Below are positions 1 to 64,000 of a stretch of 64,000 nt of DNA, piece by piece (positions within the stretch are counted from its first letter, which is position 1; every line of letters starts with the position of its first letter). The translations under genes were made by a program, and so were the position numbers. Below the pieces are notes generated by a model. The model searched no databases, had not been told where the DNA came from, and was given only the letters and a program-made list of their open reading frames with translations. Source of the stretch: Eubacterium limosum (GTDB lineage: Bacteria > Bacillota > Clostridia > Eubacteriales > Eubacteriaceae); NCBI RefSeq assembly GCF_000807675.2, contig NZ_CP019962.1:1736001-1800000 (forward strand). Direction: 5' to 3'.

Positions 1-31
1 CAAAATCAATATTTCTTTTTGTGGTTTCCAT
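1..31 (-). CDS. 5' end of an unidentified CDS, cut by the window edge
   Basis: An ATG at 31 (minus strand) follows a strong ribosome binding site, GGAGGAG, at 38-44. The ten visible codons read METTKRNIDF. It lies just downstream of the methyltransferase gene that ends at 59, with a 27-base gap, so it is probably the next gene of the same operon. Ten residues are too few to assign a family. Confidence 0.55.
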   Translation of the reverse strand, partial: METTKRNIDF

Positions 32-58
32 TTTATTCTCCTCCTGTAAAACGAAAGT

Positions 59-1489
59 TTAGATGTGATCTCTATATTTTTCAGGGATATACTGGTTGAG
101 CATATCTTCCTGTTCTTTGGTAATTTCCGGTGGGCAGTAAGATTCAAGACGTTCATTAACAGCCTGTGTAAGGGTGTCGACAATCGGCTTGTTGCCATTC
201 TGCTGCCACTGGTTCGGGTCTTCTTTATTGAAATATTTGGGTGTGAAAAATTCCTTGCGGAACATCTTCGGTGTACGGCCCTGAAGATAGTTGCCTCTTG
301 GACCAACCTTTTTGATGGTATCGAAGCAGAGTGTGTCCTCGGTGACTTCAATGCCGGAAAGCAGACGTCTGTTCATGCGGTAGACATCTTCGTCCATTAA
401 GAATTTTTCAAAGCTGGTGATGTTGAAGCTGCCGAGGATACCGCAGGAATGCAGTACGAGGTCAGGGCCAGCATCTAAGGTAGAACGGATCATCATGTCG
501 GATTCGTAGCCGGTCTGGGCGTCGAAATCCTTGGCGTCACTCAGGCCGCCGCCAGTACGGAAAGGTACATTGTAGAAATCAGCCAGACCAGCAGTCGCAT
601 AAGAAATCAGAGCGGTTTCCGGCGCGCCGATGGAGAGCTGAATTTCTCTTAAATTGGTAGACGCAGAGGTCTGTCCATATACGACAGGAATGCCTGGGCG
701 GGCCAACTGTGCCATGACCATACCAGCAACGACTTCAGCGTTGGACATAGCCAGAAGACCAGCAACGGACGGCGGTCCTGTGAGAACCGGCATGGCGCAT
801 GGTGAGAACCACAGCGGCTGGTTCATTTCAGCCCCAACCAGGAATTTTACAAGTGGATCGTGGTCAAAACAAAGGGGGGACAAAGAATTGACATGTACGA
901 TATTATTGTAAACATCTGCGCGGCCTTCAAACTGGCTGATCAGTTCAAGTCCTTTTTTGAAAGGTTCGCGGATATCGCCTTGGATTGGGAAGGTATTCGG
1001 CATAAGGTGAAGCCCTGTTTTATGGGAATATTTTAAAACCATGGCAACGGGGCTGTAGATCCGTTCCTCCATGGACAGCTGTTTATCTTCCAGGAAAACA
1101 TTGAAGTAGTTACAGTCAATGACATCACTGGTATCGGAAATTTTAAAAAGATCAACGGTTTCGTCGTTGGTCATCTTATGGATTTTGCCGGATTCCAGAC
1201 GGTAGATGCTGCCGACAGCCGGCATAAGCACGCGGGCTCCGCCGCCAAAGGTATGATTGCCCTTGGAATTTTCAACCGTAAAGGATGCGGGTGCGGTGGA
1301 CAGGGCGTCCATCACCAGCTTTTCATCCATATAAACGGTGTTGCCGTCCACGCGGGCTCCGTGATTTTTAAACAGTTCAATAATTTCCGGATGCTCAAAG
1401 ATCACACCAACTTCAGCTAATACTTTTAAAGAAGTCTCGTGAATTTTCTGAACATCATCTTTTGAAATATATTTTTCATAAGATTTCAT
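59..1489 (-). CDS. MttB-family (trimethylamine methyltransferase-like) corrinoid methyltransferase, non-pyrrolysine
   Basis: 476-residue member of the MttB superfamily, whose characterised members move a methyl group from a quaternary or tertiary amine to a cognate corrinoid protein. The frame is open throughout with no internal UAG, so this is a non-pyrrolysine member like MtgB, MtpB or MtcB. Family-typical segments are the N-terminal VLAEVGV region, a TGPPSVAGLLA segment, and VLHSCGILGSFN followed by SFEKFLMDED near residue 360. The start at 1489 is chosen because AGAGGAAAA lies about 8 bases upstream; an ATG six codons earlier has no ribosome binding site. It lies downstream of a racemase-like gene behind a sigma-54-type promoter, separated by a structured intercistronic region. 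Family is secure; the substrate is unknown. Confidence 0.9.
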   Translation of the reverse strand: MKSYEKYISKDDVQKIHETSLKVLAEVGVIFEHPEIIELFKNHGARVDGNTVYMDEKLVMDALSTAPASFTVENSKGNHTFGGGARVLMPAVGSIYRLESGKIHKMTNDETVDLFKISDTSDVIDCNYFNVFLEDKQLSMEERIYSPVAMVLKYSHKTGLHLMPNTFPIQGDIREPFKKGLELISQFEGRADVYNNIVHVNSLSPLCFDHDPLVKFLVGAEMNQPLWFSPCAMPVLTGPPSVAGLLAMSNAEVVAGMVMAQLARPGIPVVYGQTSASTNLREIQLSIGAPETALISYATAGLADFYNVPFRTGGGLSDAKDFDAQTGYESDMMIRSTLDAGPDLVLHSCGILGSFNITSFEKFLMDEDVYRMNRRLLSGIEVTEDTLCFDTIKKVGPRGNYLQGRTPKMFRKEFFTPKYFNKEDPNQWQQNGNKPIVDTLTQAVNERLESYCPPEITKEQEDMLNQYIPEKYRDHI

Positions 1490-1507
1490 ATGTTTTCCTC
1501 TTTTCAT

Positions 1508-1610
1508 AGCAATTAATGGTTTTAATCCGTTTAACAGAAGGCATTAAATACAGCAATTAATCAGATTGTGGGGAGCCCGTAGAGAACTCCCGCACAAACC
1601 ATTAATTGCT
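1508..1610. repeat. Structured intercistronic element with 15-bp terminal inverted repeat
   Basis: AGCAATTAATGGTTT at 1508-1522 is exactly reverse-complemented at 1596-1610. Inside are a further direct AGCAATTAAT at 1552-1561 and a nested GC-rich stem (GTGGGGAG near 1567 with CTCCCGCAC near 1587). No U-tract follows, so this is probably an mRNA structure between the racemase-like and methyltransferase cistrons rather than a simple terminator. Confidence 0.6.
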
Positions 1611-1623
1611 GACATATATTGAA

Positions 1624-2403
1624 TTAAATATGTCCGTAGTAATCGCGGTGGGCAACGCAGGACCATGCATAGTCAAGCAGCGTTCCCCAGGAGAATACCG
1701 GCAGGTCCACTTCACGCTGGATGGCTCTCGCGAAGGGCTGCATACCAGTACATTCTAACATAATGGCCTTGATGTCAGGGTGTTTTGCGATGAATTCCTT
1801 GGCGATGCGGATCATGTCCTTTTCAGATTCATCATAGTAGCTTTCTGGAATTTCAGGACGTTTTTCATGATCCCAGAGAGTATCGAACTGCGGGCAGCCA
1901 TATTCGTCCTGAGCGCCTGCAATGTGGAAATTGCTGTTCAGGTCAATGCCGACCTTTTCTAGGTGGGTATCGGTTAAGAAACGTTTCTGGGCACAGATGA
2001 TGCCAACCGCGTTTTTAGGACCGATCAACTGCTGGATGAATGGTACCTGAAGCAGACTTGACATAAATACTGGAATATCTACCGCAGCAGCGACGTCCTG
2101 CTGGAAATATGCGAAATATCCGCATTCAGCTGCAACAGCGCGGCAGCCCATTCTTTCAAGGTTTTTAGCAGCCTGTACAATGGGTTCGCGGCAAGGCGTC
2201 TTATCCTGTTCCCAGACGAGTGTGTAGTTGTCAACACCCTTGGCAATTTCATACTGAATTGGAAAACCCCATGCGCTTGCATTGCGGACATCCCCTGGGA
2301 ATCCTGGATAAGCGTCGTCCAGTACCATAATACCAATACCCATACCATAGCAGGTATGATTTTTCCGTGTGGTCATGTAATTGATGGCTAAATCTCTTTG
2401 CAT
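1624..2403 (-). CDS. Aspartate/glutamate racemase-superfamily protein
   Basis: 259-residue member of the Asp/Glu/hydantoin racemase superfamily, in which two cysteines usually act as paired acid/base catalysts. The two expected sites are visible: C94 in AAECGYF and C218 in MLECTGM. The start has a clear GGAGG seven bases upstream. It is the first gene after a minus-strand sigma-54-type promoter (2465-2481) and precedes an MttB-family gene. A paralogue lies at 15557-16345 beside aconitase X. It could be a racemase, isomerase or decarboxylase acting on the amine-derived acid; the substrate cannot be told from sequence. Family confidence is high, function low. Confidence 0.82.
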   Translation of the reverse strand: MQRDLAINYMTTRKNHTCYGMGIGIMVLDDAYPGFPGDVRNASAWGFPIQYEIAKGVDNYTLVWEQDKTPCREPIVQAAKNLERMGCRAVAAECGYFAYFQQDVAAAVDIPVFMSSLLQVPFIQQLIGPKNAVGIICAQKRFLTDTHLEKVGIDLNSNFHIAGAQDEYGCPQFDTLWDHEKRPEIPESYYDESEKDMIRIAKEFIAKHPDIKAIMLECTGMQPFARAIQREVDLPVFSWGTLLDYAWSCVAHRDYYGHI

Positions 2404-2464
2404 TTTTATTCCTCCCTGAATTTAAATGTTGATATTTGCCTGTTTATTTGTTGCTGTTATTTAA

Positions 2465-2481
2465 TGCAAGCTTTGTGCCAA
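2465..2481 (-). promoter_or_regulatory. Sigma-54 (RpoN) promoter for the racemase/methyltransferase operon
   Basis: Read on the minus strand this is TTGGCACAAAGCTTGCAT: -24 GG and -12 GC are separated by exactly 10 bases and both flanking blocks match the TGGCAC-N5-TTGC consensus. It is about 60 bases upstream of the start at 2403 and divergent from the promoter at 2803. Confidence 0.82.
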
Positions 2482-2624
2482 ATTTGTCTGTATTCATCTG
2501 GAATTTAGAAAAGATTTTTAAGCATGCTTTTGCAAAAGAACTTGCTTATTAAAAGGAAGAAATAAAAAAATTAAAAATTCCTAAAAAAATTCAAAGTTTT
2601 TGAAGAAAAAAACGGTTCCAAAAA

Positions 2625-2730
2625 TGCAAAAAAAGATTACATGCAAAAAATGATGACAATATCGTTTGGAACTTGGTTAAATAAAGGGTTTGAAAAGCAT
2701 TGCAAAACAGGAGTGCATAAAAATTTGCAC
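2625..2730. promoter_or_regulatory. Candidate activator binding sites between divergent sigma-54 promoters
   Basis: TGCAAAAAAAGATTACA at 2625-2641 matches 15 of 17 bases with 10521-10537, upstream of another sigma-54 promoter. GTGCA-N8-TGCAC at 2713-2730 resembles sites at 6368-6385 and 10502-10518. Sites lying 75-200 bases from the promoters are what an enhancer-binding activator would use. The rest of 2404-2802 is A/T-rich and shows no gene. Confidence 0.4.
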
Positions 2731-2802
2731 CACAGAAAGAAGCCGTTTTCACGAAATACCCTTTAATTTAGCTTAAATAGGATAAAAAATGGGATTTACG
2801 AA

Positions 2803-2820
2803 TTGGCACAAACCTTGCAA
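2803..2820 (+). promoter_or_regulatory. Sigma-54 (RpoN) promoter for the first BCCT transporter
   Basis: TTGGCACAAACCTTGCAA has the exact TGGCAC-N5-TTGC architecture (GG at 2805, GC at 2817). A start site near 2830 would give a leader of about 180 bases before the ATG at 3011. Confidence 0.88.
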
Positions 2821-2848
2821 TATATAATTGCATAGTCATTCGCTAAAT

Positions 2849-2976
2849 GATAGGCTTTTCCCAAAACCAGCCTGTTCCCATAGTATAGGGTGCAAAACAC
2901 TCGATTGTCAATGGAAGTTTAAAAGGTTACCATCAATATAGTATGGGTAATAGGCTGGTCAACGGTAAGGCTTATC
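2849..2976 (+). ncRNA. Candidate structured leader RNA of the BCCT transporter mRNA
   Basis: Nested pairings span the untranslated leader. GATAGGCTTT (2849-2858) pairs with AAGGCTTATC (2967-2976) with two G-U pairs. ACCAGCCT (2866-2873) pairs with AGGCTGGT (2952-2959). CCCATA (2877-2882) pairs with TATGGG (2942-2947). An inner ATTG/ATGG arm (2904-2914) pairs with CCAT/CAAT (2930-2937). The fold excludes the ribosome binding site near 2997. I do not recognise a known riboswitch class. Confidence 0.5.
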
Positions 2977-3010
2977 GTATTCGAAAATCTAAAAAAGAGG
3001 GAGAAGTATT

Positions 3011-4660
3011 ATGTTTAAGAAAGTCCGACTGATAACTGTAGGTATTCCTATCGTTTTAATGGGCGCTGTTTTGATCCTGGGTGCTACGGATCCGAACTTT
3101 ACAGACACAATGACTGCATTTTTCTTGGAGCTTATGCACAGCGGTGGCTGGCTGGTAGCTCTTGGTATCCTGTTATTTTTAGGATTCCTCGTTTTCTTAT
3201 TTGTGCATCCAATTGGCAGCACGAAGTTTGGGGGACCGAATGCCAAGCCAAAATACAGCACATGGAACTGGTGGGCGATCTCGCTGTGTGCCGGTATCGG
3301 TACCGGGATCGTATTCTGGGGGGCTGTTGAACCTCTGACCATTTCCTTTACACCGCCTGCATCTGCCGGCGTTGAACCGGGAAGCTATGCGGCCATTATC
3401 TGGTCTCTGGCAAAATGTTTCCAGCATTGGGCATTCCAGCCATATTCCATCTATGCGGTAGCAGCCATCTGCTGTGGTTACGCTTACTGGAACATGGGTA
3501 AGAGCTACGCTTCCAGCGCTGGCCTTGTTTACTGGAAAAATGGTAAAGACCTGAGCGACAAAGCTAACGATATTTTAGATGGGATTGTGTTATTCGCCAT
3601 CGTCGGTGGTGTTGCCGGTTCTTTAGGCTATGGTCTTTTACAGATTGGCGCAGGCTTGGATTTTGTATTCGGCATCACACCTGGACCAATGGTCTGGACT
3701 GCGATTGCGGTTGTAATTATTGTTTCTTATACAATTTCAAGCGCCACCGGTCTTGATAAGGGGATTCAGTGGCTGTCTGACAAAAATGCGTGGATTTTTA
3801 TCGCGCTGATGATTTTTATGTTTTTCTGTGGACCAGTACAGTACATTTGTAATCTTACAGTAGAATCCTTCGGTTACTACATTAACAATATCATTGCCTT
3901 AACCTCCTACACAGAACCAGTTGTAACAGCCGTTGCGGATTCAGAAATGTGGCCGCAGTGGTGGGATTTATACTGGATGACTGACTGGCTGTCCTTTGGA
4001 CCAATCGTTGGTTTGTTCCTCGTAAAAATGTCCTATGGCCGCACCATCCGTCAGTTTATTGTTGTCAATGTTATTTTACCGTCTATCTTTGGTGTTATCT
4101 GGTTTGGTATTTTCGGCGGATTCGCTATTAATATTCAGTTAACTGGTGTTTATGATTTAATGGAATTCTACAACGCCAGCGGGGCTGAAGCATTCATGAT
4201 GAAATTATTCGAGTTTGTTCCAGGCACGATGATTATTCGTGTTATTATGCTCGTTTTGGTAGCGCTGTCCTTTATTACACTGGCCGACTCTATGACATCG
4301 ACCATTTCTCAGATGTCCTTGAGACAGCAGACTTCTGATATTAAAGAAGCGCCGCTTCCAATCAAGGTTTTCTGGGGTGTCTTAATCGGTGCAGTATCCA
4401 TTCTGTTCGTCGTTACCGGCGGCATCAATGGTATAAAAATTGTTAAGACCATTGCGGGCTATCCGATGCTCTTTGTGGAAATAGCCATGATCATTGGTTT
4501 CCTGAGGTACTTCTTGTCTGGTAAAAATAAACAGGATGAAGTTACCTATGCGGCCGATCTTGATCGTCAGATTAAAGCAGCCGAGGCAGAAGCCGCGGAA
4601 GAGGCAGAGGCCAAAAAGAATAAGAAAAAAAGATTTGGTAAAGCATCTGCTTCTGAATAA
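3011..4660 (+). CDS. BCCT-family betaine/carnitine/choline-type transporter
   Basis: 549-residue inner membrane protein of the BCCT family with about 12 hydrophobic segments. The glycine-rich substrate-site motif GIGTGIVFWGAVEP sits at residues 95-108. The tryptophan-rich eighth segment is followed by VKMSYGRTIRQF, equivalent to the family's RISRGRTVREF loop. The hydrophilic Glu/Ala/Lys tail is highly charged. GAGGGAG about eight bases upstream supports the start. Transcribed from a sigma-54-type promoter and divergent from the racemase/methyltransferase operon, it probably imports a trimethylammonium compound as a demethylation substrate. The substrate and coupling ion are unknown. Confidence 0.92.
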   Translation: MFKKVRLITVGIPIVLMGAVLILGATDPNFTDTMTAFFLELMHSGGWLVALGILLFLGFLVFLFVHPIGSTKFGGPNAKPKYSTWNWWAISLCAGIGTGIVFWGAVEPLTISFTPPASAGVEPGSYAAIIWSLAKCFQHWAFQPYSIYAVAAICCGYAYWNMGKSYASSAGLVYWKNGKDLSDKANDILDGIVLFAIVGGVAGSLGYGLLQIGAGLDFVFGITPGPMVWTAIAVVIIVSYTISSATGLDKGIQWLSDKNAWIFIALMIFMFFCGPVQYICNLTVESFGYYINNIIALTSYTEPVVTAVADSEMWPQWWDLYWMTDWLSFGPIVGLFLVKMSYGRTIRQFIVVNVILPSIFGVIWFGIFGGFAINIQLTGVYDLMEFYNASGAEAFMMKLFEFVPGTMIIRVIMLVLVALSFITLADSMTSTISQMSLRQQTSDIKEAPLPIKVFWGVLIGAVSILFVVTGGINGIKIVKTIAGYPMLFVEIAMIIGFLRYFLSGKNKQDEVTYAADLDRQIKAAEAEAAEEAEAKKNKKKRFGKASASE

Positions 4661-4733
4661 TTAATTATATTGGTAATAACCGGGGACATGACCACTCCGG
4701 AAATTACATACATCGAAAACTTCCAAAGCAAAA

Positions 4734-4763
4734 ATAAAACAGCCGAAAGGCTGTTTTATTTTT
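4734..4763. terminator. Bidirectional intrinsic terminator between convergent genes
   Basis: AAAACAGCC-gaaa-GGCTGTTTT stem-loop with T-runs reading outward on both strands. It serves the transporter ending at 4660 and the regulator ending at 4774. Confidence 0.85.
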
Positions 4764-4773
4764 ATGCTCTTTT

Positions 4774-6219
4774 TTAATTCTCAAAATGATAGCAGCTGTT
4801 TTTTATGCCAAGGGTTCGCATTTTATATTGGAGACTCTGTCTTACCATGCCCAAGGCTTCCGCGCTTTTGGTAATGTTATAATTGTGCGTGCTCAGCGCC
4901 TGGAGGATCACCTTGCGCTCAAACGCTTCGGTCAGGCTCTTAAGAGAATGATGGCTGCTTGGATTCCATGTCTCGTTATTCAGAAGCGCACGACCGGCAG
5001 TACTTTTTTTAAGATCCATTGGCAATAGTTCTGAAGTAATGACATTACTGTTGTAAGATGAGAGTAAAATAGCACGGACGATGATGTGTTTGAGCTCACG
5101 GACATTGCCCGGCCAGTCATAGTTAAAAAGAAAAGCCCTGCTATCTTCTGAAAAGTCATAAAGCTTCTTACCCATGGCAGCCGATTCTGAATTTAAAAAG
5201 GAAAGTGCCAGTGGAATAATATCCTCCCTGCGTTCTCTAAGCGGCGGCAGGGCAATGGTCAGGGTTGCCAGCCGATAATACAGGTCAGAGCGGATGCGCC
5301 CCCCTTCAATGGCGGCCTGGGGGTGCTCATTCATGGCACTGATGATTTGGGCGTTAGTGGTGAGTTCTTTTGTACTTCCCACCCGCCTGTAGGTGCTGGT
5401 TTCCAGAATACGCAAAATTTTTGACTGGAGCATAAGATCCATGGAATTGATCTCATCCAGAAAAACAGTCCCGTTTTCTGCCGCTTCAAAAAGACCTTTG
5501 GTATCGCTGGCACCTGTGTAAGCGCCCTTCACCGTTCCAAAGAGTGTGCTTTCAAGCAGGGTCTCTGGGATGGCAGAGCAGTTGATGGCCACAAAAGGCG
5601 CGTTGCTTCTGCTGCTGGCATTGTGAATGCTTTGAGCAAAGACTTCTTTTCCTGTTCCGGTTTCGCCATAAATCAGCACTGGAGCAGAGATGTTGGCGGC
5701 TAGCTCAGCCTGCTGTGTGCAATCGCGGATGCTGTCTGATATGCCAGCAATATCTGAAATTTGGTAGCGGGTACCGTTGTTTGTTTTTTTCTGTTTCCTT
5801 AGTTTTTCTTCCAATTGCTCCAGCTTTTTTGATAGATAAATGTAGTCGGATTTATCCCTGTAAATACACATGGAGCCAACGATTTCTTTTCCTGCTTTGT
5901 CAAAAATTGGATAGACACAGCTGATAGCTTCGATATGCTTTCCGTCAGCGTTCATATAGCGGATGTTAAAATCTTTTAAAGGCTCGCCGTTTTTTAGGAC
6001 TCTTAAAGCTGGGGAGACTTCGCCGTCGTAAAATTTGTAAACCTCCAGCACATGCTTGCCAATAACATCCTCCCGCTTCATAGCGTCCAGGATTTCGCTA
6101 CCTTTGGAGAAGCCTACAAAGCGTCCGCCCTCATCGAGAATATTAATGGAAAAGTCCTCCACCTCTTCAAAAATCTTAATAGTATCAAGATCCAAATAAA
6201 ATTTTTTGTTTTTTTTCAT
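4774..6219 (-). CDS. Sigma-54-dependent transcriptional activator with PAS sensor
   Basis: 481-residue enhancer-binding protein. Residues about 12-125 form a PAS-like sensor, followed by a short coiled linker. The AAA+ domain carries Walker A GETGTGKE (185-192), the sigma-54 contact loop GAYTGA (232-237, a GAFTGA variant keeping the essential Thr) and Walker B VFLDEI (252-257). The arginine region LRERRED and the YDWPGNVRELKH segment follow. A Fis-type helix-turn-helix ends the protein (NITKSAEALGMVRQSLQYKM). It lies between two BCCT operons that both have sigma-54 promoters, and its own upstream region has one too, suggesting autoregulation. The likely ligand is a substrate of the adjacent transporters, which is an inference. 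Confidence 0.95.
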   Translation of the reverse strand: MKKNKKFYLDLDTIKIFEEVEDFSINILDEGGRFVGFSKGSEILDAMKREDVIGKHVLEVYKFYDGEVSPALRVLKNGEPLKDFNIRYMNADGKHIEAISCVYPIFDKAGKEIVGSMCIYRDKSDYIYLSKKLEQLEEKLRKQKKTNNGTRYQISDIAGISDSIRDCTQQAELAANISAPVLIYGETGTGKEVFAQSIHNASSRSNAPFVAINCSAIPETLLESTLFGTVKGAYTGASDTKGLFEAAENGTVFLDEINSMDLMLQSKILRILETSTYRRVGSTKELTTNAQIISAMNEHPQAAIEGGRIRSDLYYRLATLTIALPPLRERREDIIPLALSFLNSESAAMGKKLYDFSEDSRAFLFNYDWPGNVRELKHIIVRAILLSSYNSNVITSELLPMDLKKSTAGRALLNNETWNPSSHHSLKSLTEAFERKVILQALSTHNYNITKSAEALGMVRQSLQYKMRTLGIKNSCYHFEN

Positions 6220-6249
6220 AAAATCACTCCAATCTCACTGCTATATTTA

Positions 6250-6267
6250 ATGCAATATTCATACCAA
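6250..6267 (-). promoter_or_regulatory. Sigma-54-type promoter of the activator gene
   Basis: Minus-strand TTTGGTATGAATATTGCA keeps GG-N10-GC spacing, with a less perfect -24 block (TGGTAT). It lies about 30 bases upstream of the start at 6219. Confidence 0.65.
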
Positions 6268-6367
6268 ATATGAAAAAAACTGCAAAATAATTATGCTGGC
6301 AAAAATATTTTGCAATTCTGGTTTCTTTACAGATTAAGGGACTTTTAAGATATTAAAAACTAGATGA

Positions 6368-6385
6368 GTGCATAATAAATATGCA
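6368..6385. promoter_or_regulatory. Candidate upstream activator site
   Basis: Palindromic TGCATA-N5-TATGCA (6369-6385), preceded by G, lies about 50 bases upstream of the sigma-54 promoter at 6435. It resembles GTGCA-N8-TGCA elements near the promoters at 2803 and 10734. A stem-loop (AACGGCT/AGCCGTT near 6412-6430) stands between it and the promoter. Confidence 0.4.
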
Positions 6386-6434
6386 GTGCGTTTAAAGAAA
6401 CGGCTGAAAACGGCTGTTTTAAGCCGTTTTTATT

Positions 6435-6452
6435 TTGGCATTGATCTTGCTT
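6435..6452 (+). promoter_or_regulatory. Sigma-54 (RpoN) promoter for the BCCT-methyltransferase operon
   Basis: TTGGCATTGATCTTGCTT: GG at 6437 and GC at 6449, with exact N10 spacing and good flanks. The leader to 6548 contains a TTACTGCT/AGCAGTAA hairpin (6484-6491 with 6507-6514). Confidence 0.85.
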
Positions 6453-6547
6453 TATATAAAATTGCGATTCATTTTGCTGAAGCTTACTGCTGAAGGGGGG
6501 ACACGAAGCAGTAACGCAGATGAAAATTTTGTAAGAGGAGAGAAAAA

Positions 6548-8194
6548 ATGAACGAAAAGAAAAAAGTGAGTTGGTTGAAGCAGATTGACTGGTGGGTAGC
6601 CCTTCCAGCGCTTTCCATTTTGGCAGCTCTGATGGCCTGGGCATTGATTGATCCAACAGGAATGGGCAATTCGATTACTGTAATTTTCAATTTTCTGACC
6701 GATGGATTCGGCTGGGTTTACCTGATGCTTGGTCTTCTGTTCCTGGGCTTTTGCCTCTGGCTGGCCTTTGGTCCTTACCGAAATGTAAAGCTTGGGAAGG
6801 ATGATGAAAAACCACAGCATTCCTTCTTCTCATGGTTTGCCATGATCATTGCCTGCGGTTACGGCGTTGGACTGGTATTCTGGGGGGCTGCAGAGCCGTT
6901 GAGTTTTCTGCAGACACCGCCGATGGGCATGGAGCCTTACACGGCAGAATCTGCTGTAAGAGCGCTGGCACAGGCGTTCTTCCATTGGGGCTGGATTCCA
7001 TGGGCCATCTATATGGTCGTTGGAGTGACCATGGGCTACTTTATTTTTAGAAAGGGAATGCCGCCATTTTTCAGCCGTGTGCTGGAGCCTATCTTTGGCG
7101 ATAAGGTAAAAACCAAAGGCTTCCGTATTCTTGATGGTTTTCTGGTATTCGGTGTTGTCGGCGGTGTTACTACAGCTACAGGGCTTGGTATCCTTCAGCT
7201 GGCATCTGGTCTGTTCTCGCTTTTCGGAATTCCGGAAAACAATCTGACCTATATTATCATTGCCATTGCGTGGGCTGCACTGTTTACCACAAGCGCTGTC
7301 AGTGGGATTGACAAGGGAATTAAGATTCTCAGTAATCTCAACATTCCACTCTGCATCCTGGTCTGTGTGGTCGTCTTTATTGTCGGGCCAACCGCCTTTA
7401 TTTTGAATACCATGAGCAGTTCCCTTGGCGACATGCTTGGCAACTTCTTCCCAATGGCTTTATGGACAGACAGCATTGACAAGACAGGCTTTGCTCAGGG
7501 CTGGACCATTTTCTACTGGGCATGGTGGATCGCTTCTGCGCCGTCAACCGGCCTCTTTGTAGCGGACATCTCACGCGGCCGTACCCTGAAGGAAATTGTA
7601 CTGGTCCATCTGGGTGCAGCGCCGATCGCTACCTGGCTATGGTTCGCAACCTTTGGCGGAACCGCTATTTTCCAGGAAATGTTCCAGAATTTAGGATTGG
7701 TTGCTTCCATGAATGAGATGGGAACGCAGTCCGTCGTCTTTACTATGCTGTCGCATCTGCCCCTCGGTCAGATTTTGGCAGTGCTGTTCCTGATTTTGAT
7801 CTTCCTGTTCCTGGCAACAACCGTTGACTCTTTCTCATACGTTTGCGCTCAGGTATCAACCAAGGAAGATCAGAATCCTAAAATGCCTTCAAAACCATTG
7901 AGAGCAGTCTGGGCCATCGCCATCGCGGCATTAGCCATTACAATGATTTTAGTTGGTAAAGGACAGATCCAGAGCTTGCAGCTGTCATCGGTTGTGGCCT
8001 CCATTGTCATTATGGTGGTAATGGTTCTGATGATTATCTCGATGTTTAAATCACTTAAGCAGGAAGAACTGGAAGGAACCATTGACCTTGCCCGTTTGAA
8101 CAGCAGACAACACATTTTAGAAGAAAAACAAAAAGCAAGCGAGATGAAAAAAGCTCAGCGCACTGCCAAAAAAGAAAAAACAGAAAATATTTAA
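6548..8194 (+). CDS. BCCT-family betaine/carnitine/choline-type transporter
   Basis: 548-residue polytopic membrane protein. The glycine motif GYGVGLVFWGAAEP lies near residues 102-115 and the Trp-rich segment FYWAWWIASAPSTGLF is followed by ADISRGRTLKEI, closer to the classical betaine-carrier pattern than the copy at 3011. The Lys/Glu-rich C-terminal tail resembles regulatory tails of the family. AAGAGGAGAG precedes the ATG. The next gene, an MttB homologue, starts 22 bases after the stop, so import and demethylation of one substrate are probably cotranscribed from the sigma-54 promoter at 6435. Confidence 0.93.
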   Translation: MNEKKKVSWLKQIDWWVALPALSILAALMAWALIDPTGMGNSITVIFNFLTDGFGWVYLMLGLLFLGFCLWLAFGPYRNVKLGKDDEKPQHSFFSWFAMIIACGYGVGLVFWGAAEPLSFLQTPPMGMEPYTAESAVRALAQAFFHWGWIPWAIYMVVGVTMGYFIFRKGMPPFFSRVLEPIFGDKVKTKGFRILDGFLVFGVVGGVTTATGLGILQLASGLFSLFGIPENNLTYIIIAIAWAALFTTSAVSGIDKGIKILSNLNIPLCILVCVVVFIVGPTAFILNTMSSSLGDMLGNFFPMALWTDSIDKTGFAQGWTIFYWAWWIASAPSTGLFVADISRGRTLKEIVLVHLGAAPIATWLWFATFGGTAIFQEMFQNLGLVASMNEMGTQSVVFTMLSHLPLGQILAVLFLILIFLFLATTVDSFSYVCAQVSTKEDQNPKMPSKPLRAVWAIAIAALAITMILVGKGQIQSLQLSSVVASIVIMVVMVLMIISMFKSLKQEELEGTIDLARLNSRQHILEEKQKASEMKKAQRTAKKEKTENI

Positions 8195-8215
8195 TGGATT
8201 AGGTGGAATGAGAAA

Positions 8216-9619
8216 ATGAGATTAAAGTTTAATTTTGCAGAAAAGGAAGAACTCGATAAAATTCATGAAGCGACGCTGGATGTTTTAAAAAATGTCGGTG
8301 TGAATTTTCATGAAGAAGAGGCCCTTCAAATTTTCAGGGAGCATGGCGCCAGGGTAAGCGGCAATACCGTTTTTATCGAAGCGGACATGCTTGAAACTGC
8401 CCTGTCGACCGCCCCTGCTCAGTTCGAGTGGAAAGGGCGGGAGAGAAGCGTTGTCATCGGCGGCGGAGACAGTGTGTCGGTTCCTTGCTATGGGCCTATA
8501 TACCGTCTGAAAAAAGGAAAAATTGAGGATATTGTGCTTCAGGACTTCGTGGATGTGACAAAGCTGCACGAAAGCAGCAGCGTATTGGACACCGGAAACC
8601 CAAATGTGATGGAACCAGTGGCGATACCAAAGGAAATCCGGCGCAGCTATCAGATGGCAACCGCTCTAAAATATCATACCAAACCGGTCATGGGAATGGT
8701 TGATGGTAAGAAGGCTGCTGAGATGAGCATCCGGATGGCTCAGGATTTTTATGATGTACATGACCAGACGCCGGTTGTCGCGGGGCTGATCAATGTGATG
8801 TCTCCCCTGGGGATCAGCACGGCCATGTGCGAAGCGTTGATTGCCTATGCGAGAGCTGGACAGCCTGTAGTGGTTGCGGAAGGCGGCTTCCCGGGCGTTA
8901 CGCTGCCGCCGAGCATTGCCGGAACACTGGTATCCAACAATGCCGGTGTACTGGCCGGTATTACCCTGGCACAGCTTGTAAATCCTGGAACACCAGTTGT
9001 TTACGGACTCCCTGCCGTAAGCGGCGACCTGAAGGTAATCTCCATGGCAATCGGCGGTGCCGAAACGCCTTTGTTTGTTTATTATGCCAAGGAAATCGCC
9101 AATTACTATCATCTGCCAGTGCGGGCCGGCGGCGGACTCACAGACGCCAAAGCGGTTGATTACCAGGCTGGTAAAGAAACCGCGCTAAACCTCTTTGCAA
9201 CCTATGGCGCAGGCATTGACTTTATCATTCACGCCTGCGGTATCCTGGATACCTACAATACCATCAGCTTTGAAAAGCTGGTACTGGACGAAGAAGCAGC
9301 TTTGAGCATCAAGCGTCAGTTTAAGGGCTTTGTGGTGGATGACAAGCATATGATGGTTGAAGAAATTGCCAAGGCCGGTCCAGGGGGAAGCTACATTAAC
9401 AAACGGACACCAAAGATTTACCGAGAAGAATTCATGCTTCCTAAACTGGCGAACCGGGAAACGACACAAAACTGGCTGAAAGACGGCGCAAAGAGCGTTG
9501 AGTCTCTGGCCGCCGAAATGGTAGAAGAACGAATCGGTAATTACAAACTCCCTGAATTAGCCGATTTCCAGAAAAAAATATTAGAAAAATACATTCCGCA
9601 AGAGTGGAATGCAGACTAA
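8216..9619 (+). CDS. MttB-family corrinoid methyltransferase, non-pyrrolysine
   Basis: 467-residue MttB-superfamily protein with no in-frame stop. Family landmarks are VLKNVGVNFHEEEAL near the N-terminus, PPSIAGTLVSNNAGVLAGI in the middle, the RAGGGLTDAKAVDYQAG loop, and FIIHACGILDTYN followed by SFEKLVLDEE near residue 350. It belongs with the copies at 59 and 20904 (HxxGIL type) rather than the copy at 24812 (IHDVGYMESG type). It is the second gene of a transporter-methyltransferase operon. No corrinoid gene sits beside it; the one at 13099 is the nearest on the same strand. Confidence 0.92.
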   Translation: MRLKFNFAEKEELDKIHEATLDVLKNVGVNFHEEEALQIFREHGARVSGNTVFIEADMLETALSTAPAQFEWKGRERSVVIGGGDSVSVPCYGPIYRLKKGKIEDIVLQDFVDVTKLHESSSVLDTGNPNVMEPVAIPKEIRRSYQMATALKYHTKPVMGMVDGKKAAEMSIRMAQDFYDVHDQTPVVAGLINVMSPLGISTAMCEALIAYARAGQPVVVAEGGFPGVTLPPSIAGTLVSNNAGVLAGITLAQLVNPGTPVVYGLPAVSGDLKVISMAIGGAETPLFVYYAKEIANYYHLPVRAGGGLTDAKAVDYQAGKETALNLFATYGAGIDFIIHACGILDTYNTISFEKLVLDEEAALSIKRQFKGFVVDDKHMMVEEIAKAGPGGSYINKRTPKIYREEFMLPKLANRETTQNWLKDGAKSVESLAAEMVEERIGNYKLPELADFQKKILEKYIPQEWNAD

Positions 9620-9678
9620 AAACTTGTTTGCCTAAACGATGCTAGAAATGATTGACTCCCTCAATTTACTAGTGTAAA

Positions 9679-9708
9679 GAAGACCGCGCACCCACGGTCT
9701 TCTTTTTT
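9679..9708 (+). terminator. Intrinsic terminator after the methyltransferase gene
   Basis: GAAGACCG-N8-CGGTCTTC stem followed by six T. Confidence 0.88.
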
Positions 9709-9721
9709 GTATGCGCCCATA

Positions 9722-9760
9722 TAAAAAACGCTGCTTTCCCTAAAAGAAAACAGCGTTTTA
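9722..9760 (-). terminator. Intrinsic terminator of the ferredoxin gene
   Basis: AAAACGCTG (9725-9733) pairs with CAGCGTTTT (9751-9759); the minus-strand T-run is at its 3' side. Confidence 0.8.
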
Positions 9761-9791
9761 ATTGATCGAATTTGAAATTTTTTAGAAGTTC

Positions 9792-10187
9792 TTAGCTTTC
9801 GACAACTTCAAGGATGTCCATTGGGCATGCTTTGGCACAGATGCCGCAGGCAATACATTTGGATGGGCTGTCTTTGTCTTCAGCTTTGACAATAAGGCCG
9901 AAAGGACAAACCTCAACGCATTTACCACAGTTTGTACAAAGCTTTTTGTTGATCATGTAAACACCCTTAGGATTCTGAGAGATCGCGCCGGCTTCGCAGT
10001 TTTTAGCGCATTTGCCGCACTGTACACAGACCTTGGTTTTTAAGTCGCCATTGTCTTTTACATCAACTTTAATACAGGATAAATCATGACCATAGGCTCT
10101 GTCTTTATAGAAAGCGGTTGAGCAAGCCCATTCACAGGCCAGACAATTCATACAGAGTGACTGATCGGTTACTTTAAGTTTTTTCAT
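9792..10187 (-). CDS. Polyferredoxin-like protein with four [4Fe-4S] motifs
   Basis: 131-residue iron-sulfur protein with 16 cysteines in four clusters: CMNCLACEWAC, CVQCGKCAKNC, CTNCGKCVEVCP and CIACGICAKACP. The arrangement resembles CooF/HycB-type electron-transfer subunits. It is monocistronic, with a terminator downstream and a consensus housekeeping promoter upstream. Among corrinoid methyltransferases a low-potential electron carrier could feed reactivation of oxidised Co(II) corrinoid, or it may serve general acetogen redox metabolism. Family is certain; partner is unknown. Confidence 0.92.
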   Translation of the reverse strand: MKKLKVTDQSLCMNCLACEWACSTAFYKDRAYGHDLSCIKVDVKDNGDLKTKVCVQCGKCAKNCEAGAISQNPKGVYMINKKLCTNCGKCVEVCPFGLIVKAEDKDSPSKCIACGICAKACPMDILEVVES

Positions 10188-10265
10188 AATGATGATACTC
10201 CTTCTCTCGGACCTTTGAGCTTGCAGCCTACAAAGAATCCGTTCCCCAATATTTGTTCTACCTTA

Positions 10266-10294
10266 ATTCTAACGAGAATGATTTCAATTGTCAA
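10266..10294 (-). promoter_or_regulatory. Housekeeping promoter of the ferredoxin gene, with a possible Fur-like site
   Basis: Minus strand TTGACA (10294-10289), 17-base spacer, TAGAAT (10271-10266). The spacer carries an imperfect 7-1-7 dyad (TTGAAAT-C-ATTCTCG) similar to Fur boxes, about 10 of 14 consensus positions. Iron control would suit a polyferredoxin but is only suggested. Confidence 0.65.
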
Positions 10295-10501
10295 CAACAA
10301 ATCATTCCATATTTTGGAGTATTTTTTGGATGAATCGGGCAGGCTTGTCCCCAAAAGAGGGCTAAATTTTACTCTATCGTATAAAACAGAATGGAATGAT
10401 AGGGAAGCCTTAGAATTTTTAATAAAAACAGCGCCGTTTTTTGTACTTTTTATCGGAAGATAAGCCTTCTTTTTTGGTCAATTTTCAAAAGATGATAAGT
10501 G

Positions 10502-10537
10502 GTGCAAAAAAATATGCATATGCAAAAACCGATTACA
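10502..10537. promoter_or_regulatory. Candidate activator sites upstream of the sigma-54 promoter at 10734
   Basis: GTGCA-N8-TGCA at 10502-10518 and TGCAAAAACCGATTACA at 10521-10537 recur near the divergent promoters at 2465/2803. Another AGCA-N8-TGCA lies near 10613. The remainder of 10300-10730 is A/T-rich; no convincing gene is visible. Confidence 0.4.
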
Positions 10538-10733
10538 CATTTTTGGAAAAGGCTTAAAATCGCCATAAAATAACGGTTTTTTTAGAAAATGAGCTTGATT
10601 CCTTCAAAAAGAGCAAAAAAATTTGCAGTTTAAATTTTTGGTAAAAATCCTTTTGACTGATGAGGAACTCCAGAAAATGGCTTTAACAGGCTTTTTACAA
10701 AAAAAGTGATCATCTTTCCAGGTGCTTTTAAAT

Positions 10734-10751
10734 TTGGCACGCATATTGCGT
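10734..10751 (+). promoter_or_regulatory. Sigma-54 (RpoN) promoter for the dehydrogenase-PanB-corrinoid operon
   Basis: TTGGCACGCATATTGCGT is a near-perfect TGGCACG-N4-TTGC element with GG at 10736 and GC at 10748. It is about 75 bases upstream of the start at 10824. Confidence 0.9.
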
Positions 10752-10823
10752 TATATAATGGCATCACACAAATTAAAAAAGTAAAAGAAAATCCAAAGGA
10801 ACAAAAAAAGGAGAATGAAAACA

Positions 10824-12038
10824 ATGGCAGATATGAGTTATTTAAAAGACAAACCAATCGCGGTATTGGGCGCAGGCGGTGTTGGTAAAGCAATCGCAGG
10901 GGACTGTGCTTTAGGCGGCGCAAAAGTAAGAATTTGCGACATGGAACCCTTCGCACAGAAAACATTGATGAATGTTGACAAAGTTGGGATCAAATTCTAC
11001 GGTGAACAGTGTAACCTCTACGGTTTCGAACGTGAAGGCTTTGCTAAAATGGACAAAGTAACAACAGACGTAGCAGAAGCTGTTAAAGGCGCAGGTATCA
11101 TCGTTGTTGCAACACCGACCTTCGGTCACAAACCATTCTTTGAAAAATTAATCCCATGTCTGGAAGACGGACAGGTTATCCACATCTTCCCAGATAACTA
11201 TGGTTCTTTAATCTTACGCAAAATGATGCGTGAAGCTGGCTGCACAGCAAAAGTTATCATCGGCGGCTGGTCTTCCTCTACATACGGCAGTCGTGTTGAT
11301 ATGCCTGGTGGTGTTATCACACACAAAATCAGAGTATACTACCGTGCGATCACCCTGCGTGGTGCTGCAATGCCGGCAACAGATACAGAAGCTTTCATCG
11401 AAAGCTCCAAATATTTACCATCTATGGACGCTGTAACCAACGGCGACGGCGCAGTAGCAGGTGATACTGTATTAGATACTGGTTTCTCTAACGTTAACCC
11501 TGTACTTCACTGCCCAGGCGCAATCCTCGGTGTATCCACAATGGAAAACTTCGGAACCATCTTCGGCGAAGACAAATATAAATTCTCGATCTACTCTCAC
11601 GCATACTGTCCATCCATTTCTCAGGTTCAGTACACTTTCTATGAAGAAGAATGTACCTTAGCTGAAAAACTGGGCGTTGGCATTCAGCCATACGAAAAAG
11701 AACACTTCTTCTCACGTGAAAATGTTCTTGGCCAGGAATACATGGGACTGGATTACTTAATTCCATTCGACAAACAGGATCCAATCCAGTACGGCACCGG
11801 CCCCTTCGACATGAACAACCGCTATATCACTGAAGATATTCCAGTTGGCTGCTATGTATACCAGCAGTTAGGTGATGTCTTAGGCGTAGAAACACCCGTT
11901 GTTGACTCTATGATTAACCTGGCTAACGCTATCCACGGCAGAGACTTAACCGAAAACGGCTATACTTTAGAATACCTGGGTATTGACGGCATGTCGGTTG
12001 AAGAATTAAATACCTACTTAAGAACAGGCGAAAAATAA
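10824..12038 (+). CDS. Octopine/nopaline dehydrogenase-family NAD(P)-dependent oxidoreductase
   Basis: 404-residue protein with an N-terminal Rossmann fold (GAGGVG at residues 16-21) and a C-terminal helical domain containing NPVLHCPGAILG, matching the Asn/His catalytic region of the opine dehydrogenase/ketopantoate reductase superfamily. Members oxidise or form N-(carboxyalkyl) amino acids or reduce 2-keto acids. The ATG at 10824 is preferred because GGAG lies ten bases upstream; the ATG at 10815 directly abuts that site. It is first in a sigma-54-driven operon with a PanB homologue and a corrinoid protein, a setting unlike ordinary opine synthesis. Substrate unknown. Confidence 0.82.
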   Translation: MADMSYLKDKPIAVLGAGGVGKAIAGDCALGGAKVRICDMEPFAQKTLMNVDKVGIKFYGEQCNLYGFEREGFAKMDKVTTDVAEAVKGAGIIVVATPTFGHKPFFEKLIPCLEDGQVIHIFPDNYGSLILRKMMREAGCTAKVIIGGWSSSTYGSRVDMPGGVITHKIRVYYRAITLRGAAMPATDTEAFIESSKYLPSMDAVTNGDGAVAGDTVLDTGFSNVNPVLHCPGAILGVSTMENFGTIFGEDKYKFSIYSHAYCPSISQVQYTFYEEECTLAEKLGVGIQPYEKEHFFSRENVLGQEYMGLDYLIPFDKQDPIQYGTGPFDMNNRYITEDIPVGCYVYQQLGDVLGVETPVVDSMINLANAIHGRDLTENGYTLEYLGIDGMSVEELNTYLRTGEK

Positions 12039-12084
12039 ATTTCCTCATTAAATTTACATCATAAATAAACCTTATTTAGAATAC

Positions 12085-12104
12085 CGGACAGCTCCGGCTG
12101 TCCG
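12085..12104 (+). other. Intercistronic hairpin
   Basis: CGGACAGC-tccg-GCTGTCCG perfect stem in the 170-base gap between the dehydrogenase and panB-like genes. It is followed by a C-run and only a weak T-stretch, so partial termination or RNA processing is possible. Confidence 0.6.
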
Positions 12105-12208
12105 CCCCCCTCTTGTTTTTGAAAATAAATAAAAAGAAATGTTATATACCGGAAAATTTTGAGAGCTTTGGGAAATATGTGAGACTCAAAAAATAAAAGG
12201 AGACTATC

Positions 12209-13060
12209 GTGAAAAGAAGTATTATCGATTTTAGAAGAATGGCCGCTGAAGGCGAAAAAATTGTTTATTTGACAGGCTATGATTATCTGACTGCTAAATA
12301 TGAAGAACGTGCAGGCGTCGACATGATTTTGGTAGGGGACTCTCTGGGTATGGTTACCCTGGGACATGAAACCACCTACCCTGTAACCATGGATGATATG
12401 ATCGCACACTGTTCTGCTGTAAGACGCGGCGCACCGAATACTTTTATTGTTGGGGACATGCCTTACATGTCTTACCAGATTTCGGATGAAGAAGCTGTTT
12501 TCAATGCTGGCCGCTTCACCAAGGAATCTCTGGTAGACGCCATCAAATTAGAAGGCGGCACCGACTCTGTATGTGAAAGAATCAAAGCCATTGCGGATGT
12601 TGGTATTTTAGTCATGGGCCATATTGGCCTGACACCTCAATTTGCAGCTCAGATGGGCGGCTATAAAGCTCAGGGCAAGAGCGCAGACGCTGCCATCGAA
12701 CTGGTTAAGCAGGCCATGAAGATTGAAGAAGCCGGCGCGGCCTTTATCTTGGTTGAAGGTGTTCCGGCAGTTGTTGGAAAAGCCATTACTGAAAAATTAA
12801 GCATTCCTGTACTGGGGATCGGCGCTGGCTCCTACACAGATGGTCAGCTGTTGATTTACGCAGATATGGTAGGCTACTATGATGACTTCACACCGAAATT
12901 CGTTAAGAAATATGCCGATGTTGGCGGTGAATTGTTAAAAGGCTTTACAGCATACTGCGAAGAAGTCAGAAGTGGTGCTTTCCCGGATGACTCCAAACAC
13001 GCCTATGTTATCGCTGATGAAGAAGCAGCTGAACTCGAAAAATTATTAAAAGAAATCTAA
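12209..13060 (+). CDS. panB: Ketopantoate hydroxymethyltransferase (PanB) homologue
   Basis: 283-residue protein matching 3-methyl-2-oxobutanoate hydroxymethyltransferase, which transfers the C1 unit of 5,10-methylene-THF to 2-ketoisovalerate. Expected metal and catalytic residues are present: D44 in VGDSLGM, D83 in GDMPYMSY, K113/E115 in IKLEGG, E183 in LVEGVP, and the GIGAG loop. The GTG start has AAAAGGAG eight bases upstream. It lies between an opine/ketopantoate-reductase-superfamily enzyme and a corrinoid protein under a sigma-54 promoter, with no panC or panD. It may therefore act catabolically, splitting a hydroxymethyl group to methylene-THF, or on a different 2-keto acid. That role is an inference. 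Confidence 0.88.
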   Translation: MKRSIIDFRRMAAEGEKIVYLTGYDYLTAKYEERAGVDMILVGDSLGMVTLGHETTYPVTMDDMIAHCSAVRRGAPNTFIVGDMPYMSYQISDEEAVFNAGRFTKESLVDAIKLEGGTDSVCERIKAIADVGILVMGHIGLTPQFAAQMGGYKAQGKSADAAIELVKQAMKIEEAGAAFILVEGVPAVVGKAITEKLSIPVLGIGAGSYTDGQLLIYADMVGYYDDFTPKFVKKYADVGGELLKGFTAYCEEVRSGAFPDDSKHAYVIADEEAAELEKLLKEI

Positions 13061-13098
13061 ATCATTGGGAAATTGATTGAGAAAAATAGGAGAAAATT

Positions 13099-13725
13099 AT
13101 GAGTACTTTAGCAAATCTTGGGGAACTGGTTGTAGCCGGTAACGAGAGTGGCGTTGTAGAAGCAGTCAACGCCATGGTTGCTGACAAAGCAGATCCAGTT
13201 GCGATTATCAACGAAGGATTATTAAGCGGCATGAACATCGTCGGCGAAAAATTTAAAAACGGCGAAATGTTTGTTCCAGAAGTATTAATGGCAGCTCGTG
13301 CCATGAACGCGGGTATGGCCATTGTTAAACCATTGATCGCGGATACCGATCTTCCGACACTTGGCACCATTGTTATCGGAACCGTTAAGGGTGACCTCCA
13401 TGACATTGGTAAAAACCTGGTTGTGATGATGTTAGAAAGCGCTGGCTTCAAAATTGTTGACCTTGGCGTCGATGCTAAACCAGATGACTTTATCAATGCT
13501 GCAAAAGAAAACAATGCGGATATCGTCGCAATGTCTGCCATGCTGACAACCACCATGACGGTTATGGAAGAGGTTATCAACGGCTGCAAAGATGCCGGTG
13601 TGGATGCCTGCTACCTGGTAGGCGGCGCTCCATTAACCCCTGTGTTCAGCGAAAAAATCGGCGCGACCTACGCTGCCGAAGCTTCCCAGGCCGTAGAAAC
13701 CGCTAAACAGATGGTTACCGCTTAA
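13099..13725 (+). CDS. Methyltransferase corrinoid protein (MttC/MtbC family)
   Basis: 208-residue carrier that receives the methyl group on cobalt from a substrate-specific methyltransferase. An N-terminal helical cap (about 1-85, with GEKFKNGEMFVPE) precedes the Rossmann-like B12 domain. The cobalt-ligand motif DLHDIG follows GTVKG, then SAMLTTT and the GGAPLT segment. AGGAG lies six bases before the ATG. It is about 80% identical by eye with the copy at 22511. It is last in the sigma-54 operon starting at 10734 and ends in a terminator. Its partner could be the methyltransferase at 8216 or another in trans. Confidence 0.95.
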   Translation: MSTLANLGELVVAGNESGVVEAVNAMVADKADPVAIINEGLLSGMNIVGEKFKNGEMFVPEVLMAARAMNAGMAIVKPLIADTDLPTLGTIVIGTVKGDLHDIGKNLVVMMLESAGFKIVDLGVDAKPDDFINAAKENNADIVAMSAMLTTTMTVMEEVINGCKDAGVDACYLVGGAPLTPVFSEKIGATYAAEASQAVETAKQMVTA

Positions 13726-13767
13726 GAAAAAACTGATTCGTTATATACCCTTCTAAAAATATATAAT

Positions 13768-13806
13768 AGCCCTTTGGATCGTTGGTCACAATCCAGAGGG
13801 CTTTTT
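13768..13806 (+). terminator. Intrinsic terminator after the corrinoid protein gene
   Basis: AGCCCTTTGGAT (13768-13779) pairs with ATCCAGAGGGCT (13791-13802), followed by TTTTT. It separates the PanB operon from the aconitase X operon. Confidence 0.85.
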
Positions 13807-13858
13807 AGCAAGTAAATAAGAAAGGCATTCTGTCATAGAATGAGGGATAGAAAAGGAA

Positions 13859-15151
13859 ATGGTCAAGCTGACCGAATATGAACAGGAAATGCTTTCGGGC
13901 GTCCACGGAGCGCTCAAACAGCAGGCGATAAAAAAAGTGGTGGAATACGCCAATGTACTGGGCGCGGAGGAGCTGTGTGAAGTGACAATGGCCCATGTCT
14001 TCTGCGGCGCGCATGATTATCTGAGCGCTGCCGGAAGTGACGATATTGAGGAAACTATCGCTCAGATGCAGTTTTGTACCGATGAGAAGTTGCCAAAGGA
14101 TCACTATGTGTGCTACTGCCAGTCCGACTGCGGGCCCATGGACAGCACCCGTTATGCCGAGATGGGTGTGAGCAGTGCAGAAGGTGAAAAGAACCAGGAA
14201 TATCTGGATTATTACAGAGACCGCGGCGTCAATATGGTCGGAACCTGTGTCCCGTATATGTGTGGCTTTATACCGCTTCGGGGGGAGCACTATGTCAGCA
14301 GTGAATCTCATGCGGTAACGCTGATGAACTCGCTGTGGGGTGCCTGCGGCAATTCAGACGGACTCGAAGCAGGGTTCTGGGCAGCAGCCTGCGGACGTAC
14401 GCCAAAATGGGGAAACCACATTATGGAAAACCGCAAGGGTACCCATGTTTTCAATGTAAAGTGTCGAATAAAATCAAGCATGGATTGGGATCTTTTAGGT
14501 TATTCCATTGGCAGAAAGCTTCCAACACATGCGATTCCTGTCGTTAACGGACTCCAGGATCGTCCGAGTATTTTTAATGTAAAATACTTTTTTGCGGCCA
14601 TGGCAACCACTGCGGGCCCTGAAATGTGTCATCTTGTGGGCATTTCACCGGAAGCGGTAACGCTTGACATGGCTTTGGGTGGAAATAAACCTCAGGCTGT
14701 TATCGAAATTACCGACAAAGATTTGAAAGAATCCTGTGCGATTCTGAATGGATATAAAACAGGAAGATCTCCCATCGACTATATCAGCCTGGGATGCCCG
14801 CATTACAGTATTGAAGAGCTTCGCAACATTGCAGGACTTTTAGAAGGAAAGAAAGTTGCAGATCACACAGTTCTGCATGTCTGGACAGCACCGCCGATCA
14901 AGGAAACAGCAGACCGGTGCGGCTACACCAAAATCATTGAAGACTCCGGCGCCATTATGCTGACCAGTAGTTGCCCGCTGACTAGTGGAAAAATGCCTGA
15001 GGGGGCCAGAAATATTGGGTTTGACTCGGCTAAACAGGCGCACTATATTGCGCCGGGTACTGAAGCAGATGTCTTTTACGGAAGCCTCGAGGACTGCCTT
15101 GAGAGCGCAGTCAGCGGATACTGGGAGGTTAAGGAATGGGAAGAAAAATAA
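13859..15151 (+). CDS. Aconitase X catalytic (large) subunit
   Basis: 430-residue protein of the AcnX large-domain family (formerly DUF521). Characterised bacterial members are cis-3-hydroxy-L-proline dehydratases; archaeal ones dehydrate phosphomevalonate. Visible family segments are the N-terminal LTEYEQEMLSG, LRGEHYVSSESHAVT, GISPEAVTLDMALGG, YISLGCPHYSIEEL and a C-terminal SSCPLTSG, with cysteines suited to binding an iron-sulfur cluster. It overlaps the small-subunit gene by 16 bases, so subunits are separate, not fused. With racemase-like and exporter genes it forms an operon; a proline-derived substrate is plausible but unproven. Confidence 0.88.
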   Translation: MVKLTEYEQEMLSGVHGALKQQAIKKVVEYANVLGAEELCEVTMAHVFCGAHDYLSAAGSDDIEETIAQMQFCTDEKLPKDHYVCYCQSDCGPMDSTRYAEMGVSSAEGEKNQEYLDYYRDRGVNMVGTCVPYMCGFIPLRGEHYVSSESHAVTLMNSLWGACGNSDGLEAGFWAAACGRTPKWGNHIMENRKGTHVFNVKCRIKSSMDWDLLGYSIGRKLPTHAIPVVNGLQDRPSIFNVKYFFAAMATTAGPEMCHLVGISPEAVTLDMALGGNKPQAVIEITDKDLKESCAILNGYKTGRSPIDYISLGCPHYSIEELRNIAGLLEGKKVADHTVLHVWTAPPIKETADRCGYTKIIEDSGAIMLTSSCPLTSGKMPEGARNIGFDSAKQAHYIAPGTEADVFYGSLEDCLESAVSGYWEVKEWEEK

Positions 15152-15564
15152 AAGGTCGCGGCGCTGTTGGCGGAATCGCCAAAGGGTTTGCCATGGTAAG
15201 CGAGGAGACGATTCAGGGCTGGTCGGGCATTGATGAAGAAACCGGCTTGATTATGGAAATCGGTCACCCCTTTGAGGGCAAAAGTATCATCGGTTCGATT
15301 TTAATCATATCAGGCGGAAAAGGTTCAAATGGCTGGTCTTGTCATTTCCATGCAGCTAAAATGAGTGGTAAGGCGCCGGCAGGAATGGTTTTCCCGAAGA
15401 TTGATTCACGAACCGGTGTGGCCGCAGTGGTGACCGGCGTACCAACCGTAACCGATCTGGAAGAAAATGTCTTTGAACTGGTAAAAACAGGCGACTATGT
15501 ATTGGTAAACGGTGACGAAGGCTACATTGAGATTTTAGAATCAGGAGAAGAAGCAAATGGATGA
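15136..15564 (+). CDS. Aconitase X swivel (small) subunit
   Basis: 142-residue DUF126-type domain that caps the active site of the large aconitase X subunit. The start overlaps the large-subunit end; AAGGA precedes the ATG. Typical features are GRGAVGGIAKGFAMVSEE, an ISGGKGSNG loop, and PKIDSRTGVAAVVTGVPTV. Its last eight bases overlap the next gene, indicating translational coupling. Confidence 0.88.
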   Translation: MGRKIKGRGAVGGIAKGFAMVSEETIQGWSGIDEETGLIMEIGHPFEGKSIIGSILIISGGKGSNGWSCHFHAAKMSGKAPAGMVFPKIDSRTGVAAVVTGVPTVTDLEENVFELVKTGDYVLVNGDEGYIEILESGEEANG

Positions 15565-16345
15565 AATTGTACGCAATTATGGTTATCTGGGCGATAAGGA
15601 AGACCTGGATCAGCATTTTTATGTGACAAAGGGACAATGGGTCGCAGGGTATACGGTTGGAATCATGCTGCTGGACGTCCACTATCCGTTGCTTCCCGGA
15701 AATGTGGTCAATGCCAGCACCTACAGCTATCCGGTACGGCATGCCTGGGTACCGGGCGCTGACCAGAACAGAATGCACAGCGGAGATAAAAGCCTTTTGC
15801 CAGAGCTGATTAAAACAGCCAGACAGCTGGAGCTGGAAGGCTGCCGCGCCATCTGCGGCGCATGCGGCTATTTTGGGCATTTTCAGAAAAAGGTGGCTGA
15901 GGCACTGGATATTCCAGTTTACCTATCCAGCGTGATTCAGGCGTCATGGATTGCGGCAGGGCTTAAAAGCAGCCAGAAAATTGGTGTTTTATGCGCGGAT
16001 GGCAAGAATCTGACCAGAGAATTATTTGCAGAATGCAGCGTTTCGGAAGAAATCTTCAACCGGTGCGTGATTAAATCCGCGGGAAAGCTTCCAGAGTTCT
16101 CGGCCTTTATGGAGCGCCGCGGCCATTTTGACAATGCCGCTGTCCGTGAGGAACTCAAAGGGCTGGTTCGGGAAATTTTAGATGAGAATGAAAATGTTGG
16201 CGCCATTCTTTTGGAATGCAGTGATATGCCGCCTTATTCTGCGGCAATTCAGGCGGAGTTTAACCTGCCGGTATTTGATTTTATCACAATGATCAACTTT
16301 GTGCACAATGCGGTTGCCCAAAAGCCTTATTATGGCTTTATGTAA
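15557..16345 (+). CDS. Aspartate/glutamate racemase-superfamily protein
   Basis: 262-residue paralogue of 1624-2403. The expected catalytic cysteines are C103 in GACGYFGH and C221 in LLECSDMPPY. It overlaps the aconitase X small-subunit gene by eight bases. In this operon it could interconvert stereoisomers of an amino or hydroxy acid before or after aconitase X dehydration. No specific reaction can be assigned. Confidence 0.82.
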   Translation: MDEIVRNYGYLGDKEDLDQHFYVTKGQWVAGYTVGIMLLDVHYPLLPGNVVNASTYSYPVRHAWVPGADQNRMHSGDKSLLPELIKTARQLELEGCRAICGACGYFGHFQKKVAEALDIPVYLSSVIQASWIAAGLKSSQKIGVLCADGKNLTRELFAECSVSEEIFNRCVIKSAGKLPEFSAFMERRGHFDNAAVREELKGLVREILDENENVGAILLECSDMPPYSAAIQAEFNLPVFDFITMINFVHNAVAQKPYYGFM

Positions 16346-16364
16346 AAATGGAAGTGATGCTGGT

Positions 16365-17249
16365 ATGTCTCTGGGAATAATCGCGTCGATTGCTGCGGCC
16401 TTCAGCTGCGGTGGGATTCTAGTGCTAACAAAATGGATGATGAACACAGGAATGACCTCTGTGGAGGTTCTGTTTTACCGTTTCCTGTTTGTGTTTATTA
16501 TTACAGGGGTATGGTTTATCATAAAAAAACAAAACTGCCGGATTACCTTCAGACAGCTGGTAACACTGGTGCTGCTGACTGTGGCGGGCTATGGCGGGTC
16601 AACCTTTCTGCTGGCCACCTCCTTTAACTTCCTGCCCATGGGGCTGGCCACCATGCTTTACTTTACCTATCCACTGTTTGTGCTGGTTATCATGACCATG
16701 CTTTTCAAAGAAAAATTGACACGAGTAAAAGCCGTTTCATTGTCGTTAGCCATTCTCGGAATCTTTTGCCTGATGAATTTCAGTCTGGAGCTTTTTAATC
16801 TTGGCAGTGTGCTGGCCATTGGATCGGGTCTGGCTTACGCCATCTATCTGGTGGGAATACAGAAGAGCAGTGTCAAGTCGCTGGATAATCTGGTCATTGT
16901 TTTTTACCTTTCAGGATTTAGCTGTATTTTCTTTTTTGTACAGGGGATCCTTGCAGGTACGCCGCAGTTTTTGGCAGTTGATGTTCCGCAGCTTTTAATG
17001 GGAACCTGCATTGGAGCAGTGACTGTCTTTGTGCTTGGGGCTGTTGCCTACTCGATCAAATGCATCGGTTCGACAAAAACCTCATTGATCATTTCTTTTG
17101 AAGCTGTGGTGTCCCTGATCCTGGGAATTTTAATTTTTGGCGATCCGTACAACATGAATACCTGGATCGGCTCCATACTGATGACCCTGTCTGTCATTTT
17201 CATTACCCGAGAAAACACAGAGGAGGCATTGGTCGCAGCTGAAAAATGA
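16365..17249 (+). CDS. EamA/DMT-family permease
   Basis: 294-residue membrane protein of two repeated EamA modules, about ten hydrophobic segments. The first module ends with FLPMGLATMLYFTYPLFV and the second with GSTKTSLIISFEAVVSLILGI. The start at 16365 is favoured because it follows the previous stop at 16345 and begins in the first membrane helix. DMT proteins often export amino acids or metabolites, so it may remove the demethylated product. A paralogue at 29928 is likewise close upstream of a MetH-activation-like gene. Confidence 0.85.
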   Translation: MSLGIIASIAAAFSCGGILVLTKWMMNTGMTSVEVLFYRFLFVFIITGVWFIIKKQNCRITFRQLVTLVLLTVAGYGGSTFLLATSFNFLPMGLATMLYFTYPLFVLVIMTMLFKEKLTRVKAVSLSLAILGIFCLMNFSLELFNLGSVLAIGSGLAYAIYLVGIQKSSVKSLDNLVIVFYLSGFSCIFFFVQGILAGTPQFLAVDVPQLLMGTCIGAVTVFVLGAVAYSIKCIGSTKTSLIISFEAVVSLILGILIFGDPYNMNTWIGSILMTLSVIFITRENTEEALVAAEK

Positions 17250-17277
17250 GTTATAATAGAGAGCAGGAGGTGTGAAA

Positions 17278-17916
17278 ATGGAAAAGGTTTATCATATTCC
17301 TATCCGGATGGAGCGGGATATTGTGTTCAAACGGATGCATATTTATGAAACGCAGCCGAATTATGATGAGTTTTTGACAGCCTACAACGAGCTGGCAGAG
17401 GAGATCCCAAAGCTGGTGGACGCCAGAGGGATTTATGTCCTGAAAAAAGCTGATAACCGTGAGCCGATGCACAAGGGACTTTGCGAGGTCAGCCATTTTG
17501 TATACGTGATGGTCACTCTGGGCGCTGGAATCAGTGAGCGCTGTACCGCTTACTTTGCCGAAAAGGATTATCTGAAGGGATTGATGATTGACTCCATTGC
17601 CGACCAGCTGCTCTTCAATCTATCGGATGATTTTTATCCGGTTATCCGCGAGGATGTTTTCGAGAAGCAGGGCTATGCGCTGACTGTCCGTTACCAGCCA
17701 GACGACTATATTATTCCCATTCAGAATCAGAAGGTTATTCTGGAGGAAGCAGACGGCAGTAACCTGTTAAATGTCTCTGTAACAGAGGGCTTTATGTACA
17801 ATCCCTTGAAAACCATGGGCTATGTATACGGCGCCGATAAAAATATACAGATCGCAGAAAAGGATCATGACTGCAGCCTGTGCTCAAATTACGGTTGTGA
17901 GTTCAGATCTGCGTGA
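17278..17916 (+). CDS. MetH activation-domain-like protein with Cys-rich tail
   Basis: 212-residue protein resembling the C-terminal reactivation domain of cobalamin-dependent methionine synthase: a helical N-terminal half with LAEEIPKLVDARGIY, then NQKVILEE, VSVTEGFMYNPLKTMGYVYG. The AdoMet-binding RxxPGYP segment of MetH is altered to RYQPDDYIIP. A C-terminal CSLCSNYGC motif (about 202-210) could bind a metal or Fe-S cluster. AGGAGG lies seven bases before the ATG at 17278. It probably helps reactivate corrinoid proteins; whether it uses AdoMet is doubtful. A paralogue lies at 31329. Confidence 0.75.
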   Translation: MEKVYHIPIRMERDIVFKRMHIYETQPNYDEFLTAYNELAEEIPKLVDARGIYVLKKADNREPMHKGLCEVSHFVYVMVTLGAGISERCTAYFAEKDYLKGLMIDSIADQLLFNLSDDFYPVIREDVFEKQGYALTVRYQPDDYIIPIQNQKVILEEADGSNLLNVSVTEGFMYNPLKTMGYVYGADKNIQIAEKDHDCSLCSNYGCEFRSA

Positions 17917-17945
17917 GGTTGAAAGACGATCGATGAGGAAAAAAC

Positions 17946-17970
17946 GGTATACGCTGTTTTAACGTATACC
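17946..17970. repeat. Dispersed 25-bp hairpin repeat, copy 1
   Basis: GGTATACG-CTGTTTTAA-CGTATACC: perfect 8-bp arms (10 with flanking AC/GT) and a 9-base loop. It lies between the preceding stop codon and the terminator. Copies 2 and 3 are at 31986 and 53152. Confidence 0.85.
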
Positions 17971-17983
17971 GTTAAAACGAATG

Positions 17984-18008
17984 AAAAGCCCGAAATTCGG
18001 GCTTTTTT
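17984..18008. terminator. Intrinsic terminator between convergent genes
   Basis: AAAAGCCCGAA-ATTCGGGCTTTTTT stem-loop immediately after copy 1 of the 25-bp repeat. It serves the 17278 operon and, on the other strand, the VWA gene. Confidence 0.88.
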
Positions 18009-18652
18009 CAATTTGATCTATTTTTTTCAGAAAAGGACTGATTGCTCTCAATGTCATTTTTGCAGGAGGGAGTAGCTCTGAGAGTCGAAACCATATCGCA
18101 GGCGCATTCCATCATTTTGCAAACGCCTGTGCTGTCGGCTTCATAGGAAAAAGCCCGGTCAGATTGTATGCCGATGGTCTCTGCGACACTTGTCACATCA
18201 ATGTTCGCGCCGAAGAATAAAAATTCCCAGCTGTATTTTTCCTGCTGATGCCGGATCATATCCTGAACTTGCTGATGTGTGTATTTTTTACTGGCGTTTT
18301 CGTAGCCGTCGGTGGTAATGACGACAATCACCTTGGTGGGTCGATCGGACTCAGGCGTTTCGGCAAGACGCAGGCCTGTGTCGGTCACTGCCCGTCCCAC
18401 AGCGTCATAGAGGGCTGTACAGCCTCGGACAAAGTACTGTTGGTCTGTGAGTACGGCGTTTTTAGGGCAGACGCTCTGATAAAGACACTCGTATTCATGA
18501 TCAAAAAGAACGGCAGTTACACGAAGCTCGCCGGCCTTTTCGGCCTGCGCTTTTAAAAATTGATTATAACCGCCAATGGTGTCGGCCTCCAGCCCTGCCA
18601 TTGAGCCGCTTCGGTCCAGTATAAAAACGATCTCTGTTAAATTTGGATTCAT
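18008..18652 (-). CDS. VWA (von Willebrand A) domain protein
   Basis: 214-residue cytoplasmic protein that is almost entirely one VWA domain. The metal-ion adhesion site motif is intact: DRSGS near residue 14, a Thr in the CTALYDAVG segment, and TTDGYEN. The start at 18652 follows AAAGGAG; the longer reading frame upstream has no ribosome binding site. It is divergent from the helix-turn-helix gene at 18738, sharing about 85 bases of control region. Such pairs are common in Firmicutes but I know no assigned function. Confidence 0.88.
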   Translation of the reverse strand: MNPNLTEIVFILDRSGSMAGLEADTIGGYNQFLKAQAEKAGELRVTAVLFDHEYECLYQSVCPKNAVLTDQQYFVRGCTALYDAVGRAVTDTGLRLAETPESDRPTKVIVVITTDGYENASKKYTHQQVQDMIRHQQEKYSWEFLFFGANIDVTSVAETIGIQSDRAFSYEADSTGVCKMMECACDMVSTLRATPSCKNDIESNQSFSEKNRSN

Positions 18653-18737
18653 GATGACGTCTCCTTTCTTTTTATGATATGATAATAACATCTTTGAAAG
18701 AAAAATGGTCGCCTGAAGGGCGACATCGGAGGTTATG

Positions 18738-19325
18738 ATGCTGTCACAGAAATTTTTATCCGAACTCAGAAAATTTGTTAAAAAAGAACAGAGGCAGGCC
18801 GTCGATGAATCTGCCAGAAAAAAGCAAAGAGACTCCGCGGCAGTGTGTGCGCGCAATGTAGAGGCAAAAGCCTTGAAGATTTTTGGAAAGAGCCGAGACT
18901 ATCAAGAGGACGTGTGCCTGAGCCGGGGGACTTTGGTCGCTTCAGAGGAAAGCCTGGACAGCTACATTGTGCTGAACCGGGGACCGGGTTTTACAGGCCT
19001 TCTCTTTGAAATGATTGATGCCCGGGGGCTTTCAGACAAGGCGGTCTACCATAAAGCAGGCATTGACCGCCGGTTGTTTTCAAAAATAAGGAGCGACCCG
19101 GAATACCATCCGTCAAAGGCCACGGTCATCGCTCTGGGCATTGCGCTGGAAGCCGATCTGCCCGAGATGGAAGCTCTTTTGTGCGAAGCCGGTTATGCTC
19201 TTTCCGGCAGCGAAACCTTTGACTTAATCATCCGCTACTGTGTGGAGCAGTGCGTCTTTGACCTGGACGAAATCAATGAGGCGCTGGACAGCTTTCAATT
19301 AAAGCCACTCGGAGGAGTGGCTTAG
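18738..19325 (+). CDS. Helix-turn-helix protein divergent from the VWA gene
   Basis: 195 residues. The first 40 are basic and helical. Residues about 95-145 look like an XRE/Cro-like DNA-binding unit (LSDKAVYHKAGIDRRLFSKI, then TVIALGIALEADLPEMEALL). The C-terminal part ends with an acidic helix. GGAGG stands five bases before the ATG at 18738; an ATG at 18735 is also possible. It may regulate the VWA gene. Not recognised beyond the HTH-like segment. Confidence 0.7.
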   Translation: MLSQKFLSELRKFVKKEQRQAVDESARKKQRDSAAVCARNVEAKALKIFGKSRDYQEDVCLSRGTLVASEESLDSYIVLNRGPGFTGLLFEMIDARGLSDKAVYHKAGIDRRLFSKIRSDPEYHPSKATVIALGIALEADLPEMEALLCEAGYALSGSETFDLIIRYCVEQCVFDLDEINEALDSFQLKPLGGVA

Positions 19326-19336
19326 AAATTTCTTTT

Positions 19337-20599
19337 TTATTTTTTTCCGGACCGGTATTTCTTTGGGGTAATACCGGTTATTTTTTTAAAAACCTTTGTG
19401 AAATAGCTCTGATCCTCATAGCCGACGAAAAGAGCGACCTCGACAATGCTCATTTTGGTGTTCTGCAAGAGCTCCTTGCTCCGGTTGATTCGAATTTCGT
19501 TGAGATACTGTGTGAAGCTGATGCCTGTTTCTTCTTTAAACAGCTTAGACAGGTAGGAGTCCGAAACATGCAGGTAGTCCGCCAGCTTTTGGAGTGTGAT
19601 TTTATTCATGTAATTGGCTCTTGTGTGCTCAATGGCCTGGTTGATCAGGTAAGAGTCTCCGGAGTAGATATTGTTAAAAATATTTTTTGTGAAATGGTCA
19701 ATAATTTTAACGGTCCATGAACTCAGAACCTGAATGCTGTCAATTTTATTGAGCTCAGTAATCAGGTCAAGATTCAGGCCGAAGATTTTTTCAAGCGAGG
19801 CGCCGCCCTCCACCGAAGCGCGGGAGAGAATGGTGACAAGCTCTAGAATCCTGGCCTTGATGACCTCAAGGTTGCCGCCCTCAATCAGCAGAATTTCATT
19901 GACTAAAAACTTGAGGGTTACCTGGGCGCCCTCGTGATCGCCCTCCTTCACCTGCCGCACCAGCTCCTGCTCTTTTTCATAGGGATAAACCAGTGGGATA
20001 TTGTTCTTTTTATGCTCGTGGATACGCTCTCCAATTTCAGATTGATCGTGGTATTCAGAGCTTAGCTTTTCATAGGCTTCTGTATTGGGGTACAGGCTCA
20101 GGATAGCCGCGTTTAAGAGTTTGGCTAAATGATTTACCTGGGAAGGGGTGAAGATCTTCATATTTCGGATAAAGAGCGTGGTGTTGTAGAGCACCTCAGG
20201 TGAGGCTTGGTGGATGGTGAACATGTCCCGGATGGTGCTCTCCTCAATGGTTCCCATGGCAATGGGGCCGGCAATGACAGAACCGGCAAACTGCTGGTCG
20301 TCGAGGATAGCGATGGCAATGTTGACAAAGCCTGAGGGACAGACAAAAATATAGGGCTCTCCAAGCCGGTGTGCCCAGGTTGCGGCAAAGTGCAGTGCGT
20401 TTGGACAGAGACTGGATTCTGTCTCGGACTGGTTGAAGTATCGGCAGATTTTTTTATCCTCAAAGTAGGTGCCCAGCGGATGGGTGTTCTGGTCATATAA
20501 GGTTACCGGAACATCTGTCGCATAATAAAATGAGGTGAGAATGTCTTCAATGGCCTCGAGGTTCAACTGGTGGTCATCTTTAAAAATAGTTGCTTTCAT
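19337..20599 (-). CDS. AraC-family regulator with PocR sensory domain
   Basis: 420-residue regulator. Residues about 10-165 match the PocR ligand domain (conserved CRYFNQSE, SSLCPNALHFA and IFVCPSGFVNIAIAI with paired cysteines). PocR domains sense small metabolites and often accompany corrinoid-linked pathways. A helical linker follows. The C-terminal 105 residues form the AraC double helix-turn-helix (KITLQKLADYLHVSDSYLSKLFKEE and MSIVEVALFVGYEDQSYFTKVFKK). It is downstream of, and on the same strand as, the OCD-corrinoid-MttB operon, separated by a terminator and about 300 bases, so it may control that operon. Confidence 0.9.
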   Translation of the reverse strand: MKATIFKDDHQLNLEAIEDILTSFYYATDVPVTLYDQNTHPLGTYFEDKKICRYFNQSETESSLCPNALHFAATWAHRLGEPYIFVCPSGFVNIAIAILDDQQFAGSVIAGPIAMGTIEESTIRDMFTIHQASPEVLYNTTLFIRNMKIFTPSQVNHLAKLLNAAILSLYPNTEAYEKLSSEYHDQSEIGERIHEHKKNNIPLVYPYEKEQELVRQVKEGDHEGAQVTLKFLVNEILLIEGGNLEVIKARILELVTILSRASVEGGASLEKIFGLNLDLITELNKIDSIQVLSSWTVKIIDHFTKNIFNNIYSGDSYLINQAIEHTRANYMNKITLQKLADYLHVSDSYLSKLFKEETGISFTQYLNEIRINRSKELLQNTKMSIVEVALFVGYEDQSYFTKVFKKITGITPKKYRSGKK

Positions 20600-20831
20600 A
20601 GAATTATCAGCCTTCCTGTCCTTTCTGCATTTGTTATTTATTATTATATCATATTTTAAAAATATCTACAAAAGTTTTGTTGGAATATACCATAAAAATC
20701 CTTTAAAATGCCAAAATATATCAAAAAATTTATAAAATTAAAAAAATAATTTTATATTTATTACAAAATTATAAGCGGATTAAAAACAGGACGATTATAA
20801 GGAATTCGTAAATTTATTTCCTAAAGTTCAA
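20600..20831. other. A/T-rich upstream region of the PocR/AraC gene
   Basis: About 230 bases of very A/T-rich DNA with no open frame that I would call a gene. It should carry the promoter of the gene starting at 20599 but I cannot single one out. Confidence 0.4.
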
Positions 20832-20876
20832 CTACAAAAATAAAACCGGTATGCTTGCTGGGGCTGCATACCGGCT
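20832..20876 (-). terminator. Intrinsic terminator of the OCD-corrinoid-MttB operon
   Basis: CCGGTATGC (20846-20854) pairs with GCATACCGG (20866-20874). On the minus strand the stem is followed by TTTTATTTTT. Confidence 0.85.
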
Positions 20877-20903
20877 TTGAAAAGAGGGATTTCTCTGAGG
20901 CTT

Positions 20904-22361
20904 TTAGAATTTTTCAGATTCAGGTAAAAATTTGTTTAAAATTTGTTTCTGAGTTTGTGTTAAATCGGGCAGAATGTAATTTTCAACTCTTTCTTCAATT
21001 TCCTTTGCCGCCCGTTCGCGGATATCACCAATTTTGTCAGCGATAGGCTGGGGATCTCCGGCGGCGCGGTTAAAGAGCTTGGTCAGGTAGTGCTCCTGAC
21101 GGTAGTCTTTTGGTGTCCTGCCGGACAGATAATTACCAAGCGGTCCGGCTTTTTTGATTTCATCAAAAACCTTTTCGGCCTTTGTATCGCTGATATCAAT
21201 ACCGCGGTTCAGTCTCAGAAGAATTCGATTAACTTCTTCGTCCATCACGAATTTTTCATAGCTTCCGAGGGCATAGGACTGGAGGATGCCCGCATGGTGC
21301 AGGATAAAGTCTGCTTTGCCCAGGTAGGTTGTCATAAGGTTCATAAAGGTTTCCACCCCGGCCTGGTAATCGGGCTTCATGGAGTCTGTTCCAGCAACGC
21401 CGGTGCGCACTGGTATCTGGTAATAGCGTGCCAGGGCCAGGGAAGACATTTGGATCAGCTGAGCCTCCGGTGCGCCGATGGCGAGAGCTACCTCACGCAT
21501 ATCTGTGGCGCTCGAGACAGAGCCATAAATAACAGGCACACCTGGATTGATGAGCTGAGTCAGTACGATACCGGACAGAATGGTCGCGTTGTTCTGGATT
21601 ACAGTTCCGAGCAGCGCTGCCGGGGCAGTCATGTTTGTCATGGAACAGGTGATAATGGTTACAGGCTGTCCTTCTTCGCATAAGCCGATAATGTTATCCA
21701 GCACCTCGTAGGAGTAACCAAGGGGTGAGAGCGCGCACGCATTGGTCAGGAGAACTGGTTTATCCCAGATATCGTAGAACTCTTTGTAAAGATTCGCAAT
21801 ACCGCGGGCGGCTTTCTTGAGACTTTTGCCGCGGGTGTTCAGGCTGTTGGCCACATTGCCATAGGTTGGCTTTTTTGAATATTTCAGGCACATGGAGACC
21901 TGAGGCAGGTAAAAGTCATCCTGATCTTTGTCAAGGTCAGGGGTATCGAAAGCAGCATTGTTGACAAAATCAGTCACATCGCTGGTGTCCATGAGTTTCA
22001 GAAATTTAATCATGTCCGCCATCTGGGCCACACGGTAGGTATCATCCTCAAACAGGAACTTGGAAGGACCATAGCAGCCAACTGTTTTTGGACGGAAGGG
22101 TTCACCAATTGATGTTTCACCGCTGCTTGTATGAACAGTGAAGGTTTTGGGAACCGTCTCCAGTGCTGCGTTTAATAAGGATTCATCGATTTTAACAATA
22201 CTTCCTTCAACCGTTGCTCCGTGTTTTTTGAAAATATCCAATGCTTCTTCGCAATTGAAGGAGACACCCACTTCTTTTAAAACTTTCAGGGTGTATTCAT
22301 GCAGAAGTTCAACATCGCGGGTAGAGACATAATTTTCATAAAATTTTCGATTAATATACAT
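20904..22361 (-). CDS. MttB-family corrinoid methyltransferase, non-pyrrolysine
   Basis: 485-residue MttB-superfamily methyltransferase with an uninterrupted frame. Landmarks include VLKEVGVSFNCEEALDIF, TAPAALLGTVIQNNATILSGI, RTGVAGTDSMKPDYQAG and FILHHAGILQSYA followed by SYEKFVMDEE. GGAGG precedes the start. It is the third gene of an operon with an ornithine cyclodeaminase-family enzyme and a corrinoid protein, the only methyltransferase here with its corrinoid partner directly adjacent. The OCD-like enzyme suggests a proline- or ornithine-derived betaine as substrate, for example proline betaine, but this is inference. Confidence 0.93.
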   Translation of the reverse strand: MYINRKFYENYVSTRDVELLHEYTLKVLKEVGVSFNCEEALDIFKKHGATVEGSIVKIDESLLNAALETVPKTFTVHTSSGETSIGEPFRPKTVGCYGPSKFLFEDDTYRVAQMADMIKFLKLMDTSDVTDFVNNAAFDTPDLDKDQDDFYLPQVSMCLKYSKKPTYGNVANSLNTRGKSLKKAARGIANLYKEFYDIWDKPVLLTNACALSPLGYSYEVLDNIIGLCEEGQPVTIITCSMTNMTAPAALLGTVIQNNATILSGIVLTQLINPGVPVIYGSVSSATDMREVALAIGAPEAQLIQMSSLALARYYQIPVRTGVAGTDSMKPDYQAGVETFMNLMTTYLGKADFILHHAGILQSYALGSYEKFVMDEEVNRILLRLNRGIDISDTKAEKVFDEIKKAGPLGNYLSGRTPKDYRQEHYLTKLFNRAAGDPQPIADKIGDIRERAAKEIEERVENYILPDLTQTQKQILNKFLPESEKF

Positions 22362-22427
22362 TATTGGATTCCTCCGATATTTTTTGAATTATGGATGCAA
22401 CGGTATCCAAAGGCAGTCGCATCAATG

Positions 22428-22463
22428 GCCCACTCTTTTTTGAAAGAGGAAGAAAGAGTGGGC
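22428..22463 (-). other. Intercistronic hairpin between corrinoid and methyltransferase genes
   Basis: GCCCACTCTTT (22428-22438) and AAAGAGTGGGC (22453-22463) form a perfect 11-bp stem with no U-tract. It may stabilise or process the mRNA so the two products differ in amount. Confidence 0.6.
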
Positions 22464-22510
22464 AGGTTCTTTATTTTAAAAATTTGTCAAAATAGTTTGT
22501 TTTTAAGTTT

Positions 22511-23131
22511 TTAAACCAATGCTTTGGCTTTTTCGGCTGCAGTTGACGCATCAGCGGTGTAGATGGCGCTGATCTTTTCAGCGTAGGCTGGTGTTACTGG
22601 TGCGCCGCCGATCATATACTTGGCATCAATGCCTGCGTCCTTACAGGTTTTGATAATTTCATCCATGTAAGTCATGGTCGTTGTCAGCATGGCGGACATG
22701 GCCACAATATCCGCATTGTTTTCTTTAGCGGCTTCAACGAAGGCTTCCTTTTTAGCGTCAACACCAAGATTAACTACTTTGAATCCAGCACTTTCAAGCA
22801 TCATAACCACCAGGTTTTTCCCAATGTCATGGAGATCGCCTTTGACAGTGCCGATGACAACTGTACCAAGGGAGGTAACATCACCTTCGGCCAGAAGCGG
22901 CTTAACAATGTCCATGCCAGCGTTCATGGCGCGGGCAGCCATTAAAACCTCAGGAACAAACATTTCGCCGTTTGCAAACTTTTCACCGACAACATTCATA
23001 CCGGTCAACAGACCATCATTGATGATTTCAAGAGGTGATGCATTGCCAGATAAAGCGGCATTAACTTCATTGACAACGCCGTTTTCGTTTCCGCTTACAA
23101 CATAATCGCTGATCATTGCATAGTTACTCAT
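22511..23131 (-). CDS. Methyltransferase corrinoid protein (MttC/MtbC family)
   Basis: 206-residue corrinoid carrier. Helical cap with GEKFANGEMFVPEVLMAARAM, then the cobalt-binding motif DLHDIG, SAMLTTT and GGAPVTP of the B12 fold. GTGAGGA precedes the ATG. It sits between the OCD-like gene and the MttB homologue at 20904 and should be the methyl acceptor for that enzyme. It is close to the copy at 13099, so the two may be interchangeable. Confidence 0.96.
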   Translation of the reverse strand: MSNYAMISDYVVSGNENGVVNEVNAALSGNASPLEIINDGLLTGMNVVGEKFANGEMFVPEVLMAARAMNAGMDIVKPLLAEGDVTSLGTVVIGTVKGDLHDIGKNLVVMMLESAGFKVVNLGVDAKKEAFVEAAKENNADIVAMSAMLTTTMTYMDEIIKTCKDAGIDAKYMIGGAPVTPAYAEKISAIYTADASTAAEKAKALV

Positions 23132-23172
23132 AATTTTATCCTCACTTTTTTTAATTTTATATAAGAATGCTT

Positions 23173-24216
23173 TTACAGGGCAAGCTTTTGGCCAATGCCC
23201 TTTTCAAGGGCGATATCGAATATTGCGCGGGCAACTGTCATATCACAGACAGACATCCCAATGTTACTGCAGACAATCAGTTCATCCTTGGAAGTTCGGC
23301 CTTCAGCTAAGCCAGCGAGAATCTCGCCGGTCTGGCAGTAAACCTTCGGGAGCCCCTTATCTGACGGGAAGTAGCCCATCTCTGCAAACAGCTCGTGCTC
23401 TTCTTTGCTGTCGACAATGTATTTATCGGCGCGGTACTGTGTCTTAAGGTCAAAGAAGGTGTTCATGTCACAGGGCACAATGGTCTGTCCGGCTGAGATC
23501 CATTCGTCCTTAACAACGCACAGAGGATCTTTCAGGATGATGGTGGCCGAACTCATGACCTCGCATTTTTCAGCGATTTCCTGAGGCGAAGCCGCCTTGA
23601 CGATTTCAACATCAATTTCGGGCTGGACAATTTTAATCAGGTTATCCGCAGCTGCTTCCACGACATCATATACATAAATTTTTTTCAGGTTTTTAAGTGT
23701 TTTCGTGACATAACGCACATGCTCAATCCCCTGTACACCACAGCCGAACATACCAAAGTTTTCAGCATCTGGATGAAGGGCAGCAGCAGCTAAGACTGTA
23801 ACAGCCGGTGTTCGCATGGCGGTAATCCAGGCACTGTCCATCACTGCGACAGGGACACCAGAAAGCACATCATTTAATACCAAAAGGCCAGTTGTCTGTG
23901 GAAGATTGTACTTCTTTGGATTGTTTGGGTAGCATTCGATCCATTTACACCCAATGGCTCTCTGCTCTGGAACATAGGCTGGCATTGCATGGAAAAAGAC
24001 TTCTGTCCATGGATGAACGCCAATTTTTGCGGGCATCTCAAATTCTTTTTTTCCATGGGAGATCAACGTTTTCTTGGTGATTTCCAGAATATCGTCGCGT
24101 GTGAGGCCGATATTCTCACATTCTGGTTTTGTCAGATAAATAATTTCTTTGCCAATATCCAGTTTCTTCGAAATGTTTTCTCTGTCTTGTTCAAAATAAG
24201 CGTGATCAAAATTCAT
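23173..24216 (-). CDS. Ornithine cyclodeaminase / mu-crystallin family protein
   Basis: 347-residue NAD(P)-binding enzyme. The Rossmann motif is GCGVQGIEHVRY near residue 170, preceded by SAWITAMRTPAV, typical of the family, whose members include ornithine cyclodeaminase, delta-1-pyrroline-2-carboxylate reductase and other ketimine reductases. The ATG at 24216 has GGAGGG seven bases upstream; an upstream TTG overlaps that site and is rejected. It is first in the operon under a sigma-54-type promoter, followed by corrinoid protein and methyltransferase. A step on a cyclic imino acid linked to proline betaine use is a reasonable but untested idea. Confidence 0.88.
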   Translation of the reverse strand: MNFDHAYFEQDRENISKKLDIGKEIIYLTKPECENIGLTRDDILEITKKTLISHGKKEFEMPAKIGVHPWTEVFFHAMPAYVPEQRAIGCKWIECYPNNPKKYNLPQTTGLLVLNDVLSGVPVAVMDSAWITAMRTPAVTVLAAAALHPDAENFGMFGCGVQGIEHVRYVTKTLKNLKKIYVYDVVEAAADNLIKIVQPEIDVEIVKAASPQEIAEKCEVMSSATIILKDPLCVVKDEWISAGQTIVPCDMNTFFDLKTQYRADKYIVDSKEEHELFAEMGYFPSDKGLPKVYCQTGEILAGLAEGRTSKDELIVCSNIGMSVCDMTVARAIFDIALEKGIGQKLAL

Positions 24217-24272
24217 ATATATTCCCTCCAAAAGTTAATAGATTAAAAAAGTTTATGTTTGCTGGATAAGAG

Positions 24273-24290
24273 ACGCAATACTTGTGCCAA
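24273..24290 (-). promoter_or_regulatory. Sigma-54 (RpoN) promoter for the OCD-corrinoid-MttB operon
   Basis: Minus-strand TTTGGCACAAGTATTGCG, with GG-N10-GC spacing and consensus flanks, about 55 bases upstream of the start at 24216. Confidence 0.87.
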
Positions 24291-24447
24291 AATTTCTGGT
24301 TTTCGTAAAAATAAAGTGTCTTAAACTTTGATTACATATATATAACCAAGAAAAAGTACTTTCGGAAAAGCATTAAGAAAAAAATCGGAGAGTGCGCGGG
24401 TCAAAAAAAGCGTCTTAAAACCGGACGTTTTTTTGACAAATAATAAC

Positions 24448-24561
24448 AATTTTTACATTTTTTGACAAAATGAAAAGGCTTATTAAAAAGTTTTCGTTAT
24501 TTTTTTAACATTTTTAGCGGGTGTAAAAAATGTCAAAATAATTTTTACATTTTTTGACAAA
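24448..24561. promoter_or_regulatory. Repeated motif midway between divergent sigma-54 promoters (candidate enhancer)
   Basis: A 22-bp sequence with core TTTTTACATTTTTTGACAAA occurs exactly at 24448-24469 and 24540-24561. An inverted related copy, TGTAAAAAATGTCA, is at 24522-24535, and a partial copy near 24428-24441. The cluster is centred about 220 bases from each -24 element (24288 and 24727), the expected layout for shared activator binding. The rest of 24217-24811 has no gene. Confidence 0.6.
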
Positions 24562-24724
24562 TTTGACGTTTTTTATTCAAATGAATTAATACGTTTTCAA
24601 TAGAAATTCTTTCTTAATAAAATGGAATAAAATTTTACGACAGGAAGGAGACTTTTGTATATATAAGGTTGGAAAATCACAAATACCAGTTAAAACTACC
24701 ACTTTTTTAAAATGTTTTACGAAT

Positions 24725-24742
24725 ATGGCACAGGTCTTGCGT
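24725..24742 (+). promoter_or_regulatory. Sigma-54 (RpoN) promoter for the MttB-BCCT-activator operon
   Basis: TATGGCACAGGTCTTGCG, GG at 24727 and GC at 24739, exact N10 spacing. It lies about 70 bases upstream of the start at 24812. Confidence 0.87.
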
Positions 24743-24811
24743 TAATATCACCCCAAAAGGTTTATGTTAAAAACGATCGCATTTGTTGATCAAGAGAAAA
24801 AGGAGAAAACG

Positions 24812-26266
24812 ATGGATAACTTATGCAACTACACAAGTAGACAACAATTAGGTATTGAAGTTTTTAACGATGATCAATGCGCAATGATTCATCAGGCAAT
24901 TTTAGAGGTATTAAAAGAGGTCGGCGTTGATGTCTATAATGACAAGGCACTGGAAATTCTTAAGAAAGCAGGGGCCTTCGTCGATGGCAGACGCGTTCGT
25001 TTCCCTGCTGCGATGGTTGAAAGCGCTATTCAGTCCGCGCCTTCCCAGGTAACACTCTACTCTCAGGATATGGAATCCAAGATGATCCTTGGCGGCAAGC
25101 GTTTTTATTACGGACCTGGACCAACCGTTATCAATACACTGGATCCATACACCGGTGAGCGGAAAATTCCTCATTATGAAGATACCTGCAAGGCCGTGAA
25201 GGTAATGGATGCTCTTCCAAACATTGACTATCTGATGGACTTTGGGACCATTGATGGTGTCGAAACCAGCGTTTTAGATGTCTACTGCTTTAAGGCAATG
25301 TTTGAAAACTCTCCGAAGCCGATTTTACACTGGGCTTATAACCGTGACAATGTTCAGGCAATGATCGATATGGGCGCAAAAGTGCGCGGCAGCTATGAAG
25401 AGCTTGAAAAATATCCGTTTTTCGCAGTTTATTCTGAGCCGATCACCCCGCTGATCCACGAAAACGAAGGTTTGGATGTCATGATGACCATGGCAGAGCA
25501 TGGACTGCCGGCTGTCTACACCTCTGCTGCTCAGGCAGGTATGACTGCTCCGGTTACACTGGCAGGTACTATGGTTGTCGAACTGGCCGAATCCCTGTCC
25601 GGTCTGGTAATCAACCAGCTGATTAAAGAGGGTGCGCCTTATATTATGGGCGGCGTCTGTACCTGTGTGGACATGTCCTCAATGCAGATTACTTACAGCT
25701 CGCCGGAATTCAACCTGCTGCAGGGTGGACTGAGCAAGATGTCCCAGTTTTATAACCTTCCGGTATTCACAACAGCCGGCTGCTCAGACTCCAAATGTCT
25801 TGACCAGCAGCACGGCATTGACCAGGCTACAAGCATCCTGATGTCCGCACTCTATGGCGGTAATTTAATCCATGATGTCGGATACATGGAATCGGGTCTG
25901 CTAACCTCTATGGAAGCCCTTGTCATCGCAAACGAAATTATTGGACAGACCAAGCAGATCATCCGCGGTATTGAAGTAACAGACGAGTCTCTGGCTGTCA
26001 ATATTATCAAGAATGTAGGACCTGGCGGAAACTTCTTGGCCGAACGCCAGACATTTGAAAAGTTCAAAACCGAATGGTGGCTTCCACAGTTATTTAACCG
26101 AAAAGTATATACCAACTGGGAAGCAGACGGAAAACCAGAGCTTAAAGACCTGGCCAATGCAAAAGTCAGAGATATTCTCGAAAACCATCAGCCTAAAACC
26201 ATCCCGGCAGACGTCAGCAAGGACTGCGACGATATACTGAAAGCTTTAATCGATAAATACAATTAA
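24812..26266 (+). CDS. MttB-family corrinoid methyltransferase, divergent subgroup
   Basis: 484-residue MttB-superfamily protein, uninterrupted by UAG. It differs from the three other copies: the signature near residue 360 is LIHDVGYMESGLLTS instead of HxxGIL, with a DSKCLDQQHGIDQ loop, resembling the MttB/MtgB branch. The ATG at 24812 has AAAGGAG six bases before it; the longer frame from 24764 lacks one. It is followed by a BCCT transporter and a sigma-54 activator, a self-contained sense-import-demethylate unit. Glycine betaine is one possible substrate; I cannot confirm this. Confidence 0.93.
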   Translation: MDNLCNYTSRQQLGIEVFNDDQCAMIHQAILEVLKEVGVDVYNDKALEILKKAGAFVDGRRVRFPAAMVESAIQSAPSQVTLYSQDMESKMILGGKRFYYGPGPTVINTLDPYTGERKIPHYEDTCKAVKVMDALPNIDYLMDFGTIDGVETSVLDVYCFKAMFENSPKPILHWAYNRDNVQAMIDMGAKVRGSYEELEKYPFFAVYSEPITPLIHENEGLDVMMTMAEHGLPAVYTSAAQAGMTAPVTLAGTMVVELAESLSGLVINQLIKEGAPYIMGGVCTCVDMSSMQITYSSPEFNLLQGGLSKMSQFYNLPVFTTAGCSDSKCLDQQHGIDQATSILMSALYGGNLIHDVGYMESGLLTSMEALVIANEIIGQTKQIIRGIEVTDESLAVNIIKNVGPGGNFLAERQTFEKFKTEWWLPQLFNRKVYTNWEADGKPELKDLANAKVRDILENHQPKTIPADVSKDCDDILKALIDKYN

Positions 26267-26281
26267 GAATGTGTATATCTT

Positions 26282-26313
26282 GAATTAAGGCAGATGACAG
26301 TCTGCCTTAATTC
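26282..26313 (+). other. Perfect intercistronic hairpin
   Basis: GAATTAAGGCAGA-tgacag-TCTGCCTTAATTC, 13 paired bases, between the methyltransferase and transporter genes. There is no T-run, so it is not a typical terminator; mRNA stabilisation or processing is likely. Confidence 0.7.
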
Positions 26314-26364
26314 CTCTATAATGTTCCTTGTGGCATAGAATGAATTATGAAAGTGAGGGGAAAA

Positions 26365-28026
26365 ATGGATAAGCAGCAAACAACAGAAAAGAAGGGATTC
26401 TTTGATATTGTGAATAAGTGGGTATTCTTTTCATCGGGAATCGCCCTTGTTATTTTTGTAGCTTTTGGATGTATTGCGCCACAGGCCTTTGCCAACGGCG
26501 CCAACGCGGCATTAAATTTTGTTCTGAAATATTTCTCATGGTTTATTACACCTGTAGCCTTTTTTATGGTTATCTTCTGCCTGTGGGCCGGGTTCAGTAA
26601 GTTCGGAAAGATTAAACTGGGCGGGCCTGATGCAAAGCCAAAAATGAGCAAACCGGTTTGGTTTGCCATTGCACTAACATCGGGGATTGCCGTCGGCATT
26701 AATTATTATGGTGTTTATGAACCCATCAGCTTCGTTTACAATCCTCCGGCATTCTTGGGTGTAGAACCCCTGTCCTCCGGTGCGATTCTGAACTCTTTAA
26801 AATATACCTTCCTGCACTGGTGTCTACATCCCTATGCTATCTATACGACTGCAGGTCTCTGCGTGGTATTCTTAATTTACAATGCGAAAAAACGTTACCG
26901 TGTTTGTACCTCTCTATATCCGCTTTTGGGCAAAAAAACCTATGGTGGCATTGGTAATTTTATCGATGCTGTTGCTATTTTTGCGATTATCGGCGGGATC
27001 GCCACATCGCTGGGGTTTGCAACACTGCAGATCGCACGCGGACTGGACACGATTATCGGCTTTGAAAGCAATATGGTCAACTGGCTGATTATCATCGCCA
27101 TCATGACAGTGTTCTACACAGCCTCCAGTATTTCAGGATTGCACAAAGGGATTACCTATATCAGTAATTTGAACACGGTTTTATACTTCTTCGTATTAAT
27201 CTTTTCATTTATTGTTGTTGATCCCATTGGTGTTACAGAGTTGACTATTACGGCCATCGGACAGTACTTTAATGAATTTATTAACCTTTCACTGTTCTTA
27301 GACCCCATTGCCAGGACAGGATGGGTAGGCGCAAATAATGTATTCTTTAATACCTGGTGGATGGTTTTTGCGCCGCTGATCGGTTTATTCTTAGTCAAAC
27401 TGGCTTACGGCAGGACGATTCGGGAATTCGTTACAGTTAACCTGATCGCACCAGTTGTGTTCTCCTTTGTCTGGTTTGGCGTATTTGGCGGCGGCAGCAT
27501 TATCCTTGAAAAATTCTTTGGAACAAATATTGGACAGATTGTTGAACAGGTAGGCTCAGATATGGCGCTGTACGCGTTTTTCAACCAGCTGCCGTGGAGC
27601 CAGTTTATGAATGTAATCGCCCTTCTTATTGTTATCTTATCCTTTGTTACCTTGGCTGAGTCAATGACCATGTCTATTTCAGCCATGACACTCAAGGAAT
27701 TTCAAGATGAAACCGGTGAGGCGAGTCCTCCAAGAATTGTCAGTATTTTCTGGGGCGCTATCATGGCTTTAGCGGCATATACTCTGTTGATTTCCGGCGG
27801 AACCGACGCCCTGCAGACTTCGGTTATTGTCTGTGGCTTGCCCCTCTGTGTGATTATGGTCTTTATGATGGCAGCTTATTTCAAATCCATGAAACGGCTC
27901 GATGAATATGACATCTATAGTAAAGGAGACCTGTCGGTTTACGACACGTCTGAGAAAGAGAGACTGGAGAGGGTTGCCGCAGCTGAAGCAGAGGCCAGTA
28001 GAAATAGTGTTGAAAAAAATGAGTAA
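26365..28026 (+). CDS. BCCT-family transporter, atypical glycine motif
   Basis: 553-residue polytopic membrane protein of the BCCT family. The substrate-site segment reads GIAVGINYYGVYEP instead of the usual GxGxGxxFWGxxEP, and the conserved loop is VKLAYGRTIREF. Residues WWMVFAPLIGLFL correspond to the Trp-rich helix. The start at 26365 has GTGAGGGG six to nine bases upstream. It is cotranscribed with the MttB homologue at 24812, which it presumably supplies. The altered motif suggests a substrate or coupling mode unlike the two other copies. Confidence 0.9.
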   Translation: MDKQQTTEKKGFFDIVNKWVFFSSGIALVIFVAFGCIAPQAFANGANAALNFVLKYFSWFITPVAFFMVIFCLWAGFSKFGKIKLGGPDAKPKMSKPVWFAIALTSGIAVGINYYGVYEPISFVYNPPAFLGVEPLSSGAILNSLKYTFLHWCLHPYAIYTTAGLCVVFLIYNAKKRYRVCTSLYPLLGKKTYGGIGNFIDAVAIFAIIGGIATSLGFATLQIARGLDTIIGFESNMVNWLIIIAIMTVFYTASSISGLHKGITYISNLNTVLYFFVLIFSFIVVDPIGVTELTITAIGQYFNEFINLSLFLDPIARTGWVGANNVFFNTWWMVFAPLIGLFLVKLAYGRTIREFVTVNLIAPVVFSFVWFGVFGGGSIILEKFFGTNIGQIVEQVGSDMALYAFFNQLPWSQFMNVIALLIVILSFVTLAESMTMSISAMTLKEFQDETGEASPPRIVSIFWGAIMALAAYTLLISGGTDALQTSVIVCGLPLCVIMVFMMAAYFKSMKRLDEYDIYSKGDLSVYDTSEKERLERVAAAEAEASRNSVEKNE

Positions 28027-28032
28027 TAAAAT

Positions 28033-28060
28033 AAAGGGGTGAATGTGTTCGCCCCTTTTA
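28033..28060 (+). terminator. Intrinsic terminator after the BCCT gene
   Basis: AAAGGGGTGAA-tgtg-TTCGCCCCTTTT. A possible -10 (TATAAT at 28078-28083) for the next gene follows. Confidence 0.72.
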
Positions 28061-28131
28061 TCCAATTTTTAAAATGTTATAATAATCATAGCAACTTAGT
28101 TTTTAAACGGTTTCTAAAGGAGGTATTGATA

Positions 28132-29889
28132 ATGGCAGAAATAGACAAAAAAGTGAATGATACAATGCAGGAATTCATTGATTTTATTGATTTAAGATAC
28201 AAGGGGCTGGTCATAACAGACCAGTTTAAGAAAATTGTCAAAGTCAATGACCGCTTTTTAGAAATTTTTCATTTGAACACCAGTGATGGGTTGGAGTTTC
28301 ATCTTGAAGAGCTGTTTTTAAAATATGGAATTGATGAGGATTCCGAATACTTCTACGACCTTGATAAAAACCAGGTAAATGTCCGATTGAAGACCATGAC
28401 CTTTGGGGAAGAAACCGTACTTAATATCTGGATTTTTGAGGTGGTTGGGATGAAGAACGCGCGAATCAGTCTTTTGGAAACCATTGTACAGTTCAGTAAG
28501 GATGGGATTCACGCTGTTAACCAGGATGGCAAAATAATCATTTATAACGAAGCTCAGGGAAAGATCGACCACTATGAGCCTTCAGAGGTCATTGGCAGGC
28601 ATGCCATGGATATTTATGCGCTGGATTATGAATCGAGTCTGTTGCTCAGGGTGCTGAAAACACAGAAGCCAATTGAAAATGTCCGGCAGGGCTATTATAC
28701 CAAGGCAGGAACCTTTGTGGATTGTGTCACCTCGGTTATCCCGCTTTTTTATCATGGAAAGATTTTTGGATCAGCCGCGATTGTGAGGGATTATAATGGT
28801 ATCCTGCAAACACTTGGAAAAGAAAAGGAGCAGGTGAACGCTGAAAAAATTAAGAGTATTACCACCCAGCCAAACTACGAATCCAAACAGACGCGCTATA
28901 CCTTTGACAGTATTATTACAGTGAATCCTGAGCTCGCAAAGAGCATACAGTCTGCCAAACAGGCAGCTCAGACCGATTCGAACATTCTTATTATCGGTGA
29001 GACGGGAACCGGGAAAGAAATGTTTGCGCAGAGCATCCATGCCTACAGCTCGAGAAGGAACAAGCCCTTTCTGGCCATTAACTGCGCGGCCATACCCGAA
29101 TCACTGCTGGAAGGCTTGCTGTTCGGGACGACAAAGGGTTCCTTTACCGGCGCTACTGACAAGCCAGGGCTTTTTGAAGAAGCTGATGGCGGAACTATTT
29201 TTCTGGATGAGATCAACTCCATGTCCCTGTTTCTTCAGTCAAAGCTTTTAAGAGTTCTGGAGGAACGAACCGTCACGCGTCTGGGATCAAATAAAATGAT
29301 CCATGTGAGTGCGCGGATCATCTCAAGCTGCAATGAAAATCCTGCACAGGCGATCCAGGATAATAATTTCAGAAGCGACCTTTTTTATCGTCTGGCAGTT
29401 GTGTATATTGTGATCCCGTCACTGCGGATGCGCCTGGATGATGTAAGCCTGCTGACTAAATACTTTATTGAAATGTACAATCAACAGTTTGATAAAAAAA
29501 TCATTGGGGTCGATTCAGAGGTTAACCAACTTTTTGAAAACTACAGCTGGCCTGGAAATGTCAGGCAGCTCCGGCATCTTTTGGAATCTGCCATGAACGT
29601 CATTGATCCGGATGAGACTTATATTGGTATACGGCATCTGCCCAAATACATTCTGGGTGAGGATAAAATCGGAAATTATGAAGGGCAGCCGGAACAGCAC
29701 GGCGAGATCCGGACTTCGGTTTCGATGGATAAGGGACAGAATATTTTTGAGGAATTAAAGGAAAAAGAGAAAGAGTTTATAATCGAAAGCCTGACCAAAA
29801 ATGGCGGAAATATTGCGAAAACGGCCAAGCAGATGGGTATGAGCCGACAAAAGCTATACTATAAGCTGAAAAAATACAAGTTAAAATAA
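28132..29889 (+). CDS. Sigma-54-dependent transcriptional activator with PAS domain
   Basis: 585-residue enhancer-binding protein. An N-terminal sensor region (1-105) and a PAS domain (about 115-225, AVNQDGKIIIYNEAQ) precede the AAA+ domain. Walker A is GETGTGKE (289-296), the sigma-54 contact loop GSFTGA (336-341, Ser for Ala), Walker B IFLDEI (356-361). A Fis-type helix-turn-helix ends the protein (NIAKTAKQMGMSRQKLYYKL). AAAGGAGG precedes the ATG at 28132. It likely controls the divergent promoters at 24273 and 24725 through the repeats between them. Confidence 0.95.
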   Translation: MAEIDKKVNDTMQEFIDFIDLRYKGLVITDQFKKIVKVNDRFLEIFHLNTSDGLEFHLEELFLKYGIDEDSEYFYDLDKNQVNVRLKTMTFGEETVLNIWIFEVVGMKNARISLLETIVQFSKDGIHAVNQDGKIIIYNEAQGKIDHYEPSEVIGRHAMDIYALDYESSLLLRVLKTQKPIENVRQGYYTKAGTFVDCVTSVIPLFYHGKIFGSAAIVRDYNGILQTLGKEKEQVNAEKIKSITTQPNYESKQTRYTFDSIITVNPELAKSIQSAKQAAQTDSNILIIGETGTGKEMFAQSIHAYSSRRNKPFLAINCAAIPESLLEGLLFGTTKGSFTGATDKPGLFEEADGGTIFLDEINSMSLFLQSKLLRVLEERTVTRLGSNKMIHVSARIISSCNENPAQAIQDNNFRSDLFYRLAVVYIVIPSLRMRLDDVSLLTKYFIEMYNQQFDKKIIGVDSEVNQLFENYSWPGNVRQLRHLLESAMNVIDPDETYIGIRHLPKYILGEDKIGNYEGQPEQHGEIRTSVSMDKGQNIFEELKEKEKEFIIESLTKNGGNIAKTAKQMGMSRQKLYYKLKKYKLK

Positions 29890-29927
29890 GACGGCGGAGG
29901 TGTTTTCAGAAAAGTAAGGGGAGTAAA

Positions 29928-30827
29928 ATGTTTAAGGGGATCATTATTGCTGTGATCGGTGCCACGGCCTATGGATTTATTTCACTTTTTACCAAGAATC
30001 TGGTCAATCTGTCAGTAACCAGCGATACCATACTGGTCAGCCGGTTTTTGATTATTTTTCTGGTGATTGGCCTTTATCTGGCTGCCAGTAAAAAGCTTGT
30101 AAAGCCCACAAAAAAACAGATTAAGGATCTGCTGATATACGGCGTTATCGGCTACGGCGGAGCGATTTTTCTGCTGGCTGAATCCTATATTTTTATGCCC
30201 ATGAGCCAGGCAACCATGATCCATTTTTCGTATCCATTGTTTGTCGCGATTTTTATGGTTGTCTTTTATAAAGAAAAAATGACCGGAGTAAAGGCTTCCG
30301 CCCTTGCCCTGACTTGTTTGGGAATTGCATTCCTCATGGAATTTAATTTTACGGTAAACTTTGTGGGACTGCTCATCGCCCTTTTATCTGGTGCGGCCTT
30401 TGGGCTCTATATGGTCAGTGTCAGTGAGAGCAGCATCAAAGACTTAGATCCGCTCAACCTGCTTTTTTATCTGGCATTGGTGGTGGTGTTTGTGTTTGGC
30501 ACATGGGGCATGATAAAAGGAGAACTCCACCTTGTCGGCCTCGGGCCTGCTGTTTACGCGTCAATGCTGGGGGTGGCGGCTTTGTCTATTATTGGTATTG
30601 GCTTTTCAACAGTTGCCATCCGTACCATCGGTCCGACCTATGCGGCGATGATCTGTGTACTTGAGCCGGTAGTGGCGCTTTTATGCGGCGTTGTCATTTT
30701 CAGGGAGTCCCTGACAGCTTACAGCTTTCTGGGGAGCCTGATGATGTTTACCGTTATTCTGCTTATCGCCTTTGAAGGGTATTTTAGAAAGAAAAAATCA
30801 GAAAGAGGGAATAATAATGGAAACTGA
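29928..30827 (+). CDS. EamA/DMT-family permease
   Basis: 299-residue membrane protein of two EamA repeats, about ten hydrophobic segments (FMPMSQATMIHFSYPLFVAIF in repeat 1; TYAAMICVLEPVVALLCGVVIF in repeat 2). AAGGGGAG precedes the ATG. Its end overlaps the prolyl-tRNA editing gene by 11 bases. It is paralogous to 16365 and probably exports a product or analogue. Confidence 0.86.
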   Translation: MFKGIIIAVIGATAYGFISLFTKNLVNLSVTSDTILVSRFLIIFLVIGLYLAASKKLVKPTKKQIKDLLIYGVIGYGGAIFLLAESYIFMPMSQATMIHFSYPLFVAIFMVVFYKEKMTGVKASALALTCLGIAFLMEFNFTVNFVGLLIALLSGAAFGLYMVSVSESSIKDLDPLNLLFYLALVVVFVFGTWGMIKGELHLVGLGPAVYASMLGVAALSIIGIGFSTVAIRTIGPTYAAMICVLEPVVALLCGVVIFRESLTAYSFLGSLMMFTVILLIAFEGYFRKKKSERGNNNGN

Positions 30828-31308
30828 AGCGAAAAAGGTATATGATTTTTTAGATGCGCTTGGTGTAGAATATCAAGTGATTGAGCATCCTCCGGTTTAT
30901 ACCTGTGATGAACTGGAGCAATATATGAACGGCGTTAATGGGGCGCACTGCAAAAATCTTTTACTGCGCAATAAAAAAGGGAACCGGCACATTCTGGTGA
31001 TTCTGGAAGAGTCCAAGCAGATGAACATCAAGGAATTTGGCAAGCAGATCGGGATCAGTAACCTGAGCTTTGCTTCTGAGGAACGGCTTATCAAGTATCT
31101 GGGCGTTACCACTGGGGCGGTTTCTGTTTTTGGCATCATTAATGACCAGGAGCATGAAGTAGAGGTTTATATTGACCGGGATGTCGTGGATCAGGATTTT
31201 GTGAATTTCCACCCCAATGTCAATACATCCACGGTTCACTTTAGCGTAGACGGACTGAAACAATTTCTGGCGGCCTGCGGCAATCCAGTGGAGATCGTCC
31301 ATGTTTAG
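30817..31308 (+). CDS. YbaK/ProX-type prolyl-tRNA editing (deacylase) domain protein
   Basis: 163-residue stand-alone aminoacyl-tRNA editing domain. Visible family features are HPPVYTCDELEQ, CKNLLLRNKKGNRHILVIL, LSFASEERLIKYLGVTTGAVSVFGI and FHPNVNTSTVHFS, closest to the ProX/PrdX branch that hydrolyses wrongly charged tRNA-Pro. The start overlaps the preceding permease. Its place in a betaine demethylation cluster suggests protection against a proline analogue, such as N-methylproline or a hydroxyproline, but routine Ala-tRNA-Pro editing is also possible. Confidence 0.88.
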   Translation: METEAKKVYDFLDALGVEYQVIEHPPVYTCDELEQYMNGVNGAHCKNLLLRNKKGNRHILVILEESKQMNIKEFGKQIGISNLSFASEERLIKYLGVTTGAVSVFGIINDQEHEVEVYIDRDVVDQDFVNFHPNVNTSTVHFSVDGLKQFLAACGNPVEIVHV

Positions 31309-31328
31309 AGAGAAATTGAGGGGGAAAA

Positions 31329-31982
31329 ATGGGGTGCTATAGAGGAATACCTGTCCGTCTGGATCGGGAAAAACTGTTTGAACAAATGCATATCCGTAAA
31401 GATCTCTGGAATTTTAATGAGTATGAAAAGGCTTATGATGAGCTGGCAGAAGAGCTTCCCAGGCTTATTGAGACGCGGGGAATCTATAAGCTCATTCCCA
31501 ATGAAATGGGGCCGTTGATTCATAAGGAGCTTACAGACCACAGCCATCTGGTGTGCAGTATGGTTACCCTTGGGCCAGGGATCAGCGAACGCTGCACAGA
31601 CTATTTCATGGAGAAGGATTATTTGAAGGGCCTGATGATTGACAGTATTGCCGACCAGGTTCTATTTGAGCTGTCAAATGATTTTTACCAAATTATTCGA
31701 GAGGATGTCTGCGAACGGAAAGGATTTGGACTGACGGTCCGCTTTGCTCCGGATGATCAGTTGATCCCAATCCATTTTCAAAAGGAAATTTTAGAGATTG
31801 TGGACGGTCGGCGCCAACTGGCAGTGGATATTACAGAGGGCTATATGTACAATCCCATAAAAACATTGGGATATGTATATGGGGCGGACCGTGAAATCTG
31901 CACAGCTGAGATTGATCATGACTGCCGACTTTGTTCAAATGTTGACTGTGAGCTTCGCAAAACAGAAAGATGCTCGGCATAA
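31329..31982 (+). CDS. MetH activation-domain-like protein with Cys-rich tail
   Basis: 217-residue paralogue of 17278-17916. It keeps VDITEGYMYNPIKTLGYVYG and the QKEILE segment, but the AdoMet-motif region is RFAPDDQLIP and the tail carries CRLCSNVDC followed by a last Cys near the end. GAGGGGGAAAA precedes the ATG. It follows the permease and tRNA-editing genes and ends in the same hairpin-plus-terminator arrangement as its paralogue. A role in keeping corrinoid proteins in the active Co(I) state is inferred. Confidence 0.75.
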   Translation: MGCYRGIPVRLDREKLFEQMHIRKDLWNFNEYEKAYDELAEELPRLIETRGIYKLIPNEMGPLIHKELTDHSHLVCSMVTLGPGISERCTDYFMEKDYLKGLMIDSIADQVLFELSNDFYQIIREDVCERKGFGLTVRFAPDDQLIPIHFQKEILEIVDGRRQLAVDITEGYMYNPIKTLGYVYGADREICTAEIDHDCRLCSNVDCELRKTERCSA

Positions 31983-31985
31983 TTC

Positions 31986-32010
31986 GGTATACGATGAAAC
32001 GACGTATACC
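31986..32010. repeat. Dispersed 25-bp hairpin repeat, copy 2
   Basis: GGTATACG-ATGAAACGA-CGTATACC; the loop is the inverse orientation of the other copies (reverse complement TCGTTTCAT). It begins four bases after the stop codon. Confidence 0.85.
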
Positions 32011-32022
32011 TCTAAAACGCTT

Positions 32023-32048
32023 AAAAAGCCCATAATCTGGGCTTTTTT
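32023..32048 (+). terminator. Intrinsic terminator
   Basis: AAAAAGCCCA-taat-CTGGGCTTTTTT, ending the 28132-31982 gene run. Confidence 0.88.
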
Positions 32049-32154
32049 GTTTTGAGCAAAAATTCTCGAAATACAGGGATTATTCAATTTGTCAAAAATC
32101 TACCTAAATAAAGTAATAATTTACAATTCAATTTTTAAAAAAGGTTATATAATT

Positions 32155-32197
32155 GAATAAAACATTTATTGTACTTAATCTAATAAATGTTTTATTC
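32155..32197. repeat. 16-bp perfect inverted repeat in the leader of the CobW-like gene
   Basis: GAATAAAACATTTATT (32155-32170) is exactly reverse-complemented at 32182-32197 with an 11-base spacer, and the ribosome binding site AGAGGAG (32202-32208) follows at once. It could be an operator or an RNA hairpin that influences translation. Confidence 0.75.
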
Positions 32198-32220
32198 TGA
32201 CAGAGGAGTAAGTGGTCGAT

Positions 32221-33300
32221 ATGGCAAAGCTAATGGTAATTGGTGGATTTTTAGGCGCCGGAAAGACAACGGCGATGATTGAAGTAGCAAAAACACTTAA
32301 AAAAATTGGAAATACAGTAGGTCTCATTACCAATGACCAGACTGATTATCTGGTGGATACCCAGTATGTTGAGAATCATGATCTGGAAGTCACAGAGCTG
32401 ACAGGGAGCTGCTTCTGCTGTAATTATCCAGGCTTCGCGGAATGCGTGGATAAAATGCGTCAGGAGGACTTTATTCTGGCAGAGCCGGTTGGCAGCTGCA
32501 CAGATCTGGTTTCGACGATTATGAAACCCTCTAAAGAGGGAAAAGCCGGTGACCTGGATGTGCTGCCGCTTTCCGTTCTGGTGGAACCCGGACGTCTAAA
32601 GGATTTTATGGAAAACAATACCAACGCTTTCTCAGAAGGCGTGTATTACATTATGGACAAGCAGATGGAGGAGGCCGATTTTATTGTTTTAAACAAAGTC
32701 GACACACTCGATGCTGGCGAGAAAGAAAAACTGGTCAGCTATTTAAATGAAAAATATCCGGCGGGCAGAGTAATGGAAATTTCTGCAAGAGAGGGAAAAG
32801 GTATTGAAACCTGGCTTTTAGCAGTCCTTTCCGCGGATATTGCCACTTCAAACGCAAAAAAAATGGAGGTTGTTTATGAAACCTACGGCATTGCAGAGGC
32901 CGAAATGGGCTGGTTGAATGCCAAGGCCGAAATTAATGCCAGAGACAGTGTGAACGGCGATACGCTGATGAGCACTCTTGGTGAGGCTCTGAAGGAAGCC
33001 GTAGCAGAGGAAGGCGGTGAAATCGGCCATCTGAAGCTCTATTTAGACACAGGCAAGGGGGCCTCAAAGTTGAGCTGTGTGGGGGTCCGGCAGTCGGTTG
33101 AGCTGGATCAGGCTTTAGGCCAGGAGATGAAAAGAGGAGAACTGACCATTAATCTGAGAGCGGCTGTCGATCCTGCATTGCTTGAAAAATATACCAGCGA
33201 AAAGATTGAAGCCCTGGGTGAAAGCCTTGGGTTCGACATTGAAAATCTGGTTATCGAGGCTTTCCGGCCAGGATTCCCGAATCCAACTTACCGGATGTAA
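32221..33300 (+). CDS. CobW/COG0523-family GTP-dependent metallochaperone
   Basis: 359-residue G3E-family GTPase. Walker A is GGFLGAGKTT (residues 8-17), the metal motif CFCC at 64-67 (CxCC), and NKVD for guanine specificity. The C-terminal domain is longer than a minimal CobW. The ATG at 32221 is taken; a GTG at 32212 is very close to the ribosome binding site. Such proteins insert or deliver Zn or Co. Here the next gene encodes a UROD/MtaA-family protein, a zinc enzyme class, which would be a sensible client. Confidence 0.87.
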   Translation: MAKLMVIGGFLGAGKTTAMIEVAKTLKKIGNTVGLITNDQTDYLVDTQYVENHDLEVTELTGSCFCCNYPGFAECVDKMRQEDFILAEPVGSCTDLVSTIMKPSKEGKAGDLDVLPLSVLVEPGRLKDFMENNTNAFSEGVYYIMDKQMEEADFIVLNKVDTLDAGEKEKLVSYLNEKYPAGRVMEISAREGKGIETWLLAVLSADIATSNAKKMEVVYETYGIAEAEMGWLNAKAEINARDSVNGDTLMSTLGEALKEAVAEEGGEIGHLKLYLDTGKGASKLSCVGVRQSVELDQALGQEMKRGELTINLRAAVDPALLEKYTSEKIEALGESLGFDIENLVIEAFRPGFPNPTYRM

Positions 33301-33498
33301 AGCCTTTACAAAAAAACAAGGAAAATTTACCAAAAAAGCAGGCTGATTTCGTATACATATGCGGCTTCGGTCTCTTTTTCGTGGAGATTTTCCCAAAAAT
33401 ACCAAGGCACCTACAATCATTTTTTTCTTTAAAACGATATACTTAACACAAGATAAAACAAGTGAACCACTGTGAATAAAACAATTTTGGAGGAAAAA

Positions 33499-34848
33499 AT
33501 GGGTAAAGAACTTTTATTAAAAACATTGAGACATGAACAGACAGACGGTGTGCCGTTCGTGCCGTTCAGCGGTGTGCACGCAGGCTCCTTAAAGGGTTAT
33601 ACAGCCAGAGAAGTGCTGACAGACGGCGATAAGTTATATGAATCATTGATGGAGGTTCATAAACTGTACACACCAGACGGTATGCCAATCATTTTTGATT
33701 TACAGATTGAAGCAGAAATTTTGGGCTGTGAGCTGCTCTGGGCAGAGGATAATCCGCCTTCTGTTATGAGCCATCCCTTTGCCGGCGATCCTAAGGTGCC
33801 ATGCAAATGCAAAATTCCAAAGAAAACTGACGGACGTATTCCAATGGTACTGGATGTCATGCGCCGCGTGAAAGAATCTGTAGGCGATGATACCGCTTTA
33901 TATGGCCTGATCTGCGGCCCGGTTACCTTGGCTTCACATATCCGCGGCAGCGAATTTTTCATGGATATTATCATGTATCCAGATTATGTTAAAGAGTTAG
34001 TCGCTTTCTGTACAGAAGTCTGCAATGCGATGACCGATTATTATGTCGAAGCAGGAATGGATGTCATTGCCTTGGTTGACCCGATTATCAGCCAGATTTC
34101 ACCAAAATCCATTGAAGATCTGTTTATGGATCAATTCAAAGCTGCTTTTGACTATATCCGCAGTAAGGGCGCTTTTGGCTGCTTCTTTGTCTGTGGCGAC
34201 GCCACAATTCAGATGGATGTTATGTGCCGCACGAATCCAGACGGCATTTCCATCGACGAAAATGTTAATATCAATGAAGCTAAGAAGATTACAGACCAGT
34301 ACAATATTACACTCGGCGGGAACATCCCTCTGACGACAACCATGCTTTTCGGGACACAACAGGATAATATGAAGTATGTTGTCGATATGTTAGACAACAT
34401 TGATCATCACAACCTGATCGTAAGCCCGGGCTGCGATATGCCTTACAATGTGCCTATGGAAAACACCATTGCATGTGTGCAGGCTGTTAAGCACACCGAT
34501 GAAGTCCGCGAAATGGTTAAAAACTATGAAGCGGTCGATACACTCGGTGATGTAGAGCTGCCTGACTATGAAAATCTGGATAAACCTTTTATCGAAGTCT
34601 TTACCCTCGATCCGGTTCAGTGCGCTGCCTGTACATATATGGAAAAAGCAGCGATGCTGGCCAAAGAAGAGTTTGGCGACGCTGTTGATATTGCCGTTTA
34701 CAAATACTGTATTAAAGAAGATATCGCGCGTACACAGAAGATGGGAGTACAGCATCTGCCGTCCATCTACATCAACGGACAACTGGTATGGTCTTCCATC
34801 ATTCCAAGCCGTCAGGAAATTGTAGATGAAGTGAAAAAATATTTATAA
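33499..34848 (+). CDS. Uroporphyrinogen decarboxylase/MtaA-family protein fused to a thioredoxin-like domain
   Basis: 449 residues. Residues 1-360 resemble the UROD superfamily, which includes the methylcobamide:coenzyme M/THF methyltransferases MtaA/MtbA. C232 (FFVCGDAT) and C312 (SPGCDMP) fit two zinc ligands of MtaA, but the His normally two residues before the first Cys is Phe. Residues about 365-449 form a thioredoxin-like domain with CAAC at 375-378 and a cis-Pro-like HLPSIYINGQLVW segment. TTGGAGG precedes the ATG at 33499. It is flanked by two CobW-type genes. A methyl transfer or corrinoid-redox role is suspected; the fusion is unusual. Confidence 0.8.
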   Translation: MGKELLLKTLRHEQTDGVPFVPFSGVHAGSLKGYTAREVLTDGDKLYESLMEVHKLYTPDGMPIIFDLQIEAEILGCELLWAEDNPPSVMSHPFAGDPKVPCKCKIPKKTDGRIPMVLDVMRRVKESVGDDTALYGLICGPVTLASHIRGSEFFMDIIMYPDYVKELVAFCTEVCNAMTDYYVEAGMDVIALVDPIISQISPKSIEDLFMDQFKAAFDYIRSKGAFGCFFVCGDATIQMDVMCRTNPDGISIDENVNINEAKKITDQYNITLGGNIPLTTTMLFGTQQDNMKYVVDMLDNIDHHNLIVSPGCDMPYNVPMENTIACVQAVKHTDEVREMVKNYEAVDTLGDVELPDYENLDKPFIEVFTLDPVQCAACTYMEKAAMLAKEEFGDAVDIAVYKYCIKEDIARTQKMGVQHLPSIYINGQLVWSSIIPSRQEIVDEVKKYL

Positions 34849-34858
34849 AAAATAACAC

Positions 34859-34892
34859 CAGGGTGGGTGCCTCAGGTTACCCACCCTGTTTT
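34859..34892 (+). terminator. Terminator-like hairpin between UROD-fusion and second CobW genes
   Basis: CAGGGTGGGT (34859-34868) pairs with ACCCACCCTG (34879-34888), then TTTT. The next ribosome binding site is close behind, so it may only attenuate. Confidence 0.7.
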
Positions 34893-34906
34893 CAGTGGAG
34901 GGAAAA

Positions 34907-35827
34907 ATGAAGCTAGTACTTTTAACTGGTTTTTTGGGATCTGGCAAAACAACTTTTTTAACAAATCTGCTAAAAAGCTTTAAAGACGTTAAAATTGGGG
35001 TTTTAATGAATGAGTTTGGAGAAAAAAGTATTGATGGTGAACTCATTAAAGGTAACGATTTTGATTTGCTTGAGCTGACAGGCGGTTCCGTTTTCTGCGC
35101 TTGTTTAAAGGAAAATTATATTAAAGGGCTGGCAGGCTTTCTGGATTACGATTTAGAATATGTTTTTGTGGAGTCATCTGGTGTAGCCGATCCCTCAAAC
35201 ATGGGTACCATATTGGAGACGGTTACTGCAATCAGTGGGAAGGCCTATGATTACCTTGGGGCCATCTGTATTGTGGACGGCCTGTATTTTCTGGAGCAGT
35301 ATGATCTGATTCCCGCGCTGCATAAACAGCTGGTCTACAGCAACGCAGTGATTATCAATAAAACAGATTTGCAGAGTGAAGACCGGTTAAATCAAATGGA
35401 GGAAAAGATAAAGGAGGTAAACAGCAGAACGCAGGTATACAGAGCGGCCTTCTGTGAGGTTTCTATGGAAGAAATACTTGCAAAAATGAACGGAGAACAG
35501 CCAGCTCCGGCTGAGACAACCAATACCTGGGAATCGCGGCCTAAAACAAGTGTCCTGTGTTCAGGTGAGCCTCTGGATTATCAGAAATTCGGGGCCTTTC
35601 TGCACGATATCAAAAAACATGCTTACCGGATTAAAGGCTTTGTAAAAACTAACGCCGGCGATTTTGAGGTCAGCTGTGTCAATGAATTTGCGGTCATGAA
35701 TCCATGGAAAAAAGAACTTGACCAAACAGAAGTCGTCATTATTTCTTCGGTGGGTATTAAAATCATCAGTGAGGTACTGGCAGCCTGGAAAAAGTTTTTA
35801 GGCGATGTGCCTATGGAATTCAGATAG
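34907..35827 (+). CDS. CobW/COG0523-family GTPase, second copy
   Basis: 306-residue G3E GTPase with Walker A GFLGSGKTT (8-16) and NKTD. The metal motif reads CACL at 64-67, lacking the third Cys of CxCC. GGAGGG precedes the ATG at 34907. It follows the UROD/thioredoxin fusion and precedes acetolactate decarboxylase. The cut-down motif suggests a different metal preference from the copy at 32221. Confidence 0.87.
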   Translation: MKLVLLTGFLGSGKTTFLTNLLKSFKDVKIGVLMNEFGEKSIDGELIKGNDFDLLELTGGSVFCACLKENYIKGLAGFLDYDLEYVFVESSGVADPSNMGTILETVTAISGKAYDYLGAICIVDGLYFLEQYDLIPALHKQLVYSNAVIINKTDLQSEDRLNQMEEKIKEVNSRTQVYRAAFCEVSMEEILAKMNGEQPAPAETTNTWESRPKTSVLCSGEPLDYQKFGAFLHDIKKHAYRIKGFVKTNAGDFEVSCVNEFAVMNPWKKELDQTEVVIISSVGIKIISEVLAAWKKFLGDVPMEFR

Positions 35828-35836
35828 GGATACAAA

Positions 35837-36478
35837 ATGAGTACGATTTATCAGTTTTCGACTTTTGAGACGTTTAAAAATCGTGGTTTTGACGGCTGCG
35901 GCAGCGTTAAGGAACTCCTTGAGCATGGCGATATCGGATTTGGAACCTACCATGCCCTGGATGGAGAGATGATCATCCTGGAGGGGGTGTCCTACAAAGC
36001 TGACGGTGACTGTTGCATCCAGAGAGCGGACGAGAATGACCGGACACCCTTTGCCACAATCTCAGATTTTAAACCGGATACTTATATTGAAATGGGCGAA
36101 TTTACCGATATGAGTGACCTGTGCAGACAGCTGGATGAGCAGATGAAGTCCCAAATTTATGAGCGATGCTTTATCGGGCGTTTGGATGGCAGGTTTAAGG
36201 CAATAGAAATCCACAGTGTCTGGCCGGTAGAAAGGCCCTATGAGGCGCTTGATGAAATTGTTGGACGGCAGAAATGTGTGACACTTAAAGGGATTACCGG
36301 AACCCTTGTCGGCGTCCGCTGCCCGGAGTGGGCAGAAGGAAAAAACTTCGTCGGATGGCATTTTCATTTTTTATCAAAGGACCACGAATGGGGCGGCCAT
36401 GTGAACCAGGTAAGCGGAGATCAGCTCACAGGGCGCTTTAAAATTTGTAATCAAATCGAGTGCATAGACCATCACTGA
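35837..36478 (+). CDS. alsD: Alpha-acetolactate decarboxylase
   Basis: 213-residue member of the acetolactate decarboxylase family, which makes acetoin from acetolactate with a zinc ion. The metal-binding segment GWHFHFLSKDHEWGGHV is intact, as is GFGTYHALDGEMIILEG. It is a little shorter than the usual 235-260 residues, consistent with lack of a signal peptide. It starts nine bases after the CobW-like gene. Zinc dependence may explain the CobW neighbour. Confidence 0.9.
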   Translation: MSTIYQFSTFETFKNRGFDGCGSVKELLEHGDIGFGTYHALDGEMIILEGVSYKADGDCCIQRADENDRTPFATISDFKPDTYIEMGEFTDMSDLCRQLDEQMKSQIYERCFIGRLDGRFKAIEIHSVWPVERPYEALDEIVGRQKCVTLKGITGTLVGVRCPEWAEGKNFVGWHFHFLSKDHEWGGHVNQVSGDQLTGRFKICNQIECIDHH

Positions 36479-36539
36479 GCGGCTTGAAATTCTCCTTCAA
36501 ATATGATATAATAAAAAAATATAAAAAGTTTTAAATTAT

Positions 36540-36693
36540 AAGGATACAATAATGTATTTTAGTTTATTGCTTAAAAATAAAAATATCGGGTTTCGCTCGG
36601 TATTTTTATTTTTTGCGGCTGAATAAGGTATGTACAAAAAGTGCGTGCCGTTCAATTTTATGCCACAGCAGACAGAATACAGATTGTATCCTT
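36540..36693. repeat. Element with 11-bp terminal inverted repeat around an A/T-rich terminator hairpin
   Basis: AAGGATACAAT (36540-36550) is reverse-complemented at 36683-36693. Inside, AAAAATAAAAATA pairs with TATTTTTATTTTT (about 36573-36613) across a CG-rich tip, resembling a bidirectional terminator. It could be a small mobile-type element or a structured RNA. The 36479-36745 gap otherwise shows no gene. Confidence 0.45.
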
Positions 36694-36745
36694 TTGTTTT
36701 GCCTGTGTGAATATAGATCAAACATTAAAATAAGTTGGAGGAAAA

Positions 36746-37795
36746 ATGAAAAAAGAACCTAAATATGAAAATGTGCGGGATTTTCTTAGGAAAAAAGACA
36801 TTGAGTTTTCCGCCCAGCGCTATTTGATCGATGCGCTGAAATACATGGCTTTTGGTTTGTTCGGCACACTGCTGATGGGCAGTATCCTGAACCAGATTGG
36901 AATATTATTTCACATTCCCTTTTTAAATGAGACTTTGTGGCCGGCGGCCCAGGCAATGACAGGGCCAGCCATTGCGGTTGCTGTCGCCTTTGGTCTCAAT
37001 GCGCCGCCACTTGTCTTATTTTCCATTACTGTGGCAGGCTTTCTTGGCAACGCCCAGGGTGGGCCGGCCGGCGCTTTGATCGCTGCGGTTATTGGCGCGG
37101 AATTTGGCAAGGCTGTATCAGGGGAGACAAAGGTGGATATTTTAGTAACTCCCTTTGTGACCATGCTCATTGGCTCACTTGTCGCTGTGGTAGTTGGCCC
37201 GCCCATCGGTGCTTTTATGACAGCCCTTGGAAATGTGATTATGTGGGCGACAGAGCAGCAGCCAATCATCATGGGCGTTGTTATCTCAGTGGTCGTAGGG
37301 GTTGTGCTCACCCTGCCGATTTCCAGCGCAGCGCTGTGTATTATGCTGAACCTCTCAGGGATAGCCGCCGGAGCGGCGACTGTGGGCTGCTGCTGCCAGA
37401 TGGTCGGCTTTGCGGTTCAGAGCTATAAAGAAAATGGGATCGGCGGTTTAGCGGCCCAGGGGTTGGGAACTTCCATGATCCAGGTGCCCAATATTATAAA
37501 AAACTGGCGAATATGGATACCGCCCACTGCGGCGTCAGCGGTATTAGGGCCTCTGGCAACCACTGTTTTCCAGATGCAGAATACGCCAGTCGCCGCGGGA
37601 ATGGGAACCTGCGGCCTTGTCGGGCAGATTGGCACCGTTATGGCCATGATGGAGGCTGGCCAGCCGATGGTGCAGATTGTGCTTGGTATCGGCCTGCTTC
37701 AGATTATTCTGCCGGCAGTTGTGACGATGATTTTTTATAAGCTTTGCGCCAGAGCAGGCTGGATTAAAGCAGGCGATATGAAACTGGACTTATAA
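36746..37795 (+). CDS. PTS EIIC-like membrane protein (PTS_EIIC_2 family)
   Basis: 349-residue polytopic protein with eight to ten hydrophobic, Gly/Ala-rich segments (AQAMTGPAIAVAVAFGLNAPP, VVVGVVLTLPISSAALCIML, GTCGLVGQIGTVMAMM). It matches the EIIC_2-type putative sugar permeases. TTGGAGG precedes the ATG. No EIIA, EIIB or sugar enzyme gene lies nearby, so phosphotransferase function is doubtful and the substrate unknown. Confidence 0.78.
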   Translation: MKKEPKYENVRDFLRKKDIEFSAQRYLIDALKYMAFGLFGTLLMGSILNQIGILFHIPFLNETLWPAAQAMTGPAIAVAVAFGLNAPPLVLFSITVAGFLGNAQGGPAGALIAAVIGAEFGKAVSGETKVDILVTPFVTMLIGSLVAVVVGPPIGAFMTALGNVIMWATEQQPIIMGVVISVVVGVVLTLPISSAALCIMLNLSGIAAGAATVGCCCQMVGFAVQSYKENGIGGLAAQGLGTSMIQVPNIIKNWRIWIPPTAASAVLGPLATTVFQMQNTPVAAGMGTCGLVGQIGTVMAMMEAGQPMVQIVLGIGLLQIILPAVVTMIFYKLCARAGWIKAGDMKLDL

Positions 37796-37863
37796 ACCAC
37801 TGGCATCATTAAGGTTTTAGGGTTATAATGAGTTCCGTTAAAGCTTAAGAATGGAGCAGCATA

Positions 37864-38349
37864 ATGACAAAAGATGCGCGAAAGCGTTTTTTACTAAGGG
37901 TTGTGTTTATATTTTATCTTGGTTTTCTGGCAATGGTCACGCTGCTGCCGACATCAAACATTGTGTATGAATCCAGCTACAACCTGCTTCCGCTTACCAA
38001 TATTGATAATTATATTTATGATATTGCACACAGCGGGATTATAAATTGGGAATTTTTAGCCACCAAACCGACAGATGCGGTGAGTATTCTGTACAATACC
38101 TTTACCTACTCCTTTCGGAATTTGGCAGGAAATATTGCGCTTTTTATTCCTTTGGGGTTATTATACCCGCTCTGCAGAAAGAAACGGGTGAGTTTTCCCC
38201 ATATATTGATTGTGACAGTCGGAACCACAGCCCTGATCGAATTGCTGCAATTTGCTTTTCTGTCAAGCCGCAGTGCGGATGTGGATGATTTGATACTTAA
38301 TTTTATCGGCGGTATGATCGGTTACCTGATCTATAAATGGATTGAATGA
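37864..38349 (+). CDS. VanZ-like family membrane protein
   Basis: 161 residues with four or five predicted membrane segments. The VanZ pattern is present: NLLPLTNIDNYI, LAGNIALFIPLGLLYPL and TALIELLQFAFLSSRSADVDDLILNFIGG. VanZ relatives include teicoplanin-resistance accessory proteins, but most chromosomal members have no known role. It ends ten bases before the radA start. Confidence 0.85.
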   Translation: MTKDARKRFLLRVVFIFYLGFLAMVTLLPTSNIVYESSYNLLPLTNIDNYIYDIAHSGIINWEFLATKPTDAVSILYNTFTYSFRNLAGNIALFIPLGLLYPLCRKKRVSFPHILIVTVGTTALIELLQFAFLSSRSADVDDLILNFIGGMIGYLIYKWIE

Positions 38350-38359
38350 CGGAGGGCGT

Positions 38360-39721
38360 ATGGCAAAATTAAAAAAGAAATTTGTGTGCCAGAACTGCGG
38401 GTACAGCACGCCTAAATGGATGGGGCGCTGTACGGAATGCGGCGAATGGAACTCCTTTGTGGAGGAGCTGGATATGCCCACCGAGCAGGGAAAAAAGAAT
38501 ACCCTTGAACGGGCTGTGTACACAAAACCCAAGCGTATTGAAGAGATCATTCCTCAGAAAGAGGATCGTTTTAAAACGAAGAATAAAGAGCTCGACCGTG
38601 TCCTCGGCGGCGGCATTGTGCCCGGAGGCGTTATCCTTCTGGGCGGTGACCCGGGAATTGGAAAGTCGACCATTCTTCTGCAGACGACGGAAAATCTTGG
38701 AAGCCAGGGGCTTAAAATCCTGTATATTTCAGGTGAGGAATCCGAGCAGCAGCTCAAAATGCGGGCGGTCCGGATGAAGGTGAAATCCCAGAATATTTTT
38801 TTCCTGTCTGAGATTAACGTCCCCTATATCGTGGATACTATTTTGAATGAAAAGCCTGATCTTGTCATCATTGACTCGATCCAGACAATGTACAGTCCCA
38901 CAATCACCTCGGCTCCCGGCAGCGTCAGTCAGATAAGGGAGAATGCCAACGCATTGATGCAGATTGCCAAAAAGGATAATATTTCAATGATTCTGGTCGG
39001 GCATGTAACCAAGGAAGGCAATATTGCCGGCCCCCGCGTTTTGGAACACATGGTTGATACGGTTCTGTATTTTGAGGGTGAAAAGTACCATACTTACCGG
39101 ATACTCAGAGGAGTTAAAAACCGTTTTGGCTCAACCAACGAGATCGGCATTTTTGAAATGGCACAGGATGGTCTGCATGAGGTGGCAAATCCTTCTGAAA
39201 TGATGCTGTCGAGCCGTCCGAAAAACACTTGTGGCTCTGTGGTAGTGCCTTGTATGGAGGGGACACGTCCGCTTTTAATTGAGCTTCAGGGACTTGTATC
39301 TCAGACAAGCTTTGGCAACCCAAGGCGCATGGCCACCGGAATGGACTATAATCGTATGGTGCTTCTTTTGGCCATTATGGAAAAACGGCTGGGATTACAG
39401 CTTCAGAATCTTGATGCATATATCAATGTGGTTGGGGGTATGAAAATAGATGAGCCGGCCCTTGACCTGGCCGTTGTGTCTGTGCTATACTCAAGCTTCA
39501 GGAATTTTGAAATTCCAGAGGATATGATGATTATCGGCGAGGTTGGTCTGACCGGAGAGGTCAGAAATATACAGCACATTGAAAAACGCCTTAAAGAAGG
39601 CGCAAAGCTTGGTTTTAAGCGCTGTATCATGCCAAAGGGAAATGCCCGGGGCCTGGAGAATACAGGGCTTGAGCTGCTGCCGGTCGATAACATATCAAAG
39701 GCTTTAAATATATTGAAGTAG
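38360..39721 (+). CDS. radA: DNA repair protein RadA
   Basis: 453-residue branch-migration protein acting with RecA. An N-terminal C4 zinc finger (CQNCGYSTPKWMGRCTEC) precedes the RecA-like ATPase with Walker A GGDPGIGKST, the RadA motif VKNRFGSTNEIG, and a Lon-protease-like C-terminal domain (GGMKIDEPALDLAVVSVL). GGAGGG precedes the ATG at 38360. Confidence 0.96.
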   Translation: MAKLKKKFVCQNCGYSTPKWMGRCTECGEWNSFVEELDMPTEQGKKNTLERAVYTKPKRIEEIIPQKEDRFKTKNKELDRVLGGGIVPGGVILLGGDPGIGKSTILLQTTENLGSQGLKILYISGEESEQQLKMRAVRMKVKSQNIFFLSEINVPYIVDTILNEKPDLVIIDSIQTMYSPTITSAPGSVSQIRENANALMQIAKKDNISMILVGHVTKEGNIAGPRVLEHMVDTVLYFEGEKYHTYRILRGVKNRFGSTNEIGIFEMAQDGLHEVANPSEMMLSSRPKNTCGSVVVPCMEGTRPLLIELQGLVSQTSFGNPRRMATGMDYNRMVLLLAIMEKRLGLQLQNLDAYINVVGGMKIDEPALDLAVVSVLYSSFRNFEIPEDMMIIGEVGLTGEVRNIQHIEKRLKEGAKLGFKRCIMPKGNARGLENTGLELLPVDNISKALNILK

Positions 39722-39832
39722 GTATGTAATAAAACGGAATGCTGAATTTTGGATAATGTCAAATAGTTTTTGTAGTCTTTTTTAGCAATCCCTTAACAAA
39801 AATTTATCCTTTTCAATTCTAATAATTACAGA

Positions 39833-39838
39833 TATAAT
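39833..39838 (+). promoter_or_regulatory. -10 element of the 6S RNA promoter
   Basis: TATAAT seven bases before the expected 5' end of 6S RNA; the -35 region (TTTTCA at a 17-base distance) is weak. Confidence 0.6.
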
Positions 39839-39844
39839 GAAATT

Positions 39845-40040
39845 AATCCTGAGATGTTCGTTACAACCTTATTTTTGAACCTACACTTATTTATAGGGAG
39901 TCCGGATGTTCTCTATGCAATGTTAAGCCTCCTTTGAGTGGAAAACAGACCCTTAGAGACAGGGCACCCACCTAGCATCCGCTAGGCGTCAAAAATGGTG
40001 GACGGCATATTCGGGATTTAGCACCTTCGGGTGCTTTTTT
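39845..40040 (+). ncRNA. ssrS: 6S RNA
   Basis: About 180 bases beginning AATCCTGAGATGTTCG and closing with GGCATATTCGGGATTT, the same terminal helix sequence type as classical 6S RNA. The middle can form the long imperfect hairpin with a central bubble that mimics an open promoter and binds RNA polymerase. A terminator (GCACC-ttcg-GGTGC-T6, 40021-40040) ends it. It lies between radA and ruvA, with no protein frame across it. A covariance-model scan would settle the exact ends. Confidence 0.85.
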
Positions 40041-40125
40041 CATGTTCTGACCGAATAAAGGTTCTTGAATTAACAGGACTGAATTGATACAATAAACCAA
40101 TACGAAAAAAAACAGGAGGCTTGAC

Positions 40126-40737
40126 GTGTTTGAGTATATAAAAGGCAATTATGAGGAGCAGGCGTCAGACTACATCGTTGTGGACCATCAGGGGATGGGG
40201 TATCGGATCAATGTTTCCGCAAACACGATGTCTGAGCTTCCAAAATTACACAAGGAAGTAAAAGTCTATATCCATCCGGCGTTTAAGGAAGATGATGTAA
40301 CACTCTACGGCTTCTCGTCAAAAGAGGAGCGTGAGATTTTCAGAACCATCATCACCATTTCCGGTATCGGGCCAAAAGCAGCGATGGGGCTGTTATCGCA
40401 GTTTACCAGGGATGAGCTGATTCGTTACATTGTCAATGAGGACGCCAAGGCGATCTCGCGGGCGCCGGGAATTGGACAAAAAACAGCCAATCGAATCATT
40501 CTGGAGCTTAAGGATAAATACAAGAATTTTGCATTTGCAGATTCGGCAGAAACGGGAGCCATCGAAAATCTCAGAGAGGCAGACAACCTCTTTAATGAAG
40601 CGGTTAACGGGCTGCTGGGATTGGGCTATGGCTATGCCGAGGCATCAGAGCTGGTTGAAAAAATTATTCAGCCGGGAATGGGTATTGAAGATATTCTGAA
40701 AAATGCGCTGATGTCTGCAAATCCTCTTGGACGGTAG
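40126..40737 (+). CDS. ruvA: Holliday junction branch migration protein RuvA
   Basis: 203 residues; N-terminal OB fold, then two helix-hairpin-helix motifs (ISGIGPKAAMGLL and APGIGQKTANRIILELKDK) and a C-terminal RuvB-contact domain. The GTG start has AGGAGG six bases upstream. First of a ruvA-ruvB-queA-tgt-yajC gene run typical of Clostridia. Confidence 0.97.
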   Translation: MFEYIKGNYEEQASDYIVVDHQGMGYRINVSANTMSELPKLHKEVKVYIHPAFKEDDVTLYGFSSKEEREIFRTIITISGIGPKAAMGLLSQFTRDELIRYIVNEDAKAISRAPGIGQKTANRIILELKDKYKNFAFADSAETGAIENLREADNLFNEAVNGLLGLGYGYAEASELVEKIIQPGMGIEDILKNALMSANPLGR

Positions 40738-40748
40738 GTGAGTAAAAA

Positions 40749-41777
40749 ATGAAAGATCGTATAGTAACGAGTGGTTTTACCGAAAGCGACATTGATATTG
40801 AGAGAAGCTTAAGGCCCCAGCGCTTGGAGGATTATATTGGACAGGACCGTGTTAAGCGCCAGATGTCTATCTTTATACAGGCAGCCCAGAAGCGGAACGA
40901 ACCGCTGGACCATGTTCTCCTTTACGGACCGCCAGGACTTGGAAAAACCACTTTGGCCAATATTATTGCCCAGGAAATGGGAACGAATATAAAGACCACC
41001 TCCGGACCAGCCATTGAAAAGCCGGGAGATTTGGCCGCCATTTTAACCAGCCTTAAGGAAGGCGATGTCCTGTTTATTGATGAAATCCACAGGCTGCAAC
41101 GAAGTGTGGAGGAGGTACTGTATCCGGCGATGGAGGACTTTGTTCTGGATATTATCATCGGAAAGGGACCCAGCGCAAAATCCATTCGTCTTGATCTTCC
41201 GAAATTTACGTTGGTCGGAGCCACGACACGGGCCGGCCTGCTGACAGCTCCGCTACGGGACCGCTTTGGTGTGGTTCAGCGGCTGGAGCTTTACAATCAG
41301 GATGAGCTGGCAACCATTATCAGCCGGTCTGCGGAGATATTGTCCGTCAATCTGGATGAAAAAGGCGCGGATGAACTGTCTGTGCGTTCGCGTGGAACGC
41401 CGCGTATTGCCAACCGCTTATTGAAGAGAGTGCGTGACTTCGCTGAAATCGAGGGAAAAGGTATTATTGATCTGGAAACAGCCAGAACAGCTTTAGAACT
41501 CTTTGAAGTGGACGCCAAAGGTTTAGATGAAATTGACCGGATCATGCTGACGACCATCGTTGAGAAATTTGACGGCGGACCTGTAGGGATCGACACACTG
41601 GCAGCGGCCATTGGCGAGGAGCGCAATACCATCGAAGAGGTTTACGAGCCTTATCTGATTCAGCTCGGTTATCTGGCCAGAACCCCAAGGGGACGCGTGA
41701 TCACCTCAGGCGGTTACAGGCATCTGGGACTTGAGCCGGCAGTGCTGCAGGAACAGGTAAAATTGGATTTAGAATAG
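40749..41777 (+). CDS. ruvB: Holliday junction ATP-dependent helicase RuvB
   Basis: 342-residue AAA+ motor that drives branch migration with RuvA. Walker A is GPPGLGKTT, Walker [10 protein letters not shown], sensor GATTRAGLL, then the C-terminal winged helix ending [16 protein letters not shown]. It starts 11 bases after ruvA. Confidence 0.97.
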
Positions 41778-41787
41778 AGGAATAAAT

Positions 41788-42822
41788 TTGGAAACACTAA
41801 CGACAAAGGATTTTTATTATGACCTGCCTGAAGAGCTTATTGCTCAGACGCCTGAAAAGAAAAGAGACGCGTCGAGACTGATGGTGCTCAACCGTATGGA
41901 GGGAAGTATTCAGGACCGTCATTTCCACGATATTATCGATTATTTGGCTGAGGACGACCTGCTAGTTATGAATAATACAAAGGTGCTGCCTGCGCGGATT
42001 TTTGGTAAAAAAGAAGAAACCGGGGGCAAGGTCGAGCTGCTGCTGCTCAAACGGCTGGACGATAAAACTTGGGAAACCATGGTAAAGCCAGGAAAAAAGG
42101 CAATGCCCGGTACGCGTCTGGTCTTTGGGGACAAGCTTAAGGGTGAGATTAAAGATAAGATAGAGGGCGGTCTCAGAATCATTGAATTTGAATATAATGG
42201 CATCTTTGAGGAGATTATCGGGGAGCTGGGAACCATGCCGCTTCCGCCGTATATCCATGAGGTTTTAGAGGATCAGGAGCGCTATCAGACCGTTTACGCC
42301 AAGTACACAGGTTCCGCTGCCGCACCAACTGCCGGTCTGCATTTTACAGAGGAGCTGCTGGATGAGCTCCACAGAAAAGGCGTCAGGACTGCTGAGGTTA
42401 CACTGCATGTGGGGATCGGGACCTTTCGTCCCGTAAAATGTGATAATATACTGGATCACCATATGCATGAAGAAACCTACCAGGTGCCCGAAGAAACGGC
42501 AAAGCTCATTGAGGAGACCCGGAAAAAGGGCGGGCGAGTCGTTGCTGTTGGCACGACATCTGTCAGAACTTTGGAGAGTGCCGCAGCCCGCTTTGATGGA
42601 AAGGTTCAGGCATGTGAAGGATCGACAGATATTTTTATCTATCCAGGCTACAAGTGGCAGGTGGTTGATGCGTTGATTACAAATTTTCATCTTCCGGAGT
42701 CCACACTGCTGATGCTGGTATCCTCTTTTTACAATCGCGAAGCGGTCTTGAAGGCCTATCAGCACGCTATTGACGCGCGTTACCGTTTTTTCAGCTTTGG
42801 TGACGCCATGTTTATTTATTAG
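41788..42822 (+). CDS. queA: S-adenosylmethionine:tRNA ribosyltransferase-isomerase QueA
   Basis: 344-residue queuosine biosynthesis enzyme that adds the epoxycyclopentane ring from AdoMet to preQ1 in tRNA. Typical segments are [13 protein letters not shown]-type N-terminus, [23 protein letters not shown] and [21 protein letters not shown] start is inferred, with AGAGGAA upstream. Confidence 0.96.
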
Positions 42823-42834
42823 GAGAAAAACTGA

Positions 42835-43944
<1,110 letters not shown>

Positions 43945-43962
43945 CATTAAGGAGAATTTAGA

Positions 43963-44409
43963 ATGCAGAATGGTTTAGTGACTTTTCTTCCGCTGATTTT
44001 GCTCGTTGTTTTCTTCTATTTCTTTATTATGCGTCCGCAGAATAAGCAGAAAAAAGAAATACAGTCAATGCGGGACAACATGAAGCCAGGGGATGAAATT
44101 TTGACAATTGGTGGTTTTTATGGGATAATTTATGCGATCGATGATGAAAACATCGTCCTCGAGATGCTTCCGGATTTCCATAAGGCAATGATCGTTAAAA
44201 GCGCTGTTTCAAAGGTAATCAAACGTGAAGAGACGGAAGATGATACCGAGGAAGAAACAACTGAATCTGTATCAGAACCTGAAACCATTGAAAAAGAATC
44301 TCAGGAGACTCAGGATTACAATGACAGCCCTGTAGAGGATGCTGAATTTGAAGATGTGACAGATGAAAATGTTGAAGTTGGCGAAGAAGTCGACGAAGAC
44401 AAAAAATAA
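43963..44409 (+). CDS. yajC: Preprotein translocase subunit YajC, acidic C-terminal extension
   Basis: 148 residues. One N-terminal membrane helix followed by [10 protein letters not shown] and the conserved [17 protein letters not shown] domain, ending near residue 90. The remaining 60 residues are a Glu/Asp-rich tail not present in short YajC proteins of about 85-110 residues. It works with SecDF; secA is 5 kb downstream. Confidence 0.94.
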
Positions 44410-44435
44410 AAACTGCATAAAGGAGAGTGAATGAG

Positions 44436-44576
44436 ATGAAACACATCACAATCGTTAAAAAAGGTACTTTAGCTGATGTTAAAAACAAAGGCTGCGGTGA
44501 ATGTCAGACTTCTTGCCAGTCTGCATGCAAAACTTCCTGCACAGTAGGAAACCAGCAGTGTAAACAATCTAAATAA
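44436..44576 (+). CDS. scfA: SCIFF peptide (six cysteines in forty-five residues) precursor
   Basis: 46-residue peptide beginning MKHITIVKKGTL and carrying six Cys at 20, 23, 27, 31, 35 and 42, the hallmark of the SCIFF ribosomally made peptide family universal in Clostridia. GGAGAG precedes the ATG. It is modified by the radical SAM enzyme encoded next, which forms Cys-Thr thioether bonds in studied cases. Its biological role is unknown. It is too short for ordinary gene callers. Confidence 0.95.
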   Translation: MKHITIVKKGTLADVKNKGCGECQTSCQSACKTSCTVGNQQCKQSK

Positions 44577-44589
44577 TTATGAGTTTGCG

Positions 44590-44619
44590 AAAAAGCAGTA
44601 ACAGTGTTTACTGCTTTTT
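44590..44619 (+). terminator. Intrinsic terminator between scfA and scfB
   Basis: AAAAAGCAGTAA pairs with TTACTGCTTTTT. Partial read-through would give more peptide than enzyme. Confidence 0.85.
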
Positions 44620-44665
44620 CTTTGCATAAAATTTGTAGAAAAGAAAGATAAGAAAGAAGATAATA

Positions 44666-46015
44666 ATGATACATAAGTTTTATTTGAATGGTCTCTATAT
44701 CGTTTTGGATGTCAACAGTGGTACAGTGCTGACAGTGGACGAGATGACCTATGATGTTCTGGACGATTATAAGGAAATGAGCCGGGACCAGATCGTAGAA
44801 AAGCTGAAGCATAAATATCCGGAGGAGGAACTTCTGGAGGTTATTCTGGAGCTTGAGATGCTTGAAGAACAGAAGATGATTTTTACTGAAAGCGACTATG
44901 ACCCGAATGTCTACAAAAACCACGATCTGGTCAAAGCCCTCTGTCTTCATGTCGCCCATGACTGCAATCTGAAATGCAACTACTGTTTTGCTTCGCAGGG
45001 GGATTTTAACGGCGAAAAGCTGTTGATGCCCCTGGAAGTCGGAAAGAAAGCCATTGATTTTATTGTTGAACAGTCGAAGGACCGCCAGAATCTGGAAGTC
45101 GATTTTTTTGGCGGTGAGCCGCTTATGAATTTTGATGTGGTTAAAGAACTGGTGGACTATGCCAGAAGTAAGGAAAAAAGCCATCACAAGAAATTTAAAT
45201 TTACAATCACAACCAACGGTGTGCTTTTAGACGACGAAAATATGGCTTATATCGACGAAAATATGGATAATGTAGTTCTGAGCCTTGATGGAAGAAAATG
45301 CGTGAATGACAATATGCGAAGGACAGTCAATGACAAGGGCTCCTTCGATATTATTATTAATAAGATTAAGAAAATGGCGGCTCTGCGCGAGGGTAAAAAG
45401 GACTACTATGTCCGCGGCACCTATACCAAGCATAATCTGGACTTCGGCGAGGATGTGAACTTCCTGGCGGAGGAAGGTTTTAAAAGTATTTCTGTAGAGC
45501 CTGTCGTTGCAGAAGAAGAGCACGATTATGCAATTTTGAGAGAAGACGTAGACCAAATTCTGGCAGAATACGATAAACTGGCCCTGGATTATCTCAACCG
45601 CCATGAAAAAGGCCTGGATTATAATTTTTTCCATTTTAATATTGATCTGAGCAATGGACCATGCGTCTATAAACGCCTGTCTGGCTGTGGAGCCGGCCGT
45701 GACTACGTCGCAGTGACACCTGAAGGGGATATCTACCCCTGCCATCAGTTTGTCGGCAACGAGGAATTTAAAATGGGAACGGTGGATGAAGGCATTCAGC
45801 GCCCTGAAATCAAAGATGAGTTCGGTAAGGCGAATCTACTGCAAAAAGAAAAATGCCAGAGCTGCTGGTGCAAATATTTCTGCGGCGGAGGCTGTCACGC
45901 AAATGCCTATAATTTTAACCATACAGTGATGGAACCCTATGATGTTGCCTGTGAGATTGAACGCCGCCGGGTAGAAAATGCCATTATGATCAACATTCTT
46001 GAAGGAAACGTCTGA
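44666..46015 (+). CDS. scfB: SCIFF radical SAM maturase
   Basis: 449-residue radical SAM enzyme. The N-terminal 90 residues form a peptide-recognition-like region. The AdoMet cluster motif is CNLKCNYC near residue 107. The SPASM/twitch C-terminus carries auxiliary cluster cysteines in SGCGAGRDYV, IYPCHQF and CQSCWCKYFCGGGC. It installs thioether crosslinks in the SCIFF peptide encoded just upstream. Confidence 0.95.
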   Translation: MIHKFYLNGLYIVLDVNSGTVLTVDEMTYDVLDDYKEMSRDQIVEKLKHKYPEEELLEVILELEMLEEQKMIFTESDYDPNVYKNHDLVKALCLHVAHDCNLKCNYCFASQGDFNGEKLLMPLEVGKKAIDFIVEQSKDRQNLEVDFFGGEPLMNFDVVKELVDYARSKEKSHHKKFKFTITTNGVLLDDENMAYIDENMDNVVLSLDGRKCVNDNMRRTVNDKGSFDIIINKIKKMAALREGKKDYYVRGTYTKHNLDFGEDVNFLAEEGFKSISVEPVVAEEEHDYAILREDVDQILAEYDKLALDYLNRHEKGLDYNFFHFNIDLSNGPCVYKRLSGCGAGRDYVAVTPEGDIYPCHQFVGNEEFKMGTVDEGIQRPEIKDEFGKANLLQKEKCQSCWCKYFCGGGCHANAYNFNHTVMEPYDVACEIERRRVENAIMINILEGNV

Positions 46016-46035
46016 CAATAAAATAGTTGAGTGAC

Positions 46036-46071
46036 AAAAAACCTCCATTCCATTTGATGGAGGTTTTTTTA
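46036..46071 (+). terminator. Intrinsic terminator after scfB
   Basis: CCTCCAT (46042-46048) pairs with ATGGAGG (46057-46063), followed by seven T. Confidence 0.88.
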
Positions 46072-46243
46072 TGAAGCAAGATAATATTGGTGGAGAAAAC
46101 TTAAGGATTCTATTTTTGAAAGCGTTAAACACTTGAAAAAAATTCGGGGATGGATATAATGTGTTTCGTAAATAGGAATTGCAAATCTAATCGCTGTGGA
46201 AAAGCAGACGAAATACGAGCGAAAGCTGAAAGGAGATAATCAG

Positions 46244-46411
46244 ATGTTGTATCGAACTGTAGTTGACCACACCATGCCTGGTATGGGTAATGATAGCGAA
46301 GCGGATGTTCGCTTGAAAATTGCGAGCACCATGATTGATCGTGATTATCCGGTTGCAGAGATAGCGAAGATCACAGGTCTGTCCATCGATGACGTTGAAG
46401 AATTAAAGTGA
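46244..46411 (+). CDS. Small conserved-looking protein of unknown function
   Basis: 55 residues, starting at the ATG that follows AAAGGAGA. The C-terminal YPVAEIAKITGLSIDDVEEL looks like the helix-turn-helix tail seen at the ends of Rpn/PD-(D/E)XK-type proteins, but no nuclease domain is present. Ends in a terminator. Function unknown. Confidence 0.6.
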   Translation: MLYRTVVDHTMPGMGNDSEADVRLKIASTMIDRDYPVAEIAKITGLSIDDVEELK

Positions 46412-46430
46412 AAATTTAAATAGGTTATTA

Positions 46431-46470
46431 AAACAGGTGCAGCTTAAACGTACCTGTTTCTTTATTTTTT
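46431..46470 (+). terminator. Intrinsic terminator before the raiA RNA promoter
   Basis: AAACAGGT (46431-46438) pairs with ACCTGTTT (46452-46459); a T-rich run follows. Confidence 0.82.
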
Positions 46471-46476
46471 GTACGC

Positions 46477-46505
46477 TTGACAGTCCTTAAAGGTTTCTTT
46501 ATAAT
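46477..46505 (+). promoter_or_regulatory. Perfect-consensus housekeeping promoter of the raiA RNA
   Basis: TTGACA (46477-46482), 17-base spacer, TATAAT (46500-46505): all twelve consensus bases match. A start near 46512 would place the structured RNA at the 5' end of the transcript. Confidence 0.9.
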
Positions 46506-46511
46506 GAAGTG

Positions 46512-46735
46512 GTCCCGTGTTTGTGGTTGAAAGTCGATGCCAGTCGCAGGCGAAGCGATCCACGTAAGGCTTTCTAAAAGCGGAAAGCTGATCATAGTGC
46601 GGCCTAGATGTAAGACCAGCCGGTGCAAAACCGAGAGGAGGAGTTGTGATATAAACCTTGAGCTAAACTCCCAGCTGGCGAGTGTGGGGGAAAAAACCAG
46701 GTCAAGCGGGACATCAGGAGGCCTTTGGCCTCCTT
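46512..46735 (+). ncRNA. raiA-motif RNA upstream of hpf/raiA
   Basis: About 220 bases of highly structured, protein-free sequence from the perfect promoter to a GGAGGCC-ttt-GGCCTCC hairpin (46717-46733). Its position directly upstream of the ribosome hibernation factor gene, its length, and purine-rich internal loops fit the raiA RNA motif described by comparative genomics in Firmicutes. The assignment rests on context and character; a covariance-model hit would confirm it. The terminal hairpin has only a weak U-tract, so read-through into hpf is likely. Confidence 0.72.
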
Positions 46736-46873
46736 GTTACATTATTGTAACAATTTGTATGTGCATTTTCGTGTGAGTTATGGTATAATATTGCCATCAC
46801 CAGTGCGGGCTGACGATTTTTGTTAATCGTTTTAATGTACTGGTACAGTGACCTTTTGAAAGGAGTTATCATT

Positions 46874-47407
46874 ATGAAATTCACAATTTACGGAAAAAAC
46901 ATGCATGTATCAGAAGGTTTAAAAGAAGCACTCAGGAAAAAGTTCGAAAAGTTTGACCGCTACTTTGGGCAGGAGACAGAAGTGTATGCGACATTCAGCA
47001 AGGAAAAAAACTTCCAGATGCTGGAAATAACCATACCGATGGGAAAAACGATTTTACGGGCTGAAGAAAAAAGTGAAGATATGGCCGGTTCCATTGAAGC
47101 TGTCGTTGACAAGCTGGAGGGCCAGTTAAGAAAACATAAAACAAAACTGCAGAAACGTTACGCTGAAGAAGCATTGAAATATAACCTGGACGGTCTTGAA
47201 CCAATGGAAGATTATGAAGAGCATCCGCCAAAGGTTGTGCGCACAAAGAAATTTGCCGTCAAACCGATGTCAGTCGATGAAGCAACCATGCAGATGGAGC
47301 TTTTAGGACACGATTTCTTTGTATTTTTAAATGCGGAAACCGAGGATGTTAACGTTGTTTACATGAGAAAAGACGGAAACTATGGCCTGATCGAGCCGAT
47401 TTTCTAG
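46874..47407 (+). CDS. hpf: Ribosome hibernation promoting factor, long form
   Basis: 177 residues: N-terminal ribosome-binding domain (about 1-100, KFTIYGKNMHVSEGLKEALRKKF) and the C-terminal dimerisation domain (VRTKKFAVKPMSVDEATMQMELLGHDFFVFLNAET) that makes 100S ribosomes in Firmicutes. AAAGGAG precedes the ATG at 46874. Confidence 0.95.
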   Translation: MKFTIYGKNMHVSEGLKEALRKKFEKFDRYFGQETEVYATFSKEKNFQMLEITIPMGKTILRAEEKSEDMAGSIEAVVDKLEGQLRKHKTKLQKRYAEEALKYNLDGLEPMEDYEEHPPKVVRTKKFAVKPMSVDEATMQMELLGHDFFVFLNAETEDVNVVYMRKDGNYGLIEPIF

Positions 47408-47420
47408 TAAAATAAACCCT

Positions 47421-47460
47421 AACACCCGTTAAGAAGTAGTATTTAACGGGTGTTTTTGTT
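47421..47460 (+). terminator. Intrinsic terminator after hpf
   Basis: AACACCCGTTAA pairs with TTAACGGGTGTT, followed by TTTGTTTG. Confidence 0.88.
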
Positions 47461-47555
47461 TGACATAATAAATCTTTTGATTTAAAATAGATGTAATATA
47501 ATGTCATTAGAATACGTGTTTACTTTTCAGAATAAATACAGAGGGTAGGGAAGTT

Positions 47556-49274
47556 ATGTTTGTACTAATAGCAATTATACTAGGACTAATCATTGGCTTT
47601 ATCAGAGGCGGGAGCTTTAAAGGCTTCAAAGCGAAGAAAATCTCCTTGCTGCCTTTGGGAATTATCGGAATTATTTTGCAGTTTGGACTCCATCTGTATT
47701 ATTATACTGGCGGTATCGAAGCGGTTGATGCATTCTTACCAGTGGTCAATTTTATCAGCTACATTTTAATTTTGGTTATGCTGGTCTTTAATCTGGATGA
47801 TTTCTGGACCATTATGATGGCGGTCGGCATCACAGCGAATTTTATTGTCACTTTTATCAATGGCGGCAAGATGCCTGTGGCGTCGAAAATTGTCGAATCG
47901 CTTCCGGCGACCTCAGCTTTTGCCACAAGTATTAACGAAGGAACAAATGCAGTATATGCGGTTATGCAGCAGAGCGGACTCTGGGTGCTGGGGGTTAATG
48001 TTCCCATCCCGTTTGTCGGCGGGTTTATGCAGTATATCGGCAGTATTGGCGGTTTCAGTATTGGCAGCGCCGTTGTTTTTATAGGCCTTATAGGATGGGT
48101 TCAGTACGCCATGAACCGTGTTCCTGCAGATTCTGTTTTTAACAAAGACGAACCGATTGGCGAGGAAGACTATATTCTGCCTCCAGATGAGGATGACGAG
48201 GACGACTTCTTTGATGATTACGATGATGAAAATGACGATTACTACCCAGAAGAAGATTTTGAGGAAGATCCCATTGAAAACCTCGAAGGCTCTTTTGAGA
48301 GTATGACTGATGTTATTCCGAAGCTGACACCGGAAGCTATTGCTGAAATTCAGAATAATGGCGGCGACAGCAGCATGGGTAAGTCAATCTTGGATGAGTA
48401 TGATCCAAGTCAGGATACAAAGGTATTTACGGCGATCAAGGACATCGGAACCTATGAGCCTACAGAAGTAAAAGAAGATTTTTCAGATGAAGATACAGGA
48501 CCGGTTTCCGGTTTCTTTACCCAATCATTTTATGCTGAAAAGGAAAAGGGCAAGTTAGCCTTTGAGAAGGAACAGGAAGAAATTAAAACTGAAGAAAAAC
48601 CGGAGGAAAAAGTCCCGAAACAGCGTGTTGTCATTCAGGAGCCAGTGATTAATATCGATCCGGTTCCCCAGCCGCAGCCAGTGGTTGTTGAGGAAAAGAC
48701 GCCGTTTGTTGTTGAGGACGATAAAATTGTCAGTAATCCGGAGTATGGAGCAACTATGATTAATACAGAAAAAGAAGAACGCACTGAAGACGATATGCTC
48801 AGTATCTGGCAGCAGGTTAATCAGGAACAGGAACGTATCCGTGCCCGCAAACGCCGCCGTACCAGATATGTCGATGTTAAGGAGCCCTTTAAGGCAGAAC
48901 GTGAAAAGGTTGCGGCAGAAAAAGCTGTGGCCCGCGCTGCGGCTGTCGCTAAGGCTCAGGCAGTAACAGAAGCCCAGCCTGTCCACCGTCAGATTACACC
49001 GGAAGAGCTTCAGGCTCAGACCATTGCAGCCCAACAGGCAGCTGCAGCAGTTCAAAAGCCGGCTGAACCCGTCATTACACCGCCGATCGAAGAACCAGCA
49101 GCACCTGTTAACACGGCAGCCGCTCCGCAGCAGGCATCCGTTTATGACAGCAGTGCTGAAGTGAAGGCGAGTTCGGCAGATCCGGACGAAGAACGCGAAA
49201 GAGCTGGATATGAGCGCGTTAAGCTGAATGTTGACGGCAAAGATGTTGTGTTCTGGCGTAAGAAAAAAGATTGA
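47556..49274 (+). CDS. DUF5317-type membrane protein with long acidic/low-complexity cytoplasmic tail
   Basis: 572 residues. The first about 190 carry five or six hydrophobic segments typical of DUF5317 (GLIIGFIRGGSFKGF, TFINGGKMPVASKIVESL). A strongly acidic stretch follows near residues 208-245 (rich in Asp, Glu, Tyr), then a charged, Ala/Gln/Pro-rich tail ending DGKDVVFWRKKKD. The tail is more than twice the membrane part and looks disordered. Function unknown; it lies between hpf and secA. Confidence 0.78.
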   Translation: MFVLIAIILGLIIGFIRGGSFKGFKAKKISLLPLGIIGIILQFGLHLYYYTGGIEAVDAFLPVVNFISYILILVMLVFNLDDFWTIMMAVGITANFIVTFINGGKMPVASKIVESLPATSAFATSINEGTNAVYAVMQQSGLWVLGVNVPIPFVGGFMQYIGSIGGFSIGSAVVFIGLIGWVQYAMNRVPADSVFNKDEPIGEEDYILPPDEDDEDDFFDDYDDENDDYYPEEDFEEDPIENLEGSFESMTDVIPKLTPEAIAEIQNNGGDSSMGKSILDEYDPSQDTKVFTAIKDIGTYEPTEVKEDFSDEDTGPVSGFFTQSFYAEKEKGKLAFEKEQEEIKTEEKPEEKVPKQRVVIQEPVINIDPVPQPQPVVVEEKTPFVVEDDKIVSNPEYGATMINTEKEERTEDDMLSIWQQVNQEQERIRARKRRRTRYVDVKEPFKAEREKVAAEKAVARAAAVAKAQAVTEAQPVHRQITPEELQAQTIAAQQAAAAVQKPAEPVITPPIEEPAAPVNTAAAPQQASVYDSSAEVKASSADPDEERERAGYERVKLNVDGKDVVFWRKKKD

Positions 49275-49290
49275 AAATAATTAAGATGTG

Positions 49291-49335
49291 GGGATTGAAG
49301 CTAAAAAACTTCAATCCCTTTTAAGTTTTTTTGGT
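49291..49335 (+). terminator. Intrinsic terminator before secA
   Basis: GGGATTGAAG (49291-49300) pairs with CTTCAATCCC (49309-49318), then a T-rich run. Confidence 0.88.
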
Positions 49336-49422
49336 ATAATGGATAAAATATGTTATACTGTTCTGTAAGTGTGCTTAATATCGAATTAAATAATTTTTAT
49401 ATAACTGTAAGGAGTGAATACT

Positions 49423-51978
49423 TTGGGGTTTTTAGATGGAATATTTGATGTCAATAAAAAAGAGATCAAAAGATTACAAAAAAAAGTAGATAAAATCCTG
49501 GCATTGGAAGATCAATACAGCGCCATGTCAGATGAAGAATTGAAAAATCAGACTGCTTTGTTAAAGGAGCGTCTGGCAAACGGAGAGACCTTAGATGACA
49601 TTCTGGTCGATGCCTTTGCCACGGTTCGTGAAGCGGCTTACCGTTCAATTGGAATGAAGCATTTCCCAGTCCAGTTGCTTGGGGGCATGGTCCTTCATGA
49701 GGGGAATATCGCGGAAATGAAAACCGGCGAAGGGAAAACCCTTGTGTCCACCTTGCCGGCTTATTTGAACGCCCTTGAAGGAAAAGGCGTTTATATCGTA
49801 ACCGTCAATGACTACCTGGCCAAACGTGACAGCGAGTGGATGGGTAAAGTGCATGAGTTTTTAGGTTTAAGAGTTGGTCTGGTTGTCCATGGCCTGAGTT
49901 TTGACGAAAAGATCGAAGCTTACAATGCGGACATCACCTATGGGACTAACAATGAATTTGGTTTTGACTACCTGCGTGACAATATGGCCTCCCAGAAAGC
50001 GCAGCAGGTACAACGTGTGCTCAATTACGCCATTATCGATGAAGTGGACTCCGTCCTCATCGATGAAGCCAGAACCCCATTGATTATTTCGGGCAGCGGT
50101 GACAAGAGCACCAAGCTGTATGAACAGGCGGATATGTTTGTCAAACGCCTCAAGGAAGACACTTGGGATGGGGACGAAAAGGATGATGACCGCCCCATTG
50201 AAGAAAAGGGCGATTATACCAAGGATGAAAAGGCAAAATCCGTTATGCTGACGGAAAAGGGTGTGGAAAAGGCTGAAAAATATTTTGGACTGGATAATCT
50301 GGCCGATGTGGATAATATGGAAATTTCCCATAATATCAATCAGGCTCTGCATGCCAACGCCCTGATGTTTAAGGATCGCGACTATGTAATCAAGGACGGC
50401 GAAATCATTATTGTCGATGAGTTTACAGGCCGTTTGATGCCGGGCCGCCGTTATTCCAACGGTCTGCACCAGGCCATTGAAGCCAAGGAACACGTAAAGG
50501 TCAATCGTGAGTCTAAAACACTGGCGACCATTACTTTCCAGAACTATTTCCGGATGTTTAGCAAGCTTTCCGGTATGACTGGTACAGCAAAGACTGAGGA
50601 AGAAGAATTCAATACCATTTATAATTTGAACGTTGTAACGATCCCGACCAATAAACCGATGGTTCGCAACGATATGAACGATCTTGTCTACAAAAGTGAA
50701 GAGGGGAAATTCAAGGCGGTAGCCGAAGAGGTCAAGCAGCGCCATGTCACAGGACAGCCGATTCTGATCGGGACGATTTCCATTGAAAAGTCAGAGCTTT
50801 TGAGTAAATATCTTAAAAGAGAAGGCATTAAGCATAATGTCCTGAACGCAAAATATCTGGAACGTGAAGCTGAGATTGTCTCAAATGCCGGTCAGATGGA
50901 TGCCGTCACCATTTCCACCAATATGGCGGGCCGTGGTACGGATATCGTTCTTGGAGAAGGTGTTCAGGAGCTAGGCGGGCTTCATATTATCGGCACGGAG
51001 CGCCATGAGAGCCGTCGTATTGACAATCAGCTGCGAGGCCGTTCCGGACGTCAGGGTGACCCGGGCTCCTCACAGTTTTTTGTCTCGCTGGAAGATGACC
51101 TGATGCGTATTTTTGGTTCAGAAAAAATTCAGAGCATGGTTGAGAGCATTGGCCTCGATGAGGATACGCCCATCGAAAATAAAATGCTGACCAGAGGGAT
51201 TGAAAGTGCGCAGAAGCGTGTTGAAGCCCGAAACTTTGATATCCGTAAAAATGTCCTCCAGTATGATAATGTTATGAACCGCCAGAGAGAAATTATTTAT
51301 GATCAGCGCCAGCAGGTTATCGACGGACAGAACATGCACGAGCAGATCTGGAAAATGACCGAGGATATGGTTGACAGCTATGTGGAAATGTACACCAACG
51401 GCGGCGACTATTACGATGACTGGGATCTTGAAGGCCTGAACAACTACTTTGAAAAGACGCTGGTGGCTGAAGGGGCAACGCTGAACCTGCCCAAAGAGCC
51501 TGAAAGCCGCGATGCTCTCAAAGAAGCGATTCTTCAGTACTGCCGGAACAATTACGAAGAAAAGGAAAAAACACTGGGCGATGCCAATATGCAGGAGCTT
51601 GAGCGTGCGATTCTTTTGAGAAGCGTCGACGCTGCCTGGATGGAACATATTGACAATATGGAACAGCTGAAACAGGGGATTGGCCTGCGTGCTTACGGAC
51701 AGAATGACCCGGTTAAGGAATACACCAAAGAAGGTTTTGCCATGTTCGAGGATATGATTTTAAGAATCCAGGAAGACACGGTCAAGTACCTTTATAATAT
51801 TAAAATCCAGAAGGCGCCCCAGCAGCAGCGGAACGTCAATATGGAGGATGTTAAAACCAACGAAAGTGAAATTGAAGGCCGGCCCGCAGCAGCCAGAAAT
51901 AAGAAGGTTGGCCGTAATGATCCCTGCCCCTGCGGCAGCGGTAAAAAGTATAAAAAGTGCTGCGGCGCAAATTTATAA
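49423..51978 (+). CDS. secA: Protein translocase ATPase SecA
   Basis: 851-residue motor of the Sec pathway. Features: MKTGEGKTL Walker [20 protein letters not shown]-type Walker [13 protein letters not shown] and [11 protein letters not shown] helicase motifs, and the C-terminal zinc motif [13 protein letters not shown]. The start is a TTG at 49423, eight bases after GGAG; an upstream GTG overlaps that site. Confidence 0.97.
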
Positions 51979-51996
51979 AAGTAAGGATGTGATGTC

Positions 51997-53098
51997 GTGA
52001 TTGATCTCTATGAATGCAGACAGAGTGTCAATGAAAAGGAAAAAGAACTGACGGATTTGAGGGATTCACTTTGACTTACCAGCCGTCAGTGAAAGAATAG
52101 AAGTACTGAACGCCCAGACCGAATCACCAGAGTTCTGGAGTGATCAGCAAAAAGCCCAAAAGGTTTTAAAGGAGCTGAAAATCCTCCGCCAGAAAAAAGG
52201 CGAGTACGATAAGCTCAAGGATAATCTTGACGATATCCTCGTCATGTTTGAACTGATCGATGAGGGAGAAGAAATGGACGAGCTCCCGGATACCATTGAG
52301 GCTTTTGGAAAAGAGCTTGAGAAATTCAAGCTGGAAACGCTCCTGTCCGGTGAGTATGACAGCAATAACGCCATTATCTCACTGCACCCGGGCGCCGGCG
52401 GTACCGAATCCCAGGATTGGGCGGAAATGCTGCTCAGAATGTATACCCGTTGGGCAGAGCGTAAAGGCTTTAAGGTTAAATCGCTTGATTTACAGCCCGG
52501 TGATGTTGCCGGTATCAAAAGTGCCACACTGCTTATCGAAGGCATTAACGCCTATGGCTATCTGAAAACAGAGAGAGGAGTCCACCGTCTGGTCCGTATC
52601 TCACCCTTTGACTCTTCAGGGCGCCGGCATACTTCCTTTGCGTCTCTGGATGTTACACCAGAGGTTGATGACAGTGTGGAAATTGAAATCAACCCGGATG
52701 ATATCCGCGTGGATACCTACCGCGCAAGCGGTGCAGGCGGCCAGCATGTCAATAAAACCTCATCGGCTATCCGGATTACTCATATTCCGACTGGTGTTGT
52801 TGTGCAGTGCCAGAACGAGCGCTCCCAACATCAGAATAAAGAGGTAGCGATGAACATGCTCAAGGGTAAGCTGGTTGAGATCATGGAGCAGGAACAGAAA
52901 GAAAAGCTGGATGACGTCGTAGGCGATTATAGCCAGATTGCCTGGGGATCGCAGATTCGTTCTTATGTGTTTCACCCATATAATATGGTTAAGGATCACC
53001 GTACCAATGTGGAAGTCGGCAATATCCAGTCGGTTATGGATGGCGACTTAGACCAGTTTATGAACGCCTATCTTCAGCAGACAGCTGCACAGCAGTAA
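51997..53098 (+). CDS. prfB: Peptide chain release factor 2, programmed +1 frameshift
   Basis: Two frames joined by the classical autoregulatory frameshift. Frame one runs from GTG 51997 for 25 codons to CTT-TGA at 52069-52074; skipping the T at 52072 reads CTT-GAC and continues to 53098, giving 366 residues. An AGGG lies just upstream of the slip site, as in other prfB genes. The protein has the SPF tripeptide in RISPFDSSG and the catalytic GGQ in [13 protein letters not shown]. When RF2 is scarce the UGA is bypassed and more RF2 is made. Confidence 0.95.
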
Positions 53099-53151
53099 AA
53101 CGAGATATGGACAAAATGGAATTAAAAAAGAAATAGAACACTATATATTGC

Positions 53152-53176
53152 GGTATACGTCGTTTTGGCGTATACC
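53152..53176. repeat. Dispersed 25-bp hairpin repeat, copy 3
   Basis: GGTATACG-TCGTTTTGG-CGTATACC, same arms and loop length as copies at 17946 and 31986. It lies downstream of prfB, here without a following GC-rich terminator. Confidence 0.85.
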
Positions 53177-53298
53177 TGCATTTATTTAAGTAGCTGCTTA
53201 TTGGAACACAGATACCAGAAAATGAATTATAAATCGAGATTGCATTTAAATTTGTTTTTTGCTATACTAATAATATATAGTGTACAATTGAATAATCG

Positions 53299-53441
53299 AA
53301 TTATCAAGAGTGGTAGAGGGAACTGGCCCAATGAAGCCCGGCAACCTGCGTAAGTGTGGTGCCAAATCCAGCATTTCTTTTCATGAAATGAAAGATAATC
53401 TAAAGCAGACTCATTTTCATTTGGTGAAAATGAGTTTTTTT
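53299..53441 (+). promoter_or_regulatory. SAM-I (S-box) riboswitch with terminator
   Basis: The conserved S-box core is present: ATCAAGAGTGG, GGAACTGGCCC, ATGAAGCCCGGCAACC and GGTGCCAAATCC. P1 closes as ATTATC (53300) with GATAAT (53394-53399). An expression terminator follows: ACTCATTTTCA (53409-53419) pairs with TGAAAATGAGT (53425-53435), then seven T. High AdoMet should stop transcription of the downstream homocysteine/methionine operon. A likely -10 (TATACT near 53263) lies upstream. Confidence 0.95.
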
Positions 53442-53462
53442 ATAGAAAGAGAAGGAGTAAAT

Positions 53463-54623
53463 ATGCCAAAGACCTATCAGGAAATTAATGAGAAAATCGC
53501 CAGAGGCGAGGCCGTCATTGTCACAGCCGAAGAAGTTATTGATATCGTTAAAGAACGGGGAACAAAAGAAGCGGCAGAGTATGTGGATGTCGTCACAACA
53601 GCTACCTTTGGGCCAATGTGCTCATCCGGCGCCTTTTTGAATTTTGGACATGCCGATCCGCCGATCCGCATGGCAGAAATTGAACTGAACAACGTTGAGG
53701 CTTACGGCGGACTGGCGGCTGTCGATACCTACATTGGAGCGACACAGCCATCCTCAGATAAAGGTGCAGAGTATGGCGGCGCACACGTTATCTGTGATTT
53801 GATTGACGGTAAGGAAGTACATCTCCACGCCACCTCGCCAGGGACAGACTGCTATCCGAGAAAGGAAATCGATACCTGGGTAGGGCTGAAGGACATGAAC
53901 GAAGCCTACCTTTACAATCCGAGAAACTGCTATCAGAACTATAATGCGGCCATCAATGCATCAAAAAAACGTATCTACACTTATATGGGAATTTTACACC
54001 CCAATATGGGAAACATCACCTATAGTACTGCCGGGGCCCTCAGTCCATTACTGAATGATCCTCTGTATAAAACCATCGGTATGGGTACGCGCATTTTCTT
54101 AGCCGGCGCTCAGGGCTATGTCTCATGGATGGGGACTCAGTTTAATTCAGACTGCGCCCGGGATGAAAAGGGCTATCCGCTGGGCGGAGCAGGGACATTG
54201 GCTGTGATGGGAGAAATGCGTGAGATGAGCACAAAGTATATTCAGCCAGCTGTCTTTGAACGCTATGGGGTATCCATGTTTGTGGGGATTGGGATACCAA
54301 TTCCTATTTTAGATGAAGAAATGATGCAGTTTGTCTCAGTAACCGACGCAGAGCTCCATACAAATATCATAGACTACAGCGATAAAGACCGGCCAGTCAT
54401 TAAAAAGGTCAGCTATGCAGAGCTGCGCAGCGGGTCTGTCGAAATCGACGGGAAAAAGATCCGGACCTCGCCGCTCTCCAGCCTTACAAAAGCAAGGACC
54501 ATTGCAGATGAACTGACTGGTTGGATCAAAAAAGGTGAGTTCTTCCTCCAGGAACCTGTAATGAAATTTCCGGTCAACAACACGCTTAACAGCCTGAAAA
54601 TAAAAGAAGGGGGTAACAAATAA
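53463..54623 (+). CDS. COG1900/DUF39 homocysteine biosynthesis protein
   Basis: 386-residue protein of the family needed, with a NIL-ferredoxin, for sulfide-dependent conversion of aspartate semialdehyde to homocysteine in methanogens. The family cysteines are visible as C53 (FGPMCSSGAF) and C130 (GTDCYPRKE). The start at 53463 follows AAGGAG and lies after the riboswitch; the frame upstream runs through the riboswitch and is not coding. TAATG overlap couples it to the ferredoxin gene. Archaeal-type chemistry in an acetogen is supported by the S-box control and adjacent metH. Confidence 0.9.
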   Translation: MPKTYQEINEKIARGEAVIVTAEEVIDIVKERGTKEAAEYVDVVTTATFGPMCSSGAFLNFGHADPPIRMAEIELNNVEAYGGLAAVDTYIGATQPSSDKGAEYGGAHVICDLIDGKEVHLHATSPGTDCYPRKEIDTWVGLKDMNEAYLYNPRNCYQNYNAAINASKKRIYTYMGILHPNMGNITYSTAGALSPLLNDPLYKTIGMGTRIFLAGAQGYVSWMGTQFNSDCARDEKGYPLGGAGTLAVMGEMREMSTKYIQPAVFERYGVSMFVGIGIPIPILDEEMMQFVSVTDAELHTNIIDYSDKDRPVIKKVSYAELRSGSVEIDGKKIRTSPLSSLTKARTIADELTGWIKKGEFFLQEPVMKFPVNNTLNSLKIKEGGNK

Positions 54624-55024
54624 TGGTAAAGAAAATTGTTTTGAACTTCCCAAAAGAAGCAACCGGCAAACCCATTGCAAGCCAGCTGATCCGTGATTAT
54701 GAGTTACAGCTGAACATTTTAAAGGCTTTTGTCGATGATGACGTGAACGGCACCTTGCTTTTTGAAGTTTCCGGCTCAGAGGATAACATCGAGAAAGGGA
54801 TCACCTTTATTAAAAAGAGCGGCGTTGACGTTAAAGATGTCGTCTCTGTCATTGAGGTGGATAAGGACCGCTGTGTAGACTGCGGCGCTTGCACTGCGGC
54901 CTGTGTTGTGGGAGCTTTGGAAATGGATGAGAACTGGGTTCTGACCTATCATCCGGAAAAATGTCTGGAATGCGCACTTTGTATTAAAGCCTGCCCGGTC
55001 CGCGCAATCCATACCCTTATTTAG
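54623..55024 (+). CDS. NIL domain / two-[4Fe-4S] ferredoxin protein
   Basis: 133 residues: an N-terminal NIL domain (about 1-75) and a C-terminal ferredoxin with CVDCGACTAAC and CLECALCIKACP. This is the electron or sulfur-relay partner of the COG1900 protein in homocysteine formation. It overlaps the preceding stop by one base and is followed four bases later by the UPF0280 gene. Confidence 0.93.
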   Translation: MVKKIVLNFPKEATGKPIASQLIRDYELQLNILKAFVDDDVNGTLLFEVSGSEDNIEKGITFIKKSGVDVKDVVSVIEVDKDRCVDCGACTAACVVGALEMDENWVLTYHPEKCLECALCIKACPVRAIHTLI

Positions 55025-55028
55025 GACA

Positions 55029-55742
55029 ATGTACGAAAAACGTGTTTATCGGGATAAAATGCAGGCTGATGGCCTGGTTTATTACCGCGTTGTGGAATAT
55101 GAAACAGATCTTCTGATCGCGTCTGAGACAGACCAGACTGATTTGATGCGGCGTCAGGTTCACGAAACCCGAAAAATACTGGAAAATTATGGAAGGGCAG
55201 TGCCTGAGTTCTTTACAGCGCTTGAGCCGATACCGGTTTTGCAGCGTGATCCGACAATGATCAAACGTATGAAAAAAGCATCGGAAGTCGTAGGTGTCGG
55301 CCCGATGGCAGCTGTGGCGGGAGCTGTCTCAGCCAGTGTTGGAGAGGTGCTTTTAAAACAGAGTAAAGAAGTCATCGTCGAAAACGGCGGTGACTTGTTT
55401 ATAAAGACGGATAAGCTTCGGCGGGTCGCCATCGATGCGGGCCGCTCTGCTTTTAAAGATCTGGCATTAAAAATAAAGCCGGCCTCCCATCCTCTGGGAA
55501 TCTGTACATCCTCAGGCACTGTTGGGCATTCGCTCAGCTTTGGAAAGGCAGATGCCGCCACTGTCATCAGCGAGGACGTCTATCTCTCTGACGCTGCGGC
55601 CACAGCTCTGGGAAACCGGGTCAGGACCCACGAAGATATCCGCAGTGCCATCGAGTGGATTAAAGGTATCGCTGGCATCAAAGGCGCTCTGATCATTGTT
55701 GACAATCGGATGGGCGCATGGGGAGAAATTGAATTGGACTAA
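55029..55742 (+). CDS. UPF0280 (COG2122, ApbE-like) protein
   Basis: 237 residues of the UPF0280 family, structurally related to ApbE flavin transferases, with GPMAAVAGAVSASVGE, VENGGDLFIKTD and CTSSGTVGHSLSFGKADAATV. Its gene occurs with the COG1900/NIL-ferredoxin pair in methanogens, where it is implicated in homocysteine formation. All three sit here behind one S-box. Confidence 0.88.
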   Translation: MYEKRVYRDKMQADGLVYYRVVEYETDLLIASETDQTDLMRRQVHETRKILENYGRAVPEFFTALEPIPVLQRDPTMIKRMKKASEVVGVGPMAAVAGAVSASVGEVLLKQSKEVIVENGGDLFIKTDKLRRVAIDAGRSAFKDLALKIKPASHPLGICTSSGTVGHSLSFGKADAATVISEDVYLSDAAATALGNRVRTHEDIRSAIEWIKGIAGIKGALIIVDNRMGAWGEIELD

Positions 55743-55752
55743 AGTGAGGACT

Positions 55753-58128
55753 ATGAAATTTACAGAAGCATTAAAAACAAAACGACTTTATCTTGACGGC
55801 GCAATGGGCAGCCTGCTTCAGGCAAAGCTTGAAAATATTGGTTCTGTGCCAGAGGCACTGACGTTAACACACCCAGAGATTATTCAGGATATTTACAGAG
55901 CCTATGTTAAAGCCGGATCAGATATTATCACGACCTGTACCTTTGGAGCAAACGGCTATAAACTAAACAATACGGAATATGATCAGAAAGCGATTATCAC
56001 AGCGGCCGTGAAGCTGGCAAAAGAGCTGGAGCCTGAATATGTCGCCCTGGATATTGGTCCTCTGGGCGCTTTGATCGGTGCCCTTGGGGACATCAGCTTT
56101 GACGAAGCTTACCAGTATTTTGCGCAGATGGTCGAAATCGGGGCTGCAGCAGGGGCGGATGTGCTGCTGATTGAAACCGTGACCGATATCTATGAAATGA
56201 AAGCAGCTGTTCTGGCGGCAAAAGAGCACAGCGATTTGCCGGTAATCGCCTCAATGACCTTTGAGGAAAATGGACGCACGCTCACAGGCTCCGATCCTCA
56301 GACCGTTGTAACCATACTTGAAGCCTTGGGAGTAGACGCTATCGGGATCAACTGCTCTACCGGTCCGGATAAAATGATGCCGGTCATTGAAACGCTGCTT
56401 AAGTATGCGTCAGTTCCCGTGGTAGTTCAGCCAAATGCGGGCCTTCCGCGGGTGGCAGATGGAAAAACCTTCTATGATATAACGTCGGACGAATTTGCCG
56501 CTTATATGGCCGAAATCGCGCAAAAAGGAGCATCTGTGCTGGGCGGATGCTGTGGGACAACCCCGGAATATATCCAAAAGACCATTGACGCCACAAAAAC
56601 TTCTCCGCTTCCGAATCTTGGGAATTTATCGCCTGAGAAACAGCAGACACTTGTGGCAACAGGGACCAGAACTGTTGCGCTGGGGCAGGATATCCGCATC
56701 ATTGGAGAGTGCATTAATCCAACGACAAACGCGGCGTTAAAAGAAGAGCTGCGCCGCGGAGAGCTTTCCCTTGTTAAAAAGCTGGCTGTCGAACAGAAAA
56801 AAGAAGGGGCTCACGTTCTTGACATCAATCTTGGTCTGCCGGATATTGATGAAAAGGAAATGATGCTGAGGGCTGTCGAGGCTGTCAGCAATCTGGTCGA
56901 TCTGCCGATACAGATTGACTCCTCTGACCCTGAAGTTATCGAGGCGGTGCTGCGGCAGTATAATGGAAAGCCAATTATTAACTCTGTCAATGGGGAACAG
57001 GGCTCTATGGAGCGGATATTGCCCATTGCCAGAAAATATGGTGCCTGCGTTCTCGGACTGACCATGGATGAGAGGGGCATTCCTGAAAAAGCTGAGGATC
57101 GTCTTGCCATTGGGAAGAGAATCATTCATAGAGCAGAGTCTATAGGGATTCCCAAAAAGAATGTGCTGCTTGACTGTCTGGTACTGACCGCATCGGCCCA
57201 GCAGGAAATGGTGAAGGAAACCATCAAGGCACTTGAACTGATTCATTCAGAATTGAAGGTTCCAACTGTGCTCGGTGTCAGCAATATTTCCTTTGGACTG
57301 CCAAACCGAGAGCTGATGAACCGCACCTTCCTTACCATGGCTTTTACATCGGGCTTAAATACCCCGATTATGAATCCTTCCGACCAGGGAATGATGGAGG
57401 CTGTCACCGCGTTCAGAGGACTTTGGGGTTATGATGAAAGCTGTATCCAATATGTCACAAAATATAACAGTAAATCGGCAACCCCGATAGCCAAGGATAA
57501 AGGCGAAGCACTGCCCAATCTTAAAGCAATGGTCGTTGATGGAATGAAGGAGGAGGCCGCCGCTGCAACGGAAGAACTCCTGAAGATACTGGACCCGATG
57601 GCAATTGTCAATGACTATCTGATCCCTGGGCTTGATATGGTGGGCGAGGAATTTGAGACAGGGGAAGCATTTTTACCAAACCTTATTTTTGCCGCCGAAG
57701 CTGTTCAGAAATCCTTTGAGATCATCAAAAATCACCTTAGCATTGAGGAACAGATTACAAAAGGGCGGATTGTATTGGCAACTGTCTCGGGAGACGTCCA
57801 TGATATTGGGAAAAACATCCTGAAGGTTATCCTGGAAAATTACGGCTATGAAATATTGGATCTTGGCAAGGACGTTGAGACAGAAAAAATTGTTTCGACT
57901 GTCAAAAAGGAGAATATCCAGCTGGTCGGCCTGAGCGCTCTGATGACAACAACTGTCAAAAATATGGCGGAGACTGTGAGCCAGATTCATGAACATTGTC
58001 CGGAAACGGCTGTAATGGTTGGCGGTGCAGTGCTCAACGCTGAGTATGCGGCCGATATCGGAGCAGATTATTACGGCAAAGATGCAAAAGCCGGTGTTAA
58101 CATTGCTCAGAGTATTTTTGAAAAATAG
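55753..58128 (+). CDS. metH: Cobalamin-dependent methionine synthase lacking the activation domain
   Basis: 791 residues: homocysteine-binding barrel (1-290; zinc ligands C201 in GINCSTG and C266/C267 in GGCCGTT), methyl-THF-binding domain (about 310-570; IGECINPT, DINLGLPDIDE), helical cap (590-665) and B12 domain with DVHDIG at 681-686. The C-terminal AdoMet reactivation domain of the 1,200-residue E. coli type is absent. Reactivation must come from elsewhere, perhaps a MetH-activation-like protein. GTGAGG precedes the ATG at 55753. Last gene of the S-box operon. Confidence 0.94.
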   Translation: MKFTEALKTKRLYLDGAMGSLLQAKLENIGSVPEALTLTHPEIIQDIYRAYVKAGSDIITTCTFGANGYKLNNTEYDQKAIITAAVKLAKELEPEYVALDIGPLGALIGALGDISFDEAYQYFAQMVEIGAAAGADVLLIETVTDIYEMKAAVLAAKEHSDLPVIASMTFEENGRTLTGSDPQTVVTILEALGVDAIGINCSTGPDKMMPVIETLLKYASVPVVVQPNAGLPRVADGKTFYDITSDEFAAYMAEIAQKGASVLGGCCGTTPEYIQKTIDATKTSPLPNLGNLSPEKQQTLVATGTRTVALGQDIRIIGECINPTTNAALKEELRRGELSLVKKLAVEQKKEGAHVLDINLGLPDIDEKEMMLRAVEAVSNLVDLPIQIDSSDPEVIEAVLRQYNGKPIINSVNGEQGSMERILPIARKYGACVLGLTMDERGIPEKAEDRLAIGKRIIHRAESIGIPKKNVLLDCLVLTASAQQEMVKETIKALELIHSELKVPTVLGVSNISFGLPNRELMNRTFLTMAFTSGLNTPIMNPSDQGMMEAVTAFRGLWGYDESCIQYVTKYNSKSATPIAKDKGEALPNLKAMVVDGMKEEAAAATEELLKILDPMAIVNDYLIPGLDMVGEEFETGEAFLPNLIFAAEAVQKSFEIIKNHLSIEEQITKGRIVLATVSGDVHDIGKNILKVILENYGYEILDLGKDVETEKIVSTVKKENIQLVGLSALMTTTVKNMAETVSQIHEHCPETAVMVGGAVLNAEYAADIGADYYGKDAKAGVNIAQSIFEK

Positions 58129-58286
58129 ATTTGTAAAGATTGTAACAATTCGGGATTAAAATGATACAAGCGATTTCATTATGTTTACTTAATTCATAAA
58201 ATTTTTAGCTTCATGGTTGTAGGCTTGATACATGTATCGGGTATAATGTCAGTAAGTTAAAAATCAGAGAAAGACAGGTGACCGTA

Positions 58287-58358
58287 ATGAAATATGACAA
58301 ATTATTAGGTATCGGAATGATTAGCTTCTTAGGCATATTTATTTCGTTACTGGTGTAA
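58287..58358 (+). CDS. Putative 23-residue membrane peptide
   Basis: Open frame MKYDKLLGIGMISFLGIFIS plus three residues, one hydrophobic helix after a short charged start. An AGG lies eight bases upstream, a TATAAT at about 58241, and an intrinsic terminator follows. Gene-like surroundings support a small transcript, but coding is uncertain. Confidence 0.4.
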   Translation: MKYDKLLGIGMISFLGIFISLLV

Positions 58359-58377
58359 AGGAATAATAATACAAATA

Positions 58378-58406
58378 AAACCCGCTGCGCAGACAGCGGG
58401 TTTTTT
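58378..58406 (+). terminator. Intrinsic terminator
   Basis: CCCGCTG-cgcaga-CAGCGGG followed by six T. It would also act for the convergent regulator at lower strength. Confidence 0.88.
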
Positions 58407-58457
58407 AATTAACCTTTTACTGATGACCTGGAAAGTGAGAGGTTCCCAAGCTTTGAA

Positions 58458-58829
58458 TTATTGTTGTTTAAAACGAATATAGTCTAAAACTTCTTTTTTT
58501 AAGTCGTCTGGGAAAGAAAAATAAGCTGCAAAAGCTTCTGTTTCTTCTTCAGAGAAAACATAAGAGCTTAAAAATTCTTCACCGCTCATTGGTTTTGGAT
58601 TGCTTGGCAATAATTTTTGCTGGGATGTTCTACATAACAAATAATCAACAGATACATCAAAAAAGTCAGCGATTTTAATTAATAATTGATTTTCGGGCAA
58701 GTTTTTATCTTTTTCATATTTAGAAATTGAACTTTTATTAAGATAAAAAATATTTGCGAATTTCTCCTGAGTTAGATTTTTAGACAGTCTTAAAGCTTTA
58801 AGACGTGAACCAAATGTATTATTCTCCAT
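58458..58829 (-). CDS. XRE-family transcriptional regulator
   Basis: 123 residues; N-terminal Cro/C1-type helix-turn-helix (LKALRLSKNLTQEKFANIF, then KSSISKYEKDKNLPEN, DFFDVSVDYLL) and a C-terminal region of about 50 residues ending DLKKEVLDYIRFKQQ. AAGGTGG precedes the ATG at 58829; the 21-residue longer frame has no such site. Target unknown. Confidence 0.88.
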   Translation of the reverse strand: MENNTFGSRLKALRLSKNLTQEKFANIFYLNKSSISKYEKDKNLPENQLLIKIADFFDVSVDYLLCRTSQQKLLPSNPKPMSGEEFLSSYVFSEEETEAFAAYFSFPDDLKKEVLDYIRFKQQ

Positions 58830-58969
58830 TTTTCCACCTTCTCTAATAAATATGTTAGTTTTTGACGCAGCGATCATAACCAGTTTATTCAAGTATATAT
58901 GTTTGTTGCATTTTTGTCAAGTCAAAAAGGAATAACGCCAAACCATTGGGATTTTCCATTTATTCTTTT

Positions 58970-59770
58970 TTATATTGAACCAAAGGGTGTCCTCTGATTG
59001 GCGATAACCTGAAGCAATTCATTGTATTTAGTGGCTTCCAGCGGGTTGTTGACTGGGTCGACAGTTACTGGAGCCAGGGTCTGCTTTTGCAAGGTTTCCT
59101 TTGTCAGCGATGCAAAATACTGTTTCATCAGCACATTCGAGGATTTAAGATTATTGTCTTTGTATTCATCATAAACTACCTGGGTGATGGTGTCATTATC
59201 AAAGGTTATCGAAAGCTTGCCTTTATATCCCAAGGCATCCTCAGCAGGACTTTCGGCCGTGTAGGTCCAGATAAAATTATTGACAACCTTGGGTGTGGTG
59301 TCGCCGGTTTTACAGTCATCAAAAACAGAAGCAGCCAGGCTTTTAAAATTTTCAGTGGTTTGAGTAGCGCCGGTAACCGTATCGACCGAAGGATTCTGTT
59401 TTTCAATAAAACTTGTATAAAGCTTTGAATAAATGGTGCCCAGGCTCAGATCTGATTCAGTCCAGCCTTCTTTGGGAGAGGGAACAGACAATCGGTTAGT
59501 CTCCTGGACATTGGTTTCCTCATAGGTGACCTTTGTGATAATGCCTTTGTGCACGGAGGCAGTTATTTTCTGGCCGTAGCCTCTGGGGTCATAATACTTG
59601 GACATGGCGGTGTAGGTACCGTCAACTAGTGCTTCGGATCTTTCCGAATCCAGGATCTCTCCGGTAATACTGTTATTGACAAGTTCCTTTTTACTGCATC
59701 CTGAAAGCAGAAGCAGACATGCAAAAATGAGAATCAAGATACAAACCATATTTTGTTTAATTCGTTGCAT
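58970..59770 (-). CDS. Lipoprotein with FMN-binding-type domain
   Basis: 266 residues. Signal peptide with lipobox LLLLSGC (Cys about residue 25). A repeat from about 48-155 resembles FMN-binding domains, with TVTGATQTTENF matching the SGATxT motif where FMN is attached by ApbE-type enzymes. A second similar half (about 165-260) lacks that motif. It may join extracytosolic electron transfer or sensing. No ApbE gene is adjacent. Confidence 0.8.
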   Translation of the reverse strand: MQRIKQNMVCILILIFACLLLLSGCSKKELVNNSITGEILDSERSEALVDGTYTAMSKYYDPRGYGQKITASVHKGIITKVTYEETNVQETNRLSVPSPKEGWTESDLSLGTIYSKLYTSFIEKQNPSVDTVTGATQTTENFKSLAASVFDDCKTGDTTPKVVNNFIWTYTAESPAEDALGYKGKLSITFDNDTITQVVYDEYKDNNLKSSNVLMKQYFASLTKETLQKQTLAPVTVDPVNNPLEATKYNELLQVIANQRTPFGSI

Positions 59771-59821
59771 GCAGGTCTCCTTTCATATTAATTCTTTATA
59801 CCATTATAGAGTAAATATAAA

Positions 59822-59862
59822 CAAAAGAAAAGAGAAAGAATGAAACTCCTTCTCTTTTGTTA
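59822..59862 (-). terminator. Terminator of the pyrophosphatase gene
   Basis: Minus-strand stem AAAAGAGAAGGA with TCTTTCTCTTTT-type arms around a short loop, followed by T-rich sequence. Confidence 0.65.
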
Positions 59863-59874
59863 AGATTTATTAAA

Positions 59875-61497
59875 TTATAACGCCGAAGCATTCATGAGAG
59901 GCGGCACAACCTGTTTTTTTCTGGAGTAAACACCAGGGAAGAATTTACTGATGTCATTCTCTCCGATACCAAAAGCAGCTTCGGCAAGTTTTCTGGATTT
60001 GCCGGCCACCAGTATCTCGCTGCCGCCCATAATAATATCAGTTACCATCAGGACAGCAAGGTCAAAACCTTCCTCAGCGCATGCTTTTTCCATTTCGGAT
60101 AATACTGGTCTGAGCTGTTTAAACATGCCTTTAAAGTCGCCAGTATTGATTTGAGAAACCATAACTTTATAATTACCCATGGTAAAGCGCTTGCGGTCCG
60201 CGGATAAGATTTCTTTCGGAGACATATCTGCCAGATTACTGCCGGCTACCAGCATGTTTTCGCCATAGGCTTTCAGATCAACCCCAGCAATATCGGCCAG
60301 TTCTTCTGCGATTTTCCGGTCAGTTTCAGTACAGGTAGGAGAGTGGAAAAGCAGTGTATCTGAAATAATAGCCGAGAGCATTAAACCAGCGATGGGGCGC
60401 GGTATTGGGATATTCCGCTCATGGTACATCTTGGCTACGATGGTGCAAGTGCAGCCTACAGGCTCAATCCGCAGATAAAGCGGTGTGGCCGTCTGGATTT
60501 CAGCGACGCGGTGGTGGTCGATAACCTCGATAATTTCAGCTTCCTCCACACCGCGGATAGACTGCCCGCGTTCGTTGTGGTCAACGAGGATAACCTGTTT
60601 GCGGTTATAGTCCAGCAAATTACTTTTGGTAATGGAGGCGAGAACCATACCGTCTTCAGAGACAACTGGAAACCTTGTATGATTAGAGGTCAGCATATTT
60701 TCTTTGACATCATCGATTGTTTCGTAGGTGACAAAGTACTCCAGATTTTCGCGCTTTACAAAGTTGGTAATGGGGATTACCTGGGTTAAAAGTCGGATAA
60801 CCTCAAAGGGAGAATGGTTAGAAAGGAATACGAGTCCCTTATAATTTTCGGGAATTGGCGGTATTGTGCCAATCGGTGTATTGGAGATAATAATGTTTTC
60901 TGCACCGACGTTAAAAGCCTTTTCAAGTGAGCCGTCATTAAGGGCTGTGACGACAAAATCTTCAGCGTTAAGCCTTTGACCGGCAACCAGCTCGGTATTG
61001 GTATAGACATTTCCAGTGACGTAGTCATATGGAATCTCCCCAATAATACGGGCATCCAGAATCTCAATGATATTTTTATAGGGCGTTTCGGTGTCTTTAA
61101 GAATAGACTCAACATAGGGGTCTGTGTAGGCCTGTATGATATCCGGAAGTGAGATAATACCGAGAAGCTTTTTATCGGCATCGACAACGGGCAGAGAACG
61201 ACCGGGATTTGAAATAATCTGATTCATGGTCTTTAATACCGAATCCTGTTCTGTCGCCATTGAAAAATTATTGAAATGAAGGTCGGAAACCTGAGGCTTA
61301 ACACTTTTGATCAGCTTAGGCGGCTCCACGTTAAAATAATCCAGTACATATTTTGTTTCTTTATTGATAGTACCGAGACGGCATGCCACGACGTTTTCGT
61401 TTCCGAGAGCCTGTTTCAGGTAGGCATAGGAAAGGGAGGCGCAAATGGAATCCGTATCGGGATTTTGATGTCCAAAAACATAAATAGCTTGAGCCAT
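59875..61497 (-). CDS. Mn-dependent inorganic pyrophosphatase with CBS and DRTGG domains
   Basis: 540-residue family II pyrophosphatase. The DHH catalytic motif is split as usual: GHQNPDTDS at the N-terminus and EVIDHHRVAE later. Between them lie two CBS domains flanking a DRTGG domain (about 70-300), which bind adenine nucleotides and tune activity. The DHHA2 domain closes the protein, with SRK signature AGKSRKLAE. The ATG at 61497 is chosen because homology begins there; an AAAGGAG is about 12 bases upstream. Confidence 0.94.
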   Translation of the reverse strand: MAQAIYVFGHQNPDTDSICASLSYAYLKQALGNENVVACRLGTINKETKYVLDYFNVEPPKLIKSVKPQVSDLHFNNFSMATEQDSVLKTMNQIISNPGRSLPVVDADKKLLGIISLPDIIQAYTDPYVESILKDTETPYKNIIEILDARIIGEIPYDYVTGNVYTNTELVAGQRLNAEDFVVTALNDGSLEKAFNVGAENIIISNTPIGTIPPIPENYKGLVFLSNHSPFEVIRLLTQVIPITNFVKRENLEYFVTYETIDDVKENMLTSNHTRFPVVSEDGMVLASITKSNLLDYNRKQVILVDHNERGQSIRGVEEAEIIEVIDHHRVAEIQTATPLYLRIEPVGCTCTIVAKMYHERNIPIPRPIAGLMLSAIISDTLLFHSPTCTETDRKIAEELADIAGVDLKAYGENMLVAGSNLADMSPKEILSADRKRFTMGNYKVMVSQINTGDFKGMFKQLRPVLSEMEKACAEEGFDLAVLMVTDIIMGGSEILVAGKSRKLAEAAFGIGENDISKFFPGVYSRKKQVVPPLMNASAL

Positions 61498-61642
61498 GTT
61501 TCGAATTCTCTCCTTTTTTTGTAATACTATCATAATAATAAGAAAAAATCCATCAATAATCACTGTAAAGGGTATCAGGTTATAAGACGCAGGAAATTAA
61601 GCTTATGCTACAGTGGTTGGAATAAAAGGAATATTTAAGCAC

Positions 61643-61676
61643 AACAAAAAACGGCAGAGGCTTCTGCTTCTGCCGT
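61643..61676 (-). terminator. Intrinsic terminator of the PatB/metB operon
   Basis: ACGGCAGA (61651-61658) pairs with TCTGCCGT (61669-61676); a T-run follows on the minus strand. Confidence 0.85.
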
Positions 61677-61681
61677 CAGGA

Positions 61682-62857
61682 TTAAAGGGCGTCAATTGCC
61701 GCCTTAAGCTGAGAAAAGGCTTTTTCCAGCGTCACTTTTGGGCAGGCGATGTTAAAACGTTCAAAGCCCTCGCCCTCAGGACCAAACATGGCGCCGCGGT
61801 CCAGCCACAGTTTGGCATTATTGATGATCAGGTTTTCCAGAGCATCTTCCGACAAGCCCAATTCCCTGAAATCCAGCCATACAAGATAGGTTCCCTCTGG
61901 CTCAATAAGTTTTACTTCTGGTAAGTTTTCTTTCAGAAAAACACGGATAAAGGATAAATTGGAGGCAAGATATTGCTTTAGCGCGTCCAGCCACTCTGCG
62001 CCGTGTGCGTAGGCAGCCTGACAGGCAACGAGCCCCATGAGGCCTACCTGGCTGAAGCCGGAACGCTCCATTTCCGCCTTAAATGCGTGGCGGAGTGACC
62101 GGTTGGGGATAAAAATATTGGAGACCTGAAGTCCGGCGAGATTAAAGGTTTTGCTGGGGGCTGTGCAGGTGAGACTGATGTCGGCAAAAGCTGGTTTTAT
62201 GCTGGCAAAAATGGTGTGCGTCTGCCCTTCATATACAAAATCTGCATGGATTTCATCTGAGACAACTGTGACATTGTGAGCGAGGCAGATATCGCCCATC
62301 CGTGTCAGTTCCTCCCTTGTCCAGACGCGGCCGACAGGGTTATGTGGACTGCAGAGAATAAACAGTTTGACGTTATGATCAATAATCTTCTGCTCAAAAT
62401 CCTCAAAATCAATAGTATACCGACCGCTTTGACAGATCAATGGGTTGTTTACCAGCTGGCGGTCGTTAACCTCAATGCAGCGCGTAAAAGGGTAATAAAC
62501 CGGTCGCTGGATCAGTACAGCGTCACCCTTCTCTGTCAGACCGCGCACGGCTGTGGCGATGGCGTAGACAACACCAGGTGTCTTGACGAGCCAGGAGGCC
62601 TCGGTTTCCCAGTTAAAACGCCTGCTGTACCAGGTGCGCAGCGTGTCAAAATAATCATATTTCACATCAGAGTAACCATAAATACCATGTTCGCTGGTTT
62701 TTACAAGCGCGTCGATAACGGCTTGCGGTGTCTTGAAGTCCATATCAGCTACCCAGAGAGGCAGGATATCTTCGGGCATCCCCCGCTCTGCGGCAAAATC
62801 ATACTTAATGGAGCCGGTATTTTTCCGGTTTACTACTTCATCAAAATTGTAAGACAT
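61682..62857 (-). CDS. patB: PatB/MalY-type cystathionine beta-lyase (PLP, fold I)
   Basis: 391 residues of the MalY/PatB aminotransferase-like C-S lyases. Typical segments are LPLWVADMDFKTP, CSPHNPVGRVW, DEIHADFVYEG and the PLP lysine in SKTFNLAGLQ. It cleaves cystathionine or cysteine to pyruvate and ammonia, giving homocysteine or sulfide. It follows the trans-sulfuration enzyme gene by ten bases. Confidence 0.92.
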   Translation of the reverse strand: MSYNFDEVVNRKNTGSIKYDFAAERGMPEDILPLWVADMDFKTPQAVIDALVKTSEHGIYGYSDVKYDYFDTLRTWYSRRFNWETEASWLVKTPGVVYAIATAVRGLTEKGDAVLIQRPVYYPFTRCIEVNDRQLVNNPLICQSGRYTIDFEDFEQKIIDHNVKLFILCSPHNPVGRVWTREELTRMGDICLAHNVTVVSDEIHADFVYEGQTHTIFASIKPAFADISLTCTAPSKTFNLAGLQVSNIFIPNRSLRHAFKAEMERSGFSQVGLMGLVACQAAYAHGAEWLDALKQYLASNLSFIRVFLKENLPEVKLIEPEGTYLVWLDFRELGLSEDALENLIINNAKLWLDRGAMFGPEGEGFERFNIACPKVTLEKAFSQLKAAIDAL

Positions 62858-62866
62858 AAATTCCTC

Positions 62867-64000
62867 CTATTTCAGTGCCTGATCAAGATCGGCAATGAGA
62901 TCATTAATATCTTCCAGTCCTACAGACAAACGCAGCAAACAGTCGTCAATTCCGAGGGATTCCCTTATACTCTCGGGCACATCGGCGTGGGTCTGGAGCA
63001 TTGGATAGGTGATGAGAGACTCAACACCTCCAAGGCTTTCGGCATACAGAATGAGGGAAACGCGTTCCAGTACCTTTGCGGCTGTTTGAGGGCAATCGAC
63101 CTTAAACGAAATCATTGCGCCAAAGCCTCGGGCCTGTTTTTTTGAAAGTGCGTAGTCAGGATGATCTGGAAGACCAACATAAAAAACCTTTTTAATTCGG
63201 GTGTGGTGTGATAGCCACTTAGATAATTCTAACGCATTTTGCTGCTGTCTGTCCATACGCACAGCTAAAGTTTTTATGCCACGAAGGACCAGCCAGCTGT
63301 CAAAAGGAGAGAGACAGGCGCCGGTGGTTCCATAAATAAACCGGAGACGTTCGGATAAAGCTTCGTTTTTGGTAACAAGAAAACCAGCAAGCGTGTCGTT
63401 ATGCCCGGACAAATATTTTGTACCGCTGTGGATAACCACATCTGCCCCAAGCTCCAGCGGGTTTAAATAGTAAGGGGTTAAAAAAGTATTGTCTACCAGC
63501 AGCAAAAGATTATGTGCCCTTGCGATTTTGGATATTGCTTTTATATCTGTCACCTTCATCATTGGGTTGGTCGGCGTTTCGATAAAAATAGCTTTGCTGT
63601 GAGGTGTGACAGCATCCTTGACCGCTGCGGTATCTGAGGTGTTGACTGCTGTAAATTGCAGTCCATGATGGGAGGAGATGCTGTTAAACAGCCGGTGTGA
63701 GCCACCGTAAAGATCGTCGGAGGTAATAATGTGGTCACCGCTTTTAAACAGCTCAAAAAGAGCGGTAACAGCCGCCATGCCAGAGGAGAATGCCAGCGCC
63801 TCATTCCCGTGTTCCAGACTGGCAATGGTTTCTTCAAGATGCTCCCGTGTCGGGTTTTGAATGCGCGAATAATCATATCCTGTGCTCTGTCCAACCCCAG
63901 GGTGGGCAAAGGTGGCATTTTGAAAAATAGGAACAGAAATGGCTCCGGTATCATTGTGATAAACGTTAGAACCGTGAATGCAGAGGGTATTAATGTTCAT
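62867..64000 (-). CDS. Cystathionine gamma-synthase/beta-lyase family PLP enzyme
   Basis: 377 residues; the ATG falls on the last bases of the window, so the ribosome binding site is not visible. Cys/Met metabolism PLP signature: SSGMAAVTALFEL, DDLYGGSHRLF, VDNTFLTPYYLNPLELGADVVIHSGTKYLSGHND with the PLP lysine, and GAMISF. It may be gamma-synthase, gamma-lyase or beta-lyase; these cannot be told apart here. With the PatB-type gene it forms a trans-sulfuration operon. Confidence 0.9.
   Translation of the reverse strand: MNINTLCIHGSNVYHNDTGAISVPIFQNATFAHPGVGQSTGYDYSRIQNPTREHLEETIASLEHGNEALAFSSGMAAVTALFELFKSGDHIITSDDLYGGSHRLFNSISSHHGLQFTAVNTSDTAAVKDAVTPHSKAIFIETPTNPMMKVTDIKAISKIARAHNLLLLVDNTFLTPYYLNPLELGADVVIHSGTKYLSGHNDTLAGFLVTKNEALSERLRFIYGTTGACLSPFDSWLVLRGIKTLAVRMDRQQQNALELSKWLSHHTRIKKVFYVGLPDHPDYALSKKQARGFGAMISFKVDCPQTAAKVLERVSLILYAESLGGVESLITYPMLQTHADVPESIRESLGIDDCLLRLSVGLEDINDLIADLDQALK

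Follow-up and report, generated by a model that had tools for sequence, protein, structure and literature searches.

Seven noncoding elements in the 64,000-nucleotide stretch of Eubacterium limosum DNA analysed here (the window) very probably act as RpoN (sigma-54) -24/-12 promoters, organised into three locally activated, substrate-responsive modules (Table 1). Across the genome of this gut acetogen as a whole, sigma-54, a control system in rare use, appears to be very largely devoted to the MttB family of methyltransferases, with a sensor protein encoded beside many of the gene sets.

Table 1. Features of the three modules, in window coordinates (strand given as. where none applies).
Feature	Position	Strand	Remarks
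MttB-family methyltransferase, module 1	59..1507	-	Pfam PF06253; 73% identical in Acetobacterium
Asp/Glu racemase-family protein, first gene of 2466 operon	1624..2403	-	Pfam PF01177
Sigma-54 promoter element, racemase-MttB-MttB-activator operon, module 1	2466..2480	-	TGGCACAAAGCTTGC; identical in 4 Eubacterium genomes, E. limosum included
Tandem candidate enhancer, module 1	2625..2658	+	two 17-bp units TGCAAAAANNGATKACA
Candidate enhancer dyad TGCA-N8-TGCA	2714..2729	.	
Sigma-54 promoter element of BCCT transporter 3011-4660, module 1	2804..2818	+	
BCCT transporter, module 1	3011..4660	+	Pfam PF02028
PAS sigma-54 activator, module 2	4774..6219	-	Pfam PF00158, PAS_9, HTH_8; GAYTGA loop
Weaker sigma-54 element before the activator gene itself, module 2	6252..6266	-	TGGTATGAATATTGC
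Three candidate enhancer dyads between divergent module 2 promoters	6281..6385	.	at 6281, 6298, 6369
Sigma-54 promoter element, BCCT-MttB operon, module 2	6436..6450	+	
BCCT transporter, module 2	6548..8194	+	Pfam PF02028
MttB-family methyltransferase, module 2	8216..9619	+	Pfam PF06253
Candidate enhancers before the 10735 operon, module 1	10503..10627	.	dyads 10503, 10612; 17-bp unit 10521
Sigma-54 promoter element, dehydrogenase operon, module 1	10735..10749	+	counterpart before same dehydrogenase in Acetobacterium
Presumed dehydrogenase operon	10815..17249	+	Pfam
Presumed module 3 operon: ornithine cyclodeaminase-like, corrinoid protein, MttB	20904..24231	-	Pfam
Sigma-54 promoter element of 20904..24231 operon, module 3	24275..24289	-	
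Candidate enhancer, module 3: repeated TGTMA5-6TGTMA units	24445..24561	.	
Sigma-54 promoter element, MttB-BCCT-activator operon, module 3	24726..24740	+	
MttB-family methyltransferase, module 3	24764..26266	+	Pfam; start at 24812 has better ribosome site
BCCT transporter, module 3	26347..28026	+	Pfam
PAS sigma-54 activator, module 3	28039..29889	+	Pfam; GSFTGA loop

A scan of the window recovered all seven elements proposed in an earlier note, each 1-2 bases from where that note had placed it, and every one matches TGGYAYN5TTGC with the GG and GC at the fixed spacing claimed for them. Five of the seven carry the exact TGGCACN5TTGC, the element at 6436 has TGGCAT, and the weakest, at 6252, reads TGGTATN5TTGC. 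The window holds six matches to TGGCAYN5TTGC where 0.52 are expected and seven to TGGYAYN5TTGC where 0.62 are expected, counts that none of 100 dinucleotide shuffles reached in either case. Since a looser scan (TGGCACN5TTGC with 3 mismatches) revealed no excess, with 446 matches observed and 505 expected, the signal is confined to near-perfect sites. All seven elements are noncoding and lie upstream of a gene, with 32-192 nt between the GC and the start codon when starts are chosen by Shine-Dalgarno sequence (23-192 nt when the first start codon is used), close to the 30-185 bases first described. Pfam assignments likewise agree with the earlier note that transporter, methyltransferase, regulator and dehydrogenase operons lie downstream, and the housekeeping region beyond 32 kb is, as it had said, free of strict sites: the single TGGYAN6TTGC match there (60180) and the single matrix match scoring at least 10 (38377, score 17.0, lacking the -12 GC) both fall inside ORFs. 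TGGYAYN5TTGC is retained at all seven sites in each of 4 Eubacterium genomes, E. limosum included; even the 6252 element, which scores 26.2 with flanks though it was excluded from matrix building, keeps TGGTAT and TTGC unchanged in these 4 genomes. The seven sites are thus real and beyond chance, and these features support their reading as sigma-54 promoters.

The genome analysed, that of E. limosum ATCC 8486, contains an intact rpoN gene, as the earlier reading implies, and the description of this organism as an acetogen is borne out. RpoN is a single protein of 470 aa in which the three sigma-54 Pfam domains (activator-interacting, core-binding and DNA-binding) are all present. Genome-wide, the strict pattern has 48 matches, compared with 6 for the reversed pattern. 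With ORFs of at least 120 aa, called simply as longest ORFs with Shine-Dalgarno-scored starts, 23 of the 27 strict sites outside ORFs have one of the 42 MttB genes no more than 5 kb away, versus 0 of 21 inside ORFs (Fisher p 6e-10), which is the concentration that the earlier note had anticipated. The zone within 5 kb of MttB genes makes up 7.4% of the genome and holds 23 of all 48 strict sites (p 5e-14) and 18 of 19 full activators (p 7e-20), where both binomial p values treat clustered genes as independent. The flanks (the letters outside the search pattern) give positive scores at 23 of 24 promoter-placed sites when each is left out in turn, versus 2 of 24 other strict matches. Three strict sites that the ORF caller places in noncoding DNA (2025938, 2776299 and 3956304) are far from MttB, have flank scores below 0 and were left out of the matrix. 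A further strict site with a flank score of 6.2, at 1395431, falls in an ORF of 145 aa, and the 20-letter pattern is matched with one mismatch at 964701 and 3473431.

PF00158, a Walker A-like motif and a GAFTGA-like loop are present in all 19 activators (the loop of 760361 reads GAFTDA); two weak Sigma54_activat matches, 3627038 (46.7 bits) and 3140750 (34.7 bits), were dropped from the count. An N-terminal PAS domain together with a C-terminal Fis-type HTH is found in both window activators and in 1733515; some of the remaining 16 give only a weak PAS or HTH match, or none at all. The earlier note's two PAS-type activators were therefore found as described, but it had left the third, 1733515, which lies ~1.5 kb to the left of the window, uncounted for the seven promoters. 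This gene (genome 1733050-1734495) would come last in the operon that starts from promoter 2466 and runs on past the left edge of the window. Two Acetobacterium genomes have the same module 1 gene set with sigma-54 sites before the racemase (93-94% identical), where the 2466 element has its counterpart, and before the BCCT and dehydrogenase genes. The 15 kb fetched per genome holds one activator, 69% identical to 1733515 and 48-49% identical to the activator at 4774. Because both genomes keep these genes and promoters with that activator alone nearby, control of promoters 2466, 2804 and 10735 most likely lies with the third activator. The operon behind 10735 comprises genes for an octopine-dehydrogenase-like protein, a PanB-like protein, a corrinoid protein, aconitase X (two subunits), a racemase-family protein and an EamA transporter. 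In module 3, the activator at 28039 sits inside an operon probably under its own control; its relatives often occur without MttB, which is present at 19 of 77 loci, and 11 of these 19 have a site before MttB or BCCT.

We looked for candidate enhancers in region A (between promoters 2466 and 2804), region B (between 6252 and 6436), region C (upstream of 10735) and region D (between 24275 and 24726). The exact 17-bp unit occurs three times in the 537 kb fetched from this genome, twice in the region A tandem, and the TGTMA5-6TGTMA pattern three times, always within the region D candidate; as the patterns were written after viewing these regions, their rarity is not an unbiased test. One Acetobacterium genome has an identical 17-bp unit with a second (2 mismatches) 17 bp on, and the other comes within 2 mismatches at best. 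Region D holds no exact dyad pattern; its repeats are imperfect and mostly direct, and include a 25-nt direct repeat at 24445 and 24537 (96% alike). Among the 4 genomes, the candidates in region C are conserved above the rest of that region, with 3 of 354 circular shifts as good, while the dyads in regions A and B, the latter comprising the module 2 set, are not conserved beyond their surroundings (153 of 523 and 45 of 236 shifts as good). One kind of enhancer-like repeat is found only in module 1, one only in module 3 and one, the dyad, in both modules 1 and 2; the candidate enhancers of the modules are in part different. A search for a common dyad over 25 promoters returned A/T-rich top words, led by AAAA-N8-TTTT in 15 of 25 versus 5.7 expected; across 60 Markov sets the highest count for any word was 13. 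Such words say little about a specific binding site, and module-by-module words were used instead.

Starting from the sites, rpoN, the activators, their co-location, the conservation of the sites and the enhancer-like repeats, all read from sequence, we infer how transcription from the sites, the operon extents, the pairing of activators with repeats and the PAS ligands may fit together. RNA polymerase carrying RpoN would read the seven promoters and wait at each in a closed complex, which a local enhancer-binding activator would then open by hydrolysing ATP. Promoters 2466, 2804 and 10735 would most likely depend on 1733515, promoters 6252 and 6436 on the activator at 4774-6219, which would also drive its own gene, and promoters 24275 and 24726 on the activator at 28039-29889. 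Through its PAS domain, each activator probably responds to the methylated amine of its own module, or to a product of it, so that the transporter, methyltransferase and downstream enzymes would be made only with the substrate present.

Two other accounts of the window were weighed against this one. That the elements are chance matches or relics, with ordinary sigma-A promoters driving the genes, is scarcely credible: the 21 of 48 strict matches inside ORFs do look chance-like, but the shuffle counts, position, flanks and conservation across two genera contradict this for the window elements. It is also unlikely, though less so, that the window's own two activators serve all seven promoters between them. 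Regions A, B and C, which lie around the activator at 4774, all contain a dyad GCA-W8/9-TGC, and this activator is a paralogue of 1733515 (59% in the AAA domain), making cross-activation possible. Against it stand the occurrence of module 1 in Acetobacterium with the 1733515 orthologue as the sole nearby activator, and the 17-bp unit, which is found in regions A and C and has no exact copy in B or D.

The wider proposal of the earlier note, that RpoN is the master switch for methylated-amine use in E. limosum, kept its core, in that sites and activators cluster at MttB genes (18 of 19 and, for noncoding strict sites, 23 of 27), yet its wording is too wide, and as a statement about all methylated-amine use we consider it improbable. 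About 23 of the 42 MttB genes stand behind a sigma-54 promoter, counting operon 4262211-4272498, which was read by hand, as one transcript, and about 19 have no site; the automatic count was 19 of 41 because the ORF caller missed an MttB gene at 4269777-4271198. The choline operon, whose MttB gene (227644-229071) has EamA, pterin-binding, corrinoid and kinase neighbours and matches the published mthB cluster, contains no matrix match of at least 10 in 226000-231000, and the nearest activator is 187 kb away, although mthB is described as choline-specific in the proteome (PMC12155760). We prefer three local modules in the window; similar layouts recur genome-wide, so the sigma-54 system of the lineage would very largely amount to substrate-specific switches operating in parallel over the MttB family. 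The chances are about even that in E. limosum and close relatives sigma-54 is nearly single-purpose, with ~18 activators, each having an N-terminal sensor and, for the most part, an enhancer word of its own, forming a one-activator-per-substrate code over the family.

Sigma-54 control of betaine genes already has a precedent in Sporomusa sphaeroides KIAC, where, by the published account, dRNA-seq identified 24 promoters with the same TGGCA-N6-TTGC, several of them in a betaine cluster activated on betaine, and where genes for betaine transporter, methyltransferase and sigma-54 activators are likewise clustered (PMC12456013). The Sporomusa start sites were mapped on betaine and the account describes a single 58 kb cluster (PMC12456013), whereas the E. 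limosum promoters, predicted from sequence, number ~25 genome-wide with 18 MttB-linked activators, and are here compared module by module and with candidate enhancers. Matrix scanning has named MttB (COG5598) as sigma-54-regulated in Clostridia, in one class-level line without an organism-level map, activators or enhancers, and with Eubacterium and Acetobacterium unnamed in the main text (PMC12316311). Local activators with -24/-12 promoters also feature in described Clostridiales regulons, in a paper whose main text does not mention trimethylamine, betaine, methyltransferase or corrinoid (PMC6615313). Our literature search found no report of sigma-54 control of methylated-amine genes in E. 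limosum. The published transcription start sites for this organism come from glucose and H2/CO2, in an account that, in its available text, leaves betaine unmentioned and names only the housekeeping motif (PMC5651825), and this set tests methylated-amine promoters neither way.

In E. limosum, each characterised MttB enzyme is made only on its own substrate, and the available text of the two reports gives no mechanism for this (PMC8604678, PMC12155760). A local activator for each operon, acting through sigma-54, would be a direct and testable one. Judging from the four enzymes named in these reports, few of the 42 MttB genes would have a known substrate (PMC8604678, PMC12155760). The compound that triggers an activator would point to the substrate of the MttB next to it without enzyme purification, and if a one-activator-per-substrate code holds, the activators could serve to identify substrates for dozens of unassigned MttB enzymes.

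RocR is a sigma-54 activator. Among the part of the MttB neighbours scanned, four MttB genes combine an MFS gene in their operon with a divergently oriented activator, and all four have a sigma-54 site. MtcB and MtyB of E. limosum are reported as divergent from RocR homologues, and MtyB was detected only in cells grown on its own substrate; in the main text of that paper 'sigma' appears once, as a chemicals supplier (PMC8604678). The one activator away from MttB genes is of the HPr-PAS type and, lying beside EIIA-man, Dak1 and Dak2 genes, resembles the DhaQ/dhaKLM entry among the Clostridiales regulons (PMC6615313).

Sequence evidence (the presence of rpoN, site counts, co-location with MttB methyltransferase genes, flanks and conservation) strongly supports the reading, proposed in an earlier note, that these elements of E. 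limosum form a sigma-54 regulon. All seven sigma-54-like elements claimed for the leftmost 25 kb of the window are there, with coordinates off by at most 1-2 bases, and fall into module 1 (promoters 2466, 2804 and 10735), module 2 (6252 and 6436) and module 3 (24275 and 24726). TGGCAYN5TTGC fits six of them and occurs six times in the window (mean 0.52 in dinucleotide shuffles); TGGYAYN5TTGC, which also fits element 6252, occurs seven times (mean 0.62), and none of 100 shuffles reached the observed number for either pattern. A motif scan of the window allowing three mismatches gave no excess (446 observed, 505 expected). The divergent promoters of module 1 lie in 30-nt inverted copies (2452-2481 and 2803-2832) that are 83% complementary, and a dyad at 2816-2832 spans the -12 element of the promoter of the BCCT transporter gene (2804).

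The sigma factor itself, on whose presence the earlier reading had been made to depend, is encoded once in the genome, as a 470-aa RpoN with all three sigma-54 domains. Across the whole 4,422,837-base genome the strict pattern matches 48 times, versus 6 for the reversed pattern. When these matches were placed with a simple ORF caller (ORFs of at least 120 aa), 27 fell outside ORFs, 23 of them within 5 kb of one of 42 MttB genes, and none of the 21 inside ORFs was near an MttB gene; the expected concentration of RpoN sites at MttB genes is thus found. The 5 kb zone makes up 7.4% of the genome and holds 18 of the 19 full-length sigma-54 enhancer-binding proteins (activators; two weak matches were left out), all 18 even within 3 kb. 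We took as promoter-placed the 23 MttB-zone sites and one at a dihydroxyacetone kinase operon, picked by position with flanks ignored. With flanks scored only at bases that the pattern leaves unfixed, and with each of the 24 sites left out in turn, 23/24 scored above 0, versus 2/24 remaining strict matches. A matrix that includes the flanks gives the weak site 6252 a score of 26.2, though this site was outside its training set, and in 537 kb fetched from the genome it finds 25 sites scoring at least 19, 24 of which are within 5 kb of MttB. A 20-letter pattern with up to two mismatches matches 57 times genome-wide (13 reversed), and all 13 perfect matches and seven of the ten one-mismatch matches are promoter-placed sites.

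The 19th activator, which is not near any MttB gene, carries HPr and PAS domains, adjoins EIIA-man, Dak1 and Dak2 genes, and resembles in this the DhaQ regulator described for other Clostridiales (PMC6615313). In the 150 residues preceding the AAA domain it has 8 aromatics, versus 11-23 in each of the 18 MttB-linked activators (134 residues counted for one of them), whose N-terminal regions could possibly cage quaternary amines with aromatic side chains. At genome 758604-761284 one activator gene overlaps the next head to tail, and the second has GAFTDA in place of GAFTGA; a pair of this kind, again with GAFTDA, is found in two other Eubacterium genomes, and the two proteins may be functional only when mixed in one ring.

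The proposal that RpoN is the master switch for methylated-amine use proved too wide. When operons were traced upstream, 19 of the 41 MttB genes that could be placed had a site; one further gene had been missed by the ORF caller, and its operon, read by hand (genome 4262211-4272498), adds four, so that 23 of 42 stand behind a sigma-54 site and the remainder do not. The clearest case is the choline operon (genome 225101-230698), where EamA, pterin-binding and corrinoid genes come after the MttB gene and a kinase-family gene is divergent, matching the published arrangement of mthB, mthA, mthC and mthK, of which mthB is choline-specific in published proteomes (PMC12155760). Since this operon has no matrix match and no activator within 187 kb, RpoN does not switch on the use of every methylated amine.

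In four Eubacterium genomes, E. limosum among them, TGGYAYN5TTGC is kept at all seven sites, with changes confined to unfixed positions, apart from a C-to-T in one genome at the Y of site 2804. Module 1 is also present in two genomes from a different genus of this family, which we take to be Acetobacterium, with identities to E. limosum of 93-94% for the racemase, 89-90% for the dehydrogenase, 87-88% for the PanB-like protein, 73% for MttB and 65-66% for BCCT. The racemase, dehydrogenase and PanB-like proteins (window 1624-2403 and 10815-13060) are 87-94% identical, and the adjoining MttB, BCCT and activator just 65-73%. In both genomes, sigma-54 sites again precede the racemase, BCCT and dehydrogenase genes. 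The activator beyond the MttB genes, the only one within the 15 kb fetched per genome, is 69% identical to E. limosum activator 1733515, encoded some 1.5 kb to the left of the window, and 48-49% identical to the window's activator 4774; for this reason, and judging from gene content, we tentatively assign promoters 2466, 2804 and 10735 to 1733515. Two activators are indeed encoded in the window, as the earlier note had it, but on this comparison the seven promoters would need a third.

In a second Eubacterium genome with 41 MttB matches (two being short pieces), the 5 kb zone around them takes in 18 of 20 activators and 25 of 44 strict sites. The two Acetobacterium-type genomes, with 5 and 6 MttB genes, have 2/10 and 2/8 activators and 5/47 and 4/43 strict sites in this zone, and the 83 MttB matches of Candidatus Formimonas warabiya DCMF (some being pieces of one gene) have 24/62 activators in their zone, which covers 9.7% of the genome (p 1e-9). 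The activator-MttB link is therefore shared more widely than Eubacterium, with near-complete dedication of sigma-54 to MttB only in the two Eubacterium genomes among the five tested. Relatives of activator 28039 (module 3), of which the best 80 of 498 were kept, lie at 77 loci in other genomes; MttB is present at 19 of the 77, and a site precedes MttB or BCCT at 11 of these 19.

In 2025, sigma-54 promoters were mapped at a Sporomusa betaine cluster (PMC12456013) and MttB was named a sigma-54 target in Clostridia (PMC12316311). E. limosum MtcB and MtyB are reported to be divergent from RocR homologues, MtyB being detected on its own substrate alone (PMC8604678); they are probably among the four MttB genes that we found to share an operon with an MFS gene and to have an activator gene divergent from them, all four of which have a site. 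The available sections of an E. limosum TSS study list rpoN, cover growth on glucose and H2/CO2, and name the housekeeping motif as sole motif (PMC5651825). Within a limited literature collection, a search on E. limosum, RpoN and betaine returned the Sporomusa paper alone, and no title or abstract opening among the matches listed reports that sigma-54 controls MttB genes of E. limosum. The E. limosum system is unusually large for an already known sort of system, and is itself new.

Three kinds of repeat, candidate enhancers, lie upstream of the promoters; their patterns were devised with the alignments of these regions already in view, and the scarcity of matches elsewhere is therefore descriptive. 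The unit TGCAAAAANNGATKACA has three exact copies in the 537 kb, two head to tail at 2625-2658 and one at 10521; G002, one of the Acetobacterium-type genomes, has one identical unit and a second 17 bp on with 2 mismatches, and the other, G018, solely 2-mismatch forms. The dyad GCA-W8/9-TGC, common to modules 1 and 2, has 11 matches in the 537 kb, seven of them (including one at 2817 that overlaps the promoter) in the DNA upstream of promoters 2466/2804 (region A), 6252/6436 (B) and 10735 (C), versus 0.07 expected there. Region C dyads are conserved above their surroundings (3/354 circular shifts equally good), and those of A and B are not (153/523 and 45/236). TGTMA5-6TGTMA has three copies in the 537 kb, all of them in the DNA that separates module 3 promoters 24275 and 24726.

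A split aconitase X (PF04412 and PF01989) occurs in two sigma-54-led gene runs (window 10815-17249 and genome 764955-768665); this family includes hydroxyproline dehydratases, and the substrate of the two modules may be a proline-type betaine. Directly beyond the module 3 MttB, there is a PocR-domain AraC-type regulator (19337-20599), which might also regulate that operon. Three structured RNAs were also identified in the window.

RNA features of the window scoring above the Rfam gathering score
Feature	Position in window
6S RNA	39843-40021
raiA RNA	46510-46714
SAM riboswitch	53298-53401
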